A DNA stretch of 50,801 bases, taken from the IMG/VR virus record IMGVR_UViG_3300046512_000107, positions 1 to 50,801 of that record; one strand, 5' to 3'. The DNA is from a virus. Each line of letters opens with the position of its first letter. The stretch's first letter is position 1. Below the pieces are notes generated by a model that had not been told where the DNA came from, ran no database searches, and worked only from the letters and a program-made list of their open reading frames with translations. A program made the position numbers and the translations under genes. Shown here one piece after another: positions 1 to 50,801 of the stretch.

Positions 1-77
1 AGGTAGTTGGACAACGCAGCCTAACTCTCGTTACGCCGCATCTTCTTTTGCAGCCCCTTCTTCATCCCCATGTCCCC

Positions 78-2030
78 TCAGAACGGAATGTCGTCGTCGA
101 AATCGGGAGCAGGGCGAACCGGCGGGGTATTGCCCGCATTCCAAGGTTCGCCGCGAGCGTGAGCCTTCTGCATCTGCTCCCAAGGCGAGAAGCCGCCGTT
201 GTTCGCAAGCTGCGTGACCGAGGCGCGACCGGGCATCACTGGCTTCGCAGGCTTCGGCCCATCGAGCGTCGTTCTCTTCTCCCAAGGCTTCGGCGTTGAA
301 GCCGCAACCGGAGCGGGGCGAGCAACCGTCGCGTTGTGCATGAGCAGTTCGGCTCGCCCCGGCATTGGCGGCGGCAGAGCAGGCTTCGACTCATCAACCT
401 CGCCAAGCTTGCGGCCTTCGATTTGCCAGTGCTTGCCGTTGGCCTTGATCATGATCTCGGCCGTCTGGCGAAGCGCCTGCGCCTTGGCGAACACACCTTC
501 AATCGTGAAGGGAGCGTCGTCGTCATCGACCGAATGCCTTGCCCACCACTTCTCGAACTGAAGACGCGCGTAGCCTTGGTGTTGCGGACAAATCCATTCC
601 TTGTGAACGACGGAGCCGCACTGATACTCGACGCGAATGCTCGGCGTGCCGCCGACCTTGTCGTGGCGGTAGAACGTGCGCTTCGTCACGGGGACCCAGG
701 TCGGAGGGTTCGACTTGCCACCGGAGATGATCGGAGCGTGATCGGCCGACTTCGTGATCTTCTTCTCGATGTCGCGCTCGAAGACGTGACCGCAGTCGGG
801 GCACTCAGACAGGCCAGCGAAGATCAGGGAGTGGCAGTCGGGGCATTCCTTGACCGGCGCGTCACCTTCGCCCTTGCCGGGCTTCTTGACCTTTACAGCG
901 TCAACGGGGCCATGTCGGCGAACGTTGCCCGCGAAGTCGAGCACAAGGCAATCTGACTTGCCGTTGCGGATGGACTCTTCGATATCCTTGCCCATGCAGC
1001 GCGTGCCACGACCGACCATCTGCACATAGAGGGCGGTCGAGTCGGTCGGGCGCAGCATGGCGAGCAGATCGACGCGTGGCGCGTTGAAGCCCGTGGTGAG
1101 CACGTTCGCGTTGGTCAGCGCCGTGATCTTGCCCGCCTTGAAGTCGTTAATGATCCGCTTGCGGTCGCCCTTCTCGGTCTCGCCGGTGATGCACTCGCAG
1201 CTATATCCACGGCTGCGGATTTCGTCGCGGACATGCTCGGCATGTTTGACGCCGGTGCAGAAGAACAGCCACGACCGGCGCGGCTTTTCGTTGCTGGTGG
1301 CAAAAGAGATCACTTCATCCACCGCCGCAGCGGTGATCGGATGCTGATCGATGACCTTGTCGAGAGACTTTTGCGTGAAGTCGCCACCGGACCGGCGCAG
1401 ACCCTTCATATCGATCTGCGTGGCCGTCGCCTTTGAGACGAGCGGGCACAGATAGCCGAGTTCGATCAGTTCGCGGATCGAGATTTCATAAATGATATCG
1501 TCGAACAGCCGATCATCGCCTTCGGTCAGCATGCCACCGTCGAGGCGGTAGGGCGTCGCGGTGAGGCCGAGCACCAACAGCCTTGGATTGATCGCCTTCA
1601 GAGCCTTGATGAACTTGCGATACATCGTGGCTTCGTCGAACGGCACCATATGGGCCTCGTCGATGATCAGGATATCGACGTGGCCGATCTTCGCAGCGTT
1701 GCGGAACATTGACGCGATGCCGCCGAACAGCACTTGGGCGCTCGCGTCTTTGCGGCCGATGGACGCGGAGTAAATGCCGGACGGAGCCCACGGCCAGAAG
1801 CCCATGAGTTCTTCATAGTTCTGCTCGATCAGTTCCTTGACGTGCGTCGCCATAAGGATGCGCGTCGTGGACTCGATGTCGATAAATTCCTGGGTGATCG
1901 TGCCAAGCACCAGCGACTTGCCGCCGCCAGTGGGGAGCACGATCAGCGGATTGCCTTCGGGCTTATCCGACCAATAGGAGTACGGCGCGTCGCTCGCTTC
2001 GCGCTGATACTTGCGAAGTTGGTGCGCCAT
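78..2030 (-). CDS. SF2 DEAD/DEAH-box helicase with zinc ribbon and SSB-like tail
   Basis: This 650-residue protein is an ATP-dependent superfamily 2 helicase, probably unwinding DNA or branched intermediates during phage replication or recombination. Visible motifs are Walker A PTGGGKS (about 33-39), the DEAH box (124-127), TATP (157-160) and QMVGRGTR in the second RecA-like domain. A zinc-ribbon-like pair CPDC...CPDC follows near residue 395. The last 70 residues are Pro/Ala-rich and end in DFDDDIPF, which matches the C-terminal tip of bacterial single-stranded DNA-binding protein. The start overlaps the upstream stop as TAATG, so translation is coupled. It is the last complete gene of the leftward replication operon. 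Helicase family is certain; the pathway is inferred. Confidence 0.93.
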   Translation of the reverse strand: MAHQLRKYQREASDAPYSYWSDKPEGNPLIVLPTGGGKSLVLGTITQEFIDIESTTRILMATHVKELIEQNYEELMGFWPWAPSGIYSASIGRKDASAQVLFGGIASMFRNAAKIGHVDILIIDEAHMVPFDEATMYRKFIKALKAINPRLLVLGLTATPYRLDGGMLTEGDDRLFDDIIYEISIRELIELGYLCPLVSKATATQIDMKGLRRSGGDFTQKSLDKVIDQHPITAAAVDEVISFATSNEKPRRSWLFFCTGVKHAEHVRDEIRSRGYSCECITGETEKGDRKRIINDFKAGKITALTNANVLTTGFNAPRVDLLAMLRPTDSTALYVQMVGRGTRCMGKDIEESIRNGKSDCLVLDFAGNVRRHGPVDAVKVKKPGKGEGDAPVKECPDCHSLIFAGLSECPDCGHVFERDIEKKITKSADHAPIISGGKSNPPTWVPVTKRTFYRHDKVGGTPSIRVEYQCGSVVHKEWICPQHQGYARLQFEKWWARHSVDDDDAPFTIEGVFAKAQALRQTAEIMIKANGKHWQIEGRKLGEVDESKPALPPPMPGRAELLMHNATVARPAPVAASTPKPWEKRTTLDGPKPAKPVMPGRASVTQLANNGGFSPWEQMQKAHARGEPWNAGNTPPVRPAPDFDDDIPF

Positions 2031-2398
2031 TAGTGAACGCGCCCCGTAACGTGAGGCTTGGCGAGGCGGATCACGGCCGACAAGGCGTCCGAATACTTCA
2101 GATAGGAGTCGCCGGGCATCGTGTCGGGCAGCACGTCGCCGGTGTGGACCGCCGGGTCATACGCCACGACTTCAGCGAGGCCGAACGTCTTCAATAGGTC
2201 CTGAAGTTGATAGATGCTCGCGCCGTCTGAACTGATCACGATGGCGAGCACTGCGATAACATCGGCAGGCACGATAACGAGCCCGGCCTGCTTGATGGTG
2301 TCGAGCACGTCCACCGCCTGAACCATCGCGGTTTCGTGTTCGTCGTGACGTTCGCTGAAGTGACCGACAAGGGTATTGAATGGCGTGTTATGCGACAT
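2030..2398 (-). CDS. Hypothetical protein, 122 aa
   Basis: I do not recognise this small protein. The chosen ATG at 2398 overlaps the end of the methyltransferase gene by 11 bases and the stop overlaps the helicase start, as expected for a coupled operon gene. The reading frame continues upstream, but those residues only shadow the methyltransferase. The protein has an acidic N-terminal stretch (SERHDEHETAM), a hydrophobic central helix (VIVPADVIAVLAIVI) and no cysteine cluster or known catalytic motif. Its position suggests an accessory role in replication or DNA modification, without further support. Confidence 0.7.
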   Translation of the reverse strand: MSHNTPFNTLVGHFSERHDEHETAMVQAVDVLDTIKQAGLVIVPADVIAVLAIVISSDGASIYQLQDLLKTFGLAEVVAYDPAVHTGDVLPDTMPGDSYLKYSDALSAVIRLAKPHVTGRVH

Positions 2399-3032
2399 GA
2401 TGATCCCCAAAAAGATTGTTGGTGTTGGCTGCGGCCTTGGCCGGATAGCCGGGCATGTGAACGAGGTTCGGGACGCCGCCGGTCTTTCCGACTTCATTGC
2501 CCCACTGCCACCAGTTGTTGCGCGCATGGCGCGCGAACAGTTCTAGGTACGGCCCATCGAACAGACGCTCGATGCGCGTGTACGCTTCTGGTGGCTTCGC
2601 TGAATGCAGTGTGCGCGGTGCGAGGATGACCTTCTCGCTGTAGTCCATCTCGAAGATCAGGCGTTGCACGCCCTTCGACATGCGCTCGGGCTTCCCGCGC
2701 GTGCCGAGCAAAGCGATCTCGGGATTCGCGCGGGTCCAGTACCCAAGGCCAGTCACCGGATGGAAATGACGCGTGACCTTGACGTAGTAGAAACAGACCG
2801 TCTTGAAGGTGAAGTCCCACGACTTCAGAACCTCGAAGCCCTTGTCGAGCAAGGGATCGCAGCACCACAGCACGCACGCGCTATCATCGGCGGCGAGATC
2901 AGCAACGGGCATCGCCTTGATCTCGTCGAGCGTCATGCATTCGTAGTGCTGCTCGGGCGACCGATCCAAGCCTTCATCCGAGTATGTCTCGAAGGTCCAA
3001 GCCGGATCGGCATAGATCAGTGGAAATCTCAC
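2388..3032 (-). CDS. MT-A70 family adenine methyltransferase
   Basis: The 214-residue product resembles MT-A70 family N6-adenine methyltransferases. The catalytic (D/N)PPW motif appears here as DPAW at residues 9-12, close to the N terminus. Later family-like segments are WTRANPEIALLGTRGKP and the C-terminal LFARHARNNWWQWGNEV. The start is a GTG whose bases overlap the TGA of the upstream gene (GTGA); longer versions run through the upstream gene and are unlikely. Bacterial and phage members methylate adenine in DNA, often protecting phage DNA from restriction. The third DPPW residue is Ala rather than Pro. The family is fairly sure; the target site is unknown. Confidence 0.85.
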   Translation of the reverse strand: MRFPLIYADPAWTFETYSDEGLDRSPEQHYECMTLDEIKAMPVADLAADDSACVLWCCDPLLDKGFEVLKSWDFTFKTVCFYYVKVTRHFHPVTGLGYWTRANPEIALLGTRGKPERMSKGVQRLIFEMDYSEKVILAPRTLHSAKPPEAYTRIERLFDGPYLELFARHARNNWWQWGNEVGKTGGVPNLVHMPGYPAKAAANTNNLFGDHHVA

Positions 3033-3274
3033 GACAGCATCTCCGTGAGATCGGGTTCGTGCTCGCTGTTCTGCCAAGCGGCGGCAGCGCGCGTGTGGAT
3101 GTCGCGGCTTTCACGGACTGGCGCCGGTGTGTAGTGAGTCACGGTGCGGCACGGATCGCAGAACATCATGCCGGGGCGCGTGGGAGCGCCGCAGCAGAGG
3201 CCGTGCATGCCGGACTCGCCTTCGAGGAAACGGCCGCAGAGGCCGCTTCCAGAGTTCATGAAGGTGACGGCCAT
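3029..3274 (-). CDS. Small cysteine-rich protein with GcrA-like motif
   Basis: An 81-residue protein with the pattern C-x13-CCGAP-x7-FC-x2-C between about residues 13 and 42. This resembles the C-terminal cysteine motif of GcrA, the alphaproteobacterial cell-cycle regulator that acts on promoters carrying methylated adenine. The remainder (HYTPAPVRESRDIHTRAAAAW) is not recognised and no N-terminal GcrA helix-turn-helix is present. The gene is coupled at both ends: its start abuts the exonuclease stop and its stop overlaps the methyltransferase GTG. It may be a zinc-binding adaptor or transcription factor fragment. The motif similarity is a visual judgement. Confidence 0.7.
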   Translation of the reverse strand: MAVTFMNSGSGLCGRFLEGESGMHGLCCGAPTRPGMMFCDPCRTVTHYTPAPVRESRDIHTRAAAAWQNSEHEPDLTEMLS

Positions 3275-3822
3275 TAGCGCGCGATCCGCTTGTAGGCTTC
3301 GATCACGCCCATCGCCTGCATCTTCGCGTCGTCGAGCGCATCGTGAGCGACGAGGTCGAAGGTCGAGCAGAACATGCCGTAGTCGAAGCCCGTGGCGTCG
3401 AAGATCGTTCGGCAGTCACGCGGCTGACGATAGGTCCACGGCGAGTCCATGTCGTACACGTCGTAAGCGTGGTCGAGATGAGCCAGGTCAAAGCTAGGGC
3501 TGTTCGCCCAAATGCCGGACGTGATCCCGCTGCGATAGCCTTCGGCAAGGAAGTAATCGAGTTCGCTAAGTGCGACCGACAAATCCCAAGGGCAGGGCGA
3601 GCCGAAGGTGTTGGCGCGCGCCTGATCGCTCTGCTTCATCCACCACTTGACGGTGTCGATCTCCATGACGAAGCCGCGAAGATGCTGCTTTTCCAGATCG
3701 CAGACCCACTTGTTGCGGCGACCGAGCGCGCCACCAATGGGGTCAAACTCGACGACCCCGATGCTGGCGATGATCGAGCCGGGCTTCTTGCCGAGCGTTT
3801 CGATATCAATCATGTAGTCCAT
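3274..3822 (-). CDS. DEDDh-type 3'-5' exonuclease
   Basis: The 182-residue protein starts MDYMIDIETLG, where DxE is the Exo I motif of DnaQ-like exonucleases. A middle DLAHLDHAYD segment fits Exo II and HDALDDA near the C terminus fits the Exo III H-x4-D signature of the DEDDh subgroup. The length and the short opening match the phage Rv2179c-like/exonuclease VIII-like group. It would remove nucleotides from 3' ends, consistent with its operon of nuclease, ATPase, ssDNA-binding protein and helicase. The start ATG overlaps the preceding stop (TAATG). Whether DNA or RNA is the natural substrate cannot be seen. Confidence 0.88.
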   Translation of the reverse strand: MDYMIDIETLGKKPGSIIASIGVVEFDPIGGALGRRNKWVCDLEKQHLRGFVMEIDTVKWWMKQSDQARANTFGSPCPWDLSVALSELDYFLAEGYRSGITSGIWANSPSFDLAHLDHAYDVYDMDSPWTYRQPRDCRTIFDATGFDYGMFCSTFDLVAHDALDDAKMQAMGVIEAYKRIAR

Positions 3823-4940
3823 TAGTTCGCTCCGAGGTTTGCGTAGTATTCAGTGGCTTCGTGGAATTGTTCGGCGGTCAGTTCTTCGCAGAGCGCCCCA
3901 TCGCCGCCCGCTTCGCGCGGATCGGGTTCGTCGGGAGCCGTCGTGAAGAGCGAAGAACTTTCGGGGTGGTGCCAGTAGCGAAGCGCCTTCTGCTTCGCGC
4001 CGTCGCGGTATTCGCGGCCATCGTGCAGGGTGTAGAGCACCCATTCTTCTTCATCGTTGGAGTCGATCACGTCGCCGGGAACGACTTGCGGGACGAAGAG
4101 ATGCGCAGCGCAGCCTTCCTTCTGTTCGGACAGAGAGAGCGGCTTGTTCCAGCGCACGCACGACCATGCGGCTTCGCCGAAAAACTCGGGCGATGCATGC
4201 AGGCAAGTGCGGCAGCTAACGCGGGCGAACTTCTTTTCGTGGCAGATGCCGAGATGCTTGCACATATACTTGCACTTGAACGCGAGCTTGTGGTTCGGGT
4301 CCTTGTGCAGCTTCGGCATCGGCTTGTCGGACTTGATCACGCGTTCGGCGCGCTGGATCAGTCGGATAGCCTCGACGTGGTCAGTGTGGATGCGCTCACT
4401 GTAAATCTCGCCGGTGTTCTTGTTCCGGCAGATGTAAAGGCCGCGCTCGAAGCCGAAGAGATGGCAGTAGGTGTTCAACTGCACCCAATGGGCGAAGTAG
4501 CCCTTGCGGACGCCGAGCTTCTGCACTTCCTTGAAATACTTGTCGCCCATCGACTTGCACTCGACGACGTGAGTCGTGAGCGGGGCTTCGGGGATGCCCG
4601 TGACCTTGCCATCCATCTTGCCGCGAACGTGTCCGGCAATCGTGCTGGTACGGAACTGCTTGCCGCGCGAGTCGAACTCTTCGACTTCAGCGCCGATCAT
4701 GCGGAGAGAATTGAGCAGGCGAGTTTCTTCGATCTCACCAGTCTCGAAAGTGATACCCTTCAGCCCGGTGATTTCTTCCGGCGGCGAGGCCCAGCGAAAC
4801 TCATACCAAAGTGCGCGCTCGCACTCTTCACCGAGCAGCGAGATCGAGATGCCCATCGAGTCCCAAGCCTGACCGCGAGCCTTGGCATAGGCTTCGTAAA
4901 TGGCCTGCGTGGTGAGATCGATGGAGGGGAGCGGAGCCAT
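3822..4940 (-). CDS. PD-(D/E)XK nuclease with cysteine cluster
   Basis: The 372-residue protein has the core of a RecB/Cas4-like nuclease: RGKMDGKV with Asp110, followed by VVECKS with Glu127 and Lys129. The N-terminal segment GEECERALWYEFRW places a cysteine (C40) where Cas4/AddB nucleases have the first iron-sulfur ligand. A later cluster (CKYMCKHLGIC, about 224-234) could supply the other three, so a 4Fe-4S cluster is possible. Further cysteines (SCRTC...SC...GCAAH) may bind metal. It probably acts on DNA ends in phage recombination. The ATG at 4940 has GAGG eight bases upstream. Confidence 0.87.
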   Translation of the reverse strand: MAPLPSIDLTTQAIYEAYAKARGQAWDSMGISISLLGEECERALWYEFRWASPPEEITGLKGITFETGEIEETRLLNSLRMIGAEVEEFDSRGKQFRTSTIAGHVRGKMDGKVTGIPEAPLTTHVVECKSMGDKYFKEVQKLGVRKGYFAHWVQLNTYCHLFGFERGLYICRNKNTGEIYSERIHTDHVEAIRLIQRAERVIKSDKPMPKLHKDPNHKLAFKCKYMCKHLGICHEKKFARVSCRTCLHASPEFFGEAAWSCVRWNKPLSLSEQKEGCAAHLFVPQVVPGDVIDSNDEEEWVLYTLHDGREYRDGAKQKALRYWHHPESSSLFTTAPDEPDPREAGGDGALCEELTAEQFHEATEYYANLGAN

Positions 4941-5009
4941 TAGACAAGCCTCTAGCGTTCGCGCCCAAGGGCACGTTGCGCATGCTGAAATGTGAGGGAG
5001 GGGTAGAGA

Positions 5010-5033
5010 GCGCCGGGACCGAAGCCCCGGCGC
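5010..5033 (-). other. UUCG-tetraloop hairpin between genes
   Basis: On the minus-strand transcript, arms of ten bases (GCGCCGGGGC and GUCCCGGCGC) pair around a UUCG loop with one G-U pair. No T-run follows, so it is not a classical terminator. It lies between the secreted-protein gene and the nuclease gene and resembles the hairpin at 5354-5375, so an mRNA stability or processing role is plausible. Confidence 0.65.
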
Positions 5034-5048
5034 GTTAGTCAGAGAGTG

Positions 5049-5321
5049 CTATTCGCCGCCGGACGCACCGGCTGCGCCCGCACTGCCGCCGCCGGACGTA
5101 CAACCAAACGCGTTCGTGCCAGTGCAAACACTGTTGACGAGCATGTAGGCCGGGGTCGGATCGACCGGGTAAACCTTGGTGGCGATCTCGTCCTTGACCT
5201 GCTTGTCCACGGCGACGGCGGCAGGAGCAGACTTCGGATCGTAGACCGTGGCAGCGTGAGCGAACGACGACATGGCGAGGACAGCGAAGAGAGTGATGCG
5301 AGCGAGGGTCTTCATGTTCAT
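5049..5321 (-). CDS. Small exported protein with signal peptide
   Basis: A 90-residue protein beginning MNMKTLARITLFAVLAMSSF with signal peptidase site AHA at about 21-23, so it is probably secreted or periplasmic. The mature part has two cysteines (NSVC and AFGC) and a Gly/Ser/Ala-rich tail. The ATG at 5321 gives a clean signal peptide; an ATG six bases later is also possible, and the frame upstream of it is low-complexity shadow. It is the only exported product within a replication operon and is flanked by two similar UUCG hairpins, which suggests an inserted accessory (moron) cassette. Function unknown. Confidence 0.72.
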   Translation of the reverse strand: MNMKTLARITLFAVLAMSSFAHAATVYDPKSAPAAVAVDKQVKDEIATKVYPVDPTPAYMLVNSVCTGTNAFGCTSGGGSAGAAGASGGE

Positions 5322-5353
5322 ACTTTCGTTTGTGTAGTTGGTGGGTGGGAGGG

Positions 5354-5375
5354 GACCGGGGCCGAAGTCCCGGCC
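5354..5375 (-). other. Second UUCG-tetraloop hairpin
   Basis: On the minus transcript GGCCGGGAC and GCCCCGGUC pair around a UUCG loop, with one A-C mismatch next to the loop-closing pair and one G-U pair near the base. It sits just after the DUF669 gene and resembles the hairpin at 5010-5033, including the neighbouring GGGAGGGG tract. The two bracket the small exported-protein gene. Confidence 0.55.
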
Positions 5376-5385
5376 TAGTGAATGG

Positions 5386-5973
5386 TTAGGACTTGGGCTT
5401 CCACGGCAGGCTGGGGCGGCCACCGCCGGACGCGCCACCGCCACCGGAGGCGACGGTCTGAGTCGGCTGCGGCTTGTTGTCGTTCGAGGCCGTGGTCGGC
5501 TGCGGCTTGTTGTCGTTCGCCGGAGCAGAGTCGCCGGGGATCGGCTTGTCGTGGTTGCCCTCATGGACGAAGCGAACGAACACGTTCTGATCCTTCGTCA
5601 CGCCCTTATAGGTGTTCGGCTGGATGTCCACGTCGCAGTAGAACTGATAGCCCAGGTATTGATCGGTGTCGGAGATCGTGTTCGGGTCTTGACCCTGCGC
5701 GAGCGCCAGTTCCTTCAACTGAGCCTGACCCTGCGCGCGCGTGTTCGGCTTCTCATGCGAGACGTTGATCGACGCGAAGAACCACGAACCGGCGAGATCG
5801 CCGTCCACGGCCTCGATCTTGAAGTTGAACACCTTGCCGGTGCGCTTCGAGTTGTCCTTAACTTCGCCGTCCTTCAACTGGCAAAGGTGACGGCCGCGCG
5901 GAAGCAGCGAGAAGCTACCGCCTTCCGCCTTGGACTCGTCCGCTTCGGCTACGTTGAAATCAAGTGCTGCCAT
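5386..5973 (-). CDS. DUF669-family single-stranded DNA-binding protein
   Basis: The 195-residue protein has the DUF669 layout: an N-terminal beta-rich region (LPRGRHLCQLKDGEVKDN, KVFNFKIEAVDG, WFFASINVSH) and a low-complexity Pro/Asn/Gly tail with repeated NDNKPQP units. DUF669 proteins are phage SSB-like proteins commonly encoded beside a Sak4-type or RecA-like ATPase, as here. It would coat ssDNA during replication or recombination. The tail ends PWKPKS and lacks the acidic DDDIPF tip, which is carried by the helicase of the same operon. The start has AGGAG seven bases upstream. Confidence 0.82.
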   Translation of the reverse strand: MAALDFNVAEADESKAEGGSFSLLPRGRHLCQLKDGEVKDNSKRTGKVFNFKIEAVDGDLAGSWFFASINVSHEKPNTRAQGQAQLKELALAQGQDPNTISDTDQYLGYQFYCDVDIQPNTYKGVTKDQNVFVRFVHEGNHDKPIPGDSAPANDNKPQPTTASNDNKPQPTQTVASGGGGASGGGRPSLPWKPKS

Positions 5974-6020
5974 TATAGGCTCCTGCTAGGTTTGCTTAGT
6001 GTAGTTGCGGGGGTGAAGTA

Positions 6021-6806
6021 TTAAGCCGCGTCTGCGGCGGCGGGGACGGCGGGCAGGTACTTGGCGAGCGCCTTGTAACCTTCACCCTTCTTGAACATGA
6101 TTTCGGGCGGCATGCTGAAGCGGTTGCCAGCGGTGAAGCCGCCCTTTTCTTCGAGGAACAGCCAGCGATTGCCGGTGCCTTCGGCGTGGCGGACATCCTT
6201 GTTGAAGCCCGCGTCCACCGCCTTGATGTTGCGCTTCTGGTTGACGAACACGATCACGTCGCTGTTCGCCTCGATGATCTCGGCGGCATCCTTTTGCAGA
6301 TTGATGCGATAGCGATCATACGGACCAACGACCGGATCATCGAAGCGCGACGAGACGGTGTGTCCAAGCTGGACAATCGCCATCTGCTTGTCGCGGCGCA
6401 GCGTCGTGATGCCGTCGATGTATTCCAGCCAGATCGCAGCGGCCATCTTCGGACCCTTGCCGAAGCCGGGGTCTTCCAGCGTCTTCCAGCCGTTACGTGC
6501 GCACGCTTCGGCCGCAATGATGTTCTGCAAGCCCGTGGTCGAGTCGAAGACCGCCGTCGCGAAGTCGTGGTCATCGAGCGCGAGCACGCCGATGGTCTCG
6601 CAGAGTTCGGCCCAATTGCGGACCTCGAAGGTGTCGGCGACGACACCGGCCGGCGCGTTCTCGCCTTCGGAGGTCTGGATGACGATAGGGCGCGGAAACT
6701 CAAGCGCGAGCGAGGTCTTTCCGATCTTCGGCACGCCGTAGATGGTGAAGATCGGCTGCAAATCGGCGGCAGACTTCTTCTTAATGGACTTCAGACTGAT
6801 AGCCAT
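6021..6806 (-). CDS. RecA-like AAA ATPase (Sak4-like recombination ATPase)
   Basis: The 261-residue protein opens with a short basic segment then FTIYGVPKIGKTS, a Walker A with Lys30. A hydrophobic strand ending in Asp (TAVFDSTTG) is the likely Walker B. This arrangement fits phage nucleotide-binding proteins of the Sak4 type, which promote single-strand annealing with an SSB partner, here the next gene. The start at 6806 is set by GGGGAG four bases upstream; the frame extends further but without a ribosome site. It is the first gene of the leftward operon, just downstream of the repressor-controlled promoter at 7047-7075. Confidence 0.83.
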   Translation of the reverse strand: MAISLKSIKKKSAADLQPIFTIYGVPKIGKTSLALEFPRPIVIQTSEGENAPAGVVADTFEVRNWAELCETIGVLALDDHDFATAVFDSTTGLQNIIAAEACARNGWKTLEDPGFGKGPKMAAAIWLEYIDGITTLRRDKQMAIVQLGHTVSSRFDDPVVGPYDRYRINLQKDAAEIIEANSDVIVFVNQKRNIKAVDAGFNKDVRHAEGTGNRWLFLEEKGGFTAGNRFSMPPEIMFKKGEGYKALAKYLPAVPAAADAA

Positions 6807-6959
6807 TTGGCTCCCCGGATTAGAGCGCGACGGAATGTCGAGCTTCAGGTTTTTGCCCACGCGACATCGTTCGCCGGGGCGGACCCGGCGGTGCTCAATG
6901 TCAAATTTTCGGAGTGGGCTTCCGTCTCCCGGCGGTAGCTACGGCGTGGTTATAAGGTC

Positions 6960-7120
6960 TTTCATCCGTCGCTATCGCTTGACATCCGTTGGGAACCCGG
7001 CTTTACACCGAATCACTTGAGATGTTTTGTTGATCAGGTTGAACTTTATCTAACGGATGGAGTTGGGCCTGTCAACGGATAGTGACGGATGAACGAGGGA
7101 CACAACATCTCGTATCCGTC
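6960..7120. promoter_or_regulatory. Repressor operator array upstream of the repressor gene
   Basis: Six copies of the hexamer ATCCGT/ACGGAT occur here: 6964-6969, 6984-6989, 7053-7058, 7075-7080, 7085-7090 and 7114-7119. Two at 7072-7092 form a direct repeat at 10-bp spacing. Similar elements lie on the other side of the repressor gene, so this is probably the left operator. Binding by the adjacent repressor is inferred. Confidence 0.75.
7047..7075 (-). promoter_or_regulatory. Leftward early promoter (PL)
   Basis: On the minus strand a perfect -35 TTGACA (7075-7070) is separated by 17 bp from a -10 TAGATA (7052-7047). The operator hexamers at 7053-7058 and 7075-7080 overlap it, so repressor bound there would block RNA polymerase. 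It would drive the replication operon from 6806 leftward. Confidence 0.7.
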
Positions 7121-7193
7121 GCCTAAAGAAACCACGGCGCTGCCAACGAATTGACGAACGGTATGTGTCGGATATCAAGGAAAGACAGGGAAT

Positions 7194-7913
7194 ATGTTGA
7201 GTAGAGTAATGACGAGAGGGGCAAACTTAGTGGCTAAAAAAGTTGTCGAGGATCGGACCCGACCGCCGCATCCGAATTTGGAAATACTGAAAAGTCGTAT
7301 TGAAGAGCGCCTACATTCAACGAATCAATCTCGTAACGGAGCGAGTGGCAAAGCCAAATTAGGGTTAAGCTACGTCAGCGATTTGCTCGCCGGGAAAACG
7401 AAAAACCCTTCGAGGGAGGCTATTGCAAAGCTGGCGGAAGTCTTCTCTTGCGATGCAGATTATCTTTGGGGCGAGCAGGAAACGCCGCGCTACGAGGTTC
7501 CGAATGCAAGGGAACCCAGGAAAGACCAGCTAGGCTCCGCATCTATACCCATGTACCAAATAGGGCTCACCGATCCCGATGGGTTTTTCTCGCTTAACGA
7601 GAGCCGCAAGACGACAATAACTTCAGTCTTTGCGGCTGGCCCTGAAGTCTACGCCGTGAGTGTTCCCGACGATACAATGGCTCCCCGCTACCGCTCGGGA
7701 GAAGTGGTGATCGTTAATCCATACAAGCCGGTAATGGGGGGAGGGTTCGCTATAGTACGCATGAAGGACGACCGTGTAGCGATACGCGAAGTGGTTTCTA
7801 TAAACCCAGAAACAATCTCCGTTAAAAACCTTTCAAGCCAAGCTATCGTGGAACTCGCCCGTGAAACCGTCAAAACACTCCATCGGATCGTAGGAAGTTG
7901 TGAACTGACGTAA
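7194..7913 (+). CDS. CI-like phage repressor with S24-like C-terminal domain
   Basis: The 239-residue protein has an N-terminal helix-turn-helix (about 28-90, including YVSDLLAGKTKNPSREAIAK) and a C-terminal LexA/CI-type dimerisation domain (about 120-239). It should maintain lysogeny by binding the ATCCGT-type operators on both sides of its gene. The catalytic Ser of S24 self-cleaving repressors appears as Thr161 (DDTMAP) and the usual Lys as Arg198 (VAIREV), so self-cleavage may be lost or altered. Base composition is lower in GC than the neighbouring genes. The ATG at 7194 has a weak AGGG; a GTG at 7230 with GAGGGG upstream is an alternative start. Confidence 0.9.
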   Translation: MLSRVMTRGANLVAKKVVEDRTRPPHPNLEILKSRIEERLHSTNQSRNGASGKAKLGLSYVSDLLAGKTKNPSREAIAKLAEVFSCDADYLWGEQETPRYEVPNAREPRKDQLGSASIPMYQIGLTDPDGFFSLNESRKTTITSVFAAGPEVYAVSVPDDTMAPRYRSGEVVIVNPYKPVMGGGFAIVRMKDDRVAIREVVSINPETISVKNLSSQAIVELARETVKTLHRIVGSCELT

Positions 7914-7920
7914 AATATAT

Positions 7921-7977
7921 TCGACGGATAGTATCCGTCGATATCCGTTGACACAACGGATAGTACCCCCTAATGAT
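7921..7977 (+). promoter_or_regulatory. Right operators and rightward promoter (PR)
   Basis: A perfect palindrome with 10-bp arms TCGACGGATA and TATCCGTCGA lies at 7921-7941. A second inverted repeat, TATCCGTTG-aca-CAACGGATA, lies at 7942-7962. Within them is a perfect -35 TTGACA (7948-7953), with a candidate -10 AATGAT (7972-7977) at 18-bp spacing. This should be the repressor-controlled rightward promoter for the genes from 8004 onward. Confidence 0.78.
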
Positions 7978-8005
7978 CCGTTGCTTCGGGAGAGCAACGG
8001 ATCAT
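7973..8005 (+). promoter_or_regulatory. 13-bp inverted repeat over a ribosome site and start codon
   Basis: The arms ATGATCCGTTGCT (7973-7985) and AGCAACGGATCAT (7993-8005) are perfectly complementary around a 7-base loop. The loop holds the Shine-Dalgarno-like GGGAG, and the first two bases of the next gene's ATG (8004-8006) are in the right arm. It carries the operator hexamer in each arm, so it could be a DNA operator, an RNA switch, or both. Confidence 0.65.
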
Positions 8006-8399
8006 GCAAATCAAACTCGTTATCTTGGAATCGCCCTACGCGGGCGAGGTCAACGCCAACGTCGCCTATGCGCGCCGTTGCTTGAAAGACGCCGCCCTGC
8101 GGGGCGAAAGCGCGCAGGCGTCTCACCTTCTTCTCACTCAGGTATTGAACGATAGGGACCCGGAAGAGCGCGCCCTTGGGATCGCGCTCGGCCTCGCATG
8201 GCGTCGCGTCGCCGATTACTCGATCTTCTATACGGACAGGGGATGGTCGAGCGGCATGATCGCGGCGCTCGATAGCGCCATTGCCGAGAACCGTCCGTTC
8301 CGCCTGCGCGCACTCGACGGCCCCGTGAAGTTGCCGAACCCTGCGTCGCTTCCGGCCATCGTCTATGAGGCCATCGAGCGCGCCGAGTCGTTTTCATGA
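8004..8399 (+). CDS. DUF7768-like phage protein (nucleoside deoxyribosyltransferase-like fold)
   Basis: The 131-residue protein shows the pattern of a phage family often annotated DUF7768: ESPYAGEVNANVAYARRC at the start, LTQVLNDRDPEERALGIALG in the middle and YTDRGWSSGMIAALDSA later. These proteins resemble nucleoside 2-deoxyribosyltransferases and may act on nucleotides, but the reaction is unproven. It is the first gene after the right operators, and its start codon overlaps a hairpin. It is coupled to the next gene by an ATGA overlap. Family assignment is from memory of the pattern. Confidence 0.75.
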   Translation: MQIKLVILESPYAGEVNANVAYARRCLKDAALRGESAQASHLLLTQVLNDRDPEERALGIALGLAWRRVADYSIFYTDRGWSSGMIAALDSAIAENRPFRLRALDGPVKLPNPASLPAIVYEAIERAESFS

Positions 8400-8692
8400 A
8401 GCGCGACAACCTCAACGATGTCCGCTTCCTCGAAGTGGCCGACGCGCTACGCGCCAATGAGCCGTTCTTGGCGCGCGTGCTGCTCTCGAAAATCCCTCAT
8501 GTCTTCTCCGATTCCGCTGACGACGCGATGGCGGACGAGGCAGCGAACCTGATTCGCGAGGGCCAGATCGCGACCGCAATTGAGCGGATCGAGATGCACA
8601 TCAATCCCAAGTTTTCGAGCGAGGCCGAGTGCTTGCAGCACGTCGGCAGCGACCGGCACTTCCATCCCATCAAGCAAGGAAACCTTCTGTGA
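8396..8692 (+). CDS. Hypothetical protein, 98 aa
   Basis: I do not recognise this protein. It is helical and acidic in its first two thirds (FLEVADALRANEPFLARVLL, DSADDAMADEAANLI) and has no cysteine pair or nucleotide-binding motif. It is translationally coupled on both sides: its ATG overlaps the upstream TGA and its TGA overlaps the GTG of the sliding clamp gene. That arrangement and its constant spacing support a real gene. A link to clamp function is possible from position only. Confidence 0.75.
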   Translation: MKRDNLNDVRFLEVADALRANEPFLARVLLSKIPHVFSDSADDAMADEAANLIREGQIATAIERIEMHINPKFSSEAECLQHVGSDRHFHPIKQGNLL

Positions 8693-9855
8693 AGCTGATC
8701 ATCAACCGCGAAGCACTGGCCGATATCGTCACGCGCGGCACTTCCTGCGCTCCCAAGAACTCGCCGCATATCGTGGCGAACAACGCGCGACTCACCGTCG
8801 AGAACGGCACGTTGAGCATCGCGTCGAGCGACTTCATTACGATGGTCGAGGCGTCGGGCGACTGTCAGTCGTCGAGCGACGGCGTGACCACCGTCGAGGC
8901 CGCGAAGCTGAAGGCGGTTGTGGACCGTCTGCCGAAGGGCGCTGACGTGAAGTTGGTCTACAACGATGACAAGCGCGAGATCGTTTTGGGCTGCGGACGT
9001 TCGCAAACCCGCTTCCCGACGTTGTCGCCGGAAGATTGGCCCGCTCGCGAGATGAAGTATGAAGGCGCGACCTTCACGCTGGCCGGTGCCGATCTGGTGA
9101 AGCTGTTCGGCTTCACTGCGCAGGCGCTTTCGACGATGCCCGACAATCCGATGTCGGGCGTGTTCTTCCACGTCCGCGAGACGCCTAACCGCCCCTTGTT
9201 GGCCGCAGTAGGGACCACCGGCATGATCTTGATCATGGCGACGGTTGGCATGCCCGAAGGCGCAGAGAACATGCCGCATCGTGACGGTCATCCTCCCGGC
9301 GTTATCTTGTCGGCCGAGACCGTCAACGCCGTGCTGCGTCTCTTCCGCACCGCTGACGAGGTTGAGATCGTCGTCAACCGTTCGTCCATCAACTTCAGCA
9401 CCGGCAACGTCCGTTACTGCTCGGCGATGATCGACGGCACCTATCCCAACTATGGACCGCTCGTAAATGCCCCGGTCGAAGAGCGTGTGATCGTAAGTCG
9501 CGTGGCGGCTCATAGCACCGTGTCACTGCTCGAACCGTTCGCGTTGAAGGAGCAGGGCTATCGCTTGCAGTGCGCGACTTCGGAAGAAGGCTTCGTCGTC
9601 GCAGTGGGCTCGCAGACCGGCGGCGGTGTGGACGTGGTCGAGGCTGAAGTCGATGGTGAAGTGAAGCCGTTCGGACTCAACGGTCAGTTCTTGAAGACCA
9701 TGTTGAGCAGCTTCAAGTCGGAGAAGGTCGCGCTGCATCCCGACGCGACGACGCGCCGCGTGATGTTCAAGGCCGAAGACGATCCTGATTTGGTTGGTGT
9801 CATCGCCATGATGAATATCGACACGTCTATGGCGGAAGCCCCTAAGCATGGCTAG
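8689..9855 (+). CDS. dnaN: DNA polymerase III beta subunit (sliding clamp) homologue
   Basis: The 388-residue protein has the length and repeated-domain pattern of the bacterial beta clamp, which encircles DNA and tethers polymerases. Family signatures are the opening KLIINREALADIV, RFPTLSPEDWP near the end of domain 1, and MIDGTYPNYGPLV in domain 2. The usual C-terminal MPMRL is changed (IAMMNIDTSMA). The start is a GTG overlapping the preceding TGA. No DNA polymerase is encoded in the window, so this clamp probably works with the host replicase or a host repair polymerase. Confidence 0.92.
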   Translation: MKLIINREALADIVTRGTSCAPKNSPHIVANNARLTVENGTLSIASSDFITMVEASGDCQSSSDGVTTVEAAKLKAVVDRLPKGADVKLVYNDDKREIVLGCGRSQTRFPTLSPEDWPAREMKYEGATFTLAGADLVKLFGFTAQALSTMPDNPMSGVFFHVRETPNRPLLAAVGTTGMILIMATVGMPEGAENMPHRDGHPPGVILSAETVNAVLRLFRTADEVEIVVNRSSINFSTGNVRYCSAMIDGTYPNYGPLVNAPVEERVIVSRVAAHSTVSLLEPFALKEQGYRLQCATSEEGFVVAVGSQTGGGVDVVEAEVDGEVKPFGLNGQFLKTMLSSFKSEKVALHPDATTRRVMFKAEDDPDLVGVIAMMNIDTSMAEAPKHG

Positions 9856-10348
9856 TCGCCACCGCGCACGAACCACCCGACGCGCCGTCACTATGCCGGA
9901 GCGCGTCGGGCCGCATGTGAAGCTGGTCTTCGCCGAAATGGCGAGGCTGGCTGTCACGTATGACGAGGTGGAAGAGGGCTCGGGGGTTCGAAGGGCGTCC
10001 GTAAAAGCATGGCGGAAGAAGAACAGGCCGGGTCTCGAATCGGTTGAAGCCGTTCTCGGTTTTCTTGGATGGGACATGGTCGCGGTGCCCCGCGCGAAGT
10101 CTCTACCGCCGGAATTGCTGGACGAGCTTCGCCCGATTGCCGAGCGCCTTCGTCTCACGATGCCGCAGACCATCTGCGCGCTGATTGAGATCGTCACCAA
10201 TATCCACGAACGGTTTCCGTTCCTCCGAGACACCGCTGCGGTGCGCCCTGTCGTGTTCCGCAGCCGGAAGAAGAAGACGAACCACGTCAACATTCATCCC
10301 GATCAACACGCGCTCTTGCAGGAGTTCGAAACAAATGTCGCTCATTGA
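9848..10348 (+). CDS. Helix-turn-helix-like protein, 166 aa
   Basis: The gene overlaps the clamp gene by 8 bases. The N terminus is very basic (MASRHRARTTRRAVTM) and a segment at about 37-75 (VTYDEVEEGSGVRRASVKAW followed by LESVEAVLGFLGWDMVAV) resembles an XRE-type helix-turn-helix. A basic patch RSRKKKT sits near the C terminus. It is probably DNA-binding, either a regulator or a replication accessory factor. I cannot name the family. Confidence 0.75.
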   Translation: MASRHRARTTRRAVTMPERVGPHVKLVFAEMARLAVTYDEVEEGSGVRRASVKAWRKKNRPGLESVEAVLGFLGWDMVAVPRAKSLPPELLDELRPIAERLRLTMPQTICALIEIVTNIHERFPFLRDTAAVRPVVFRSRKKKTNHVNIHPDQHALLQEFETNVAH

Positions 10349-10556
10349 TACTCGCACCGACATCGACGATGTCACCACGCGCCGCATGATCGAAGCTTGC
10401 AGGACGCGCAACGCAAAGCCAAACGCCGACTCGGTCGCCCTGGCTCTGCTCGATGCCCGCTTCCGTGGCTTCGAGATCGGCATGCGTCTCGACGCTGTGA
10501 TCGCGGGCGTCCGCTTGATCAGCAGCCGCGCCACCGTCGAGGCGACGGTCAACTAA
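10335..10556 (+). CDS. Small hypothetical protein, 73 aa
   Basis: The product starts MSLIDTRTDIDDVTTRRMIE and is predicted to be mostly helical, with no recognised motif. The start ATG at 10335 overlaps the end of the preceding gene by 14 bases, with GGAG upstream at about ten bases. Its TAA overlaps the ATG of the deaminase gene. Longer versions of the frame merely shadow the upstream gene. Tight packing on both sides is the main support. Confidence 0.65.
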   Translation: MSLIDTRTDIDDVTTRRMIEACRTRNAKPNADSVALALLDARFRGFEIGMRLDAVIAGVRLISSRATVEATVN

Positions 10557-11023
10557 TGTCGAAGCGGCTCGACTACTGGATGGATCAAGCCGCGCTTGCG
10601 GCTACGCAGAGCAAGGATCGCAGCCGCAAGGTCGGCTGCGTGATCGTTGACGAGCGTCACGGCGTCGTCGTTTCAACCGGCTGGAATGGCTTTCCGCGCG
10701 GCGTGAACGACGATGTCGAGGATCGCCACGTCAGGCCGGACAAGTATAAGTGGACCGAGCACGCCGAGCGAAATGCGATCTTCAACGCTGCCCGGCGCGG
10801 TACGAGCACCGATGGTTGCTCGATCTTCATTCCATGGTTTCCGTGCAGCGATTGTGCTCGGGCGATCATTCAGTCGGGGATCGAGCGCATGTATTGCATT
10901 CGCCATGACGACAACGATGCGCAGTGGTCGAAGGACATGGACATTGCTGCGGCCATGCTGATCGAAGCCGACATTGAAATTCAGTACGTGACCGAGCGTG
11001 AAGCGCCAAAGGCGGCAACGTGA
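10556..11023 (+). CDS. Deoxycytidylate (dCMP) deaminase
   Basis: The 155-residue protein belongs to the zinc-dependent cytidine/deoxycytidylate deaminases. HAERNAI holds the zinc ligand His and the catalytic Glu, and PCSDC supplies the two cysteine ligands. The N-terminal DRSRKVGCVIVD matches the substrate-binding strand of phage T4-type dCMP deaminases. It converts dCMP to dUMP and so feeds thymidylate synthesis. With the dNMP kinase at 45233-45817 and the NUDIX protein it forms a small nucleotide-metabolism set. The ATG at 10556 overlaps the TAA of the previous gene. Confidence 0.92.
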   Translation: MSKRLDYWMDQAALAATQSKDRSRKVGCVIVDERHGVVVSTGWNGFPRGVNDDVEDRHVRPDKYKWTEHAERNAIFNAARRGTSTDGCSIFIPWFPCSDCARAIIQSGIERMYCIRHDDNDAQWSKDMDIAAAMLIEADIEIQYVTEREAPKAAT

Positions 11024-11943
11024 ATGTGGCTGTTCGTTCCTCAATCAACGTCATCTCACTCTGCACCGGGGGCGGCGGTCTCGATCTCGGAGTCCAGTTG
11101 GCAATTCCCGGTGCTCGCGGCGTCGTGTACGTCGAGAGGGAGGCGTTCGCCGTCGCGCACTTGGTATCTGCGATGCAGGCGGGCTTCATGGATGAAGCGC
11201 CTGTTTGGAGCGATGTCAGCACCTTCAACGGCAGACCGTGGCGTGGCCTTGTGGATGGCGTCATTGGCGGCATCCCGTGTCAGCCCCATTCCATCGCAGG
11301 CAACCGGCTTGCCGAAGAAGACGAGCGAGACCTTTGGTCGCCAGCGCGCCGGATCGTCGTGCAAGCCCGGCCGGGGTTCGTCTTCATTGAGAACGTCGAT
11401 GGCTTCGTCTCGTCGGGAGGACTCTTCCGTGTCTGGCGTGATCTTCGCCGACTTGGTTATGAAGTTGAGGTTGGATTCTTCAGCGCGTCAGAAGTCGGCG
11501 CAAGCCATCGCCGGGGGCGATGCTTCGTCCTCGCAGTGGCCGACGCCAGCGGCGCGAGACTGGAAGGGTACGAACAGCGAGAAGCACATGATCAATGGGA
11601 GCGGGAGGCTTCACCTGGATCAACTGCCGAACTTCATCGAGCACGTATGGTATTTGAAGGCATCGAACGACAATATCCCGCCCCACCTTCGCTCTTCGCT
11701 CCCGGCCCAGCCGAGCGGGCCGAGTGGGATCGCATCATTTCAACCGCCCCGCACCTTGAACCCGCTGTTCGTCGAGTGGTTGATGGGATGGCCGTGGCGC
11801 TGGACGTTGGTCGCGTGGATCGGCTTCGGATGCTCGGAAACGGAGTTGTCCCGCTGGAAGCGGCTTATGCGCTCCGAACTCTTGCGACTCGGCTCGCCCA
11901 CCGCGCCGCCGGTGCAGCACAGCTTGTTCGGGTAATGTCGTGA
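11020..11943 (+). CDS. C5 cytosine-specific DNA methyltransferase
   Basis: The 307-residue protein has the ordered motifs of C5-methyltransferases: motif I LCTGGGGLDLG (about 14-24), motif IV GGIPCQPHS with catalytic Cys87, motif VI ENV (124-126), motif VIII HRRGRCF, and motif X GNGVVP (273-278). It transfers a methyl group from SAM to cytosine in DNA, probably protecting phage DNA. The start is a GTG overlapping the deaminase TGA. No restriction enzyme is adjacent. Its 3' half is also read in the +1 frame by another plausible gene (11429-11935). Confidence 0.93.
   Translation: MNVAVRSSINVISLCTGGGGLDLGVQLAIPGARGVVYVEREAFAVAHLVSAMQAGFMDEAPVWSDVSTFNGRPWRGLVDGVIGGIPCQPHSIAGNRLAEEDERDLWSPARRIVVQARPGFVFIENVDGFVSSGGLFRVWRDLRRLGYEVEVGFFSASEVGASHRRGRCFVLAVADASGARLEGYEQREAHDQWEREASPGSTAELHRARMVFEGIERQYPAPPSLFAPGPAERAEWDRIISTAPHLEPAVRRVVDGMAVALDVGRVDRLRMLGNGVVPLEAAYALRTLATRLAHRAAGAAQLVRVMS
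11429..11935 (+). CDS. Nested gene inside the C5 methyltransferase gene (+1 frame)
   Basis: This 168-residue frame lies wholly within the methyltransferase gene. Its GTG at 11429 has a strong ribosome site, GGGAGGA at 11415-11421, with 7-base spacing. The protein carries segments typical of phage methyltransferase-linked proteins: QWPTPAARDWKG (from residue 36), LDQLPNFIEHVW, and LNPLFVEWLMGWP (from residue 110), then SRWKRLMRSELLRLGS. In other phages, as far as I recall, such sequence forms the C-terminal part of a C5 methyltransferase polypeptide or a separate small protein. It could be a target-recognition or accessory subunit. A +1 frameshift fusion with the methyltransferase N terminus is an alternative reading. 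Confidence 0.68.
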   Translation: MSGVIFADLVMKLRLDSSARQKSAQAIAGGDASSSQWPTPAARDWKGTNSEKHMINGSGRLHLDQLPNFIEHVWYLKASNDNIPPHLRSSLPAQPSGPSGIASFQPPRTLNPLFVEWLMGWPWRWTLVAWIGFGCSETELSRWKRLMRSELLRLGSPTAPPVQHSLFG

Positions 11944-12203
11944 ACGATAACCTTCCTCACCTGATCACCCGCGAGCAAGCCGCTTGGCTCTGCTCGCTCA
12001 CGCCGTCAGGCTTCTCAGGGTGGGTTGCCAAGGGCAAGATGCCAAAGATGCTACCGGGAACCCGCCGATGGTCCCGGCGAGCGGTGGAACTTGCCCTCGA
12101 AGCGATTTCCGGTGTAAAGCCGGAATCGTCCGTTGTATCCGTCGATACCGAGGATGAAGCGGACCGCTGGTTTCGGGAGTCAGGGTATGAAAGTGCGGCT
12201 TAA
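11940..12203 (+). CDS. Excisionase-like small DNA-binding protein
   Basis: The 87-residue protein has an AlpA/MerR-like winged helix pattern: LITREQAAWLCSLTPSGFSG, then WVAKGKMPKMLPGTRRWSR. That is the usual form of excisionases and helix-turn-helix domain 17 proteins. It sits directly upstream of the integrase, overlapping its start, which fits a recombination directionality factor. The GTG start at 11940 overlaps the methyltransferase TGA. A copy of the repressor operator (12136-12147) lies within its last codons. Confidence 0.8.
   Translation: MNDNLPHLITREQAAWLCSLTPSGFSGWVAKGKMPKMLPGTRRWSRRAVELALEAISGVKPESSVVSVDTEDEADRWFRESGYESAA
12136..12147. promoter_or_regulatory. Repressor operator copy before the integrase gene
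   Basis: TATCCGTCGATA here is identical over 12 bases to 7932-7943 in the right operator. It is preceded by CCGTTG, itself operator-like, and lies 40 bp upstream of the integrase ATG. It may let the repressor modulate int expression. Confidence 0.55.
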
Positions 12204-13338
12204 AGGGCTGAAGCAAAGCGCCTTCACGCTCGCCGATGGCACGCGGGTCAAATACTTCTATGCGTGGCGTCCCGATGGCCCACGCCTAAACTATCCCGAT
12301 GGCACGCCTATCACTGACAAGACCGATCCCGCGCTCATAGTCGCTTACACAAAGGCGCATGACGACGCGAAGCGTAACGGCGGCGCTGGCAAACTGTCCA
12401 CGCTGATCGCCGCGTTCAAGATCGCCAACGAATTTACAAAGCTGGCCGCTGAAACGAAGAAGGGATACCTGAAGTATCTCGCTCGAATCGACGCGAAGTT
12501 CGGCAGCATGCCGTTTCGTGCGCTTCAGGATCGCCGCGCTCGCGGACAGTTCAAAGACTGGCGAGACGAGATAGCAGCGGAGTCCGGCGACCGCACGGCA
12601 GACTTTACATGGACAGTGCTCGCGCGCGTCCTGTCCGTCGCCAAGGATCGCGGCAAGATCAGCGTCAACGTGTGCGAGCGTGGCGGGCGTCTCTATGATG
12701 GCGAGCGCAGTGACCGGGTGTGGACCGAGGCCGACGAAGCCAAATACTTCACCAAGGCCAACGCGCACATGCACCTTCCGCTTCTCATTGCGCTTTGGAC
12801 CGGCCAGCGTGAAGGCGACATTCTCAAACTCAACTGGATGCAATACGACGGCAAGTACATCCGGCTCGAACAGAGCAAGGGCCGTCGCGGCAAGAAGAAG
12901 CGTCTGGTGATTCCGGTAGGCGAGCCTTTGCGCATGGCGCTCGATGCGCTGAAGGCCGCAGAGATGGAAGACAACGGCGGGCGTCCGCTCGACGGCATTA
13001 TCTGCAAGACGATGCGCGCTCACAACGCGAAGCGCCAGTTCACGGAAGACGGCTTCCGCACTTCGTTCAGCAAAGAGTGCGCAAAGGCTGGCATCGAAGA
13101 CCTGACCTTCCATGACGCGCGCGGCACTGCAATCACTCGCCTCGCCATCGCCGGATGCGAAGTGCCGGAGATCGCAACTATCACCGGCCACTCGTTGAAG
13201 ACGGTGCAGGAAATTCTCGACAAGCATTATCTCAATCGCGACGTTCGGATGGCCGAGAACGCGATCATGAAGTTGGAAGTGAGCAAGGGCATCGTGAGGG
13301 TGTCTTCGTTCCAAGTGGTAGCAGGAGGAAGAGCGTGA
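12187..13338 (+). CDS. int: Tyrosine recombinase (phage integrase)
   Basis: The 383-residue protein is a tyrosine integrase. Catalytic residues can be placed: Arg208 (GQREGD), a Lys in the RLEQSKGRRGKK hairpin, His309 and Arg312 (FHDAR), His335 (TGHS), and nucleophile Tyr348 (DKHYLNRD). The N-terminal half carries the arm- and core-binding domains. The ATG at 12187 has GGGAG upstream at seven-base spacing; a longer frame only shadows xis. It would recombine the tRNA-Lys attP core at 14458-14507 with the host tRNA gene. Confidence 0.95.
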   Translation: MKVRLKGLKQSAFTLADGTRVKYFYAWRPDGPRLNYPDGTPITDKTDPALIVAYTKAHDDAKRNGGAGKLSTLIAAFKIANEFTKLAAETKKGYLKYLARIDAKFGSMPFRALQDRRARGQFKDWRDEIAAESGDRTADFTWTVLARVLSVAKDRGKISVNVCERGGRLYDGERSDRVWTEADEAKYFTKANAHMHLPLLIALWTGQREGDILKLNWMQYDGKYIRLEQSKGRRGKKKRLVIPVGEPLRMALDALKAAEMEDNGGRPLDGIICKTMRAHNAKRQFTEDGFRTSFSKECAKAGIEDLTFHDARGTAITRLAIAGCEVPEIATITGHSLKTVQEILDKHYLNRDVRMAENAIMKLEVSKGIVRVSSFQVVAGGRA

Positions 13339-13595
13339 ACGTGATCACGGACTGGAAGACGACTGACCCGCTCGCGGCGTCGGAGAAGAAGAAGGCCGAC
13401 CGGGTCCGCCGCATCCGCGACCGCCTCGAATGCGGCATGCAGCGCGCCAGCGAGATCGAGAAGGCCGACCGGCTCTTGACCTGGATCGACCACATCGAAC
13501 AGGGCGGTTCCATCAACGAACTGTCCGAGATCATGCGCCATGTGGTGCTCGATCAATACCGCGTCCGAGACTTCGACTTTTCAACCATCAACTGA
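13335..13595 (+). CDS. Hypothetical protein, 86 aa
   Basis: The product is highly charged and helical (SEKKKADRVRRIRDRLE, SEIEKADRLLTWIDHIE) with no recognised domain. Its GTG start overlaps the integrase TGA and has an excellent AGGAGGA ribosome site, so translation is likely. The next gene follows 10 bases after its stop. Its place between the integrase and attP suggests an accessory role in lysogeny or recombination, but nothing in the sequence shows this. Confidence 0.75.
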   Translation: MNVITDWKTTDPLAASEKKKADRVRRIRDRLECGMQRASEIEKADRLLTWIDHIEQGGSINELSEIMRHVVLDQYRVRDFDFSTIN

Positions 13596-13605
13596 GGAAG
13601 AGACC

Positions 13606-14322
13606 TTGACCAAATCGTATGAAGAGCGCGCGTCGGACGCCCTGCACGAAGCCTATGACCCGGAGACCAAGCCGTACCAAAACAGCGACTTGATGAAGGA
13701 GATTGCAGAGCGTCACGGCATCGAGCTTGGGCACCTTTGGTCGGGCGTCCGCGAGCTTATCAAGGCGCGCTACGGCGTCCGGCCGTTTCTCTCGCCGCCG
13801 AAGCCTGACCCGGCCCCGCTGGATGTCGATCTCATTCGGATCGACATTGACGATTGGGCAAAGCTGGCGGCGCTCGGTGCGCAGATGAGCGAAGTGCTGG
13901 TCGAGTTGCACGTCTTGGAACTCGAACATAAGGCTCGACTGCACGCCAAGTTGCAGGACGCCGAAGCGGTGCGGAAGCAGCAGTTCGAGATCACGGACCG
14001 GCTGGCAACGGTGGCGTGGAATGCCAACCTCAATGACGACGAGATCGGCTATAAGCCGGAACTGCACGATCCCATCGCAGACTATGCGTCAGCCGTCACG
14101 CTCGACGCGGACGTGGATGGCGAGATCGAAGAGGCGGATTTTGAGCGCGACGGAATTGATCCCGGCCGTTTGGATTGGCTTGCGGGGCTCGCCACCAAAG
14201 AGCCCGGCGTCATCGTTTCGTGGAAGGATTTTTGGACTCTGCATAACGCGAGCAAGCGGGGATTTAAGGTCAAGACCGCGATCATCGAGAAGCCGCCGGG
14301 CATCGAGCTATTGACCGCATAG
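13606..14322 (+). CDS. Hypothetical protein, 238 aa, coiled-coil centre
   Basis: The best start is a TTG at 13606 with GAGGAAGAG upstream; the first in-frame ATG is about 29 codons later. The N terminus (LTKSYEERASDALHEAYDP, MKEIAERHGIELGHLW) may form a helical DNA-binding or adaptor fold. The centre (LGAQMSEVLVELHVLELEHK and the following residues) is predicted coiled coil, and the C-terminal half is acidic. I do not recognise a family. It is the last gene of the rightward operon and is followed at once by a strong terminator. Confidence 0.75.
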   Translation: MTKSYEERASDALHEAYDPETKPYQNSDLMKEIAERHGIELGHLWSGVRELIKARYGVRPFLSPPKPDPAPLDVDLIRIDIDDWAKLAALGAQMSEVLVELHVLELEHKARLHAKLQDAEAVRKQQFEITDRLATVAWNANLNDDEIGYKPELHDPIADYASAVTLDADVDGEIEEADFERDGIDPGRLDWLAGLATKEPGVIVSWKDFWTLHNASKRGFKVKTAIIEKPPGIELLTA

Positions 14323-14342
14323 CGGCCGATGGCATACCACCG

Positions 14343-14368
14343 AAGGGTCGCGAAAGCGGCCCTTTTTT
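14343..14368 (+). terminator. Rho-independent terminator of the rightward operon
   Basis: AAGGGTCGC and GCGGCCCTT pair around a GAAA tetraloop and are followed by a T-run. It lies 21 bases after the stop at 14322 and insulates the attP region from rightward transcription. Confidence 0.9.
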
Positions 14369-14391
14369 ACTGTTCACTTTTGGAATTTCGG

Positions 14392-14400
14392 CAACGGATA
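14392..14400. promoter_or_regulatory. Operator-like sequence beside attP
   Basis: CAACGGATA matches the operator half-site and is followed by GTGACG, recalling 7073-7090. It lies 58 bp before the attP core. It could be a repressor site, an integrase arm site, or chance. Confidence 0.35.
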
Positions 14401-14457
14401 CAGAGTGACGAGGGTACTATCCTGTTCACCTAAGTATCTGGTGGCAAGGATAAATCT

Positions 14458-14507
14458 GGTGACTCTTAATCACCGGGTCCTAGGTTCGAGCCCTAGTGCG
14501 CCCACCA
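14458..14507 (+). other. attP core: 3' half of a tRNA-Lys (CTT) gene
   Basis: The 50 bases reproduce the 3' part of a tRNA: anticodon stem GGTGA/TCACC around the loop CTCTTAA (anticodon CTT, Lys), then the T-arm CTAGG-TTCGAGC-CCTAG, the acceptor 3' strand TGCGCCC, and ACCA. No D-arm or 5' acceptor strand precedes it, so it is not a complete tRNA gene. Phages that integrate into a tRNA gene carry exactly such a fragment so that integration restores the tRNA. The integrase gene ends 1.1 kb upstream. Confidence 0.88.
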
Positions 14508-14688
14508 AGTTATCCCTCACATTTCAATCGGTTAGCTTGCTGGTCAAAGCGGCTGCACGGATGATTTTGTGCCGCTGTTCAATTCCTGTTCAATTTCGTT
14601 CGCCCCTTGTCTCGACTTCGGGCGATCAAAATGGACCGTGGTATGCCAAGCAATAGGAACCAAAGCCGTCCATTCGGCTTAGGTTTTC
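14508..14688. other. Intergenic stretch right of attP
   Basis: No gene is supported here. The stretch is less GC-rich than its surroundings and includes the near-repeat TTCAATTCCTGTTCAATTTC. Integrase arm-type sites would be expected near here, but I cannot define them. A weak AGG precedes the next gene's ATG at 14689. Confidence 0.5.
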
Positions 14689-14979
14689 ATGTCATGGCAG
14701 GCGTCTTTTGCTGATCCGGTGCCGCTTCCTGAAGGGGGCGAATTGCGCACATTGCATGATGCTCGCGCCTTCATCTTGAAGCTCCCAAAAGAAGTCGCGG
14801 CGAAGCCAGCATGGCTCACGGCCATTGAGAGCCTGATGCTTGCTGCCGATGGCGGGCCAGTGGACTTCGCGCGGATCGGCATGATGCAGGCGCTCCATCC
14901 GAAGGGAGAGCCGGTCTATCACTCCCGGTCGAAGGACCCGGTTTGGCGCAACCGCCGCAAGCTCGTCAGGGATCGTTAG
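14689..14979 (+). CDS. Bradyrhizobium-type conserved small protein, 96 aa
   Basis: The protein starts MSWQASFADPVPLPEGGELR and continues TLHDARAFILKLPKE, then a Gly-Gly-Pro segment (DGGPVDFARIGMMQAL). This matches, from memory, a small protein family found in many copies in Bradyrhizobium and related genomes. Its function is unknown. It is the first gene beyond attP, so in a lysogen it would lie at one prophage end, where lysogenic-conversion genes are common. Its 3' end overlaps the convergent gene by four bases. Confidence 0.75.
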   Translation: MSWQASFADPVPLPEGGELRTLHDARAFILKLPKEVAAKPAWLTAIESLMLAADGGPVDFARIGMMQALHPKGEPVYHSRSKDPVWRNRRKLVRDR

Positions 14980-15419
14980 GCTCGCCGCCCCGATGCCGCT
15001 GGCGGCAATGGCTCGGACGGCAGGAACAGCGCAACTAGGTTCGGTCGCCGCGTGGCACCGCTCGACTCCCGGCACGGCCGACAGAAGAGAACATTCGCGA
15101 GCGTGTGGACCGGCTTGTCTTTCGGCCAGACGAGATCGCGCAGATTGACCCGGTCGCGATGACGGCATGCACGGCACTCGACTTCGAGCGTGGTGCAGCC
15201 CGCGTCAATGACGTGGCCGATAGCAGGCGAGGGCTCGGCCGGACCGCCGATGAATTGCCGCGCATTCCACTCTTCACACGCCAAACGATGCGCGGCCAGG
15301 TAGGCGGCATTTGTCTGTTTGACCAAATCGGCATGCAGGCGTTCGGTGCGTGCGAGTTCGCGCGCGTAGTGCTTGCGGTCGCCGCCCGACAGGGGCATTT
15401 GGATGATCCGAGGGGACAT
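14976..15419 (-). CDS. Zinc-finger-like conserved protein, 147 aa
   Basis: The C-terminal half has four cysteines in two pairs, CRAC (about 82-85) and CRPC (about 113-116), separated by RVNLRDLVWPKDKPVHTLAN. This is a pattern I associate with a small alphaproteobacterial zinc-ribbon family of unknown function. The N-terminal half is helical and basic (ARELARTERLHADLVKQ). It is convergent with the preceding gene. Transcription probably starts just above 15419, but I see no clear promoter. Confidence 0.72.
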   Translation of the reverse strand: MSPRIIQMPLSGGDRKHYARELARTERLHADLVKQTNAAYLAAHRLACEEWNARQFIGGPAEPSPAIGHVIDAGCTTLEVECRACRHRDRVNLRDLVWPKDKPVHTLANVLFCRPCRESSGATRRPNLVALFLPSEPLPPAASGRRA

Positions 15420-15501
15420 CCGTCCAGTGTATCGCCGGGAGCGCGTCAGGCCCAGCCGCTAGGCTTTGTGGACGCCATCCGAGAGTCGGCTAAGGGTTGG
15501 T

Positions 15502-15720
15502 CTACAGGGCGGGTTGCCTGCGCTTCCAACCCTGCGGCGGGGGAGCGGCTTCGTGGCACTGCGCGAGCGTTTCCAACCACGCCGCGACGCTGGCCGGGAT
15601 GTCGGCCTGTCCGTCGATCCATCGCCGCACGATCCGATCATCGCATTCGAGGATCGCGGCGAGACCCCGCTGCGTCCAGCGCAGCGAGGCAAGTGCCGTT
15701 CTGAGGCGGTCAGGCGTCAT
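15502..15720 (-). CDS. Small helix-turn-helix protein, 72 aa
   Basis: The protein MTPDRLRTALASLRWTQRGL continues AAILECDDRIVRRWIDGQADIP, a classic XRE-like helix-turn-helix (about 12-45) with a short Pro-rich tail. The ATG overlaps the upstream stop (ATGA), coupling it to the membrane-protein gene. It is a good candidate to bind the palindrome at 15966-15984 in the promoter of its own operon. Such genes are frequent in Bradyrhizobium genomes. Confidence 0.78.
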   Translation of the reverse strand: MTPDRLRTALASLRWTQRGLAAILECDDRIVRRWIDGQADIPASVAAWLETLAQCHEAAPPPQGWKRRQPAL

Positions 15721-15923
15721 CCGACCACGAACTTCATGAAGGCCGCGCCAGCGCCGAACAACGCGGCACCGGCAGTCATTCCGCCGATAGCAACCTGCCA
15801 AGGGGCGAGCGCCCAATCGCGGGTGATCTTGCGCGTCTCGGCCGCGAACTTGCGGGTTTCTTCCTGCGTCTTCTCGATGCGAGCAACCTGCTCTTGAATG
15901 TCCATCGTCGTCGTCTCGGTCAT
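15717..15923 (-). CDS. Small membrane protein with coiled coil, 68 aa
   Basis: The N-terminal part (TTTMDIQEQVARIEKTQEET) is predicted coiled coil, and the C-terminal part (WQVAIGGMTAGAALFGAGAA plus FMKFVVG) is a single membrane segment. The ATG at 15923 has AGGGA upstream at seven bases; an internal Met is a possible alternative. It is the first gene of a two-gene leftward operon with its own promoter. It could be a holin-like or superinfection-related membrane peptide, but no specific signature is seen. Confidence 0.68.
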   Translation of the reverse strand: MTETTTMDIQEQVARIEKTQEETRKFAAETRKITRDWALAPWQVAIGGMTAGAALFGAGAAFMKFVVG

Positions 15924-15965
15924 AGGGGTTTCCCTCACTATAGCCGGGGACCATCCGCTCGGCTA

Positions 15966-16001
15966 TGTCCGCAATATGCGGACAAGAAGCGGCGGTGTCA
16001 A
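15966..16001 (-). promoter_or_regulatory. Leftward promoter with palindromic operator
   Basis: On the minus strand TTGACA (16001-15996) and CATATT (15978-15973) are spaced by 17 bp. The -10 box sits in a perfect palindrome with 8-bp arms TGTCCGCA and TGCGGACA (15966-15984). This fits autoregulation by the helix-turn-helix protein at 15502-15720. Confidence 0.7.
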
Positions 16002-16009
16002 CAACAAAA

Positions 16010-16042
16010 AACCCGCCAGCGCATCTCGTTTGCTGGCGGGTT
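16010..16042 (-). terminator. Terminator for incoming leftward late transcripts
   Basis: Perfect 11-bp arms AACCCGCCAGC (16010-16020) and GCTGGCGGGTT (16032-16042) flank an 11-base loop. On the minus strand a T-rich tract follows (TTTTTTGTTGT when read through the end of the arm), so it should end transcription coming from the late operon. In the plus direction only a weak TTCTTC follows. Confidence 0.85.
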
Positions 16043-16302
16043 CTTCGGAGGGTCGTCGCCCGACGCTCAATTCTGTGAACGGCGCGATCCTTGGGCGTTC
16101 GGTGTGAGAAGAGACCGGCGTTTTAAGCCCTCTTCAGCAATGCCCGGCGGGTACGAAAGCCGCCATAGAGATCGGTGTCACATTCAGGTAGAGAAAGGTT
16201 CGGTTCCAATGAGCAGGCGGTTACAGCTTCATGGTGTGGCCTCCGTTGGTTCAAACCGTTCTTCTTCAGTGACACCACTGTATCGGACTGAGAGACCCTG
16301 AC

Positions 16303-16623
16303 ATGACCATTCGAGTATCCCTTAGTGCGGCCCTCCTGATCATCGCGACCGCATCCACGGCATCCGCTGGCACGCCCGCGACGATCACAGCGAGCACCTT
16401 CGGGTGCCCCTCGACGGGCGTCACGCTCGAACACAATACGGTTTGGAAGAAGAAGGGCTACGACGCGGCGTTTGCGCTCGCGAAGCCCAATGGGTGCTTG
16501 CCGTACACGGTCGGCGAACAGGTCACGGTTATCTATGGCAGTGACGAAGCGAAGTGCGCCATCCGGCAGTTCGAGATGGGGCCGTGTCTATGGGTTCCCG
16601 CCTCGCTGCTCAAGGCCAACTAA
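16303..16623 (+). CDS. Small exported protein, 106 aa
   Basis: The N terminus MTIRVSLSAALLIIATASTA is a signal peptide with cleavage after ASA (about residue 22). The mature part has four cysteines (FGC, NGC, AKC, GPC), likely forming two disulfides, and an EQVTVIYGS strand. Similar small periplasmic proteins of unknown function occur in Bradyrhizobium, by recollection. It lies on the plus strand, against the surrounding late operon, near attP, so it is probably a lysogenic accessory gene. A GAGAG sequence precedes the ATG. Confidence 0.75.
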   Translation: MTIRVSLSAALLIIATASTASAGTPATITASTFGCPSTGVTLEHNTVWKKKGYDAAFALAKPNGCLPYTVGEQVTVIYGSDEAKCAIRQFEMGPCLWVPASLLKAN

Positions 16624-16727
16624 GGGGCGAGCAGCGCCACGGCCTGCCGAAGCAGGCCGGTATTGTTCGCGATGACCATGACGCCGGACATGGCAATGAA
16701 GCCGCCGACAAAATAGATCGCCTTCAT
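16620..16727 (-). CDS. Tiny membrane peptide, 35 aa
   Basis: The product MKAIYFVGGFIAMSGVMVIA continues NNTGLLRQAVALLAP: a Lys, then one hydrophobic segment, then a short amphipathic tail. The ATG follows the metallophosphoesterase stop after two bases, so translation could be coupled, and a GGCGG lies upstream. Its stop overlaps the convergent gene by four bases. Size and topology would suit a lysis accessory peptide or class III holin, but this is a guess. Confidence 0.5.
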   Translation of the reverse strand: MKAIYFVGGFIAMSGVMVIANNTGLLRQAVALLAP

Positions 16728-16729
16728 GG

Positions 16730-18046
16730 TTACGCCGCCATGCTTCCCGGCATCGAGCTTCCCGGCCGGGCCAAGAGCGCCGGGGTTTCCAGCTTGATCT
16801 CGGCGCGCTCGCGGATGCCCCACGTTTCATGGATCAGGAAGAACCACTGTTGCGGCAGTTCGAGTGACGCGCGCAGGCCATTGCCGTATTCGCTGTAGCC
16901 GGGGAAAGCGCCATTCGAGAACACCGGGCCGGGGTTCGCCGAGTGGTGATAGTGCCCGTGCATGATGAAGTCGGGACGCCGCTGCGCACGCGCCTGTTGC
17001 GCCTCGACCTTCTTCGTGCCGCGCACGATGGGGAGCAGCGGACCGGCGAAGCCCTGACCGCCGCCGGTGCCCATCTTGTCACCGTGAGTCAGGAAGCCCG
17101 TGAGTCCGAGCACCGGAATGATCGCGTCGTTCGACGGCGTGATCTGGAACGTCACACGGTCATCGCCTACGAACGCGTCGGCGACCATCTGCGCAATCAG
17201 CGTGTCATAGGACAGCTTCGAGTACAGCTTCGCAGTCGGCTTGAACGTGGTGCGTGCGTGGTTGCCCGGCACCGACGTAACGTGGACGCGCCGGTATGCC
17301 TTCAGCAGCAACTTGATGCCAGCGATCAGCAGCGCCACCGTCTCGCGAACCTGCTCATGCGAAGTCAGGCCGTTGGTGATCCGCAGTTCTTCGTGGATGT
17401 CACCGGAGATCAGGTCGCCACCCAGGTTGAGCAGGATGCCCTCGACCTTCGTATCAGCCGCCCAGCGGGGGCCGATCTCGACGGCCGCGTTGAAGAACCG
17501 GCGAGCGCGCTCGATGGCGATCTTCGGGTTGAACGCATTGAGCCCAAGGATTTCGTCAGGGTCGATGACTTCGCCCATATGCAGATCGGTGAAGAGCATC
17601 GACAGCACAGAGCGGTTGCGCTTGTTCGTGCCGGGCTTCAGCAGCCATTCCGGCGGCTTCACATGCAGAGAACGGACGCCACCGACCTCTTCAAGCATCT
17701 GCTCGACGGACGCCAGTTCCTTGAGCGTGTCGGTCGCCTGCTTCTTCCAGTACATGCTATCGCGCTGCTCACGGCGAGCGGACGGCGTGTTGTCATTGGC
17801 GGCTTCCAAAACCGGCGCAACGTAGAGCCCCCAATCGGGAAGGTAGTTCTTTTCTCCGCGCGATGCGGCGGTCTCCTGAAGGCGCAGCCAATCGGCAAGC
17901 ACATCCTTGTTGAGTCCGAGACGACGCGTCGCCTCACGCACGGACGATCCCAAACCGCGCTGCTTGGACCGCCACGGCTCGAAGCCTTCCTTCAGACAGG
18001 ATTCGATGGTCGCCTTGCGCTTTCGGTTGATAGTTGCGTCAGTCAT
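16730..18046 (-). CDS. Metallophosphoesterase with N-terminal helix-turn-helix
   Basis: The 438-residue protein has calcineurin-type motifs: DLHMG (about 152-156), a later GGDLIS, GNHAR, a histidine in FLTHGD, and the C-terminal HGHYHH. These residues bind two metal ions and hydrolyse phosphodiesters or phosphomonoesters. The N-terminal 60 residues (REATRRLGLNKDVLADWLRL) look like a helix-turn-helix, so DNA could be the substrate. Similar proteins occur near the end of late operons in alphaproteobacterial phages, by recollection. It overlaps the next gene upstream by four bases. Confidence 0.85.
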   Translation of the reverse strand: MTDATINRKRKATIESCLKEGFEPWRSKQRGLGSSVREATRRLGLNKDVLADWLRLQETAASRGEKNYLPDWGLYVAPVLEAANDNTPSARREQRDSMYWKKQATDTLKELASVEQMLEEVGGVRSLHVKPPEWLLKPGTNKRNRSVLSMLFTDLHMGEVIDPDEILGLNAFNPKIAIERARRFFNAAVEIGPRWAADTKVEGILLNLGGDLISGDIHEELRITNGLTSHEQVRETVALLIAGIKLLLKAYRRVHVTSVPGNHARTTFKPTAKLYSKLSYDTLIAQMVADAFVGDDRVTFQITPSNDAIIPVLGLTGFLTHGDKMGTGGGQGFAGPLLPIVRGTKKVEAQQARAQRRPDFIMHGHYHHSANPGPVFSNGAFPGYSEYGNGLRASLELPQQWFFLIHETWGIRERAEIKLETPALLARPGSSMPGSMAA

Positions 18047-18375
18047 TGCTTTTCACTCCGCATAATAAAATTGTCGAACCGCTCTCCGATGCGATCCACG
18101 GCCGCTACCAAACGACTCTCAAGCCGGTCGATAAGTTGGAGGGTCGCGTACTCGCCAGCGACCTTCTCCCGAAACTGCGCAAGATCGCGCTCTGCCAGCG
18201 CAGCGAGCCGGTAGGCGTCACTCGCTGCGGCCTTTGCCTCATTGGCAATGGCTTGCGCGGCCTTTGCCGATCCTTCGTTGCGAGTGTGCTGGACGGCGTT
18301 TCGGATCAACAGAGTGACCGCGCCGCCGCCAAGAGCCGCAAGGATCGGGATTAGCCATTCGGGGAGATTGATCAT
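18043..18375 (-). CDS. Membrane protein with long coiled coil, 110 aa
   Basis: The N terminus holds one membrane segment (WLIPILAALGGGAVTLLI, about 7-24), followed by an Ala-rich helix and coiled coil up to the end. This topology fits an inner-membrane spanin subunit or a lysis regulator. It is coupled by overlap to the lipoprotein gene upstream (ATGA) and to the metallophosphoesterase gene downstream. Sequence alone does not decide between spanin, holin and antiholin. Confidence 0.72.
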   Translation of the reverse strand: MINLPEWLIPILAALGGGAVTLLIRNAVQHTRNEGSAKAAQAIANEAKAAASDAYRLAALAERDLAQFREKVAGEYATLQLIDRLESRLVAAVDRIGERFDNFIMRSEKQ

Positions 18376-18662
18376 TGTCCGGCGGCCTTGAGGCGCACGT
18401 TGCGCACGTTACGTCGAGAGAGACGGAGACGCTTGTTCGCTTCGATGCGAGCAGCCTTCTCCTTTTGATAAGCGACCTTGGCGTGATCGCCGACCTTCAC
18501 AGTGGACGCCACTTCGTCCATGACGAGAGCGGACTCATGCGGGATCGCGAAGTTCGGAGACGGTCGAACGGCCTCAGTGGTCTTGCACGCCGAAAGCGAG
18601 ATCATCAGGAGTGATCCGACAGTCGTCACCTTGAGTAGACGGAAGGCCCTTTGCATATTCAT
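18372..18662 (-). CDS. Outer-membrane lipoprotein, candidate o-spanin
   Basis: The 96-residue protein has a lipoprotein signal peptide with the lipobox LSAC at about residues 23-26, so Cys26 would be lipidated. The mature part is highly basic and helical near the end (EKAARIEANKRLRLSRRNVR). The gene overlaps the 3' end of the upstream membrane-protein gene by 89 bases in another frame, which resembles the Rz/Rz1 spanin arrangement. It would link the outer membrane to the inner-membrane partner during lysis. Its high charge is unusual for Rz1, which tends to be Pro-rich. Confidence 0.7.
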   Translation of the reverse strand: MNMQRAFRLLKVTTVGSLLMISLSACKTTEAVRPSPNFAIPHESALVMDEVASTVKVGDHAKVAYQKEKAARIEANKRLRLSRRNVRNVRLKAAGQ

Positions 18663-19074
18663 CGATCTTGTCCTGTGCGGTCTTGGCGCGCTGCGCCGCT
18701 TCGTCTCGTTGGCCCTGCATGATCTCGTTTGCTTCGAGCATGTTGTTGAGCGACTTGGTTTGCGACTTGATCACCGTCGCAGCGACGGCGACCGTGTCCT
18801 TCAGCCGCTTGATCTCGGCACGGCCATCCGCGATGCGGAAGCCGACGCAAAACGCCTGCATCGAAAGGAAGACGTAGACGAGCACTCCGGCCGCGACCTG
18901 ATAGGGAATGACCGCAGGGAAGAGCTTGCTGACGAAAGGGAAGTGCGCGATCACAGTACAGACGACGACCAGCGCAGCCAGGGCGACGATGACGGTGTAG
19001 GAAGTGGCGAACTGCCAGAACAGGTCGCCAAGCCCCAGCTTGTCATTCAGATCGGCGAAGAACTTCGCGATCAT
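18574..19074 (-). CDS. Two-span membrane protein with coiled coil, candidate i-spanin or holin
   Basis: The 166-residue protein has two membrane segments (about 25-44 and 52-76), then a coiled coil (85-140, RLKDTVAVAATVIKSQTKSL). It lies between the amidase gene (ATGA overlap) and the overlapping lipoprotein gene. Position and coiled coil suggest an Rz-like inner-membrane spanin, while the two spans would also fit a holin. A longer frame upstream only shadows the amidase gene. Lysis-related function is inferred from context. Confidence 0.72.
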   Translation of the reverse strand: MIAKFFADLNDKLGLGDLFWQFATSYTVIVALAALVVVCTVIAHFPFVSKLFPAVIPYQVAAGVLVYVFLSMQAFCVGFRIADGRAEIKRLKDTVAVAATVIKSQTKSLNNMLEANEIMQGQRDEAAQRAKTAQDKIDEYAKGLPSTQGDDCRITPDDLAFGVQDH

Positions 19075-19985
19075 CACTTCTCGCTCCAAATCCAGAGGGC
19101 GAGACCGATCAGAATGAAGACACCGAGCGCGGTGATCACCTTCCAATCCGTGAGCAGACCCGTGAAGGTCGAAAGCGACAGGCTACCGAACAGGCCGGTG
19201 CCCGCAGCGAACTTGCCCTTGATGAAACGCTTCACCTTGGCAATACCGCTTTCGCCGCTCTCGTCGGGCGTCTTGATCGGATGCTCGACGAAGACAGGGT
19301 CTTCGCCAGACTCGTCGGTGTCGGTGCGCCGCCCTTCTTCCGGGATCGAGTCCATGAAGCCCATCGCCTTGTAGGGCAGGGCGGACGCACGCAACTGATC
19401 GAGCGGGTAGGTCGGGTTGGTGTCGATCTTCCGTCCCGGCGAGATCATCCAGTGCGTGACGATCTCCTGAATCGGATACTCGCGGGCGAGCGCGTAGCAG
19501 AGGTCGGTCACGGCCGCGATCTGCTCGGGCGAGTATTCGAGCCAATATCCTGCGCCATGCGCGTCGGTCTTCGCGTAGGAGACCTTCAGCGACGGGTTCT
19601 TGTTGGTGTCAATCGTGACGATGGTGTTCTTGTAGACACCCTCCGACACCTTCTGAAGCTTGCCGGGGTTGTCGATCTCGATGCCGACAGCGAAGCTGTT
19701 GAGGAACTTCTTGCCCTTCCACTGCGACTGACCAGCGTGCCACGCGACGACGTTGAACGGCACAAGCTGCGTGATCTTGCCTTCGCGGCTGACGACGACA
19801 TGCGCCGACACCTTGCTTGCCGGGTTGGTCAACCACGACACGTCGCCGTCGTCCTTCAGGCCGGACGCAGTGTCGTGGATGACGATATAGATGGGGTTGA
19901 GCTTGCCACCGATGTTCGGGCTCTTCACAAACGGGAAGGGCTTCCCGTTACGATACCCGATACCCTTCGTGATGCTGATCGACAT
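19074..19985 (-). CDS. N-acetylmuramoyl-L-alanine amidase endolysin with C-terminal membrane anchor
   Basis: The 303-residue protein has an amidase_2 domain (about 30-210): IVIHDTA with the first zinc ligand, AWHAGQS, and THWMISPGRKIDTNP near the end of the domain. It would cut the bond between N-acetylmuramic acid and L-alanine in the cell wall. After a linker rich in acidic residues, the C terminus has a membrane segment (WKVITALGVFILIGLALWIW), unusual for a soluble endolysin. The ATG at 19985 has GGAG upstream and directly follows a 7-bp inverted repeat. Confidence 0.92.
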   Translation of the reverse strand: MSISITKGIGYRNGKPFPFVKSPNIGGKLNPIYIVIHDTASGLKDDGDVSWLTNPASKVSAHVVVSREGKITQLVPFNVVAWHAGQSQWKGKKFLNSFAVGIEIDNPGKLQKVSEGVYKNTIVTIDTNKNPSLKVSYAKTDAHGAGYWLEYSPEQIAAVTDLCYALAREYPIQEIVTHWMISPGRKIDTNPTYPLDQLRASALPYKAMGFMDSIPEEGRRTDTDESGEDPVFVEHPIKTPDESGESGIAKVKRFIKGKFAAGTGLFGSLSLSTFTGLLTDWKVITALGVFILIGLALWIWSEK

Positions 19986-20055
19986 TGCGCTCTCCAAACT
20001 GTTGAGCGCAGTGTCGCCAATCGTTCCTAGCTTGGCAGGACCACTTCGGTAGCCT
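19986..20055 (-). promoter_or_regulatory. Late motif copy 1 and start hairpin before the amidase gene
   Basis: The 18-bp element GGACCACTTCGGTAGCCT lies at 20038-20055 (plus-strand reading) at the end of gene D. Nearer the gene, TGCGCTC (19986-19992) and GAGCGCA (20004-20010) form a perfect inverted repeat ending directly at the amidase ATG. It is the lysis-module member of a five-copy set. Confidence 0.6.
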
Positions 20056-21127
20056 ACTGACCGCCCCAATAGTCGTCGCTGCCGTCGCCGCTCTGCTCGC
20101 ACTGGATGCGCGTCGAGAGGCCGCTGCTATTCAAGCGGTGCGTTGCGGACTTGATAGTATAGCTGCCGTCGCAGTCGGGGTCGAAGTCCATCATAGTAGC
20201 GCCAGCCCCGGCGAAGACCTCGGTGCGGCCGGGAAAGTTAGCGCCGAAGTTCTTCGAGCCGCGTGCGAGCGCGCTCTTGGTCGCCTTGGCGTTGGCTTCG
20301 GCCTCTTCCTTCGTCTTGAACAACTTGCGGCTGCGAAACTTCGGCCCCTTGCCTTCACCGCCGCCCTTAACCCACTCGCGCTCACCCTTCTTCACATTAT
20401 GAAAGGCGGCTTCAACAGAACCATAGTCGCCGCGCGTCGCGCCGGTGCATTCCCAATCGGTCATGCCGATAGGCGTAAACAGGAAAGTCGGAGCCGCGCC
20501 GCCGCTCGGAAGCTGGCCGGAGCCCGCCTTGTTGAAGATGATCGTCTCGTTGGCGAGCTTGAAGTTGCCGCCGACACGGCCTGCGAGGCGCGTCAGGAAG
20601 TTGAGATCGGACTCGCTCGACTGATCGAGATGGCCGGGCTTCAGGCTTCCGAGTTCGCCATTGACGACGGCCTTCAGTCCGTGCTTTCCGGCGATCTGTT
20701 GAACGATGTCGTCGATGCTCTTCTCATGGTAGGAACGGGACTTCGGAGCCTTGATGTCCGTCGTCATGCCTGCGGCCTTCGCCGACACGGTCATGATCTT
20801 CGGCGGACCCTTCTTCGTCCAAGAGTCGATGGCGAAGGAGCCCATGTAGTTGAGCGCCGTGGCGTAGCCGAGCCAAACCTGAAGCTTCGAGCCCTTGCCC
20901 GGCGACGGGATGTATTCCCGCAGATCGAGTTCGAGTTCGCAGCTATCGGACTGCTTGGCTTCGTTGTCCTGTACCGTGATCGACAGCAGCGGCCCCTTGC
21001 CGAAACCAAGGGCACCAGCGATCACGCGCCCACCGCCTTCGAGGGGCATGCCGAACGGGGCAGGGATCAGGTTCGCGGTGATGTCGGTCCCATCAAGGAC
21101 AAGGCGGCATGCGGGCGTCACGACCAA
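20054..21127 (-). CDS. D: Tail hub protein (P2 gpD / late control D family)
   Basis: The 357-residue protein matches P2 gpD, the tail hub that links baseplate and tail tip and is homologous to T4 gp27. Typical parts are the opening PACRLVLDGTDITANLIPAP, the beta-rich DSCELELDLRE region, ISRS-like KSRSYHEKSIDDIVQQIAGK, and SSESDLNFLTRLAGRVGGNF. It is preceded by X, U and the tape measure gene, in P2-like order. The stop codon forms part of the late motif at 20038-20055. Confidence 0.92.
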   Translation of the reverse strand: MVVTPACRLVLDGTDITANLIPAPFGMPLEGGGRVIAGALGFGKGPLLSITVQDNEAKQSDSCELELDLREYIPSPGKGSKLQVWLGYATALNYMGSFAIDSWTKKGPPKIMTVSAKAAGMTTDIKAPKSRSYHEKSIDDIVQQIAGKHGLKAVVNGELGSLKPGHLDQSSESDLNFLTRLAGRVGGNFKLANETIIFNKAGSGQLPSGGAAPTFLFTPIGMTDWECTGATRGDYGSVEAAFHNVKKGEREWVKGGGEGKGPKFRSRKLFKTKEEAEANAKATKSALARGSKNFGANFPGRTEVFAGAGATMMDFDPDCDGSYTIKSATHRLNSSGLSTRIQCEQSGDGSDDYWGGQ

Positions 21128-21324
21128 ATCCTTACGGCGACCTTCTCAGGCTCGCTGACGGTATCAGGGATAAGGATGACCATGCCCGCAGGCAAAGCCG
21201 TCCCGGCGGCTGCAAGCCCCGCGTTCGCGCGCAGGATGGCCTCCGTGGTGCCCTTGGTGCGGCCGTACTTGTTGAAGGCGATCAGATCGACGGTGTCGCC
21301 CTCCATCGTCGTGTGCTTGTCCAT
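21118..21324 (-). CDS. X: Tail protein X (LysM-like, P2 gpX)
   Basis: This 68-residue protein has the LysM-like fold signature of P2 gpX: GDTVDLIAFNKYGRTKGTTE, then ILRANAGLA and PAGMVILIPD. It is thought to bridge the tail tube end and the hub. It overlaps gene D by ten bases and abuts gene U (TAATG overlap). Size and order fit the family well. Confidence 0.9.
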   Translation of the reverse strand: MDKHTTMEGDTVDLIAFNKYGRTKGTTEAILRANAGLAAAGTALPAGMVILIPDTVSEPEKVAVRIWS

Positions 21325-21716
21325 TAGCCGTAAGCCCCAAGTTCGATGTTGAACTCAATCTTCATCGGAGCGCCGTCCGACATGAGGTATTCCTGGCTCT
21401 CACCGATCTTCTCGATGCAGTAGTTGCCGAGGTATCGGCCGAAGCCGGTGATCAGCGGGAGCGGCTGGCCCATACCGGCCTGCGCTCGCATCATGTCCAC
21501 CTGGCGCAATCCGCCGCGATAGTGCGGATAGATCACGCCATCAATCGAGATCGTGTCTTCGCCGGGGCCGATGTATTGCTTCGCAGGGGCCATGCCGATG
21601 CGTTCCTGACCGGGCCAGCGCCAAGCGGTGTCGCGCTTGAACTTCTGATAGGCCCCGGTCGAGACCGAGAAGCGATACGCGCCGAGCGCGAGAAGGACGG
21701 TGCTTTGCATGATCAA
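21324..21716 (-). CDS. U: Tail protein U (P2 gpU)
   Basis: The 130-residue protein matches the P2 gpU family by its opening STVLLALGAYRFSVSTGAYQ and the segments PGEDTISIDGVIYP and GFGRYLGNYCIEKI. gpU is a tail tip or completion factor. It overlaps the tape measure gene stop by four bases. Two start codons (MIM) are possible and the first is used here. Confidence 0.9.
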   Translation of the reverse strand: MIMQSTVLLALGAYRFSVSTGAYQKFKRDTAWRWPGQERIGMAPAKQYIGPGEDTISIDGVIYPHYRGGLRQVDMMRAQAGMGQPLPLITGFGRYLGNYCIEKIGESQEYLMSDGAPMKIEFNIELGAYG

Positions 21717-24292
21717 TCACTCAGAAGGCCGCGCTGGTCGGATTCCAGCTTGGCGAAGACCCGGTAGACGCCGCGCTCGACTTCGTCCGCGATGTCTTGC
21801 GCATTGCCACCGCCCTCGACGCGGACGCTGATCTGCGCGCTTTGCGAACGTGAGACCGACGTGTTCGAGGCCGCAGCCGCAGCGGTGCCGCTATCGGTCA
21901 GCTTGTTAAGCGCACCGTTCGTATCGATGCGACCTGACGCTCCCGGCGTGAACAGTTCGGGACCCCGCTCGCCAACAAGGTAGGACTTGCCGAACGTCAC
22001 GGGACCGCCGAGCGCGCGAGCACCGGCGGGCGCTGCACGCTTGCCGAACACGCGAGCGCCCGGCGTACCAGTCTTGATGTTTGCAGCCCCGCCGCCGCCG
22101 TCGCCCGCCAATGCGCTGCGAAGCGCGCCACCGAAGGCCACGGCCTTATCGATGGCCGCGCCGAGAACTTCGATCACGGTCTTGATCGCAGAGACGACCT
22201 TGTTAATGCCATCGGCCGCCGCGAAGCCGACTGCGCCGCCCCACTCACGCCATTGCTCCGTCGTCAGATTCATCTCGCCCGTGAGCTTCTTCAGCCAATC
22301 GAAGACGCCTCCGAGCGCCGTGCCGATGTCGCGAATCTTGTCCCCAGCCGGTCCAAGCCCGGCCATCAAGCCTTCACCGAAGCCGCCAAGGAAATTCTTG
22401 ACGCCGCTCCAATTGTTGTAAATCCAAACGCCCAGCGCGCCGAGCGCGACGGTCACGGCAGCGATTGCCGTACCGATGCCGGAGAACAGCAGCAGCGTGC
22501 CAAGGCCGCGCGCGAGCATGGGCAGCACCGCAGCGCCGCCAGCAACCGCAGCCCAAAAGCCAACCATCGCCGTGCGCGCCGCGCCAAGGGCAACCATTGC
22601 GCCAGCGACGATCCGCATCCGCGCAGCAAAGAGGGCGAGCGCCGCAGTGGCGGTGCGAATGGCAGCGGGGATGCCGAGCATGATGCCAATCAGCTTGCCG
22701 AACGGGGAGAGCAGGAGCGCGGCTGCGCCGAGCACCAGCTTCAAACCGCCCGCCGCAATGCGGCCTGCGGTGCCGATGATCATAAGGGCAGGGCCGAGCA
22801 GCGCAGCGCCGATAGCCGCTTCGGTCAGGAAGCGCAGACCGGCAGGGTTTGACTTGCCCATATTGTTGATCAGGTTCGCGATCCGCGTCAGCATGTTCGT
22901 GACGGAGTCGAGCACGCCGGAGCGTGCAATGCTGATCCACAGATTGTCCCATGCGCCCTTCAGGCGCATTGACGCACCGATCAGACCCTTCAGCATGGTC
23001 TCGGCACCGCGAGCCGACGCACCCTTCGTGCTCTTGTCGTTTACCTTGTCGAGCATTTGCTGGTACATCTCGCCGTTGAACAGCGTCGAGAGTCGCGCGC
23101 CCTGACGAACGTCAAACAGGTTAGCGATTGCGCCCAGCGAGACGTTCTTATCTTCGAGCGCGCGGATCATCGCATCGGCGTCAACACCTTCCGCCATGTT
23201 GCCAAGGAAGTTCGAGATCGTCTTGGCGACCACCTTGCCATCGCGCGGCTTCAGGTCCATGCCATCGACAAGAATCTTCGTGACCGTCTCGCGAATCGCC
23301 TTCGCATCCTTCTGCGGGTCCATGTCCTTTACGGCGCTGCTCACCTTGTCCATGAGCGGCTTCTTCACGTTGATGCCGTTGAGATTGAGCACGCCCTGAA
23401 GCGCGTTGCCGTCGAACTTCTGCCACTTGTTGACGAACTGCTCAAAGGACAGGCCGTAGCCTTCCATCGCGGCGCGTGCATTGGCGGTCGGCTTGACCAT
23501 GCGGACAAGCATCGAACGCAGCGCAACGCCCGCTTCGTTACCCTTCAAACCGTGTTGGTTCATGGTAGCGATTGCGGCCGTAACCTGCTCGATGCTCATG
23601 CCCGCCTTGGATGCAAGCGGGGCCACGTACTTGAAGCCTTCCGCGAAATCCGACACGTCGGCGAGCGAGATGTTCGCGCCCTTCGCCAGAACGTCGCCGA
23701 TACGCCCAGCAACTTCGCTGGGCTCCATAGCGTCCATCTGCTTGCGATATGCAGCGGCAATCGTCGTGATCACGTTCGCGGCCTTCGCAGGATCGACATC
23801 GCCGAAGAGCGAGAAGTCGAGCGTCGGCTTCGACATGCCGATGGCTTCATCGACGGATCGGCCAGCCTGCACGAAGCGGCGCTGCAACTCGACGGCATCC
23901 TTCGCACCGGCCAGACCAAGCCGTGCGATCTCGCGAGCGTTGTCTTCGACGCGCTTGCGCTCGGCATCCGACAGTTCGCCGTATGCCTGAATCTTGTTAA
24001 GTTCCCTCTCGAAGCCATAAACGATATCGTAACCGCTCTTGCCAACCATAGCGGTAGGGAGCGACACGGCGAGCGAAAGATCGCGGCCCTTGTTCGTCAG
24101 CTTTTCAAGACGCTTCGCAGTCGCATCGATCTGGCGCTGCGCGGCAATGAAGGGAGCGTTGATGCGCGCGCCGATGGACGCCAGCGAAGTGCCAAGGCCG
24201 TTGACCGTGGCCTTCGCTGCGTTGACTGCACCGGCGAGCGACTTATCGACCTTGCCTCCGATGTTGACGTATACGGAGAAGCCGGTCGCCAT
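21713..24292 (-). CDS. T: Tail tape measure protein
   Basis: The 859-residue protein is a tape measure protein, whose length sets tail length and which helps DNA pass the envelope. Evidence is the long helical N-terminal half, the TP901-like core (YDIVYGFERELNKIQAYGE, then AGMSIEQVTAAIATMNQHG), and several hydrophobic membrane-like segments between about 500 and 640 (AALLGPALMIIGTAGRIAAG). The C-terminal part contains the family-like FGKSYLVGERGPELFTPG. It follows the tail chaperone genes, as is standard. Confidence 0.94.
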   Translation of the reverse strand: MATGFSVYVNIGGKVDKSLAGAVNAAKATVNGLGTSLASIGARINAPFIAAQRQIDATAKRLEKLTNKGRDLSLAVSLPTAMVGKSGYDIVYGFERELNKIQAYGELSDAERKRVEDNAREIARLGLAGAKDAVELQRRFVQAGRSVDEAIGMSKPTLDFSLFGDVDPAKAANVITTIAAAYRKQMDAMEPSEVAGRIGDVLAKGANISLADVSDFAEGFKYVAPLASKAGMSIEQVTAAIATMNQHGLKGNEAGVALRSMLVRMVKPTANARAAMEGYGLSFEQFVNKWQKFDGNALQGVLNLNGINVKKPLMDKVSSAVKDMDPQKDAKAIRETVTKILVDGMDLKPRDGKVVAKTISNFLGNMAEGVDADAMIRALEDKNVSLGAIANLFDVRQGARLSTLFNGEMYQQMLDKVNDKSTKGASARGAETMLKGLIGASMRLKGAWDNLWISIARSGVLDSVTNMLTRIANLINNMGKSNPAGLRFLTEAAIGAALLGPALMIIGTAGRIAAGGLKLVLGAAALLLSPFGKLIGIMLGIPAAIRTATAALALFAARMRIVAGAMVALGAARTAMVGFWAAVAGGAAVLPMLARGLGTLLLFSGIGTAIAAVTVALGALGVWIYNNWSGVKNFLGGFGEGLMAGLGPAGDKIRDIGTALGGVFDWLKKLTGEMNLTTEQWREWGGAVGFAAADGINKVVSAIKTVIEVLGAAIDKAVAFGGALRSALAGDGGGGAANIKTGTPGARVFGKRAAPAGARALGGPVTFGKSYLVGERGPELFTPGASGRIDTNGALNKLTDSGTAAAAASNTSVSRSQSAQISVRVEGGGNAQDIADEVERGVYRVFAKLESDQRGLLSD

Positions 24293-24295
24293 CGT

Positions 24296-24418
24296 CTATC
24301 CCTTCGCCTTGTTGATCTTCGTCTGAAGCGCCACCGCGTCTTCAAACCATCCGAAGAAGTCTTCGAGGTCCATTTCCTCGATCTCCGTAAGCGAGAAGCC
24401 GCCTTGGGAGAGTCGCAT
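24296..24418 (-). CDS. GpE-family tail chaperone extension (P2 E')
   Basis: The open frame encodes MRLSQGGFSLTEIEEMDLED and continues FFGWFEDAVALQTKINKAKG, 40 residues of the GpE type (small helical protein with a conserved Trp). In P2 this segment is made mainly as a -1 frameshift extension of gene E. Here the frame is open in the -1 register from the 3' end of the preceding gene without a stop, so the fusion is likely. Independent initiation at 24418 is also possible, though no good ribosome site is visible. Confidence 0.8.
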   Translation of the reverse strand: MRLSQGGFSLTEIEEMDLEDFFGWFEDAVALQTKINKAKG

Positions 24419-24447
24419 TAAGGTCAGTACGGCCAGCCGGAGATCGG

Positions 24448-24726
24448 TTAGTCCGACTGACCCCCACGAAAAGCGTCAAGCTGTTCGCCCAGCTTCCGCG
24501 CGTCGGCTTCGTCGAGTTCTTCGATCACGGCCGGAGCCACGTCGCAGAGGTCGGCCAAAAGCAGGATGCCCTTCTCAGCTTCGCTGCCGCGCGACTTAGC
24601 GGCCTTCATGGAGTCCTTGGTCTTAGGACGGCGCATGGTGAGTTCGTTGATAACGAGACCGCCTACCGTCACCGGGTAGTCCAGTCCAATCGCGACGCTG
24701 GTGCGTCGGTCAAAGTCATTGCTCAT
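24448..24726 (-). CDS. E: Tail assembly chaperone (P2 gpE / Mu gp41-like)
   Basis: The 92-residue protein (VTVGGLVINELTMRRPKTKD, DLCDVAPAVIEELDEADARK) matches the phage tail assembly protein family around P2 gpE and Mu gp41. It lies between the tube gene and the tape measure gene and would chaperone the tape measure during tail assembly. Near its end, TTTT and GGGGG runs offer sites for -1 slippage into the GpE frame. Confidence 0.87.
   Translation of the reverse strand: MSNDFDRRTSVAIGLDYPVTVGGLVINELTMRRPKTKDSMKAAKSRGSEAEKGILLLADLCDVAPAVIEELDEADARKLGEQLDAFRGGQSD
24460..24474 (-). other. Probable programmed -1 frameshift site (E to E+E')
   Basis: On the minus strand the 3' end of gene E reads GCT TTT CGT GGG GGT CAG. 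A -1 slip at TTT or at GGG GGT enters a frame with no stop before the GpE segment at 24418, giving the fused sequence SVGLTDLRLAVLTLMRLSQG. The heptamer T-GGG-GGT is close to, but not exactly, the X-XXY-YYZ form. Confidence 0.65.
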
Positions 24727-24805
24727 GTGTAGCTCCCGCTATTCGGATTTCGATAAAGGAAGACTAGCCCGTACTCTCGCGAGCAGAGGGGCCAGTCGGA
24801 TCGCC
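24727..24805 (-). other. Gap between tube and chaperone genes with imperfect hairpin
   Basis: The short gap holds the palindrome CTCGCGAG and flanking GACTAGCCC/GGGGCCAGTC, which can form an imperfect hairpin. It may reduce downstream expression after the abundant tube protein. No T-run is present. Confidence 0.35.
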
Positions 24806-25297
24806 TTACATGCCCATCGCTGCGCGATGAGAGGCAAGCTGATCGACACCGGCGATGATACGAACGGTGTTCTCGGCATCGATCTCGGTGATCACCTGAT
24901 CGGCAATCGTGATCTTGATGTACCGGAGCGAAACATCCTGCTCGTTGGACGCCAGATCGCCAGCCTTCCAAGTACCGAGACCGCTGCGCTTGAACAGGCC
25001 AAGCATCTCAACGATCATCGGCACGGCCGCTTCGTTGTCGCGCACAAGCGCACCGCGAAGCTGAACGCGGGCCACGGTGCCGACCAAACCCATGATGGTC
25101 GGGTTGTACTCGGCAAGCGTGATCTTCGCAGTCATGAGTTCGGTGCCCAGGTCGAGTTCAACCGGGGTGTCCGAGCCGCCGCCACGGTGCTCTTCCGTCT
25201 TGAGCGCGATTTCGGGAAGTTCGGCTTCGGAGACGAGCCCGGCATAGCCGGACCCGTTCACGAAGACATTGAAGTTACGCAGGATGCGCGGGATCAT
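24806..25297 (-). CDS. FII: Tail tube protein (P2 FII)
   Basis: The 163-residue protein matches the P2-type major tail tube family, starting IPRILRNFNVFVNGSGYAGL and containing LPEIALKTEEHRGGGSDTPV and the GTWKAGD segment. It polymerises into the inner tail tube. It follows the sheath gene by 15 bases, the usual FI-FII arrangement. Confidence 0.94.
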   Translation of the reverse strand: MIPRILRNFNVFVNGSGYAGLVSEAELPEIALKTEEHRGGGSDTPVELDLGTELMTAKITLAEYNPTIMGLVGTVARVQLRGALVRDNEAAVPMIVEMLGLFKRSGLGTWKAGDLASNEQDVSLRYIKITIADQVITEIDAENTVRIIAGVDQLASHRAAMGM

Positions 25298-25312
25298 TTT
25301 CTCGTTTCCCCG

Positions 25313-26722
25313 TTATGCGAAGAGGTTGCGGATGTAGTCGGAGACGAGATGCGACCGGAAGGTCACACGCTCGGCAGGATACGGCGGCGTGAAGTCGTAG
25401 GAGAACGTGACGTGCCCCTGCGTGATGTCGGCGGGCTGGTTGAACTCAGGATCAACCCAGCAATCGCCACCGAGGATCGCGCCGCGAACCTTCAACTGAC
25501 GAAGGTACTGGCGGACCGAAGCCGTCACGTCTTCGAGGTAGTTCTTCGTGATCGAGCGATCCACGGCCCAGCGGTGTGCCTTGGCGATGGAGATGTCGAT
25601 CATGTCGGACGTGCGCGAGACGGACAGGAAGGCGAACTTCTCGTCAGCCGAGCAGGTACGATTGCCCCACAGATACCAGCCGTCGTCGCGAATGAACGTG
25701 GCGATCTGGTTCTCGTTGAGGATATTCGCGCGGCTGTTCTTGTCGCCGTAGGCGTAGTCGATGGGACGGCCGAGACCGGCGATACCGTAGACTTCCTTGT
25801 TCGACGGCGACTCCCAAAAGCCCATCTCGTTATCGACGCGCGAGATCAGACCAGCCACGCGCGCGGAGCCGCGTTCGAGGGAGTAGGTCGAAGACTTCAC
25901 GTCCCAGCCGGACACGGTCGGATCGACGATGAACACGCGACGCGTGCCATGATCGTTGCGATACGCGAACGCGGCGGCATCCGTGGTGCTCGGACCATCG
26001 GCGATGATGTGAGCCTTCATGCCATCGGCAAGCTGCTTCATCTCGCCGACAACCGGGTTGGCGGCTGCGCCAATGGCGACAGTCACGGTTGCGCCGGTGC
26101 CCGTGCCGGTGATCGTTGCCGTGACAGGCGACACGATGCCGTAGCCGAGCGACTGGAACTCAAGGCCCGTCACCTTGCCACCTTCGATGATCACGGTAGC
26201 GGTCGGAAGCACAGCGCCAGTGCCGCCGCCGGTGAAGGCAACGGTTGCTTCGGTGTAGCCGGTGCCCTGCGCAGTGACGTTGTGGCTTGCGACGCCGAGC
26301 GGGCGCTGGTGCGTGAAGCCGGGCGCGATCAGGATCATCGGCGCAACGCCGGTCTCCGTCTCGGCCGCGCGGAACGCGTGAATGCCAGTGAACGCGCCAG
26401 TCTCGGAATCGACGCCGCCGATAACGAGCGAAAGCTGCTCGTTCTCCTGCTCATCGGTTTCGACGCGAACCACAACGATAAGCGCACCGCCCTGATCGAA
26501 GATGGCGTCGATGGCCTTGGGCAGCGTGCCATCCTTGCCAATCATAGCCGCCGCCTGACGGCGGTTGACGAGCACGGGGGTATTCAGCGGGAACGCCACG
26601 TCGTTTGCGTCGGGCGCAGTACCGATCAATCCAATGACGGACGAACGGACGGTCTGGATGGGCCGAGGCCCACGGTCTACGACGACGGTCTCGACGCCGT
26701 GAAGGAAATCGGTAAGGGACAT
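25313..26722 (-). CDS. FI: Contractile tail sheath protein (P2 FI)
   Basis: The 469-residue protein is a P2-like sheath subunit: the N terminus HGVETVVVDRGPRPIQTVRS and GLIGTAPDAN, and the C-terminal core from about residue 225 (GEMKQLADGMKAHIIADGPS, DGWYLWGNRTCSADEKFAFL). About residues 149-221 form an inserted Gly/Thr-rich beta domain (GTGYTEATVAFTGGGTGAVL, ITGTGTGATVTVAIG) found in some phage surface proteins. The start is closely preceded by a 13-bp hairpin. Contraction of this sheath drives injection. Confidence 0.94.
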   Translation of the reverse strand: MSLTDFLHGVETVVVDRGPRPIQTVRSSVIGLIGTAPDANDVAFPLNTPVLVNRRQAAAMIGKDGTLPKAIDAIFDQGGALIVVVRVETDEQENEQLSLVIGGVDSETGAFTGIHAFRAAETETGVAPMILIAPGFTHQRPLGVASHNVTAQGTGYTEATVAFTGGGTGAVLPTATVIIEGGKVTGLEFQSLGYGIVSPVTATITGTGTGATVTVAIGAAANPVVGEMKQLADGMKAHIIADGPSTTDAAAFAYRNDHGTRRVFIVDPTVSGWDVKSSTYSLERGSARVAGLISRVDNEMGFWESPSNKEVYGIAGLGRPIDYAYGDKNSRANILNENQIATFIRDDGWYLWGNRTCSADEKFAFLSVSRTSDMIDISIAKAHRWAVDRSITKNYLEDVTASVRQYLRQLKVRGAILGGDCWVDPEFNQPADITQGHVTFSYDFTPPYPAERVTFRSHLVSDYIRNLFA

Positions 26723-26726
26723 TTAA

Positions 26727-26805
26727 GTTCTCTCAATCCTCAGTGTTTGGATTGAGAGAACCGTAAGTGTAGCACGGACCCTTGTCGGGACCGTTCCAGT
26801 AGCCT
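26727..26805 (-). promoter_or_regulatory. Late motif copy 2 and 13-bp leader hairpin before the sheath gene
   Basis: The 18-bp element GGACCGTTCCAGTAGCCT lies at 26788-26805. Between it and the sheath ATG, perfect 13-bp arms GTTCTCTCAATCC (26727-26739) and GGATTGAGAGAAC (26749-26761) flank a 9-base loop, ending four bases before the ATG. The hairpin would stabilise the mRNA or control access to the start. Confidence 0.7.
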
Positions 26806-27297
26806 CTAAGTGTACGTCTGCGCGAGCGAGAACAAACCAAAGAGTGCTTCGTCGCTTTGATTCATCCCAACCTTCGCGGCTTGGATGAACGGGTGATTGA
26901 TCCTGAACTCCGTCGTGTACTCCCAGCTATCGCGCACATCGCGAGGCTGCAATGCGACCCACGCTTCGACACCATCACGCAGGCCGAGTTCGTTCATGGC
27001 CAGACGGATTTGTCGGGCGGTTGCAATCATGTCGAGCGTGTTAACGGGAGGAAGTTCGATATCGAGCAGTTGCACGACGACGCCTTCAACGCGCTCGAAG
27101 CGATAGCCCTTCACCGTCGCACTCGGATGCGGAGCAGGAGCGGGAGCTACGTGGTAGACGCCGATGGCTTCGAGTTCTGCGGCGGGCCACAGTTCCGTGA
27201 TCTGCCACGCATGGACGACATTGCCGACTTCGATGCTCGCGCCGTAAGCCACTTCAGCGAAGACGTTGGTCGCGGTCTCTTGAACTACATATTGCAT
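26806..27297 (-). CDS. Hypothetical protein downstream of tail fibre, 163 aa
   Basis: I do not recognise the family. It starts MQYVVQETATNVFAEVAYGA, has a Pro-rich middle (HVAPAPAPHP), and ends with a helical segment (NHPFIQAAKVGMNQSDEALF). The ATG at 27297 lies two bases after the fibre stop, with GGGG upstream; an earlier ATG at 27309 would overlap the fibre gene. Its place after the fibre genes suggests a tail fibre assembly protein. The late motif copy 2 starts at its stop codon. Confidence 0.72.
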   Translation of the reverse strand: MQYVVQETATNVFAEVAYGASIEVGNVVHAWQITELWPAAELEAIGVYHVAPAPAPHPSATVKGYRFERVEGVVVQLLDIELPPVNTLDMIATARQIRLAMNELGLRDGVEAWVALQPRDVRDSWEYTTEFRINHPFIQAAKVGMNQSDEALFGLFSLAQTYT

Positions 27298-27299
27298 TG

Positions 27300-28208
27300 T
27301 TAACCCCATGAAACATAAACAGCGCCGTTGTTGCCCCAGCCGCCCTGTACGAAGTATTGCGGCGATGGCGCGGCGACGCCGCCGGGCGGTCCGCCCTGTC
27401 CGACGACGATTTCAATTACCGAGCCGGGGACCAACACACCGCGACCCCAACTACGGTAGGCGCGACCGCCGTAGCCACCGGGACCGCCGCGCCACGACGG
27501 GACGACGCTCATGTATCCGCCAGCGCCGGGGGCGGCACCGCCCGCATAGACATTGCCGTCACCGTTCGCGCCCGTACCGTGCTCGCCGCTCGGTCCCGTG
27601 CTCAAGCCGCCGTCGTACCAGTCGCCGCCGAAATAGCCGCCGTTGCCGCCCCAGCCGACAAGATTGCCGGTAGGCGCATTGAAGTAGCTATAACCGCCTG
27701 CACCCGCCTGCGGCGGCGAGGCATAGTAATCCGAAGTACTGCAACCACCGCCGCCACCCGCCGCGCCGTAGACATCGGCGTTGAACGAATTGTGGTGGGG
27801 AACGGTGAAGTAGTAAGTGCCGGGCGTGCCCCACGATGCCGATCCGCCGGTGACGGACATCGTCGTGACGTACCAAATCACGGAAGCCTTGCCGACGTTG
27901 ATGCCAATCGACGCCGTGCCGCCGTAAGCGTTGTTAGACGTTTGGCGAAGCTGTAGGCACTGCCCCTTCTTGATTGAGCCAAAAGTTCCCCAATCCTGAA
28001 TGACAATCGTCTGAGTAGCATCCAGAATCCGAAACTGTCCCGCGTTCACAGTGACCGGCACGGGAACACTGATACCCGTGATCTGCACAACGGCAGACGA
28101 CACCACCACGTTCGGAAGCTGACCACCGACCGTCGCAAACGAGAACGCGTTCGGCATCATGTCGATGTCCGCGCCGCCGATCCGCGCCTTGAGGAAGGGG
28201 AGCAGCAT
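27300..28208 (-). CDS. Tail fibre tip protein with glycine-rich domain
   Basis: The 302-residue protein has a beta-rich N-terminal part and, from about residue 145, a glycine-rich domain opening GTPGTYYFTVPHHNSFNADV, then YGAAGGGGGCST and many GG and GAGG repeats. Such domains form polyglycine-II-like bundles at adhesin tips and bind receptors. It ends with the aromatic GGWGNNGAVYVSWG. It is therefore a candidate host-recognition protein. The ATG overlaps the preceding stop (TAATG). Confidence 0.82.
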   Translation of the reverse strand: MLLPFLKARIGGADIDMMPNAFSFATVGGQLPNVVVSSAVVQITGISVPVPVTVNAGQFRILDATQTIVIQDWGTFGSIKKGQCLQLRQTSNNAYGGTASIGINVGKASVIWYVTTMSVTGGSASWGTPGTYYFTVPHHNSFNADVYGAAGGGGGCSTSDYYASPPQAGAGGYSYFNAPTGNLVGWGGNGGYFGGDWYDGGLSTGPSGEHGTGANGDGNVYAGGAAPGAGGYMSVVPSWRGGPGGYGGRAYRSWGRGVLVPGSVIEIVVGQGGPPGGVAAPSPQYFVQGGWGNNGAVYVSWG

Positions 28209-28996
28209 TACGGCGTCACCTTCCATCCAGCGGCCAGGATATCGCCGTTCCACGCGACATCGCCAGTCATGATGACAGCGTAATTGTTGGCGGCCGTTGC
28301 GACCTCCGGGGGAGCGGCGCTCGGCCACTTGAACTTGGCATTCCAGCTTACGGTGCGACCGCCCGTGGCGTCCTGCATTGCGGCGAACTCAAACGGCTGG
28401 CCGTCCTTCGCATTGGTCACGTCAATCGTGACATTGCCCGTGAGCGTGCCCCAAAAGCGAGCGCCCGTGCTCGCGTCGATAGTGATAGCTCCGGTCAGGT
28501 TGCCGAGCGGAACCCACTTGGCGGCGTCCCATGCAGCGTCTACGCTGATCAGGTCAGTGCCGGTCTTCGAGCGAATTTGCGCAATGGTTGCGAGGCCCTT
28601 CAGCGCAGCCGCAGCCAAACCCAACGCCGTGCGCGCGGCAGTCTTGTCCGTCAAGTCGGAGAGATTCGCAGACTTCGATGCCTTCGTGCCAAGTGCAGTC
28701 GTCACCGAAGTAATAAAGTCGTCCACCGTGTCGGCGACATCATCAATCGCCGCCGCGATCATGTCGGCCACGCGCTTGACCACCGGCACGCGAGTCGTCG
28801 AAGTGCCAGCCGTTGCTTCCGCTTCCGTGGCAAGGCGCACGTTGCCGATGCCCGACTCGGTAGCCTCACGGCCCTCCAAGTCGGTCATCTGTTCGTCAAT
28901 CGTCTGGATCGCGGTGCGGATATGCCCCGCATCCTCACGGGCGATGTTATCAGGATGCGGGAGCGGAAAGCCGCGAGCGGTTACATCGTTCGGCAT
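28208..28996 (-). CDS. Tail fibre protein
   Basis: The 262-residue protein has an N terminus typical of fibre adaptor proteins (PHPDNIAREDAGHIRTAIQT, then a helix), an Ala-rich trimeric coiled-coil-like stretch (ADMIAAAIDDVADTVDDFIT, ARTALGLAAAALKG), and a beta-rich C terminus with GAITIDASTGARFW and GTLTGNVTIDVTNA. It probably trimerises and carries the glycine-rich tip encoded by the next gene. Confidence 0.82.
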   Translation of the reverse strand: MPNDVTARGFPLPHPDNIAREDAGHIRTAIQTIDEQMTDLEGREATESGIGNVRLATEAEATAGTSTTRVPVVKRVADMIAAAIDDVADTVDDFITSVTTALGTKASKSANLSDLTDKTAARTALGLAAAALKGLATIAQIRSKTGTDLISVDAAWDAAKWVPLGNLTGAITIDASTGARFWGTLTGNVTIDVTNAKDGQPFEFAAMQDATGGRTVSWNAKFKWPSAAPPEVATAANNYAVIMTGDVAWNGDILAAGWKVTP

Positions 28997-29002
28997 GTTC
29001 TA

Positions 29003-32000
29003 TTAACCCGTGGTGGACTTGACTGCGAGGCAACGGATGTTGCGGACATTCGAGCGAGCGGCGGGGCCGCCGGTGATCTTCATGTACGCGCGCGTCGTGG
29101 AGAGGTTGACGTGGTCGAGAACGTACTGGCGCTCTTCCCAGCCATCCCCAAGGGGCGTCGCCTTTTCGAGCGTCACCGCAGACCAGACCGGCAGGCCAGC
29201 CGCCACGTTGGTCTGCACCTTGGCCTCGAAGGTCGAGGTAGAGGGCAGATACACGTCGCAGATCAGACGGACCTTCGAGTCGGTGCCCGCCTCGAACGCG
29301 CGCGAGATGTAGTCGCCGCTCGACTGGATCGCACCGGCGACCACCTGAATGTAGGGCAGCATAAGCGGCGACAGGACAGTGGTGCCGGTCAGGCGAATAC
29401 GGACCTTCAGCGTGCCAGTGATCGCGGCCGGAAGCTGTACGTTGACCGAAGGCGCGGTAACGTACTTCGCGCCGTTCGGTGCCTCGAACTCGATCTCGAT
29501 TGCAGTCCCTTCAGGACGCTCGGAGACGAGAAGCGGCATCAAGTCCGAGCAGTTGACCACGTCAATCGTGCCGACTTCGATGGTGCGCGTCGGGGTATAG
29601 CGAGCGCAGCGCAGACGGAACGTCATCGAGCGGCCCGGCTTCGCGAGCCAGGTACGGGCATCAGAGCCGTCGAGGAACGTGCCAGCCGAGAATGCGTTGC
29701 TCGTCACCCAGCCGTTGATCTGGTCGAAGCCGCCAAGATCAGCGATGGCGACCGAATGTTCCACGTCTTCGGTCAGCAGCGTGTTCGAGTAGTTGCGGTC
29801 ATCGCGCAGCGTCACCGGAATGTCGAAGGGCGCGAACGTCCAATCGCTTTCGAGGCGCGGCAAGACAGACAGCGGATCGACAGCCGTTACGTTGGTGAGA
29901 TCGAGAACGCGTTCCGCGACAACGCGCTCGGTCGGGACGCCATTCTCGACTTCGCGAATCTGAACACGAACGGGCTTGGTGCGGTCGCCGAGCTTCGTGA
30001 ACTTCACGTCAACGCCGAGCGCCTGACGGGGCTCGGGCAGGCGATAGGTCTGCGCAACCGGGTCAGACTCGTACCAGTAGGTCGTGACGACGCTGCGCTC
30101 GTTCAGGATGGTGGTAGTCCATCCATAAGCGGTATAGAGCGCGTTCGCCTGCGAACCGCCCATGCCTTCGAATGCAACGTGCTTCACGCCCACGGGGACG
30201 CTTGCCGGAATCTGGAACGAGGCCGTGACGGTGCCGTTAGCGTCGGCGCGAACTTGTGCGACCGGCGTAACGTCGATGTCGTCGAACTTCACCGTCTTCA
30301 GGACTTCGTTGTAGCCCCACTTGTGAATAGTGAAGCCAACGCTACGCGTGCGGATGAACTCCTGCTTTACGGTGTTCGAAGACACCACGCGGTCGAAGGT
30401 CTCCTGATTGGAGCCCATCAACTGACCGAAGACATGCGTTCCGAAAAACTGTTGCACCACACGCGACGTGTTGATCGAGGTCCACAAATCCTGCGTGTCG
30501 GTCCACAGATCAACCGGCGGATCGAGCGTGACATCGGTCGCAGGCGGTCCGAACACCGCATAGGGGTTGATCTTGGTTTCGCCCGTGATCTGCTTTTGCT
30601 CGAAGACGTTCTCGGCCGTGTAGTTGAGCGAGGTTGCCGGGAGCGCCAGCGTGTAGACGGTCGGGACAATCGGAAGCCAGAGCATGCCGCTGAAGATCGC
30701 GCCAGTCTGCGCGATGCCCTGATCTCGCATGTCGTCGTCGAGCAGCGGGTCAACGAATACGCCGCGCTTGGAAGAGACTTCCTTGCGGTCAACGTCCCGC
30801 TGAAGGCGCTCTTCGGCAACGAGTGCGAACAGGTCCGTGACCATGCTTTCGAGCGAGCGCAGATCAGCCATCGGCATGCGAACGGTCGCAACCTGACGAA
30901 CGGTCGGAAGGATGCCCCAATTGTTGTAGACATCCGCCAGCTTGTGCAGCGTGGACGGCACAACAACGGTCTGCGGGGCGTACAGCGAAGAGATGCCCTT
31001 CAGGTAGGAGATGGAGCCGGTCTGATCGACCACGATGGCGTCATAGCGCGGCAGCTTCACGATGTACTTCACGAAGACGTTCGTGTCGTCGGCAGCACCC
31101 GTGATCTGGAACGTGTCACGCTGGATGTTCGTCGGAACCGCATTCGTCAGATAGCGGTACGTTACCTGATAGGTCGAGCCCGGTGCCATCTCGTTGCCAG
31201 TCGGCGACCAATCGACGGTCGCGCCGGACAGCTTGTAGTCGGCAGTCGGGGTGTAAACCGTCGCGCCCTGCTTGACTTCGCGGATCGACAGCACGGACGG
31301 ATCGGGCAGGGCGTCGGACACGCCCGTATAAGTGCCGTGCGTCAAGGTCACGGTCTTCTCAGCGATGATCGTGACTTCAGTGATCGAGGAAATCGGTCCG
31401 AAGTTGGTCTTGATCGTCTGCAAGCCGGAGTTGACGGCGTGCGGCTCGTCATCGATCAGCATGAGTTCCGGTTCTTCGTCGATGCGAAGGCGGGCGGATG
31501 CAGGCCGGGTGCGCTTGTAGCCGTAGACGTTGATCGTACCTTCGGACACCGTGAAGACTTGCTTGTTGGCTTCGTCCGGTCCAAGGGCCTGCACCTTGAA
31601 GCCCTCGACGACATAGCCGCCGTGAGCTTCGCGGTCGTACTTCGCGAGCAGATGACCCCACGCGTCGTCGATGCCGGGCTCGTTCGGCGTGTCGATAGTG
31701 CCGTCCTTGATGGTATAGATCGGGAAGAAGTCGCCTTCCTCGCCGTCGCCATCGAAGCCCCAGCGCATGCGCATAGCCATAGCAGACGCGCCGGGCTCAC
31801 CCTGCGCACGCGTGCCGGGGGCAAGACCCTTGAGCGACGGGTCTTCGTCAGAAGTGACGGTCCACGTCTTCAGTCGCACGCCAATGACGACGGTGCCAAC
31901 TGCCGAAATAACGAGGTTGCGAGCTTCAACGTCATGGTTGACGCCGCGCGCATAGACCTTCGCAAACGCCAACTGTGCCTCGACAGTGCCGCCGGTGATC

Positions 32001-32212
32001 GGGCCGAGCACAATCGCGCCGCCGACCGTGAGAGCGCCGTCCCGCCAGAACACATCCGCGATCTGCTTGAGGCGATCTGCGTTGATGTCCTGGATGACGT
32101 TGAACTCATTGCTCGTATGGAAGCGGTCATAATGAGCCGCAAGGAACTGATAGCCCTTTGCGCGGTCGAACGTGTTGATGTAGGCCGGAAGAGAATTGCG
32201 AGCGTCGGTCAT
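29003..32212 (-). CDS. DUF4815-family large tail/baseplate fibre protein
   Basis: The 1069-residue protein opens LPAYINTFDRAKGYQFLAAH and continues through RLKQIADVFWRDGALTVGGA, the form of DUF4815 phage proteins. The rest is a long series of beta-rich modules. It is probably a baseplate-attached fibre or side-spike protein. It overlaps the upstream gene by one base. No enzymatic motif was found by eye. Confidence 0.84.
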   Translation of the reverse strand: MTDARNSLPAYINTFDRAKGYQFLAAHYDRFHTSNEFNVIQDINADRLKQIADVFWRDGALTVGGAIVLGPITGGTVEAQLAFAKVYARGVNHDVEARNLVISAVGTVVIGVRLKTWTVTSDEDPSLKGLAPGTRAQGEPGASAMAMRMRWGFDGDGEEGDFFPIYTIKDGTIDTPNEPGIDDAWGHLLAKYDREAHGGYVVEGFKVQALGPDEANKQVFTVSEGTINVYGYKRTRPASARLRIDEEPELMLIDDEPHAVNSGLQTIKTNFGPISSITEVTIIAEKTVTLTHGTYTGVSDALPDPSVLSIREVKQGATVYTPTADYKLSGATVDWSPTGNEMAPGSTYQVTYRYLTNAVPTNIQRDTFQITGAADDTNVFVKYIVKLPRYDAIVVDQTGSISYLKGISSLYAPQTVVVPSTLHKLADVYNNWGILPTVRQVATVRMPMADLRSLESMVTDLFALVAEERLQRDVDRKEVSSKRGVFVDPLLDDDMRDQGIAQTGAIFSGMLWLPIVPTVYTLALPATSLNYTAENVFEQKQITGETKINPYAVFGPPATDVTLDPPVDLWTDTQDLWTSINTSRVVQQFFGTHVFGQLMGSNQETFDRVVSSNTVKQEFIRTRSVGFTIHKWGYNEVLKTVKFDDIDVTPVAQVRADANGTVTASFQIPASVPVGVKHVAFEGMGGSQANALYTAYGWTTTILNERSVVTTYWYESDPVAQTYRLPEPRQALGVDVKFTKLGDRTKPVRVQIREVENGVPTERVVAERVLDLTNVTAVDPLSVLPRLESDWTFAPFDIPVTLRDDRNYSNTLLTEDVEHSVAIADLGGFDQINGWVTSNAFSAGTFLDGSDARTWLAKPGRSMTFRLRCARYTPTRTIEVGTIDVVNCSDLMPLLVSERPEGTAIEIEFEAPNGAKYVTAPSVNVQLPAAITGTLKVRIRLTGTTVLSPLMLPYIQVVAGAIQSSGDYISRAFEAGTDSKVRLICDVYLPSTSTFEAKVQTNVAAGLPVWSAVTLEKATPLGDGWEERQYVLDHVNLSTTRAYMKITGGPAARSNVRNIRCLAVKSTTG

Positions 32213-32910
32213 TATACCACCAGAACGTAAGAGAAGCCTTCGCGCTTACTCGGAGTGCGTGCGACACCGCCCATGCGGTCGAGCAAGAGCAAGTATCCCG
32301 GTTCTGCGACCTCTTCGGGAGTCAAGTACAGTTGCCCTTCAGGCACCCCTTCGGCTCGCACGGTGCCGACGAAGATGCCGACTTCACGGATCGTTTCATC
32401 GGCGGCTTCGAGGAAGTCGAAGAGAACGGAGACGTAGAGGTAGCGCGTCGGGTTCACCGAGACGGACCAACGCTGACCGCCCGGCGTATAGAGGTTGCCG
32501 TTTTCATCGGGCTTCACGAACTCGACAGACGATGCCACGCGGCGTCCGACTTCATTCACAAGCGCCGTTGCGTCCGCAGTGATTTGCGGCGTCCCAAAGA
32601 CGGCCTGCGCTTGAATGGTCGCGCCCGGCGCAATAGCGCCGCCATTGACGCGAGTAACGACGCCACTGTTCGAATCGAACGTGTAGTCGGCGGGCGTCGC
32701 GAAGGTCTGCGCGCTACCGGCGCTCTTCACGACAAGCGATTGCACCGGCGCGTGGTCAAGCGTAAGGCGTTCGGGCGAACCGGAGAACGTCTTGTTGGAC
32801 ACGTCCGTAGCGCCCCACCACGAGTCGCCGGTGCCCCAAGCGAAGAACATCGTGCGAGACTTGAGCGCGTCAGCGAGGCCGAAACGACCGCTGTTAACCA
32901 GAAGTGCCAT
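32212..32910 (-). CDS. Tail fibre-associated protein, 232 aa
   Basis: The protein begins MALLVNSGRFGLADALKSRT, followed by a beta-rich body with TIREVGIFVGTVRAEGVPEG, which resembles segments in phage tail-collar or fibre N-terminal domains. The start at 32910 has GGAGG five bases upstream and lies 17 bases inside the 3' end of the gpI gene; a longer frame is only shadow. It may connect the baseplate to the DUF4815 fibre. Family not certain. Confidence 0.78.
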   Translation of the reverse strand: MALLVNSGRFGLADALKSRTMFFAWGTGDSWWGATDVSNKTFSGSPERLTLDHAPVQSLVVKSAGSAQTFATPADYTFDSNSGVVTRVNGGAIAPGATIQAQAVFGTPQITADATALVNEVGRRVASSVEFVKPDENGNLYTPGGQRWSVSVNPTRYLYVSVLFDFLEAADETIREVGIFVGTVRAEGVPEGQLYLTPEEVAEPGYLLLLDRMGGVARTPSKREGFSYVLVV

Positions 32911-33745
32911 CGTGGCCTCCGTAAATGGTGAAGGGTTCAAAGTTGAGATAGGGGACGTTGGGGTGTGGCGCGTTAGGCCACGGCATAAGAACGTCCTTCG
33001 CGAAGCCGAGCGTTTCAGCGGAGAAGGACGCCTGAATCGAAACGACGGAAGGCTCGACCACTTCACCGTCGAACTTCGAACGGTCGAAGACGAAGCCTTC
33101 TTCAAATCGCGCGACCCCAGAGGTCAGGCCGATGCTGCCGCCGGACACTTCAATGCCGAAGGCCAGTTCTTCACCGTAGAGGCTCCCGAACGAAAGCTTC
33201 GGCTCGATGCCGGGCAGATAGACGCCAGACCAATCGTCGAACAGCGCGTCATCCCAACGCGTCATATCAAAGCGCACAGGCCGGATGTCATAGCCGCCAT
33301 AGATGCGCCCCAGCATGCTCGATGCGCGCTTGGACAGGTTGACGAGGCCAATCAGGTTGCGGAGCGTTTCCATGTCAGGCTCGGCATCGAGACCAACTTG
33401 GAACAGCCCCCAGCGCACGTCGCCGCGCGTGCCGGGTTCATACTCGCCGTCGAGACGCAACCAATCGAAGACGATCTCATATGCCTTCAGTCGCCCACGG
33501 AAGGTCTGCCATGCCTTGCCTTCCTTGTAGAGCCGCTGGTGGTCCGGCATGAACGTAGCCGCATCCTCAAGGCCCCAATGGCGCAGCAACCACGGCAGGA
33601 TGTCATCGGGAATGATGTCGAGATAGCGCACGTCGATGATCGACTGCACCAACGCCTTGTAACGCTCGCGCGAGTCCACCGTCTGCACGGCGGCACGGCC
33701 GAGCGGCGTTTGGTTGCGGGGAACGATGTCAACAAGGTTCGTCAT
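32894..33745 (-). CDS. I: Baseplate tail protein I (P2 gpI)
   Basis: The 283-residue protein matches P2 gpI in its first two thirds: ALVQSIIDVRYLDIIPDDIL, PWLLRHWGLEDA, and the LKAYEIVFDWLRL segment. The C-terminal extension of about 100 residues is beta-rich and longer than in P2. gpI forms part of the baseplate wedge. It follows J directly with a TAATG overlap. Confidence 0.9.
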   Translation of the reverse strand: MTNLVDIVPRNQTPLGRAAVQTVDSRERYKALVQSIIDVRYLDIIPDDILPWLLRHWGLEDAATFMPDHQRLYKEGKAWQTFRGRLKAYEIVFDWLRLDGEYEPGTRGDVRWGLFQVGLDAEPDMETLRNLIGLVNLSKRASSMLGRIYGGYDIRPVRFDMTRWDDALFDDWSGVYLPGIEPKLSFGSLYGEELAFGIEVSGGSIGLTSGVARFEEGFVFDRSKFDGEVVEPSVVSIQASFSAETLGFAKDVLMPWPNAPHPNVPYLNFEPFTIYGGHDGTSG

Positions 33746-34602
33746 TAATAGGCGCGGCCCATCGGGTTGAGCTCGATGGTGCCGAGCGCGATAGCCTCAT
33801 TCGGTGCAGCGGCCACATAGGCATCGGCAGCAGGCGCGACCATCTGCACGCGCTTGATGCCCTTAGTGCGCAGAGCGGCAAGCGCGAAGTCGCCAGCGAA
33901 GTCCCAGCCAAGGCGTCGGGACGCGGCGAACTCGCTGATCAAGTTGGCTTCGGAAACAGCGAGCGCGTTGTCGGCGGCTTCCGGCAACGTCCACACGTTG
34001 GCTTCCACGTTGACGACGCGGATCACGGCGCGGACCACAGAGATATGATCGTTGTCGGCACGGATGGCCGGATCATTCAAGGTCAGCGCAACCAGGTCGA
34101 GCAGATCGTCGGTCGCGACGCCGCCGTTGTCGCTCGACAGGATCGAGACCATGACGCCGCCCTTGGCATCGCCTGCAATGCCCACATCCGCGATACGGAG
34201 CGGAGCAGCACGGAAGGCGTGGCGCTTGTACCAGTTCTCGGTGAAGCCGCCCTGACCCTTCTTCTGCTCGCGCAGACGGCGTCGGAAATCGTCCATCGAC
34301 TCGCCTTCGGCCGGGACCAAATCCCAATCCGAACCCTGCGCGATCAGGTCTGCGCCCTGACCGAAGTCGAGCAGAGTCGCGCGGAAGGTGTCATTCAGCG
34401 ATTGGGCGTAGAGAAGATCGCCATAGGCGGCATGGCGGCAGAAGTTATTGAGCGGATCGGACCGCAGCATGTACGTGTCCCAATCGATCCCAGCCGTATC
34501 GAGAAGGCCGCGCAGTTGTGCGAGGCGCGCATCGAACAGCGTCGTGAACTCGGACTCGCGTTCGATGACGGGCAACGGGAGATTGGGGAGCGGCGCATCC
34601 AT
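33745..34602 (-). CDS. J: Baseplate assembly protein J (P2 gpJ)
   Basis: The 285-residue protein matches the gpJ/baseplate_J family: DPLNNFCRHAAYGDLLYAQS, LLDFGQGADLIAQGSDW, and FRRRLREQKKGQGGFTENWY, then ALRTKGIKRVQMVAPAAD near the end. It is a wedge component of the contractile baseplate, homologous to T4 gp6. It sits between W and I, in P2 order. Confidence 0.94.
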   Translation of the reverse strand: MDAPLPNLPLPVIERESEFTTLFDARLAQLRGLLDTAGIDWDTYMLRSDPLNNFCRHAAYGDLLYAQSLNDTFRATLLDFGQGADLIAQGSDWDLVPAEGESMDDFRRRLREQKKGQGGFTENWYKRHAFRAAPLRIADVGIAGDAKGGVMVSILSSDNGGVATDDLLDLVALTLNDPAIRADNDHISVVRAVIRVVNVEANVWTLPEAADNALAVSEANLISEFAASRRLGWDFAGDFALAALRTKGIKRVQMVAPAADAYVAAAPNEAIALGTIELNPMGRAY

Positions 34603-35015
34603 TAGACATAGCTCCCGATAACGACGTTGTTCGAGACAACGATGCGGTTCTGCGCGTCACGGGCTTCTGAGTAGTCGCCAAGGTGGCCGCGCGGGTAGTA
34701 GATGCCCTCGATATCGAAGGTGGCGTTGCCGTTCGTCGTCATGTCGGAGAGCGTCATCTGCACGATGCGGAAGCGCGGCTCTTCGGCCATGAGGCTTTCA
34801 GGGCTCAATCGGTTGATGGCATCCGGCACAGCCGCGTAAAACTCGATCACCGTGACTTGCGACACGGCTCGGTCAACGAGGCGCGGCATCTTCGAGCCGA
34901 AGTCTCGGGCCATGACGAGCGACTTCAGCGTGGTGCTGAGAATGGTCGCGATTGATTGCCAGACATCGTCGATGCCCTCGATCAAAGCGCCAGTGTTGCG
35001 GTCGATGGTTGCCAT
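34602..35015 (-). CDS. W: Baseplate protein W (gp25-like)
   Basis: The 137-residue protein has the gp25/GPW pattern: DVWQSIATILSTTLKSLVMA then RDFGSKMPRLVD, and ESLMAEEPRFRIVQM. T4 gp25 and P2 gpW start sheath assembly at the baseplate. No clear ribosome site precedes the ATG; instead an 8-bp hairpin ends five bases upstream, suggesting unusual initiation. Confidence 0.93.
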   Translation of the reverse strand: MATIDRNTGALIEGIDDVWQSIATILSTTLKSLVMARDFGSKMPRLVDRAVSQVTVIEFYAAVPDAINRLSPESLMAEEPRFRIVQMTLSDMTTNGNATFDIEGIYYPRGHLGDYSEARDAQNRIVVSNNVVIGSYV

Positions 35016-35077
35016 AGAACGCAGCGTGCCTTGACACGCCGCTCGCCGACAGACCGATCGGACCGCCTGAGAAGCCT
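35016..35077 (-). promoter_or_regulatory. Late motif copy 3 and leader hairpin before baseplate W
   Basis: GGACCGCCTGAGAAGCCT lies at 35060-35077, overlapping the stop of gene V. Toward the gene, GCAGCGTG (35021-35028) and CACGCCGC (35035-35042) form an 8-bp stem on the minus RNA with one G-U pair. It is the baseplate-module member of the five-copy set. Confidence 0.6.
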
Positions 35078-35864
35078 ACTTCTTCGAGAAGGTGTTCTTC
35101 GTCGGCACGTCGCCAACAAGCGCAACCTTGTCGCCGGGTGCTTCGCCTGCGTTATCGAGGCCGGTGTACGTCTTGCCGATCAGCTTGACGTTATCCGAAC
35201 CGCTATGGTGCGACTCCTTGGCCTTCGACTCGAACTTCTCACTCGCTTCGACGACGACGTTCTTCGCCTTCAGCGTGATCGTTCCGTCCTTCATGACGAT
35301 GGAGCAGCCGGACCCTTCGAGCGTGATCGAGCCCTTGTCGGCGAGACCCTTGACCAGCCAATCCCCGGTCTCGCGGTCATAGGAGATTTCGCCAAGGATT
35401 TCGTTTTCCTTGCCGCTCTGCTCGCCCTGATTGCCTTGGCCTTCACCGCCGCCCTGATCGTCCTTGCTCTTAGGCTTCTGAAAAATCTTCTTCCAGACGC
35501 CGGGCTTGTCCGTGGTCGCCTTCTCGTCATCCTCTTCGGTGTACGTCCCGGCCGGGTGGACAGCGGCCGTCGCGAGTTCGCCGCCTTCGGCAAACAGGAT
35601 GACCTTCTCACCAACTTCGAGGAAGTGAGTTTCGCGATCACCCTTGGCGCGGCCACCGCCAGCCGGTAGCCAATCCGTGATGATATGATTGTCTTCGTCC
35701 TTTTCGTCACCGATCAGGATGCGATAAGACGGCGGCGTGCGCTTGTAATCGACCTCATGTACCTTGCCGAACTTGACAACGTCGGCCGCGCGACGGTCGA
35801 TGTCGGACGCTTCCGGGTCAGACACGCCGCCGGTGTAGGCCGTGTTGCGCAGGAACTTAACCAA
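35076..35864 (-). CDS. V: Baseplate spike protein V (P2 gpV)
   Basis: The start is a TTG at 35864 with a perfect AGGAGG five bases upstream, giving 262 residues; longer frames have no such site. The product fits the baseplate assembly protein V/spike family: RILIGDEKDEDNHIITDWLP in an OB-like domain, HFLEVGEKVILFAEGGELAT, then a charged Gly/Glu/Lys linker and a beta-helix-like C terminus (GSITLEGSGCSIVMKDGTIT). It would form the membrane-piercing spike at the tail tip. Confidence 0.88.
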   Translation of the reverse strand: MVKFLRNTAYTGGVSDPEASDIDRRAADVVKFGKVHEVDYKRTPPSYRILIGDEKDEDNHIITDWLPAGGGRAKGDRETHFLEVGEKVILFAEGGELATAAVHPAGTYTEEDDEKATTDKPGVWKKIFQKPKSKDDQGGGEGQGNQGEQSGKENEILGEISYDRETGDWLVKGLADKGSITLEGSGCSIVMKDGTITLKAKNVVVEASEKFESKAKESHHSGSDNVKLIGKTYTGLDNAGEAPGDKVALVGDVPTKNTFSKK

Positions 35865-36399
35865 GGTCGCCTCCTGCAAGGAACGCGTCGATAGGCTGCG
35901 CGATATTGTCAATGCCGGGGCGAGCGCGCCATTCGGTGCGATAGTTGATCTGCCAGACGAGACCGATGCAGCCGATTGGCTGCTTGACGTTCTCATGAAC
36001 CATGTCGATGTCGCTTTCGATCAGGCGAATGCGCGCGTTCTCGACGCCGGGCACAACGAAGTCGTTGATCGCGGCCTCGATCTCGATTGCGATGTCGTCG
36101 AGCTTGTCGTCGATGTCGTCGTTCGCGAGCAGCATGGCTTCGGTGACGAGGATAAGTTCGCGCTCGATATAGGTGGCGTCGCCCTGGGGGCCGAAGTCCT
36201 TATCGGCGTGCTGCTTCTCCATGCGCGCATAGATCAGGATGCAGGGGCCATCTTCCTTCAGTTCGTCATGCGTCACAGACGCCATGCGGCTCGGGAAGAT
36301 GCGGTTCTCGGCTCGCGTGCGAAACGTCCCATCCGCGCGTGGCTTGATCAAGCGATCCTTGAATGCTTGACGGATGATCTTGCGCGGATGGTCAACCAT
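35857..36399 (-). CDS. Head-tail or tail completion protein, 180 aa
   Basis: The protein starts MVDHPRKIIRQAFKDRLIKP and has a mixed alpha/beta pattern with conserved-looking PCILIYARMEKQHADKDFGP. Its place between the connector genes and V, and its length, fit a tail terminator/completion protein comparable in position to lambda U or P2 R/S. The 3' end overlaps the TTG start of V by eight bases. The precise homologue is not recognised. Confidence 0.78.
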   Translation of the reverse strand: MVDHPRKIIRQAFKDRLIKPRADGTFRTRAENRIFPSRMASVTHDELKEDGPCILIYARMEKQHADKDFGPQGDATYIERELILVTEAMLLANDDIDDKLDDIAIEIEAAINDFVVPGVENARIRLIESDIDMVHENVKQPIGCIGLVWQINYRTEWRARPGIDNIAQPIDAFLAGGDLG

Positions 36400-36752
36400 T
36401 AGTCCACTTCCAAAAGCAGTAGCAGAGTAAAGCCCGTGCCGTCCGGCTTCTTGCCCTCAACCCGATAGGTGACTTCGCTGATCACCAGCACGTCGCGCTG
36501 GCGTCCACCCTTATTCAGATCGGACGTGCGACAGAGGAAGGTCGGCCCCTCCGACTCCATGTGTGCGCCGTTCTGCATCTGATATTCGGTGCCGTTCCAG
36601 CGGTTCGGATTCCAGTTGCTACCTTCGGCGTCGAACTGTCCGTTGATGGGCGTCGGGAGCGCGCCGGGCTCGCGGGACGTATAAGACGCAACAACCCCGA
36701 ACTCGTCGGGGTTGATAAAGGCCAGCCGGTCTTCGTCGGTCTCGACCGGCAT
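36399..36752 (-). CDS. Head-tail joining protein (lambda FII-like)
   Basis: The 117-residue protein begins MPVETDEDRLAFINPDEFGV and has the beta-rich layout of lambda FII-type head-tail joining proteins. The C-terminal GTGFTLLLLLEVD strand and the position two genes after the capsid gene agree. It would close the connector so the tail can attach. Assignment rests on order and overall pattern. Confidence 0.78.
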   Translation of the reverse strand: MPVETDEDRLAFINPDEFGVVASYTSREPGALPTPINGQFDAEGSNWNPNRWNGTEYQMQNGAHMESEGPTFLCRTSDLNKGGRQRDVLVISEVTYRVEGKKPDGTGFTLLLLLEVD

Positions 36753-37186
36753 TAGAGGCCGAGACCAGCTTCGCGGAGCGCAAGCGCGGCATCAATATCG
36801 TCATCCGAGATATTGGCACCGACGATCTCTTCGACCGGCTTCTGCTTCGGCTTGCCCTTGCGTGCGCCGGACTTGAAGAAGTCCTTTGCTTCGTCGAGCA
36901 GATCGATAGCAGCAGCGATATCCGAGATCAGCTTGCTCGCACCGCCCGCCTGTTCGGTGGCGGGAGGGACCACGACAGGCGGGGGTGCGTCACCGGCGTT
37001 GCCGCCGATGGATTCCAGAATGGGATCAGCAATGGGGGCGACAACGGCCACGGCATCGTCTGACAGCTTGACAAGGCGCGAGTAGCCGATGGCCTTCGCT
37101 TCGTCTTCCGTCAATACGAGGGGCGTGCCGGGCGGCTGATACCGCCCGTTACGCTTCACCGTGACCGTTGCACGATAGGTCGGCAT
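36752..37186 (-). CDS. Hypothetical packaging/connector-region protein, 144 aa
   Basis: The ATG at 37186 overlaps the capsid stop (TAATG). The N-terminal part is a small beta domain (TVTVKRNGRYQPPGTPLVLT, then EDEAKAIGYSRLVKL), the centre is a Pro/Val-rich linker, and the C-terminal part is charged and helical (DLLDEAKDFFKSGARKGKPK). The position matches lambda FI, which stimulates DNA packaging, though no direct similarity is evident. Confidence 0.75.
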   Translation of the reverse strand: MPTYRATVTVKRNGRYQPPGTPLVLTEDEAKAIGYSRLVKLSDDAVAVVAPIADPILESIGGNAGDAPPPVVVPPATEQAGGASKLISDIAAAIDLLDEAKDFFKSGARKGKPKQKPVEEIVGANISDDDIDAALALREAGLGL

Positions 37187-38241
37187 TACTTGACCTTCGC
37201 GCCCAGCGTGCCGTTCACACGGTACGGCACAATCAGCGGAGCCGACTGACCGAGGATGTAACGGACGCTCGGGTCTTCCACTTCCCACGACTTCACGAAG
37301 AAGCTGCGGGGCTGGATGCCAGCCTTGAGATCGCGGATGGCGCCGAAGTGACGAACGCCCTCGATCTCGCGCGAAGCCATAACGATCTCACCGGCCGGAA
37401 GCACGTCCACGGTCTGGTTGGTCAGCGGATCGGTGTACTTGTCCGAGTGGACGTAGAACCGATACTCGCCGAACACCGCAACGAGGCGGATGCCGGGGGT
37501 GATCAGGATCGGACCGAGTTCGGCGCGAGCAGCCGACAGGGTTTCCTTCGTGGTGTCGATCTGAAGACGCATCGCCATGCCGACAGTCGAGGTCTCGTCG
37601 GACATCTTCGCGCGCATGGTCTTCCACACGTCCGAAGCCATGATCACGTCACGACAGGTCAGGCTCGACTCGTCGAAGATCAACTGGCCCCAATCCTCGA
37701 TATCATCGAGCGGGTTGACATTCTCGTCGGTCCACTTGTCCGTGCCGGTGAGCACGATGGACAGACCGGCCGACCGGCCGAAGTCAACGTCCACGCGCGG
37801 ATACTCGTCGCCTTCCAGCACCAGCCGGCCGGTGCGGAGCACTTCCGCCGACATGACTTCGAGGCGGCGGGTCCACATGACCAACTGCTCATTGAGCGCA
37901 TAGGCGACCGAAGCGGAGAGACGCTGTTCCGGGGTCAGGCTTCCGCCGATCTTCTCACCGGCGCGGCGCTTGAACTGCTTGTTCGGATCGAAGACGCGCT
38001 TGTCCTTGATGTAGGCCGGAGCGAGCGACTGAGTCTTGAAACCCTGCTCGCGGATCACCTTGCCAGCCACGATGGGACTGACGAGAGGCGAGATCAGACG
38101 ACGGCCCTTGACGGTGTCGAACATGATCGTCTCGGTGTCCGAGGTCTCGGTCTCGGTGAAGAACGTGTTGAGGAAGAACGCCGGGTTGAGCGGCAGTTCT
38201 TCGATAACTCGGTTGAGGGCGCTAGTGCCAAACAGGTCCAT
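37186..38241 (-). CDS. E: Major capsid protein (lambda gpE family)
   Basis: The 351-residue protein matches lambda gpE-type capsid proteins: TETETSDTETIMFDTVKGRR, LISPLVSPIVAG, and GFKTQSLAPAYIKDK. The C-terminal region contains REIEGVRHFGAIRDLKAG and VEDPSVRYILGQSAPLIVP. It assembles the HK97-fold shell. The decoration protein gene lies immediately upstream, as in lambda. Confidence 0.95.
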   Translation of the reverse strand: MDLFGTSALNRVIEELPLNPAFFLNTFFTETETSDTETIMFDTVKGRRLISPLVSPIVAGKVIREQGFKTQSLAPAYIKDKRVFDPNKQFKRRAGEKIGGSLTPEQRLSASVAYALNEQLVMWTRRLEVMSAEVLRTGRLVLEGDEYPRVDVDFGRSAGLSIVLTGTDKWTDENVNPLDDIEDWGQLIFDESSLTCRDVIMASDVWKTMRAKMSDETSTVGMAMRLQIDTTKETLSAARAELGPILITPGIRLVAVFGEYRFYVHSDKYTDPLTNQTVDVLPAGEIVMASREIEGVRHFGAIRDLKAGIQPRSFFVKSWEVEDPSVRYILGQSAPLIVPYRVNGTLGAKVK

Positions 38242-38274
38242 GATAGGCTTTCCGTGCTTTCAGGTTTGAGGGGG

Positions 38275-38637
38275 TTAGCCCATCGGCTTTTCGAGCCAGA
38301 TCGACTTGTCGCGGAACGTCGCGTCAATCGATCCGAGGGTATGACCGGCACCGAGGATCAGGGCGTCCTGATCGAACTCGCCAGCGATGAAGATCAACGC
38401 CTGCTTGTCGCCGTCCGTGGCATCCACGGACTCAGCGAGAATGGCATCGACCACCTGCGAACCATCGGTCGCTGCGGCGAGCGACTTGATGTACTTCTTG
38501 TCGGCGCTGATCTGGCCGAGCACAGTTGCTTCATCGAGCACCTGACCCGCCTTGATGATCACCTTGCGAGTGCGCCAGTGACCGAGAGCCCACAGCTTCG
38601 GCCGAAACTCGCCTTCATTCTTGAAACTTGCCGTCAC
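38275..38637 (-). CDS. Capsid decoration protein (lambda gpD)
   Basis: The 120-residue protein fits the lambda head decoration family: KVIIKAGQVLDEATVLGQIS near the N terminus, and ALIFIAGEFDQDALILG later. It stabilises the expanded capsid by capping three-fold sites. It lies between the protease/scaffold and capsid genes. Confidence 0.93.
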   Translation of the reverse strand: MTASFKNEGEFRPKLWALGHWRTRKVIIKAGQVLDEATVLGQISADKKYIKSLAAATDGSQVVDAILAESVDATDGDKQALIFIAGEFDQDALILGAGHTLGSIDATFRDKSIWLEKPMG

Positions 38638-38649
38638 TTGGACTGCTCC

Positions 38650-39057
38650 TTAGTTGCCGGTCGCGAGCTTGAACGCGCCGAGGATGGAATTAACTGCCGC
38701 GTCTTCCGCCGAAACCGCCGACTGATCCTTGCTGGGAGCCGGACCAACTTCAGCGTTCGCTTCGGTGTCCGTCTCGATAGCTTCGGCGCGCTCGGTACGC
38801 TTCGTCTTTTCCGCTGCGACAATCATCGCCGAGAACGCGTGCGCCGAAGAGCCCTTTTCGATAGCCTCAGAAGCGGCCTTCTCGTAGCCGGGCAGGGTGA
38901 GTGCCATGATATCGGTGACGCGCTTGCGCTCTTCAGTGCGAGCGGCAGCAACGGCGGTCGCATCGACGGTCTCCGTCGAAGCTTCGGTCACAACCACCGG
39001 AGCGGTTGCAGCGGCAGCAGCAGCGGCTTCCGCTGCAAGTTCGGCTTCAGTCTTCAT
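38650..39057 (-). CDS. Scaffold protein from internal start (Nu3-like)
   Basis: In lambda-type phages the scaffold is made from an internal start inside the protease gene. Here ATG 39057 begins MKTEAELAAEAAAAAAATAP and runs in frame to the same stop, giving a 135-residue Ala/Glu-rich helical protein. A GGAG lies nine bases upstream. This is inferred from the family arrangement and is not independently shown. Confidence 0.65.
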   Translation of the reverse strand: MKTEAELAAEAAAAAAATAPVVVTEASTETVDATAVAAARTEERKRVTDIMALTLPGYEKAASEAIEKGSSAHAFSAMIVAAEKTKRTERAEAIETDTEANAEVGPAPSKDQSAVSAEDAAVNSILGAFKLATGN

Positions 39058-39960
39058 AGTTTCAGTCTCCGTTTGGCCTTCTGCGGCCGTGCTGGTGGGG
39101 TTGAATCCGTAGGTGCTCTTCAGGTCTTCACCGTTCGACAACTTCGCGAGCACCTGTTCAAAGGTTGCGATGCCATCGGCCATGCCGACGTTGACTGCGG
39201 CCTGACCGATCAGGGTGTCGCCCTGTCCGAAGTGTTCGAGAACGTGATCGACGGACTTGCCGCGATACTTCGCGACGGTCTCGACGAAGACGGAGGCCAT
39301 CGCATCAACGCGCGCTTGCACGCGATCACGGCCCTCCTGCGTTTCGAGGTTGACGCGCTTGAACGGCGATTGCGACGACACGAACTCATAGGTCTTGACG
39401 CCACGGGCCGCGTCCTGCGCAGACGTGTCACGATAGCCAGCCACGACGCCGAGCGAGCCCATGTTGGAGGTCGGTCCGATGTAGACCTCGTCGCTCGCAA
39501 CGCCCAGCCACAGGGCTGCGGAGGCGATCTGATCGCCTGCGTAGGAGACGATGCGCTTGCGCCCGCGAATGTCGTGAATCGCACTGGCGAGTTCGGCAAC
39601 GCCCGCAGCCTCGCCGCCGGGCGAGTGGATGTTGAGCAGGATCGCGCGCACGGACGCGTTGTCCATCGCGGCCTGAAGGTCGCGGCGAACCTGTTCGTAT
39701 GCAGTCGCGCCGCAGAACGTGGTCATGAGGTTCGCACGCTTGAACAGCGGACCGGCCACGTCGATGATCGCAACGCCGCCACGGAAGGTCGCCCGCTCGG
39801 ACCGTTCGAGATCGTTGGCGCGATACGCCTCAAGCATCGCGGGCTTGATCTCATGCTCGCGCGCAGCGACTTCCATCAAGGCGCGCAGGGCGGGTTCGTC
39901 CATCGCCCAAACGGCGGCCATCGCCGCATCGAAGACGAGCGGATTGCGGTGAATGGTCAT
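38650..39960 (-). CDS. S49-family head maturation protease (lambda gpC)
   Basis: The 436-residue protein has a ClpP/SppA-like S49 peptidase domain (about 40-260): AVRAILLNIHSPGGEAAG-like strand SVRAILLNIHSPGGEAAGVA, then GPTSNMGSLGVVAGY with the probable catalytic Ser, and AKYRGKSVDHVLEHF. The C-terminal 135 residues form an Ala/Glu-rich helical scaffold that could also start internally at 39057. It processes the prohead together with the scaffold. Confidence 0.92.
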   Translation of the reverse strand: MTIHRNPLVFDAAMAAVWAMDEPALRALMEVAAREHEIKPAMLEAYRANDLERSERATFRGGVAIIDVAGPLFKRANLMTTFCGATAYEQVRRDLQAAMDNASVRAILLNIHSPGGEAAGVAELASAIHDIRGRKRIVSYAGDQIASAALWLGVASDEVYIGPTSNMGSLGVVAGYRDTSAQDAARGVKTYEFVSSQSPFKRVNLETQEGRDRVQARVDAMASVFVETVAKYRGKSVDHVLEHFGQGDTLIGQAAVNVGMADGIATFEQVLAKLSNGEDLKSTYGFNPTSTAAEGQTETETMKTEAELAAEAAAAAAATAPVVVTEASTETVDATAVAAARTEERKRVTDIMALTLPGYEKAASEAIEKGSSAHAFSAMIVAAEKTKRTERAEAIETDTEANAEVGPAPSKDQSAVSAEDAAVNSILGAFKLATGN

Positions 39961-41582
39961 GCTGCTTCCTTCTTCGGCTTCGGCACCGGACGGCCGTCTT
40001 CGGCGTCGGGATCGGTCTCGGCGTCGTCTTGCGGCAAGGGCACCGGCGCTGCGCCGCTACCTGCGAGGATTTCGGGCTCAAGAGCACCGGCTGCACGCGC
40101 CTTGTGTTCGATGATCCGCTGCTTCGTGGTCTGCTCGAAGTCGTCGCCACCGCGCTCGATGATTACCGCCTCAATCGTTCGGGCACCGAGGTTGACGGCT
40201 TCGGTCTCGGCCTTCCATTCCTTCAGCGGATCGAGCGAGATGCGCGCCGGACCAATCCACTGCGAGCCGGACCATGCGGCACGGCGAACCGGGTCTTCAT
40301 GGAAGCCGGGCGCAACGATCAGGCCGGTGTTGATGGCGTCGGACAGGAACCACTCGTAAACCGGCTGGCAGAAGTTACGGCACAGCCAGGTACGACGATC
40401 CTTGAAGAACTGCGCGGCCATTTCGAGCGCCGCGCGCGATGCACTGTAGCTCGCCGTGAAGTGCATCATGAGCAGTTCAAACGGGATCGCCAAAGCGACG
40501 CCGATCTGCCGCACAACGGCTTGGAAGAACGGATCGAAGTTGGACGTGTTGGCGGGCTGCGCGGTCTGAATCTCTTCGTCCGTGCCAATGTCAACGATGG
40601 TGCCGGAGCCCATCGTGACATCGTTCGCTCCCATGCCGGGGTACGCCCCCATCGGCGCTGCGCTGGCAATGCCGTCGTCGCCCGCCGTCTTCAGGAAGAC
40701 GGTGAAGAACGACGCCACGACAGCCTTCATCAACTCGGCTTCGGTGTAGCGGTCGAGTTGCTTCAGCAGTTCGATGACCGGGGCGAGTTGCGGCACGCCA
40801 CGGTTCTGACCGGGACGTTGACGGTCGAAGATATGGAGCACCATCTGCTCGCCGCTCTTCGCGCCGAACGCCGGGACTTCCTTGAAGCCGTACAACTGCG
40901 CGCCCAGCGAGTCGCCGGGGTGCTCGTTGAGAATGTAATAGGACACGGGAGCGCCGTCTTCGTCGATACGGACGCCATCGCGAACAAGGTAGTTGCCCTG
41001 TTCTTGGTTCGGCGTAGCGACGCGGTCGGCCTCGACGATGTCGATGGCGAGCGGCACAATGTTACGCTTGTGCTTGGGCGAGCGGCGCAGCGTGAACACG
41101 TCGCCGGACTCGAACGCCGAGTTGAAGACGAGGCCCTGAAGTTCGTAGAAGTTCTGCGTGGCCGTGATGTCGGCGCACTTGCTTTCGGCCCACAAGGCGA
41201 ACAGCGTCTCGGTGTTGCGCTCCCACGCTTCGGCCGCATCGTCGCTCAAGCCGAGCAGCTTGGCATTCAACTTGGCGCGCATGCGCAGGCCGGAGCCGAC
41301 GACGTTGATCTTCGAGGTCTGACGAGCGCCAGCCGCGATGGGATTGTTGCGAACAAGATCGCGCGAGCGAGCGCGCAAGGTCGTTAGATCGCCGAGACTG
41401 TCCGAGTCGGCCGATCCGGCGTTGGTGCGCCACGACTTCAGCGCCGCACGGCCGGAACGCGCACCGGCGTACTGGCCCACAGAATTGAAGGCGAGGCGAG
41501 CATGGTAACGCTTCTGCGCGAACGTCGGTGCGACGCTCGCAAGCATGCGATCCATAAAGTTCGGGGCGATGGGCTTGATCAC
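39957..41582 (-). CDS. B: Portal protein (lambda gpB)
   Basis: The 541-residue protein fits lambda gpB: SLGDLTTLRARSRDLVRNNP, IAAGARQTSKINVVGSGLRM, AFESGDVFTLRR, and HIFDRQRPGQNRGVPQLAPV, followed by FTASYSASRAALEMAAQFFK. It forms the dodecameric ring for DNA entry and tail attachment. It overlaps the protease gene by four bases. The C terminus is Pro/Asp-rich. Confidence 0.95.
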   Translation of the reverse strand: MIKPIAPNFMDRMLASVAPTFAQKRYHARLAFNSVGQYAGARSGRAALKSWRTNAGSADSDSLGDLTTLRARSRDLVRNNPIAAGARQTSKINVVGSGLRMRAKLNAKLLGLSDDAAEAWERNTETLFALWAESKCADITATQNFYELQGLVFNSAFESGDVFTLRRSPKHKRNIVPLAIDIVEADRVATPNQEQGNYLVRDGVRIDEDGAPVSYYILNEHPGDSLGAQLYGFKEVPAFGAKSGEQMVLHIFDRQRPGQNRGVPQLAPVIELLKQLDRYTEAELMKAVVASFFTVFLKTAGDDGIASAAPMGAYPGMGANDVTMGSGTIVDIGTDEEIQTAQPANTSNFDPFFQAVVRQIGVALAIPFELLMMHFTASYSASRAALEMAAQFFKDRRTWLCRNFCQPVYEWFLSDAINTGLIVAPGFHEDPVRRAAWSGSQWIGPARISLDPLKEWKAETEAVNLGARTIEAVIIERGGDDFEQTTKQRIIEHKARAAGALEPEILAGSGAAPVPLPQDDAETDPDAEDGRPVPKPKKEAA

Positions 41583-41785
41583 AGCGGAATCACCCGCTGA
41601 ATGCGGACGCCACCGCGCTGTTGCCGTTCAAGCTGTTGCTTCAGCTTCGTGGCGCGAGCGTCGAGGGTCTTCAGGTCCGCGCGCCAGAGTTCACGATCCT
41701 TGATCGTGTACCGCTGACCATTGGACTCGACTACGCCAATGGCCTTCAGGGTCTCTTCAAGCTGTTCTTCGATGCTCTTTGCCAT
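41579..41785 (-). CDS. Head-tail joining protein W (lambda gpW)
   Basis: The 68-residue protein resembles lambda gpW in size and pattern (LEETLKAIGVVESNGQRYTI, then DRELWRADLKTLDARATKLK and a basic tail). gpW stabilises packaged DNA and prepares the head for tail joining. Its start codon lies inside a 9-bp inverted repeat (41783-41806), and late motif copy 4 is just upstream. Confidence 0.88.
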   Translation of the reverse strand: MAKSIEEQLEETLKAIGVVESNGQRYTIKDRELWRADLKTLDARATKLKQQLERQQRGGVRIQRVIPL

Positions 41786-41837
41786 GTCCCGAAGCTACGG
41801 GACATGAGCGCATCGAAAGAGACTGATCGGATAGCCT
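41783..41837 (-). promoter_or_regulatory. Late motif copy 4 and palindrome over the gpW start
   Basis: AGACTGATCGGATAGCCT at 41820-41837 is the fourth copy of the 18-bp late element. Closer to gpW, CATGTCCCG (41783-41791) and CGGGACATG (41798-41806) are perfect 9-bp arms with a 6-base loop, and the gpW ATG lies within one arm. The repeat could act as an RNA hairpin or as an operator for the adjacent helix-turn-helix gene. Confidence 0.65.
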
Positions 41838-41844
41838 GAGAGGG

Positions 41845-42102
41845 CTACTTACGGTCGAAGATCACCACGTCATCGGGGGGAACAGCGCCGCCGAGATACG
41901 TGCGGATCAGCATGACGACGGTGCCGGACGCGGCGGTCTTGCCGCGCTCCATGTTATAGACGTGATCGTCGCCGTGATCCTCCGACAAGCCAAGGGCTCG
42001 CGCCATTTCCTTAGCCGTCAGCGGTCCACCGCCCGGCTTCCACATAGCGCCCAACTTCGCGCGGGCTTCCTTGATCTCGTCATTCGTCATCTTGTGAGCC
42101 AT
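41845..42102 (-). CDS. XRE-like helix-turn-helix protein within the packaging module
   Basis: The 85-residue protein (NDEIKEARAKLGAMWKPGGG, LTAKEMARALGLSEDHG, VYNMERGKTAASG) has an XRE/MqsA-like helix-turn-helix. It lies between terminase and gpW, an unusual place for a regulator. The ATG at 42102 is the best start; an upstream frame overlaps the terminase end. It may control the late operon through the palindrome just downstream, but this is inference. Confidence 0.82.
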   Translation of the reverse strand: MAHKMTNDEIKEARAKLGAMWKPGGGPLTAKEMARALGLSEDHGDDHVYNMERGKTAASGTVVMLIRTYLGGAVPPDDVVIFDRK

Positions 42103-42115
42103 AGCGCGGTTCCGT

Positions 42116-44062
42116 CTATCTTTCAACGCCACGGGAGCGGATGCGGCGACGGCCCGTCGCGGGGGCGGCGGACGGCTCTTCCTGTGACGAGGGATTGCTG
42201 CTCACGTTGACCGGCGCGCGGTTCATAAGGTTTGCAGCAGCGGCACGGAGGGCCATGATCCGGCGTTCCATGTTGATCCCCAGCGAGAGGCGCGCGGCGA
42301 TGTTATAGACGCGCAGATCGAGCGGTTCGTTACGGGCTTGAACCTTGTGCCACTCCTTGACAGTGAAGCCCTTCTTATCGACCTTCAGGATGGCCTTTTC
42401 AGCCGTGAGGCCGTCGAAGAACTTCTTGTCGTAGTGCTCCTGCAACGGATAATGGCAGTAGCCGGGGCCGGGTTCCTTCAGTTCGAGGCGCTTGTAGTGC
42501 ATATCCTTGCCCTGATCGACGCCGAGAATGAAGATCGTGACGTTCTTGCCCTTGTGCTGCGTGCCCTTGGCAGGCCAGATCGGTCGGTTCGCGCCGGAGC
42601 GTCCGAAAATGCCATACACTCTTCGGACAAGGCGCGTGCGCACGAAATTGTAGACATGCTGCGTGAAGTGACCGCCCGCGTCGATACAGGACGCCTCCAC
42701 GCGCATAACGATGCCGGACGGATGATTGAACGTCCGCAGCAACGCTTCATCGACCACTTCCCAAAAGCCCGGCGTATTCGGCACGCCATAATGGACCTTG
42801 TAGTCGAGCGACCACGACTCGTCGTCGAGCCCCCAGCCAACCCATTCGATTTCGGCGCGGTCATCCTGAATGTCAACGGCCGCAGTGATCGCGCCGACGC
42901 CAGCCGGAAGCACGACAGCGGCGTCATACTCTTCACGACGCTCATAGATCGAGTCAGGGTTGGCGCGCTCGCCACGCTCTTCCCACGTCTCTGCAAGGCG
43001 CGTGTTGACCCACGTCTTCAATCGCTCGGGATGCTTTCGCACATTAACGAAGTCGCGCGCCATCTCGCCGAGCGCGCGCCAGGGCGAAGCGATACGGTTG
43101 AGATGGAAGCCTGCATGGCCCTTAACTTCGGGCTTCGTCGCGATCCATCGGCCGCGCGAGATTGCCTTCAGGCGCTCGGCTTCGGACCAACCGTGATCGC
43201 ACGCTTCGCCGGTGTCGGGATCGGTGTATTCGCAATGATACTTGGCGGCCATCGGATTGTCGGCCGGCCACCGTACTTGCTTCCACTTCAAATGTTGCCA
43301 ATGACCGCACTTCGAGCACGCGACGAAGTAGCGGCGCTGATCGCTTTCCTCGAACGACGACTCAATTCGCGACGCGCCCTTGATGGTCGGCGTCGATACG
43401 AGAGCGATCTTGCGATTCCAGAACGTCGTGGTTCGCTCGATAGCGAGCGAGACCGGGTCGCCTTCCTTGCCTGCGCTCGCCTCATAGCGATCCACTTCGT
43501 CGCAGAGCAGAATACGGATAGGACGCGACGCGAGCGATGCAGGCGAGTTCGCGCCCGCCATCGTGATATGACCGCCGGGATACTTCTTGTGAAGGATCGT
43601 GTCTTCGGAGTCGCGCGCGTTGTGCCCGATCTTCTCGGCGAGTTCCTTCGTGTCGCGGATCATCGGCGCGAGACGATCCTTCGAGTATGCTTCGGCCATC
43701 TGCAACGTCGGTTGCAGGATGAGCATCGGGCCGGGGTCGAGATGCGCGTGGAAGCCGACGACGTTATTGATGACTTCGGTCTTCACGGTCTGCGCAGCGA
43801 CCATGCACGTTACGATCTCGATCTCGGGATCGGCGAACGCGTCCATGATGCCGCGCGACGGCTCAACGCGCGCAGTAGACCACTTGCCGGGTTCGCTGGA
43901 CGCTTCAGGAGACAGATAGCGGTATTCGTCCGCCCACTCCGAAACAGTCAGCTTCGGAGGCGGGCTAAACGATTGAGAGATGATCTCGCGAACCTGCGCG
44001 CGAAGCCGCGCCTCATAGCGCGGATCGGCAGTGTATTCGCCGACGACCGCGACGCTATGCAT
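42116..44062 (-). CDS. A: Terminase large subunit (lambda gpA)
   Basis: The 648-residue protein is a lambda gpA-type terminase: KLTVSEWADEYRYLSPEASS, the ATPase segment CMVAAQTVKTEV, IRILLCDEVDRYEASAGKEG as Walker B region, and cysteine pair CSKCGHWQHLKWKQV. The C-terminal half carries the nuclease domain (AAVDIQDDRAEIEWVGWGLD). It cuts and pumps phage DNA into the head. gpA-type enzymes use cos sites, so a cos site is expected in this genome. Confidence 0.95.
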   Translation of the reverse strand: MHSVAVVGEYTADPRYEARLRAQVREIISQSFSPPPKLTVSEWADEYRYLSPEASSEPGKWSTARVEPSRGIMDAFADPEIEIVTCMVAAQTVKTEVINNVVGFHAHLDPGPMLILQPTLQMAEAYSKDRLAPMIRDTKELAEKIGHNARDSEDTILHKKYPGGHITMAGANSPASLASRPIRILLCDEVDRYEASAGKEGDPVSLAIERTTTFWNRKIALVSTPTIKGASRIESSFEESDQRRYFVACSKCGHWQHLKWKQVRWPADNPMAAKYHCEYTDPDTGEACDHGWSEAERLKAISRGRWIATKPEVKGHAGFHLNRIASPWRALGEMARDFVNVRKHPERLKTWVNTRLAETWEERGERANPDSIYERREEYDAAVVLPAGVGAITAAVDIQDDRAEIEWVGWGLDDESWSLDYKVHYGVPNTPGFWEVVDEALLRTFNHPSGIVMRVEASCIDAGGHFTQHVYNFVRTRLVRRVYGIFGRSGANRPIWPAKGTQHKGKNVTIFILGVDQGKDMHYKRLELKEPGPGYCHYPLQEHYDKKFFDGLTAEKAILKVDKKGFTVKEWHKVQARNEPLDLRVYNIAARLSLGINMERRIMALRAAAANLMNRAPVNVSSNPSSQEEPSAAPATGRRRIRSRGVER

Positions 44063-44246
44063 CGGGCCTCCGCTTATAGGCGAAGCAACGCATGCGCGCG
44101 TCAGTCTGCGATGCGTAGTGGATGGACTCCACCTGATTGCAGACGCCGTTCCAATCGCCTTCCTGCTTCCAGCCGGTGCATGCTTCGCAGCTATTAGGGG
44201 GCCACTTCATCCATGACGGCTTGAATGGCGTACTATCATTCGACAT
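44055..44246 (-). CDS. Small cysteine-containing protein between terminase subunits, 63 aa
   Basis: The protein starts MSNDSTPFKPSWMKWPPNSC and has four cysteines (CEAC, GVC, RCF), suggesting metal binding or disulfides. It overlaps the small subunit gene (11 bases) and the large subunit gene (8 bases), supporting translation. I do not recognise the family. It may be a packaging accessory protein. Confidence 0.68.
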   Translation of the reverse strand: MSNDSTPFKPSWMKWPPNSCEACTGWKQEGDWNGVCNQVESIHYASQTDARMRCFAYKRRPDA

Positions 44247-44814
44247 CGTCTTCAGTTTCTTCTTCGGTAGGTTCAATGAGGGTCAGTTCTTCAGCGCCCT
44301 CAATGGGCTCGTCCGCGAGCGCCTTGATCTCGTTGAGTGCTTCGAGGATCAGGGTCTCGATAGTGTTGACGATCCTCTTCGTGGCTTCAGGCTCGCCGAC
44401 TTCGAGATGCACGGTCGGGCGGACCTTGGACGGAATGCCGAGCAGTCGAGCGCGAGCGTTGGCGATCTCATTCGAGATGACCTTCAGGATTTGCGCGACA
44501 GGCCGCAGCAACTCCATGTTCTTCGCGAGGTCGAGTTCGGCGGTCTTCGCGCGAGCAACTTCGTAGCGCAGCTTGGCTTGGTCGATAGTGATAACCTCGC
44601 CATCTTCCTTGATGGTTGCGGCGACCTTCGCCTTCACTTCGCCGCGCTCGCGCGCGAGCAGCCAACGCAGGACGTGCTCGGTGTCGAACTCGAATGACAC
44701 GCCGCGCGTGCCATGCTTCGCAACCGGGCAACCGGCTTCAACCCATGCGGAGACGGTCGGCAGCGAGTAGCCGAACGTCTCCGCGAGTTCTTGCCGGTTT
44801 ACGATCTTGCCCAT
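44236..44814 (-). CDS. Nu1: Terminase small subunit (lambda Nu1-like)
   Basis: The 192-residue protein opens with a winged helix-turn-helix (VNRQELAETFGYSLPTVSAW, then VEAGCPVAKHGTRG), as in lambda Nu1. A helical oligomerisation segment (YEVARAKTAELDLAKNMELL) and an acidic C terminus (EEETEDDVE) follow. It binds the packaging site and recruits the large subunit. It overlaps the NUDIX gene by one base. Confidence 0.9.
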   Translation of the reverse strand: MGKIVNRQELAETFGYSLPTVSAWVEAGCPVAKHGTRGVSFEFDTEHVLRWLLARERGEVKAKVAATIKEDGEVITIDQAKLRYEVARAKTAELDLAKNMELLRPVAQILKVISNEIANARARLLGIPSKVRPTVHLEVGEPEATKRIVNTIETLILEALNEIKALADEPIEGAEELTLIEPTEEETEDDVE

Positions 44815-45233
44815 TAGGCGGCTTCCAACATGGTCACGGAGAAGCCGCTACCGTCGAGGGCGAGAGGGATCAGCCAACGCAGGTTCGGCACGCACTGACT
44901 GAAGACGTATTCCGACATAGCGGCGGCACAGACGATCTCTTCGCCGACATCGTTGCAGTCGTCGAAGCGGGGGAGGTCGGCGACAGTCGCCTTGAAGAAG
45001 TGGACGATGGAGTTTTGGCCCTTGATCGAAACGAAATGCTGCCAGTCAGCATGATCGTTGCCGGTCTCTTCCTTCCACTCGCGGCGCATAGCGAACAGCG
45101 GCGTCTCTTCGTTCGGCTCGATCTTCCCGCCGATGCCGTTGAGCTTGCCAGCCTGCCAGCGCGGCTTCAGCTTGCGAACCAAGGCGACGTTACCGAACTC
45201 GTCGAACATGAACCCAGCGACATAAGCCTGCAT
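44814..45233 (-). CDS. NUDIX hydrolase
   Basis: The 139-residue protein has a NUDIX box, GGKIEPNEETPLFAMRREWK followed by EETG, with one extra residue between the first Gly and the REWxEE part compared with the standard spacing. NUDIX enzymes hydrolyse nucleoside diphosphate derivatives such as oxidised dNTPs or ADP-ribose. The ATG at 45233 overlaps the kinase stop; a GTG directly before it is an alternative. With the kinase it forms a nucleotide-related pair at the head of the late operon. Confidence 0.88.
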   Translation of the reverse strand: MQAYVAGFMFDEFGNVALVRKLKPRWQAGKLNGIGGKIEPNEETPLFAMRREWKEETGNDHADWQHFVSIKGQNSIVHFFKATVADLPRFDDCNDVGEEIVCAAAMSEYVFSQCVPNLRWLIPLALDGSGFSVTMLEAA

Positions 45234-45817
45234 CACGCCACCGCCATGCGGGAGTGACGGTCCACCATGAACTCGACAAGGCTATCGATCTGGCGGTTCG
45301 TGTCGGCAATCTGACCTTCGCGATTGATGATCTGCCAAGTAGCGACAAGCTTTGCCTGCTCCCGCTCGGTGCGATGCTCCAGATTGGGATTGGAGCCAGG
45401 TCGAAGGATCTCCGCGATAATGCCGCCCATGTTCACGACGGCGTCGCCTTCGTTCGGATGACGGCAATCCTCGAACACGACGCGGTTCGGCTGCTCCACC
45501 CAAAGCTTGTCGGTCTCGGTGCCGATCCAGAAGTTGGGGGACATCCAGTCGCGGCCCCAATGACCGCCGAGCCCTTCCATTGCGTGCCGGGGGGACTTGC
45601 CGCCCAGCCACACGGTCGGACTCTCCTTCAGGTCGCCGTCGATCATGCGCTCGATGGTGTCGGCGTCGCAGCCACGATAGCGCAGGTAGGCGCGCAGCAT
45701 GTCCTTCAGGGCTCCCGCCCAGCGGCCACGAACAAACCCGTGACGCTCGATCAGGCGTTCCGCAAACACGGTCGTCTTGCCGGAACCGATGAGGCCCTTG
45801 ATGCCGATAACGATCAT
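45233..45817 (-). CDS. Deoxynucleoside monophosphate kinase-like protein
   Basis: The 194-residue protein has Walker A GLIGSGKTT (8-16), then KSPRHAMEGLGGHWGRDWMS and VVFEDCRHPNEGDAV, which match phage dNMP kinases of the T4 gp1 type. It would phosphorylate dNMPs to dNDPs for phage DNA synthesis, perhaps with relaxed specificity. It is the first gene of the late operon, preceded by a 120-bp leader containing late motif copy 5. Confidence 0.88.
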   Translation of the reverse strand: MIVIGIKGLIGSGKTTVFAERLIERHGFVRGRWAGALKDMLRAYLRYRGCDADTIERMIDGDLKESPTVWLGGKSPRHAMEGLGGHWGRDWMSPNFWIGTETDKLWVEQPNRVVFEDCRHPNEGDAVVNMGGIIAEILRPGSNPNLEHRTEREQAKLVATWQIINREGQIADTNRQIDSLVEFMVDRHSRMAVA

Positions 45818-46392
45818 TCCAAATGCTCCGTTGAGAGCATCCGGTGTAAAGCCGTATAGTTTTCTTTCGAGTCTGTTTCAGTATCCCTACCAAAACCGGC
45901 GTTAGGCCGGAAAACATAGGGTTTTCGTGGGATCGCTAGGGGCTACCGAAATAGCCTTTTGGAACAACAAGTCACTTCAAATTTTCCATATCTAGACAGG
46001 GGTCGGGGTCGCGCGTCACCCGCAGGGGCAGGGGCGTCGAAAGTACCTTTTTTCTATAGAATGGCCGATTTGTAGAAAGTAATGCTTTGTCAAGCGGGAT
46101 CGGAGAGAATTTCTCTCTTTTCTTGAACGATTAGGCTCGTTTCGGCCTAATCCTGCGGTTGTGAAACGCTCCTGTTTTCGGCGCTTTTAGTGCGCTCGGC
46201 GACAGTCAACCGGCTGAAACTATTGGGCTTTTTCCCGTTTGCGTTTCGATCTCTCTGATTTTCACAGTCTTTATAGCGTTCGCAAAACACTTTTGTGGTT
46301 CGCGCGCCAACGCATTGATATCGCAAGGTTTTAGCGCCTTGCGGTGCATCCGGGCCGTCATTTGCTGCGCATTCCGGTCTGAAGCCGGTTTC
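45818..46392. other. Intergenic control region with likely late promoter and possible cos
   Basis: No gene is supported in this 575-bp stretch between divergent operons. It contains late motif copy 5 (45940-45957), a short GC hairpin CCGGC-GCCGG near 45895-45909, the G-rich tract around 45998-46040 (GGGGTCGGGGTCGCGCGTCA), and a GAGAGAA-T-TTCTCTC palindrome at 46103-46117. A minus-strand TTGACA occurs at 46093-46088 but without a convincing -10. Because the terminase is lambda-type and lies just downstream, cos is likely here; I cannot place it. Confidence 0.5.
45940..45957 (-). promoter_or_regulatory. Late motif copy 5 upstream of the dNMP kinase gene
   Basis: GGGCTACCGAAATAGCCT aligns without gaps to the other four copies (TAGCCT retained, GGACC changed to GGGCT). 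It lies 123 bases upstream of the first late gene. Here the element is also an inverted repeat, GGCTA-TAGCC. Confidence 0.5.
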
Positions 46393-46444
46393 TATCCGTC
46401 GAATCGATTGACAGATTTCAAAATCAACGGTTATTGACGGATAC
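46393..46444 (+). promoter_or_regulatory. Repressor-type operators and promoter of the ardA operon
   Basis: TATCCGTCGA at 46393-46402 is identical to the right-operator arm at 7932-7941. The stretch 46424-46444 matches 7072-7092 at 17 of 21 positions, including TGACGGAT. A perfect -35 TTGACA (46408-46413) lies between them, with TATTGA or TTATTG as weak -10 candidates around 46431-46437. The phage repressor therefore probably controls this operon. Confidence 0.72.
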
Positions 46445-46481
46445 ACGCCGGATGCACCGGCACGCACAACGGAGCGAACCA

Positions 46482-47204
46482 ATGCACGCCAACCTGATCA
46501 ACGAATACCGCCGTATCCGCCACACTTGGCATGGGCGCGCAAGCATGGCGCTTGCAGTGGCGCGCAAAGCCATTGCGACTGGCGCAACCTCTCCCGTTGG
46601 CTACCCGTCATTCCTTCCCGGCAATGGCATTGGTGCGCCTTTCCAGTGCGCCAGCGAGCCTTGCCGTTGGGTTGAAAAGCCAGCCGATTACGGCTTGCGC
46701 TTCGTTGGTTTCGCCGATGACGTTGCCGCGCGTTCGATCCGTCATACCGGATGGTTTGTAGGCGACGAATGCGGAGAGAAAGCGCGCGGCGTTGTCTTCC
46801 AGTTGCCAGCCCGTAACGGCTCGCCCGTGTTCGTCGCTGGCATTGCGGACCCGTACAACGATGGCCCGGCAATTGTCGCCTTCACACACACGACGGACGA
46901 CGCGACCACGGCCGCGATTTGGGCTGATCAGATTGCCGAGTCATACGCGGACGAAGAGCGCGATAATCAGCGCGTTACCAGCGCACGCATTCGCTTTGAT
47001 GAACTAGCGGACAACGTCGCGCAGGTGCGCAAGTGTTCTCTGTCGCTCATTCGCGAGATTAAGCAGTCGGGAACTTTGCGGCCAGCCGTGTGTGCGGCAC
47101 TCCGCAAAGCCGTTGTTGAGCAAATCGAGTTTATCCGCGCCATGCGCACCGAACGCGCCGACATCGCGCACGCCTTCTCAAGCCATGCCGCTTGGAACGC
47201 CTAA
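46482..47204 (+). CDS. First gene of the ardA operon, unknown function, 240 aa
   Basis: I do not recognise a named family. The ATG at 46482 has GGAG at seven-base spacing. The protein begins MHANLINEYRRIRHTWHGRA, has a cysteine pair (QCASEPC), a beta-rich centre (GVVFQLPARNGSPVFVAGIA), and a helical C terminus (DNVAQVRKCSLSLIREIKQS). The segment IWADQIAESYADEERDNQR suggests a conserved helix. As the first repressor-controlled gene of an operon with ardA, an early anti-host or anti-defence role is possible. Confidence 0.78.
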   Translation: MHANLINEYRRIRHTWHGRASMALAVARKAIATGATSPVGYPSFLPGNGIGAPFQCASEPCRWVEKPADYGLRFVGFADDVAARSIRHTGWFVGDECGEKARGVVFQLPARNGSPVFVAGIADPYNDGPAIVAFTHTTDDATTAAIWADQIAESYADEERDNQRVTSARIRFDELADNVAQVRKCSLSLIREIKQSGTLRPAVCAALRKAVVEQIEFIRAMRTERADIAHAFSSHAAWNA

Positions 47205-47255
47205 TCCCTTTTCCTTCCCGCTTACCTCTTCAGATACTAATCAAGGACTCACACA

Positions 47256-47819
47256 ATGCGTATTTATGCCGCTTGTCTCGCTTCGTATAACAATGGCGTT
47301 TTGCATGGCGCTTGGATTGACGCCAGCGACGACGTTGACGCGATGCAGGCTGAAGTTTCCGCCATGCTGCGCGCGTCGCGCTTCCCCAACGTCACCGTAA
47401 AGCATCCCGACACTGGCGAGTCCGTGCCGTCCGCTGAAGAATGGGCAATCCATGATCATGAGGGATTCGGCGAACTATCCGAATATGCCGGACTCGCAAA
47501 GGTCGCCGAGATTGTCGCGCTCAATGACGTTGCGGACGATCATGATATTCCGCTTGCCGTGCTTCAGGAAGCAATGAGCGACGCGGGGGCGGATGCAGAC
47601 CGCGCGGACGAATTTATCAGCGACCGTTACAGGGGGCACGCTGATACATGGGCCGATTTCGCTGAAGAGTTCATAACCGAAACGAACGATATGAGCGCCA
47701 TCCCCGAATGGCTGCAAAACCATATCGACTGGCAAAGCGCGGGCCGTGAGCTTGAGATTTGCGGCGACTTCAACGGCATTCGCCACGACGGGCAACTCTA
47801 CATTTTTTGGAATCACTGA
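47256..47819 (+). CDS. ardA: Antirestriction protein ArdA
   Basis: The 187-residue protein matches ArdA: RIYAACLASYNNGVLHGAWI with DAS, EVSAMLRAS, the EEWAIHDHEGFGEL segment, and acidic helices to the end. ArdA proteins mimic B-form DNA and block type I restriction enzymes, so they act when phage or plasmid DNA enters a new cell. My count gives 37 Asp/Glu against 10 Arg/Lys, consistent with DNA mimicry. The start has AAGGA upstream. Confidence 0.93.
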   Translation: MRIYAACLASYNNGVLHGAWIDASDDVDAMQAEVSAMLRASRFPNVTVKHPDTGESVPSAEEWAIHDHEGFGELSEYAGLAKVAEIVALNDVADDHDIPLAVLQEAMSDAGADADRADEFISDRYRGHADTWADFAEEFITETNDMSAIPEWLQNHIDWQSAGRELEICGDFNGIRHDGQLYIFWNH

Positions 47820-47820
47820 C

Positions 47821-48153
47821 ATGACGAAAACCTATTCCCCGCGTCGCGCTACAGCGCGTTGGTTAGATGGTGACTGCCCGCAAGGCGTGCTTTGCATCTT
47901 GGACGCTGGCCCATCCGTCAATGACCGATGGACGGTTGTTTATGCTGATCCAGTGCGCGCCGGTACGTTCGCGCAAACCGTGCTCGGATATCGCGGAATG
48001 TGTGACACGCCTTTCGCCCCGCATGGTGTCGGGATGTATGGCGAACTAGACGCCTATCAAGTCGCCGCGCTTAGGCGTCGCCAGCGGTCCGCCAAATGGT
48101 CCGCCCTTCCTGAAGATTGCAAGCGCGCTGTGCGCAATGATTTGGAGTCCTGA
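47821..48153 (+). CDS. ardA-linked hypothetical protein, 110 aa
   Basis: The ATG at 47821 lies one base after the ardA stop. The protein starts MTKTYSPRRATARWLDGDCP and has a compact alpha/beta pattern with WTVVYADPVRAGTFAQTVLG and GMCDTPFAPHGVGMYGELDA. I do not recognise an enzyme motif. Tight linkage to ardA suggests expression at the same early time. Upstream in-frame residues shadow ardA and are excluded. Confidence 0.75.
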   Translation: MTKTYSPRRATARWLDGDCPQGVLCILDAGPSVNDRWTVVYADPVRAGTFAQTVLGYRGMCDTPFAPHGVGMYGELDAYQVAALRRRQRSAKWSALPEDCKRAVRNDLES

Positions 48154-48156
48154 TCA

Positions 48157-48660
48157 ATGCCCGAATTTCATATCACTGTTGACGGCCCCGTTGGTGACGT
48201 TGGTTACTTCAACCTAGACGCCTTTACCCGTGGCTACATTGAAGCGTTGTTCTTCACTGAGACAAACGATCTATACGACTCCGAAGACTGGAACACGCCT
48301 GAAGCGCAAGACGATATCGCAGAGGGCCGTTGTTCCGGTAGCATCCCAAGTGATTGCGGTTTCAGCGACTTGGACTCGGACACGCTCGCAACAATCATTT
48401 TCGAATGCGCAGGCTTTCAGCGCGTGCATGCGGAGTTGCTGGCCGCTGCATATGAGGTTGAAGGCTATGACGACGAAGCGGCAGGGCGTGATTTTTGGTA
48501 CACGCGCAACGGCCACGGTTGCGGGTTTTGGGACCGTGGACTCGGCGACGTTGGCGACAAACTAAGCGAGCGTTGCGGATGGTCTAGCCGTGGGTCCGCG
48601 CATCCATATGGGAATGTTGACGCGTATTTCGGCGATGACGGCAAGGTGCATCTGTCATGA
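48157..48660 (+). CDS. Acidic hypothetical protein, 167 aa
   Basis: The protein is strongly acidic: I count 33 Asp/Glu against 10 Arg/Lys. It carries EGYDDEAAGRDFWYTRNGHG then CGFWDRGLGDVGD, a pattern I recall from unnamed phage and plasmid proteins found near antirestriction genes. The high negative charge would suit a DNA mimic or nucleoid-protein antagonist, but that is inference. GGAG lies nine bases before the ATG, and its stop overlaps the next gene (ATGA). Confidence 0.77.
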   Translation: MPEFHITVDGPVGDVGYFNLDAFTRGYIEALFFTETNDLYDSEDWNTPEAQDDIAEGRCSGSIPSDCGFSDLDSDTLATIIFECAGFQRVHAELLAAAYEVEGYDDEAAGRDFWYTRNGHGCGFWDRGLGDVGDKLSERCGWSSRGSAHPYGNVDAYFGDDGKVHLS

Positions 48661-48899
48661 CGCGCCAGACTGTCACCGGCTACGCGCCAAGCCATTGGGC
48701 TTCATATCTCGTTAATGGGGATGCTTCGGACCTGACCACGACGGACCGCTTTAACGCTGATCGCTTTGCCCGTTGGCTAGGAGGTTCAATCGTTAGCTGC
48801 GAAGACGCGGGATTTATGAAGCACCACGACGCGAGTCAGTTTCGCGTCGGCGCGTCGGACTGTCAGGAATACGTCGCGATAGTGGAGTCCGGCTCATGA
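48657..48899 (+). CDS. Small hypothetical protein, 80 aa
   Basis: The product begins MTRQTVTGYAPSHWASYLVN and continues GDASDLTTTDRFNADRFARW, ending EYVAIVESGS. The APSHWASxLxNGD pattern is one I recall from small proteins beside ardA-type genes, with no known function. It overlaps both neighbours by four bases (ATGA on each side). Confidence 0.75.
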   Translation: MTRQTVTGYAPSHWASYLVNGDASDLTTTDRFNADRFARWLGGSIVSCEDAGFMKHHDASQFRVGASDCQEYVAIVESGS

Positions 48900-49111
48900 T
48901 CGCTATCTATTGCGGGCAATTGGTCCGCCTTGTGTGCGTCGCGCTTTGCATCGCCATCCTGATTGTGTGCGCTGGCGTCGCGTCCGCACGCGCTTCAACC
49001 GACTCCGCGCAATGGTCGCTTTATGACGAAACGGAGTCGGGGGTCCATGCGCCTCCTATGGGAACGTACATCGACGATAGCGGCACCGACTCTGCCGTTG
49101 ACGCGGATTAA
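48896..49111 (+). CDS. Small membrane or exported protein, 71 aa
   Basis: The N terminus MIAIYCGQLVRLVCVALCIA continues ILIVCAGVASARAS, a membrane segment or signal peptide with a possible cleavage site ASA-RA. The remainder is acidic (DETESGVHAPP, DDSGTDSAVDAD). GGAG precedes the ATG and the gene overlaps its neighbour by four bases. It may act at the envelope, for example in superinfection exclusion, without direct evidence. Confidence 0.65.
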   Translation: MIAIYCGQLVRLVCVALCIAILIVCAGVASARASTDSAQWSLYDETESGVHAPPMGTYIDDSGTDSAVDAD

Positions 49112-49194
49112 CAGGACGAAACGCGCATTCGTGCGCGTATGGCGGTTGTGCCGTCACTGACGAGTCCAATGTCAGAGCAAGCCAAGGGGCGAAC

Positions 49195-49521
49195 ATGGAA
49201 CGATTTGAAAGCAAGTTGAGCAAAACCCGCGCGGGCGAACGCACGCGCATATGGTTGGAAGGTCGCCGCGTGGCTGAAGCCGGTTTCCGCGTTGGTTTGT
49301 TGGTGCGTCGCCAGTGGAAACCCGGCGCGCTTGTCCTGACCATTGTTGACGCTGAAGCATGGGAAGCCTTGCCGCGTTCTGACCGTGGCCGCGTGTCCGG
49401 CAAGGGCGATAAGCCGATTCTAGATATCACCGGCGCAAAGATCGCCGAGCACTTCAGCGGGGACCGCGTAGCCGTCCGGTACAGTGCAGGCAAGATCACG
49501 ATAGGCAACCCGGCGGACTGA
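49195..49521 (+). CDS. Stand-alone module like the N terminus of some phage DNA methyltransferases
   Basis: The 108-residue protein has two similar beta-rich halves: RTRIWLEGRRVAEAGFRVGL and, after VSGKGDKPILDITG, AKIAEHFSGDRVAVRYSAGK followed by ITIG. I associate this pattern with an AbrB/SymE-like pair found before the catalytic domain of some phage C5 methyltransferases. Here it stands alone 38 kb from the methyltransferase gene. It may bind DNA or an enzyme partner. The start has AAGGGG at about six bases. Confidence 0.7.
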   Translation: MERFESKLSKTRAGERTRIWLEGRRVAEAGFRVGLLVRRQWKPGALVLTIVDAEAWEALPRSDRGRVSGKGDKPILDITGAKIAEHFSGDRVAVRYSAGKITIGNPAD

Positions 49522-49535
49522 TCCACGACGCATAG

Positions 49536-49568
49536 AAAGCGCCCCTAAGCGAACGCTAGGGGCGTTTC
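49536..49568 (+). terminator. Hairpin, possible attenuator, inside the right operon
   Basis: CGCCCCTA (49540-49547) pairs with TAGGGGCG (49557-49564), extended by GAAA/TTTC with one bulged G. A short TTTC follows. It may partly terminate rightward transcription before the last genes. Confidence 0.6.
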
Positions 49569-49597
49569 ACTATGCGCCGATAGGAAAGGGAGTCCGC

Positions 49598-49795
49598 ATG
49601 GCACTATCTGAGAAGCAACTAGACAACCCGCAATTCATCGCGGTTTCGCACGCCGTAACGGTGGCACTGTTGCAGGTCGCCGAGCGTTTCGATTGTGACG
49701 CGCAAGTGGCCGCGATGGATAGCCACGCGGGCCGTGTGGTCGATGAAATGACGGCTCTTATCCTACGGGCCATCAAGGCAAAGGGGCGGACCTAA
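49598..49795 (+). CDS. Small hypothetical protein, 65 aa
   Basis: The product MALSEKQLDNPQFIAVSHAV continues TVALLQVAERFDCDAQVAAM and is predicted fully helical, without a recognised motif. GGGAG stands six bases before the ATG, the best ribosome site of this stretch. Its TAA overlaps the next ATG. It follows the hairpin at 49536-49568. Confidence 0.7.
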   Translation: MALSEKQLDNPQFIAVSHAVTVALLQVAERFDCDAQVAAMDSHAGRVVDEMTALILRAIKAKGRT

Positions 49796-50070
49796 TGGCG
49801 CTCCTATGGCCCCCGCTAGAGCCGGATGATTTGCCGGATACGCGTCGCCCTGGCGATCCGTATCACCTTGGACTCATGGTGACGCAACGTCGCGCCGTCA
49901 TGGTCGCAACGGCTCTATTCCCCGACGAAGTGGCGGACGGAAGCGACTGCCGCGACGAAGTCGGGCGAGTCGGATTGCCTTGCACCTATTGCAGCGAACG
50001 GAATCAGGCTTGGCGGACCCGCGTTCGCACGGTCCGTGCCGCGATGATCGATGCAATGGGGCGGACATGA
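49795..50070 (+). CDS. Small hypothetical protein with CxxC, 91 aa
   Basis: The protein starts MALLWPPLEPDDLPDTRRPG and contains one CTYC pair plus a further Cys (DCRDE), which could bind zinc. The C-terminal helix is basic (AWRTRVRTVRAAMIDAMGRT). It is coupled at both ends by TAATG and ATGA overlaps. No family is recognised. Confidence 0.65.
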   Translation: MALLWPPLEPDDLPDTRRPGDPYHLGLMVTQRRAVMVATALFPDEVADGSDCRDEVGRVGLPCTYCSERNQAWRTRVRTVRAAMIDAMGRT

Positions 50071-50189
50071 CGCATATTCGCCTTCACAAACGCGTGACCG
50101 AATGTCGCAGCGTGCGTGCGAACCGCGCGGTTTGTGTAGTTCGATCATGGGGCCGCGAAAGCGATAGGAAGGCCACAGAGAGGCGTTAG
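50067..50189 (+). CDS. Very small basic protein, 40 aa
   Basis: The frame MTHIRLHKRVTECRSVRANR continues AVCVVRSWGRESDRKATERR. Its start overlaps the preceding stop (ATGA) after a GGGGCGGAC sequence like the one used by the neighbouring gene. The high Arg content could be real or a sign of a non-coding frame. Support is positional only. Confidence 0.4.
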   Translation: MTHIRLHKRVTECRSVRANRAVCVVRSWGRESDRKATERR

Positions 50190-50190
50190 G

Positions 50191-50367
50191 ATGGAAGCGA
50201 CTGCCCTAGCGGCGCAATGCAGAGACGCCACTGGAAACGCACGGCTGCGATTGCACGGGGCCGTTCGCGATGGGTGCGGAATGCTGAAGGTGCCCACACG
50301 CAATCGGCGAGAGAATGTTTTTCACGGCAACTTTCATCTCTTGTGCGGACCGCCGGGGGTAAACTGA
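50191..50367 (+). CDS. Very small hypothetical protein, 58 aa
   Basis: The ATG at 50191 lies one base after the preceding TAG, with GAGAGG upstream. The frame encodes MEATALAAQCRDATGNARLR and ends FHGNFHLLCGPPGVN, with three cysteines. No family is recognised. It would be the last gene of the right operon. A longer overlapping frame in another register looks non-coding. Confidence 0.4.
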   Translation: MEATALAAQCRDATGNARLRLHGAVRDGCGMLKVPTRNRRENVFHGNFHLLCGPPGVN

Positions 50368-50406
50368 CAAACGGGCAAATCGACGATGAAGCCCTAACGA
50401 GGCGAT

Positions 50407-50799
50407 TTAAAAAAAATAATTTTTCAGGGGCGCGCGCGTGCGTGGTGGGCCTCTCGGCCCTCGCCAGCGATGGATAGCTCCCATCTCTTCCGCTGACAAT
50501 ACGAGCGGACGCGTTCGATAGGCCAGCCAGTCATGTAGCGAATGATCGGCGCGATATTGCCTGCGACGACGCCACCATTCATTTCCGCACCAGCGCAGAA
50601 GTGCGGCGCGTTGATCCGTAGCAAGCCGGTCTTCGTCTTCGATGGCGTCGAACCATTCATCGAATGCAGTCGTCGGACCTTCGACAACCATTGATCCGGT
50701 GTAGACGACGGGCTCTTCATCGTTGAGTTCGTCATGACAGGATCGGGCAAGGGCGGGACCGATGAAGGTTGCGAGCGACGCGACGGCAACGAGCACCAT
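50407..50799 (-). CDS. Window-edge gene with signal peptide, possibly frame-disrupted
   Basis: The first part of this 130-residue frame looks coding: MVLVAVASLATFIGPALARS is a signal peptide with cleavage after ALA, followed by an acidic segment (FDEWFDAIEDEDRLATDQ). From about residue 65 the frame becomes Trp/Arg-rich and has poorer third-position GC, while the +1 frame over the same bases looks better (50424-50660). The ATG is two bases from the window edge, so the true start and ribosome site may lie outside or, in a circular molecule, near base 1. It may be two overlapping genes or one gene with a frameshift. Confidence 0.45.
   Translation of the reverse strand: MVLVAVASLATFIGPALARSCHDELNDEEPVVYTGSMVVEGPTTAFDEWFDAIEDEDRLATDQRAALLRWCGNEWWRRRRQYRADHSLHDWLAYRTRPLVLSAEEMGAIHRWRGPRGPPRTRAPLKNYFF
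50424..50660 (-). CDS. Conserved phage protein with APHFCAG motif, nested frame
   Basis: This frame encodes INAPHFCAGAEMNGGVVAGN then IAPIIRYMTGWPIERVRSYC, a pattern I recall from small phage proteins of unknown function (APHF...AP...YM.GW...R.R.Y). Third-position GC is higher here than in the overlapping frame. The start is uncertain: ATG 50660 has no good ribosome site, and the frame is open further upstream to 50789. It could be the C-terminal part of the overlapping gene reached by a +1 shift. Confidence 0.5.
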   Translation of the reverse strand: MNGSTPSKTKTGLLRINAPHFCAGAEMNGGVVAGNIAPIIRYMTGWPIERVRSYCQRKRWELSIAGEGREAHHARARP

Positions 50800-50801
50800 G
50801 C

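Follow-up and report, generated by a model that had tools for sequence, protein, structure and literature searches.

Phage P2 has four late promoters, PP, PO, PV and PF, which use the activator Ogr and drive the operons for packaging, head, baseplate and sheath (PMC3931495). Phage Mu has the late promoters lys, I, P and mom, with the activator C (PMC4461284). In phage T4, the start of genes e, soc, 49 and I-TevI is hidden by a hairpin in long transcripts, and a late promoter lies inside the hairpin; for gene e, late promoters just upstream give RNA that lacks the 5' part of the hairpin (PMC3014915). For the late promoters of Bradyrhizobium prophages, no paper was found in the literature searched.

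The DNA analyzed here (the window) is a whole IMG/VR virus record of 50.8 kb, which is classed as linear and is therefore probably a fragment. On its minus strand lies the late region of a phage with a contractile tail, encoding a deoxynucleotide kinase, terminase, a gpW-like adaptor, baseplate proteins, the sheath, a tail protein and an amidase. IMG/VR is rich in close relatives (sheath identity mostly 84-88%), four of which are contained in named Bradyrhizobium genomes; a sheath relative of some kind was present in 12 of 266 Bradyrhizobium genomes.

The locus shares with P2 a set of late promoters with one activator-type site, placed at the packaging, head, baseplate and sheath modules (PMC3931495), and with Mu the apparent use of one activator and a separate lysis promoter (PMC4461284). 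As in Mu, the putative activator site lies by the -35 region of promoters with poor -10 and -35 sequences, a likeness drawn here from sequence geometry alone. In contrast, the P2 site is TGT-N12-ACA whereas the consensus here is GGGCTACCGAAACGGTCTCG, the site and the module borders differ from those of Mu, and neither an Ogr-family nor a Mor/C-family protein was found here. By the tests made here, the promoter set belongs to neither the P2 type nor the Mu type. In plan, the arrangement is like that of P2, Mu and T4; the site itself is new.

A shared site ahead of five late modules

A preliminary description of the window had reported five copies of an 18-bp element in the gaps before late modules. 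All five strings are present at the coordinates it gave. However, its consensus did not discriminate by itself: with up to two mismatches it has 12 matches in the window, of which five are those described and most of the other seven lie in coding sequence, and with up to three mismatches it has 54 matches against 27.8 expected. We rejected this 18-mer for its excess of coding matches, which at two mismatches are comparable to the described copies, and the element itself was rescued by the relatives. A matrix was built from the relatives only (IMG/VR records and Bradyrhizobium prophages), using the five homologous gaps, and then applied to the window. All five gaps of the relatives hold a common element, whose transcript-strand consensus is approximately GGGATACCGAAACGGTCTCG, and the matrix places one site in each corresponding gap of the window:

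26786..26805, minus strand: activator-type site of the sheath promoter; the top match of the window, score 24.5; 17/17 relatives
45868..45887, minus strand: activator-type site of the kinase/packaging promoter; score 23.5; 16/17 relatives; the true orthologous copy
41818..41837, minus strand: activator-type site of the gpW/head promoter; score 21.0; 17/18 relatives
20036..20055, minus strand: activator-type site of the lysis (amidase) promoter; score 17.7; 15/15 relatives
35049..35068, minus strand: activator-type site of the baseplate gp25 promoter; 16/17 relatives; weak when its own module is left out (rank 34)
45940..45959, plus strand: match GGGCTACCGAAATAGCCTTT, first described as the fifth copy; score 20.6, barely short of the null maximum of 20.7

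The registers first assigned to the lysis, sheath and gpW copies are exact in this matrix. The gp25 copy, previously set at 35060-35077, was 9 bp out of register, and the supposed kinase copy at 45940 is a separate plus-strand match that faces away from the kinase gene.

In a leave-one-module-out test, the matrix still picked the same site in 80/80 sequences, and the window copies ranked 1 (sheath), 3 (kinase), 4 (gpW), 8 (lysis) and 34 (gp25) among 101,564 positions. Among 31 late-gene starts, counted with a matrix that includes the five module sites, none beyond the five module starts has a site consistent in the relatives. Further copies, absent from the preliminary description, lie at 38848-38867, 16302-16321 and 24787-24806. 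A further match before terL (44141-44160) was rejected, being confined to the window and having no suitably spaced -10. The five module copies stand 52-83 nt ahead of the next start codon, usually directly past the stop of the preceding gene, and the element is partly palindromic, most clearly in relatives as GAGATCG-GAA-CGATCTC. In distant relatives, we did not find the element ahead of these genes. In four host genomes, every copy with at most two mismatches lies on the prophage contig, and the activator is therefore probably the phage's own.

Promoter geometry and candidate regulators

A -10 hexamer of the form nAnnnT starts exactly at element position 41 in 96% of sequences. A42 and T46, which correspond to the two key bases of a -10 box, occur together at this offset (weighted by module), while every other offset tested reached at most 17%. 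Apart from these bases the hexamers are mostly poor (GACCGT, CACGGT, AATCAT and TAGGGT, for example), and no -35 box was found at these promoters. In the window, the boxes are:

20010..20015, minus strand: lysis -10 box GACACT at the fixed spacing; predicted start site 20003, ATG 19985
26760..26765, minus strand: sheath -10 box TACGGT at the fixed spacing; predicted start site 26753, ATG 26722
35023..35028, minus strand: gp25 -10 box CACGCT; ATG 35015 at position 54, no Shine-Dalgarno (SD) sequence; predicted leaderless
41792..41797, minus strand: gpW -10 box TAGCTT; ATG 41785 at position 53, no SD; predicted leaderless

The kinase -10 of the window is off consensus, ACACCG against GACCGT in most relatives. 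Pairs of element and -10 box scoring at least 17 occur on the late strand 4-7 times per record, versus 0-0.03 expected in Markov sequences. The fixed -10 spacing, together with the missing -35 box, indicates that these are late promoters and that their activator-type site is centred at about -42. The element spans approximately -52 to -33 of the predicted start, as would suit an activator that works at the -35 region.

The same arrangement recurs outside the sites used for the matrix. Full relatives have a sixth promoter before a VRR-nuclease-like gene, which is followed by a minor tail gene; in 10/10 distinct sequences of this promoter, the -10 has the predicted distance and the start codon falls on position 53. 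Likewise, the prophages G097 and G026, both outside the matrix, carry sites before the same genes, except that the gp25 and VRR nuclease sites of G097 fall below the threshold used. Together with the fixed spacing and the restriction to 5 of 31 starts, these results bear out the original suggestion of a late-promoter or activator site, and they give good support to a late region divided into units under separate control. The DNA itself shows the site, its confinement to module starts and its fixed distance to the -10 box. We infer from them that a protein binds the site and activates transcription, and that transcripts begin at the bases given above. It is highly probable that a phage-encoded activator binds the element at a set of late promoters.

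It was also proposed that the element is an RNA processing signal. A processing or termination signal between modules would suit its position in the gaps, mostly directly past stop codons, but the element sits upstream of the predicted start site at a fixed distance from the -10 box, the folds within the 20-mer differ among copies, four of the five gaps have no T-tract terminator, and no Rfam match was obtained; we regard this explanation as very improbable. RNA structure does seem to play a part, although through another element immediately downstream of the site. As for terminators in the gaps, totals were not above those of shuffled sequences, and the only coding-strand candidate was a terminator-like hairpin (CCGGCCTAACGCCGG-TTTT, 45896-45910, minus strand) just upstream of the kinase promoter, which could insulate the first late module.

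Alternatively, a repressor, such as the CI-like protein at 7194-7913, might use the element as its operator and keep the late promoters silent in the lysogen. The element overlaps the place of a would-be -35 box and is partly palindromic, as an operator could be. However, promoters with poor -10 boxes and no -35 box would need help rather than repression, and the repressor/early intergenic region holds no copy scoring at least 11, either in the window or in five full relatives. A repressor operator is therefore improbable, and an activator site remains our preferred reading.

Which protein would bind it? No match to the Mor/C family (PF08765) was obtained in 10 records, and none to the Ogr/Delta zinc-finger family (PF04606) above the cut-off in the same number of records, some possibly fragments (best E 0.3). 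Two early proteins are conserved throughout:

9848..10348, plus strand: HTH-like early protein; 11/11 records, 73-77% identity to that of the window
3029..3274, minus strand: small early protein that resembles GcrA's C-terminal part; 11/11 records; a relative lies at L119:8515-8769

The HTH-like protein, already among the activators proposed in the preliminary description, is the best candidate. It matches no family, and 12 Bradyrhizobium genomes that lack this sheath also encode relatives of it. GcrA is a sigma-70 cofactor, and the GcrA-like protein is a possible sigma-70-contacting accessory; the GcrA match was found in the G001 homologue only (E 0.013, below the curated cut-off), and the stand-alone gene adjoins an MT-A70 methyltransferase gene in the early operon. 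AlphaFold models of both proteins were too poor for fold searches (pLDDT 47 for the HTH-like and 42 for the GcrA-like protein). We also considered an OmpR/PhoB-type winged-helix (Trans_reg_C) gene that lies between the repressor and the early operon in most relatives and is confined to the six Bradyrhizobium genomes with this prophage. It is internally deleted in the window, where only its ends remain (6861-7193, minus strand), and missing in G002, so we rejected it as the activator; it may be Cro-like instead.

Predicted leaderless mRNAs and hairpins over module starts

The predicted start sites fall on the start codons of some modules. The gpW ATG is at position 53, the predicted first codon of the mRNA, in 17/17 sequences, and the gp25 ATG is at position 54 in 15/16, while SD cores are present in 0/15 and 1/17 sequences, respectively. 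In contrast, lysis and kinase always have an SD, as does sheath in 10/16 sequences, and the distances to the start codon vary in these three. A leaderless mRNA has its start codon at the 5' end and no SD. Since the start codons of gpW, gp25 and the VRR nuclease lie at the predicted +1, we would expect these three genes to be made from leaderless mRNA, as the spacing indicates. The likeness to leaderless mRNAs is the start codon at a predicted 5' end without an SD; the difference is that they are predicted here for genes that open late structural modules, with exact spacing and in many relatives.

Inverted repeats are predicted to cover the translation start at several modules:

19980..20016, minus strand: lysis hairpin CGACACTGCGCTC / GAGCGCAATGTCG; covers SD and start codon in read-through RNA only, as judged by covariation and folding energies
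26728..26760, minus strand: sheath hairpin TTCTCTCAATCC / GGATTGAGAGAA; covers the SD region in read-through RNA
45823..45840, minus strand: kinase hairpin ATGCTC / GAGCAT; covers the kinase SD
41783..41806, minus strand: gpW inverted repeat CATGTCCCG / CGGGACATG; the loop is the -10 box and the ATG lies in the 3' arm

Of 24 starts compared by the z-score of folding between -38 and +9, those with promoters take ranks 1, 2, 3, 5 and 7. Read-through RNA of the window folds with -18.8 (lysis), -21.6 (sheath) and -15.3 kcal/mol (kinase), compared with -1.4, -3.9 and -2.5 kcal/mol for transcripts from position 53; if that position is the start, RNA begun at the module's own promoter would be without the hairpin's 5' arm. 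The lysis arms vary among relatives with pairing kept (GTTCTC/GAGAAC, GCTCTC/GAGAGC, GCGCTC/GAGCGC), and the sheath hairpin has three compensated pairs. Swapping 5' arms among relatives lowers pairing; the observed pairing was reached in 13 (lysis), 33 (sheath) and 127-252 (kinase) of 10,000 permutations, statistics that ignore kinship. A simple accessibility measure was low only for lysis and gp25 among the five module starts. We consider it about as likely as not that, in read-through RNA, the hairpins mask the SD or start codon, whereas own-promoter RNA can be translated; such gating is best supported for endolysin and sheath.

The inverted repeats might instead be DNA operators of a second regulator. 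The loop holds the -10 both at gpW and at the VRR nuclease, so that the arms frame the promoter, as would be expected of operators. Yet the arm sequences vary among relatives while pairing is kept, and the arms shift relative to the -10, with the 3' arm nevertheless extending to the SD or the start codon in every case. DNA operators are thus an unlikely, though less remote, explanation than a repressor at the shared site, and we retain RNA hairpins as the working reading. These would resemble the T4 case in that a hairpin would cover the SD or AUG and a start at the gene's own promoter would remove the 5' arm, the best case here being also an endolysin gene. Unlike in T4, they are predicted, from sequence, at the first genes of several late modules and with an activator-type promoter.

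In our model, a phage activator would bind at about -52 to -33, ahead of a weak -10 box without a -35 box, and each promoter would open one late module: kinase/packaging, gpW-portal-head, baseplate, sheath-tail or lysis. Relatives would add a VRR-nuclease/minor-tail module, and probably also a promoter within the protease ORF for the capsid genes. In read-through RNA, a hairpin would hide the SD or start codon of the module's first gene; RNA from the own promoter would have no 5' arm, making translation possible. A stricter version, which we put forward only tentatively, is that each late module is translated solely from RNA of its own activator-dependent promoter, the SD being otherwise hidden or the mRNA leaderless, and that the activator represents an undescribed family. 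If true, promoter choice would set both transcription and translation of every late module. The analysis provides an exact promoter map for one phage group, with start sites predicted to the base and leaderless mRNAs predicted for structural genes, and suggests that the trick of a few T4 genes may pervade a whole late region.

Further sites and neighbouring genes

Beyond the module starts, three more sites were found in the window:

38848..38867, minus strand: site within the protease/scaffold ORF and upstream of the decoration and capsid genes; -10 GATGAT at 38822-38827
16302..16321, minus strand: weaker probable site past the lysis genes; -10 TACAGT at 16277-16282, one base nearer
24787..24806, minus strand: weak site before the small tail gene 24448-24726; -10 TAGTCT; window and G010 only

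The protease-ORF site is in the same place in all relatives examined and is a probable further promoter for the capsid genes. Its codons are conserved at 0.94 versus 0.80 (16th of 366 windows of the comparison), for which coding constraint is a possible other cause; in G097, the -10 bases are kept although an ATG codon changed. The site past the lysis genes has matching sites in G001, G005, G009 and G008.

Also beyond the lysis genes, the G005 record holds at 57829 (minus strand, in L125) an inverted near-copy of the sheath promoter, accompanied by the start of a sheath-like reading frame. Elsewhere in the window, the plus strand encodes a DnaN-like (sliding clamp) protein, recognized by eye, between the repressor and the HTH-like gene (8629-9855), a cytidine/dCMP-deaminase-like protein (10397-11023) and an ArdA antirestriction protein (47256-47819).
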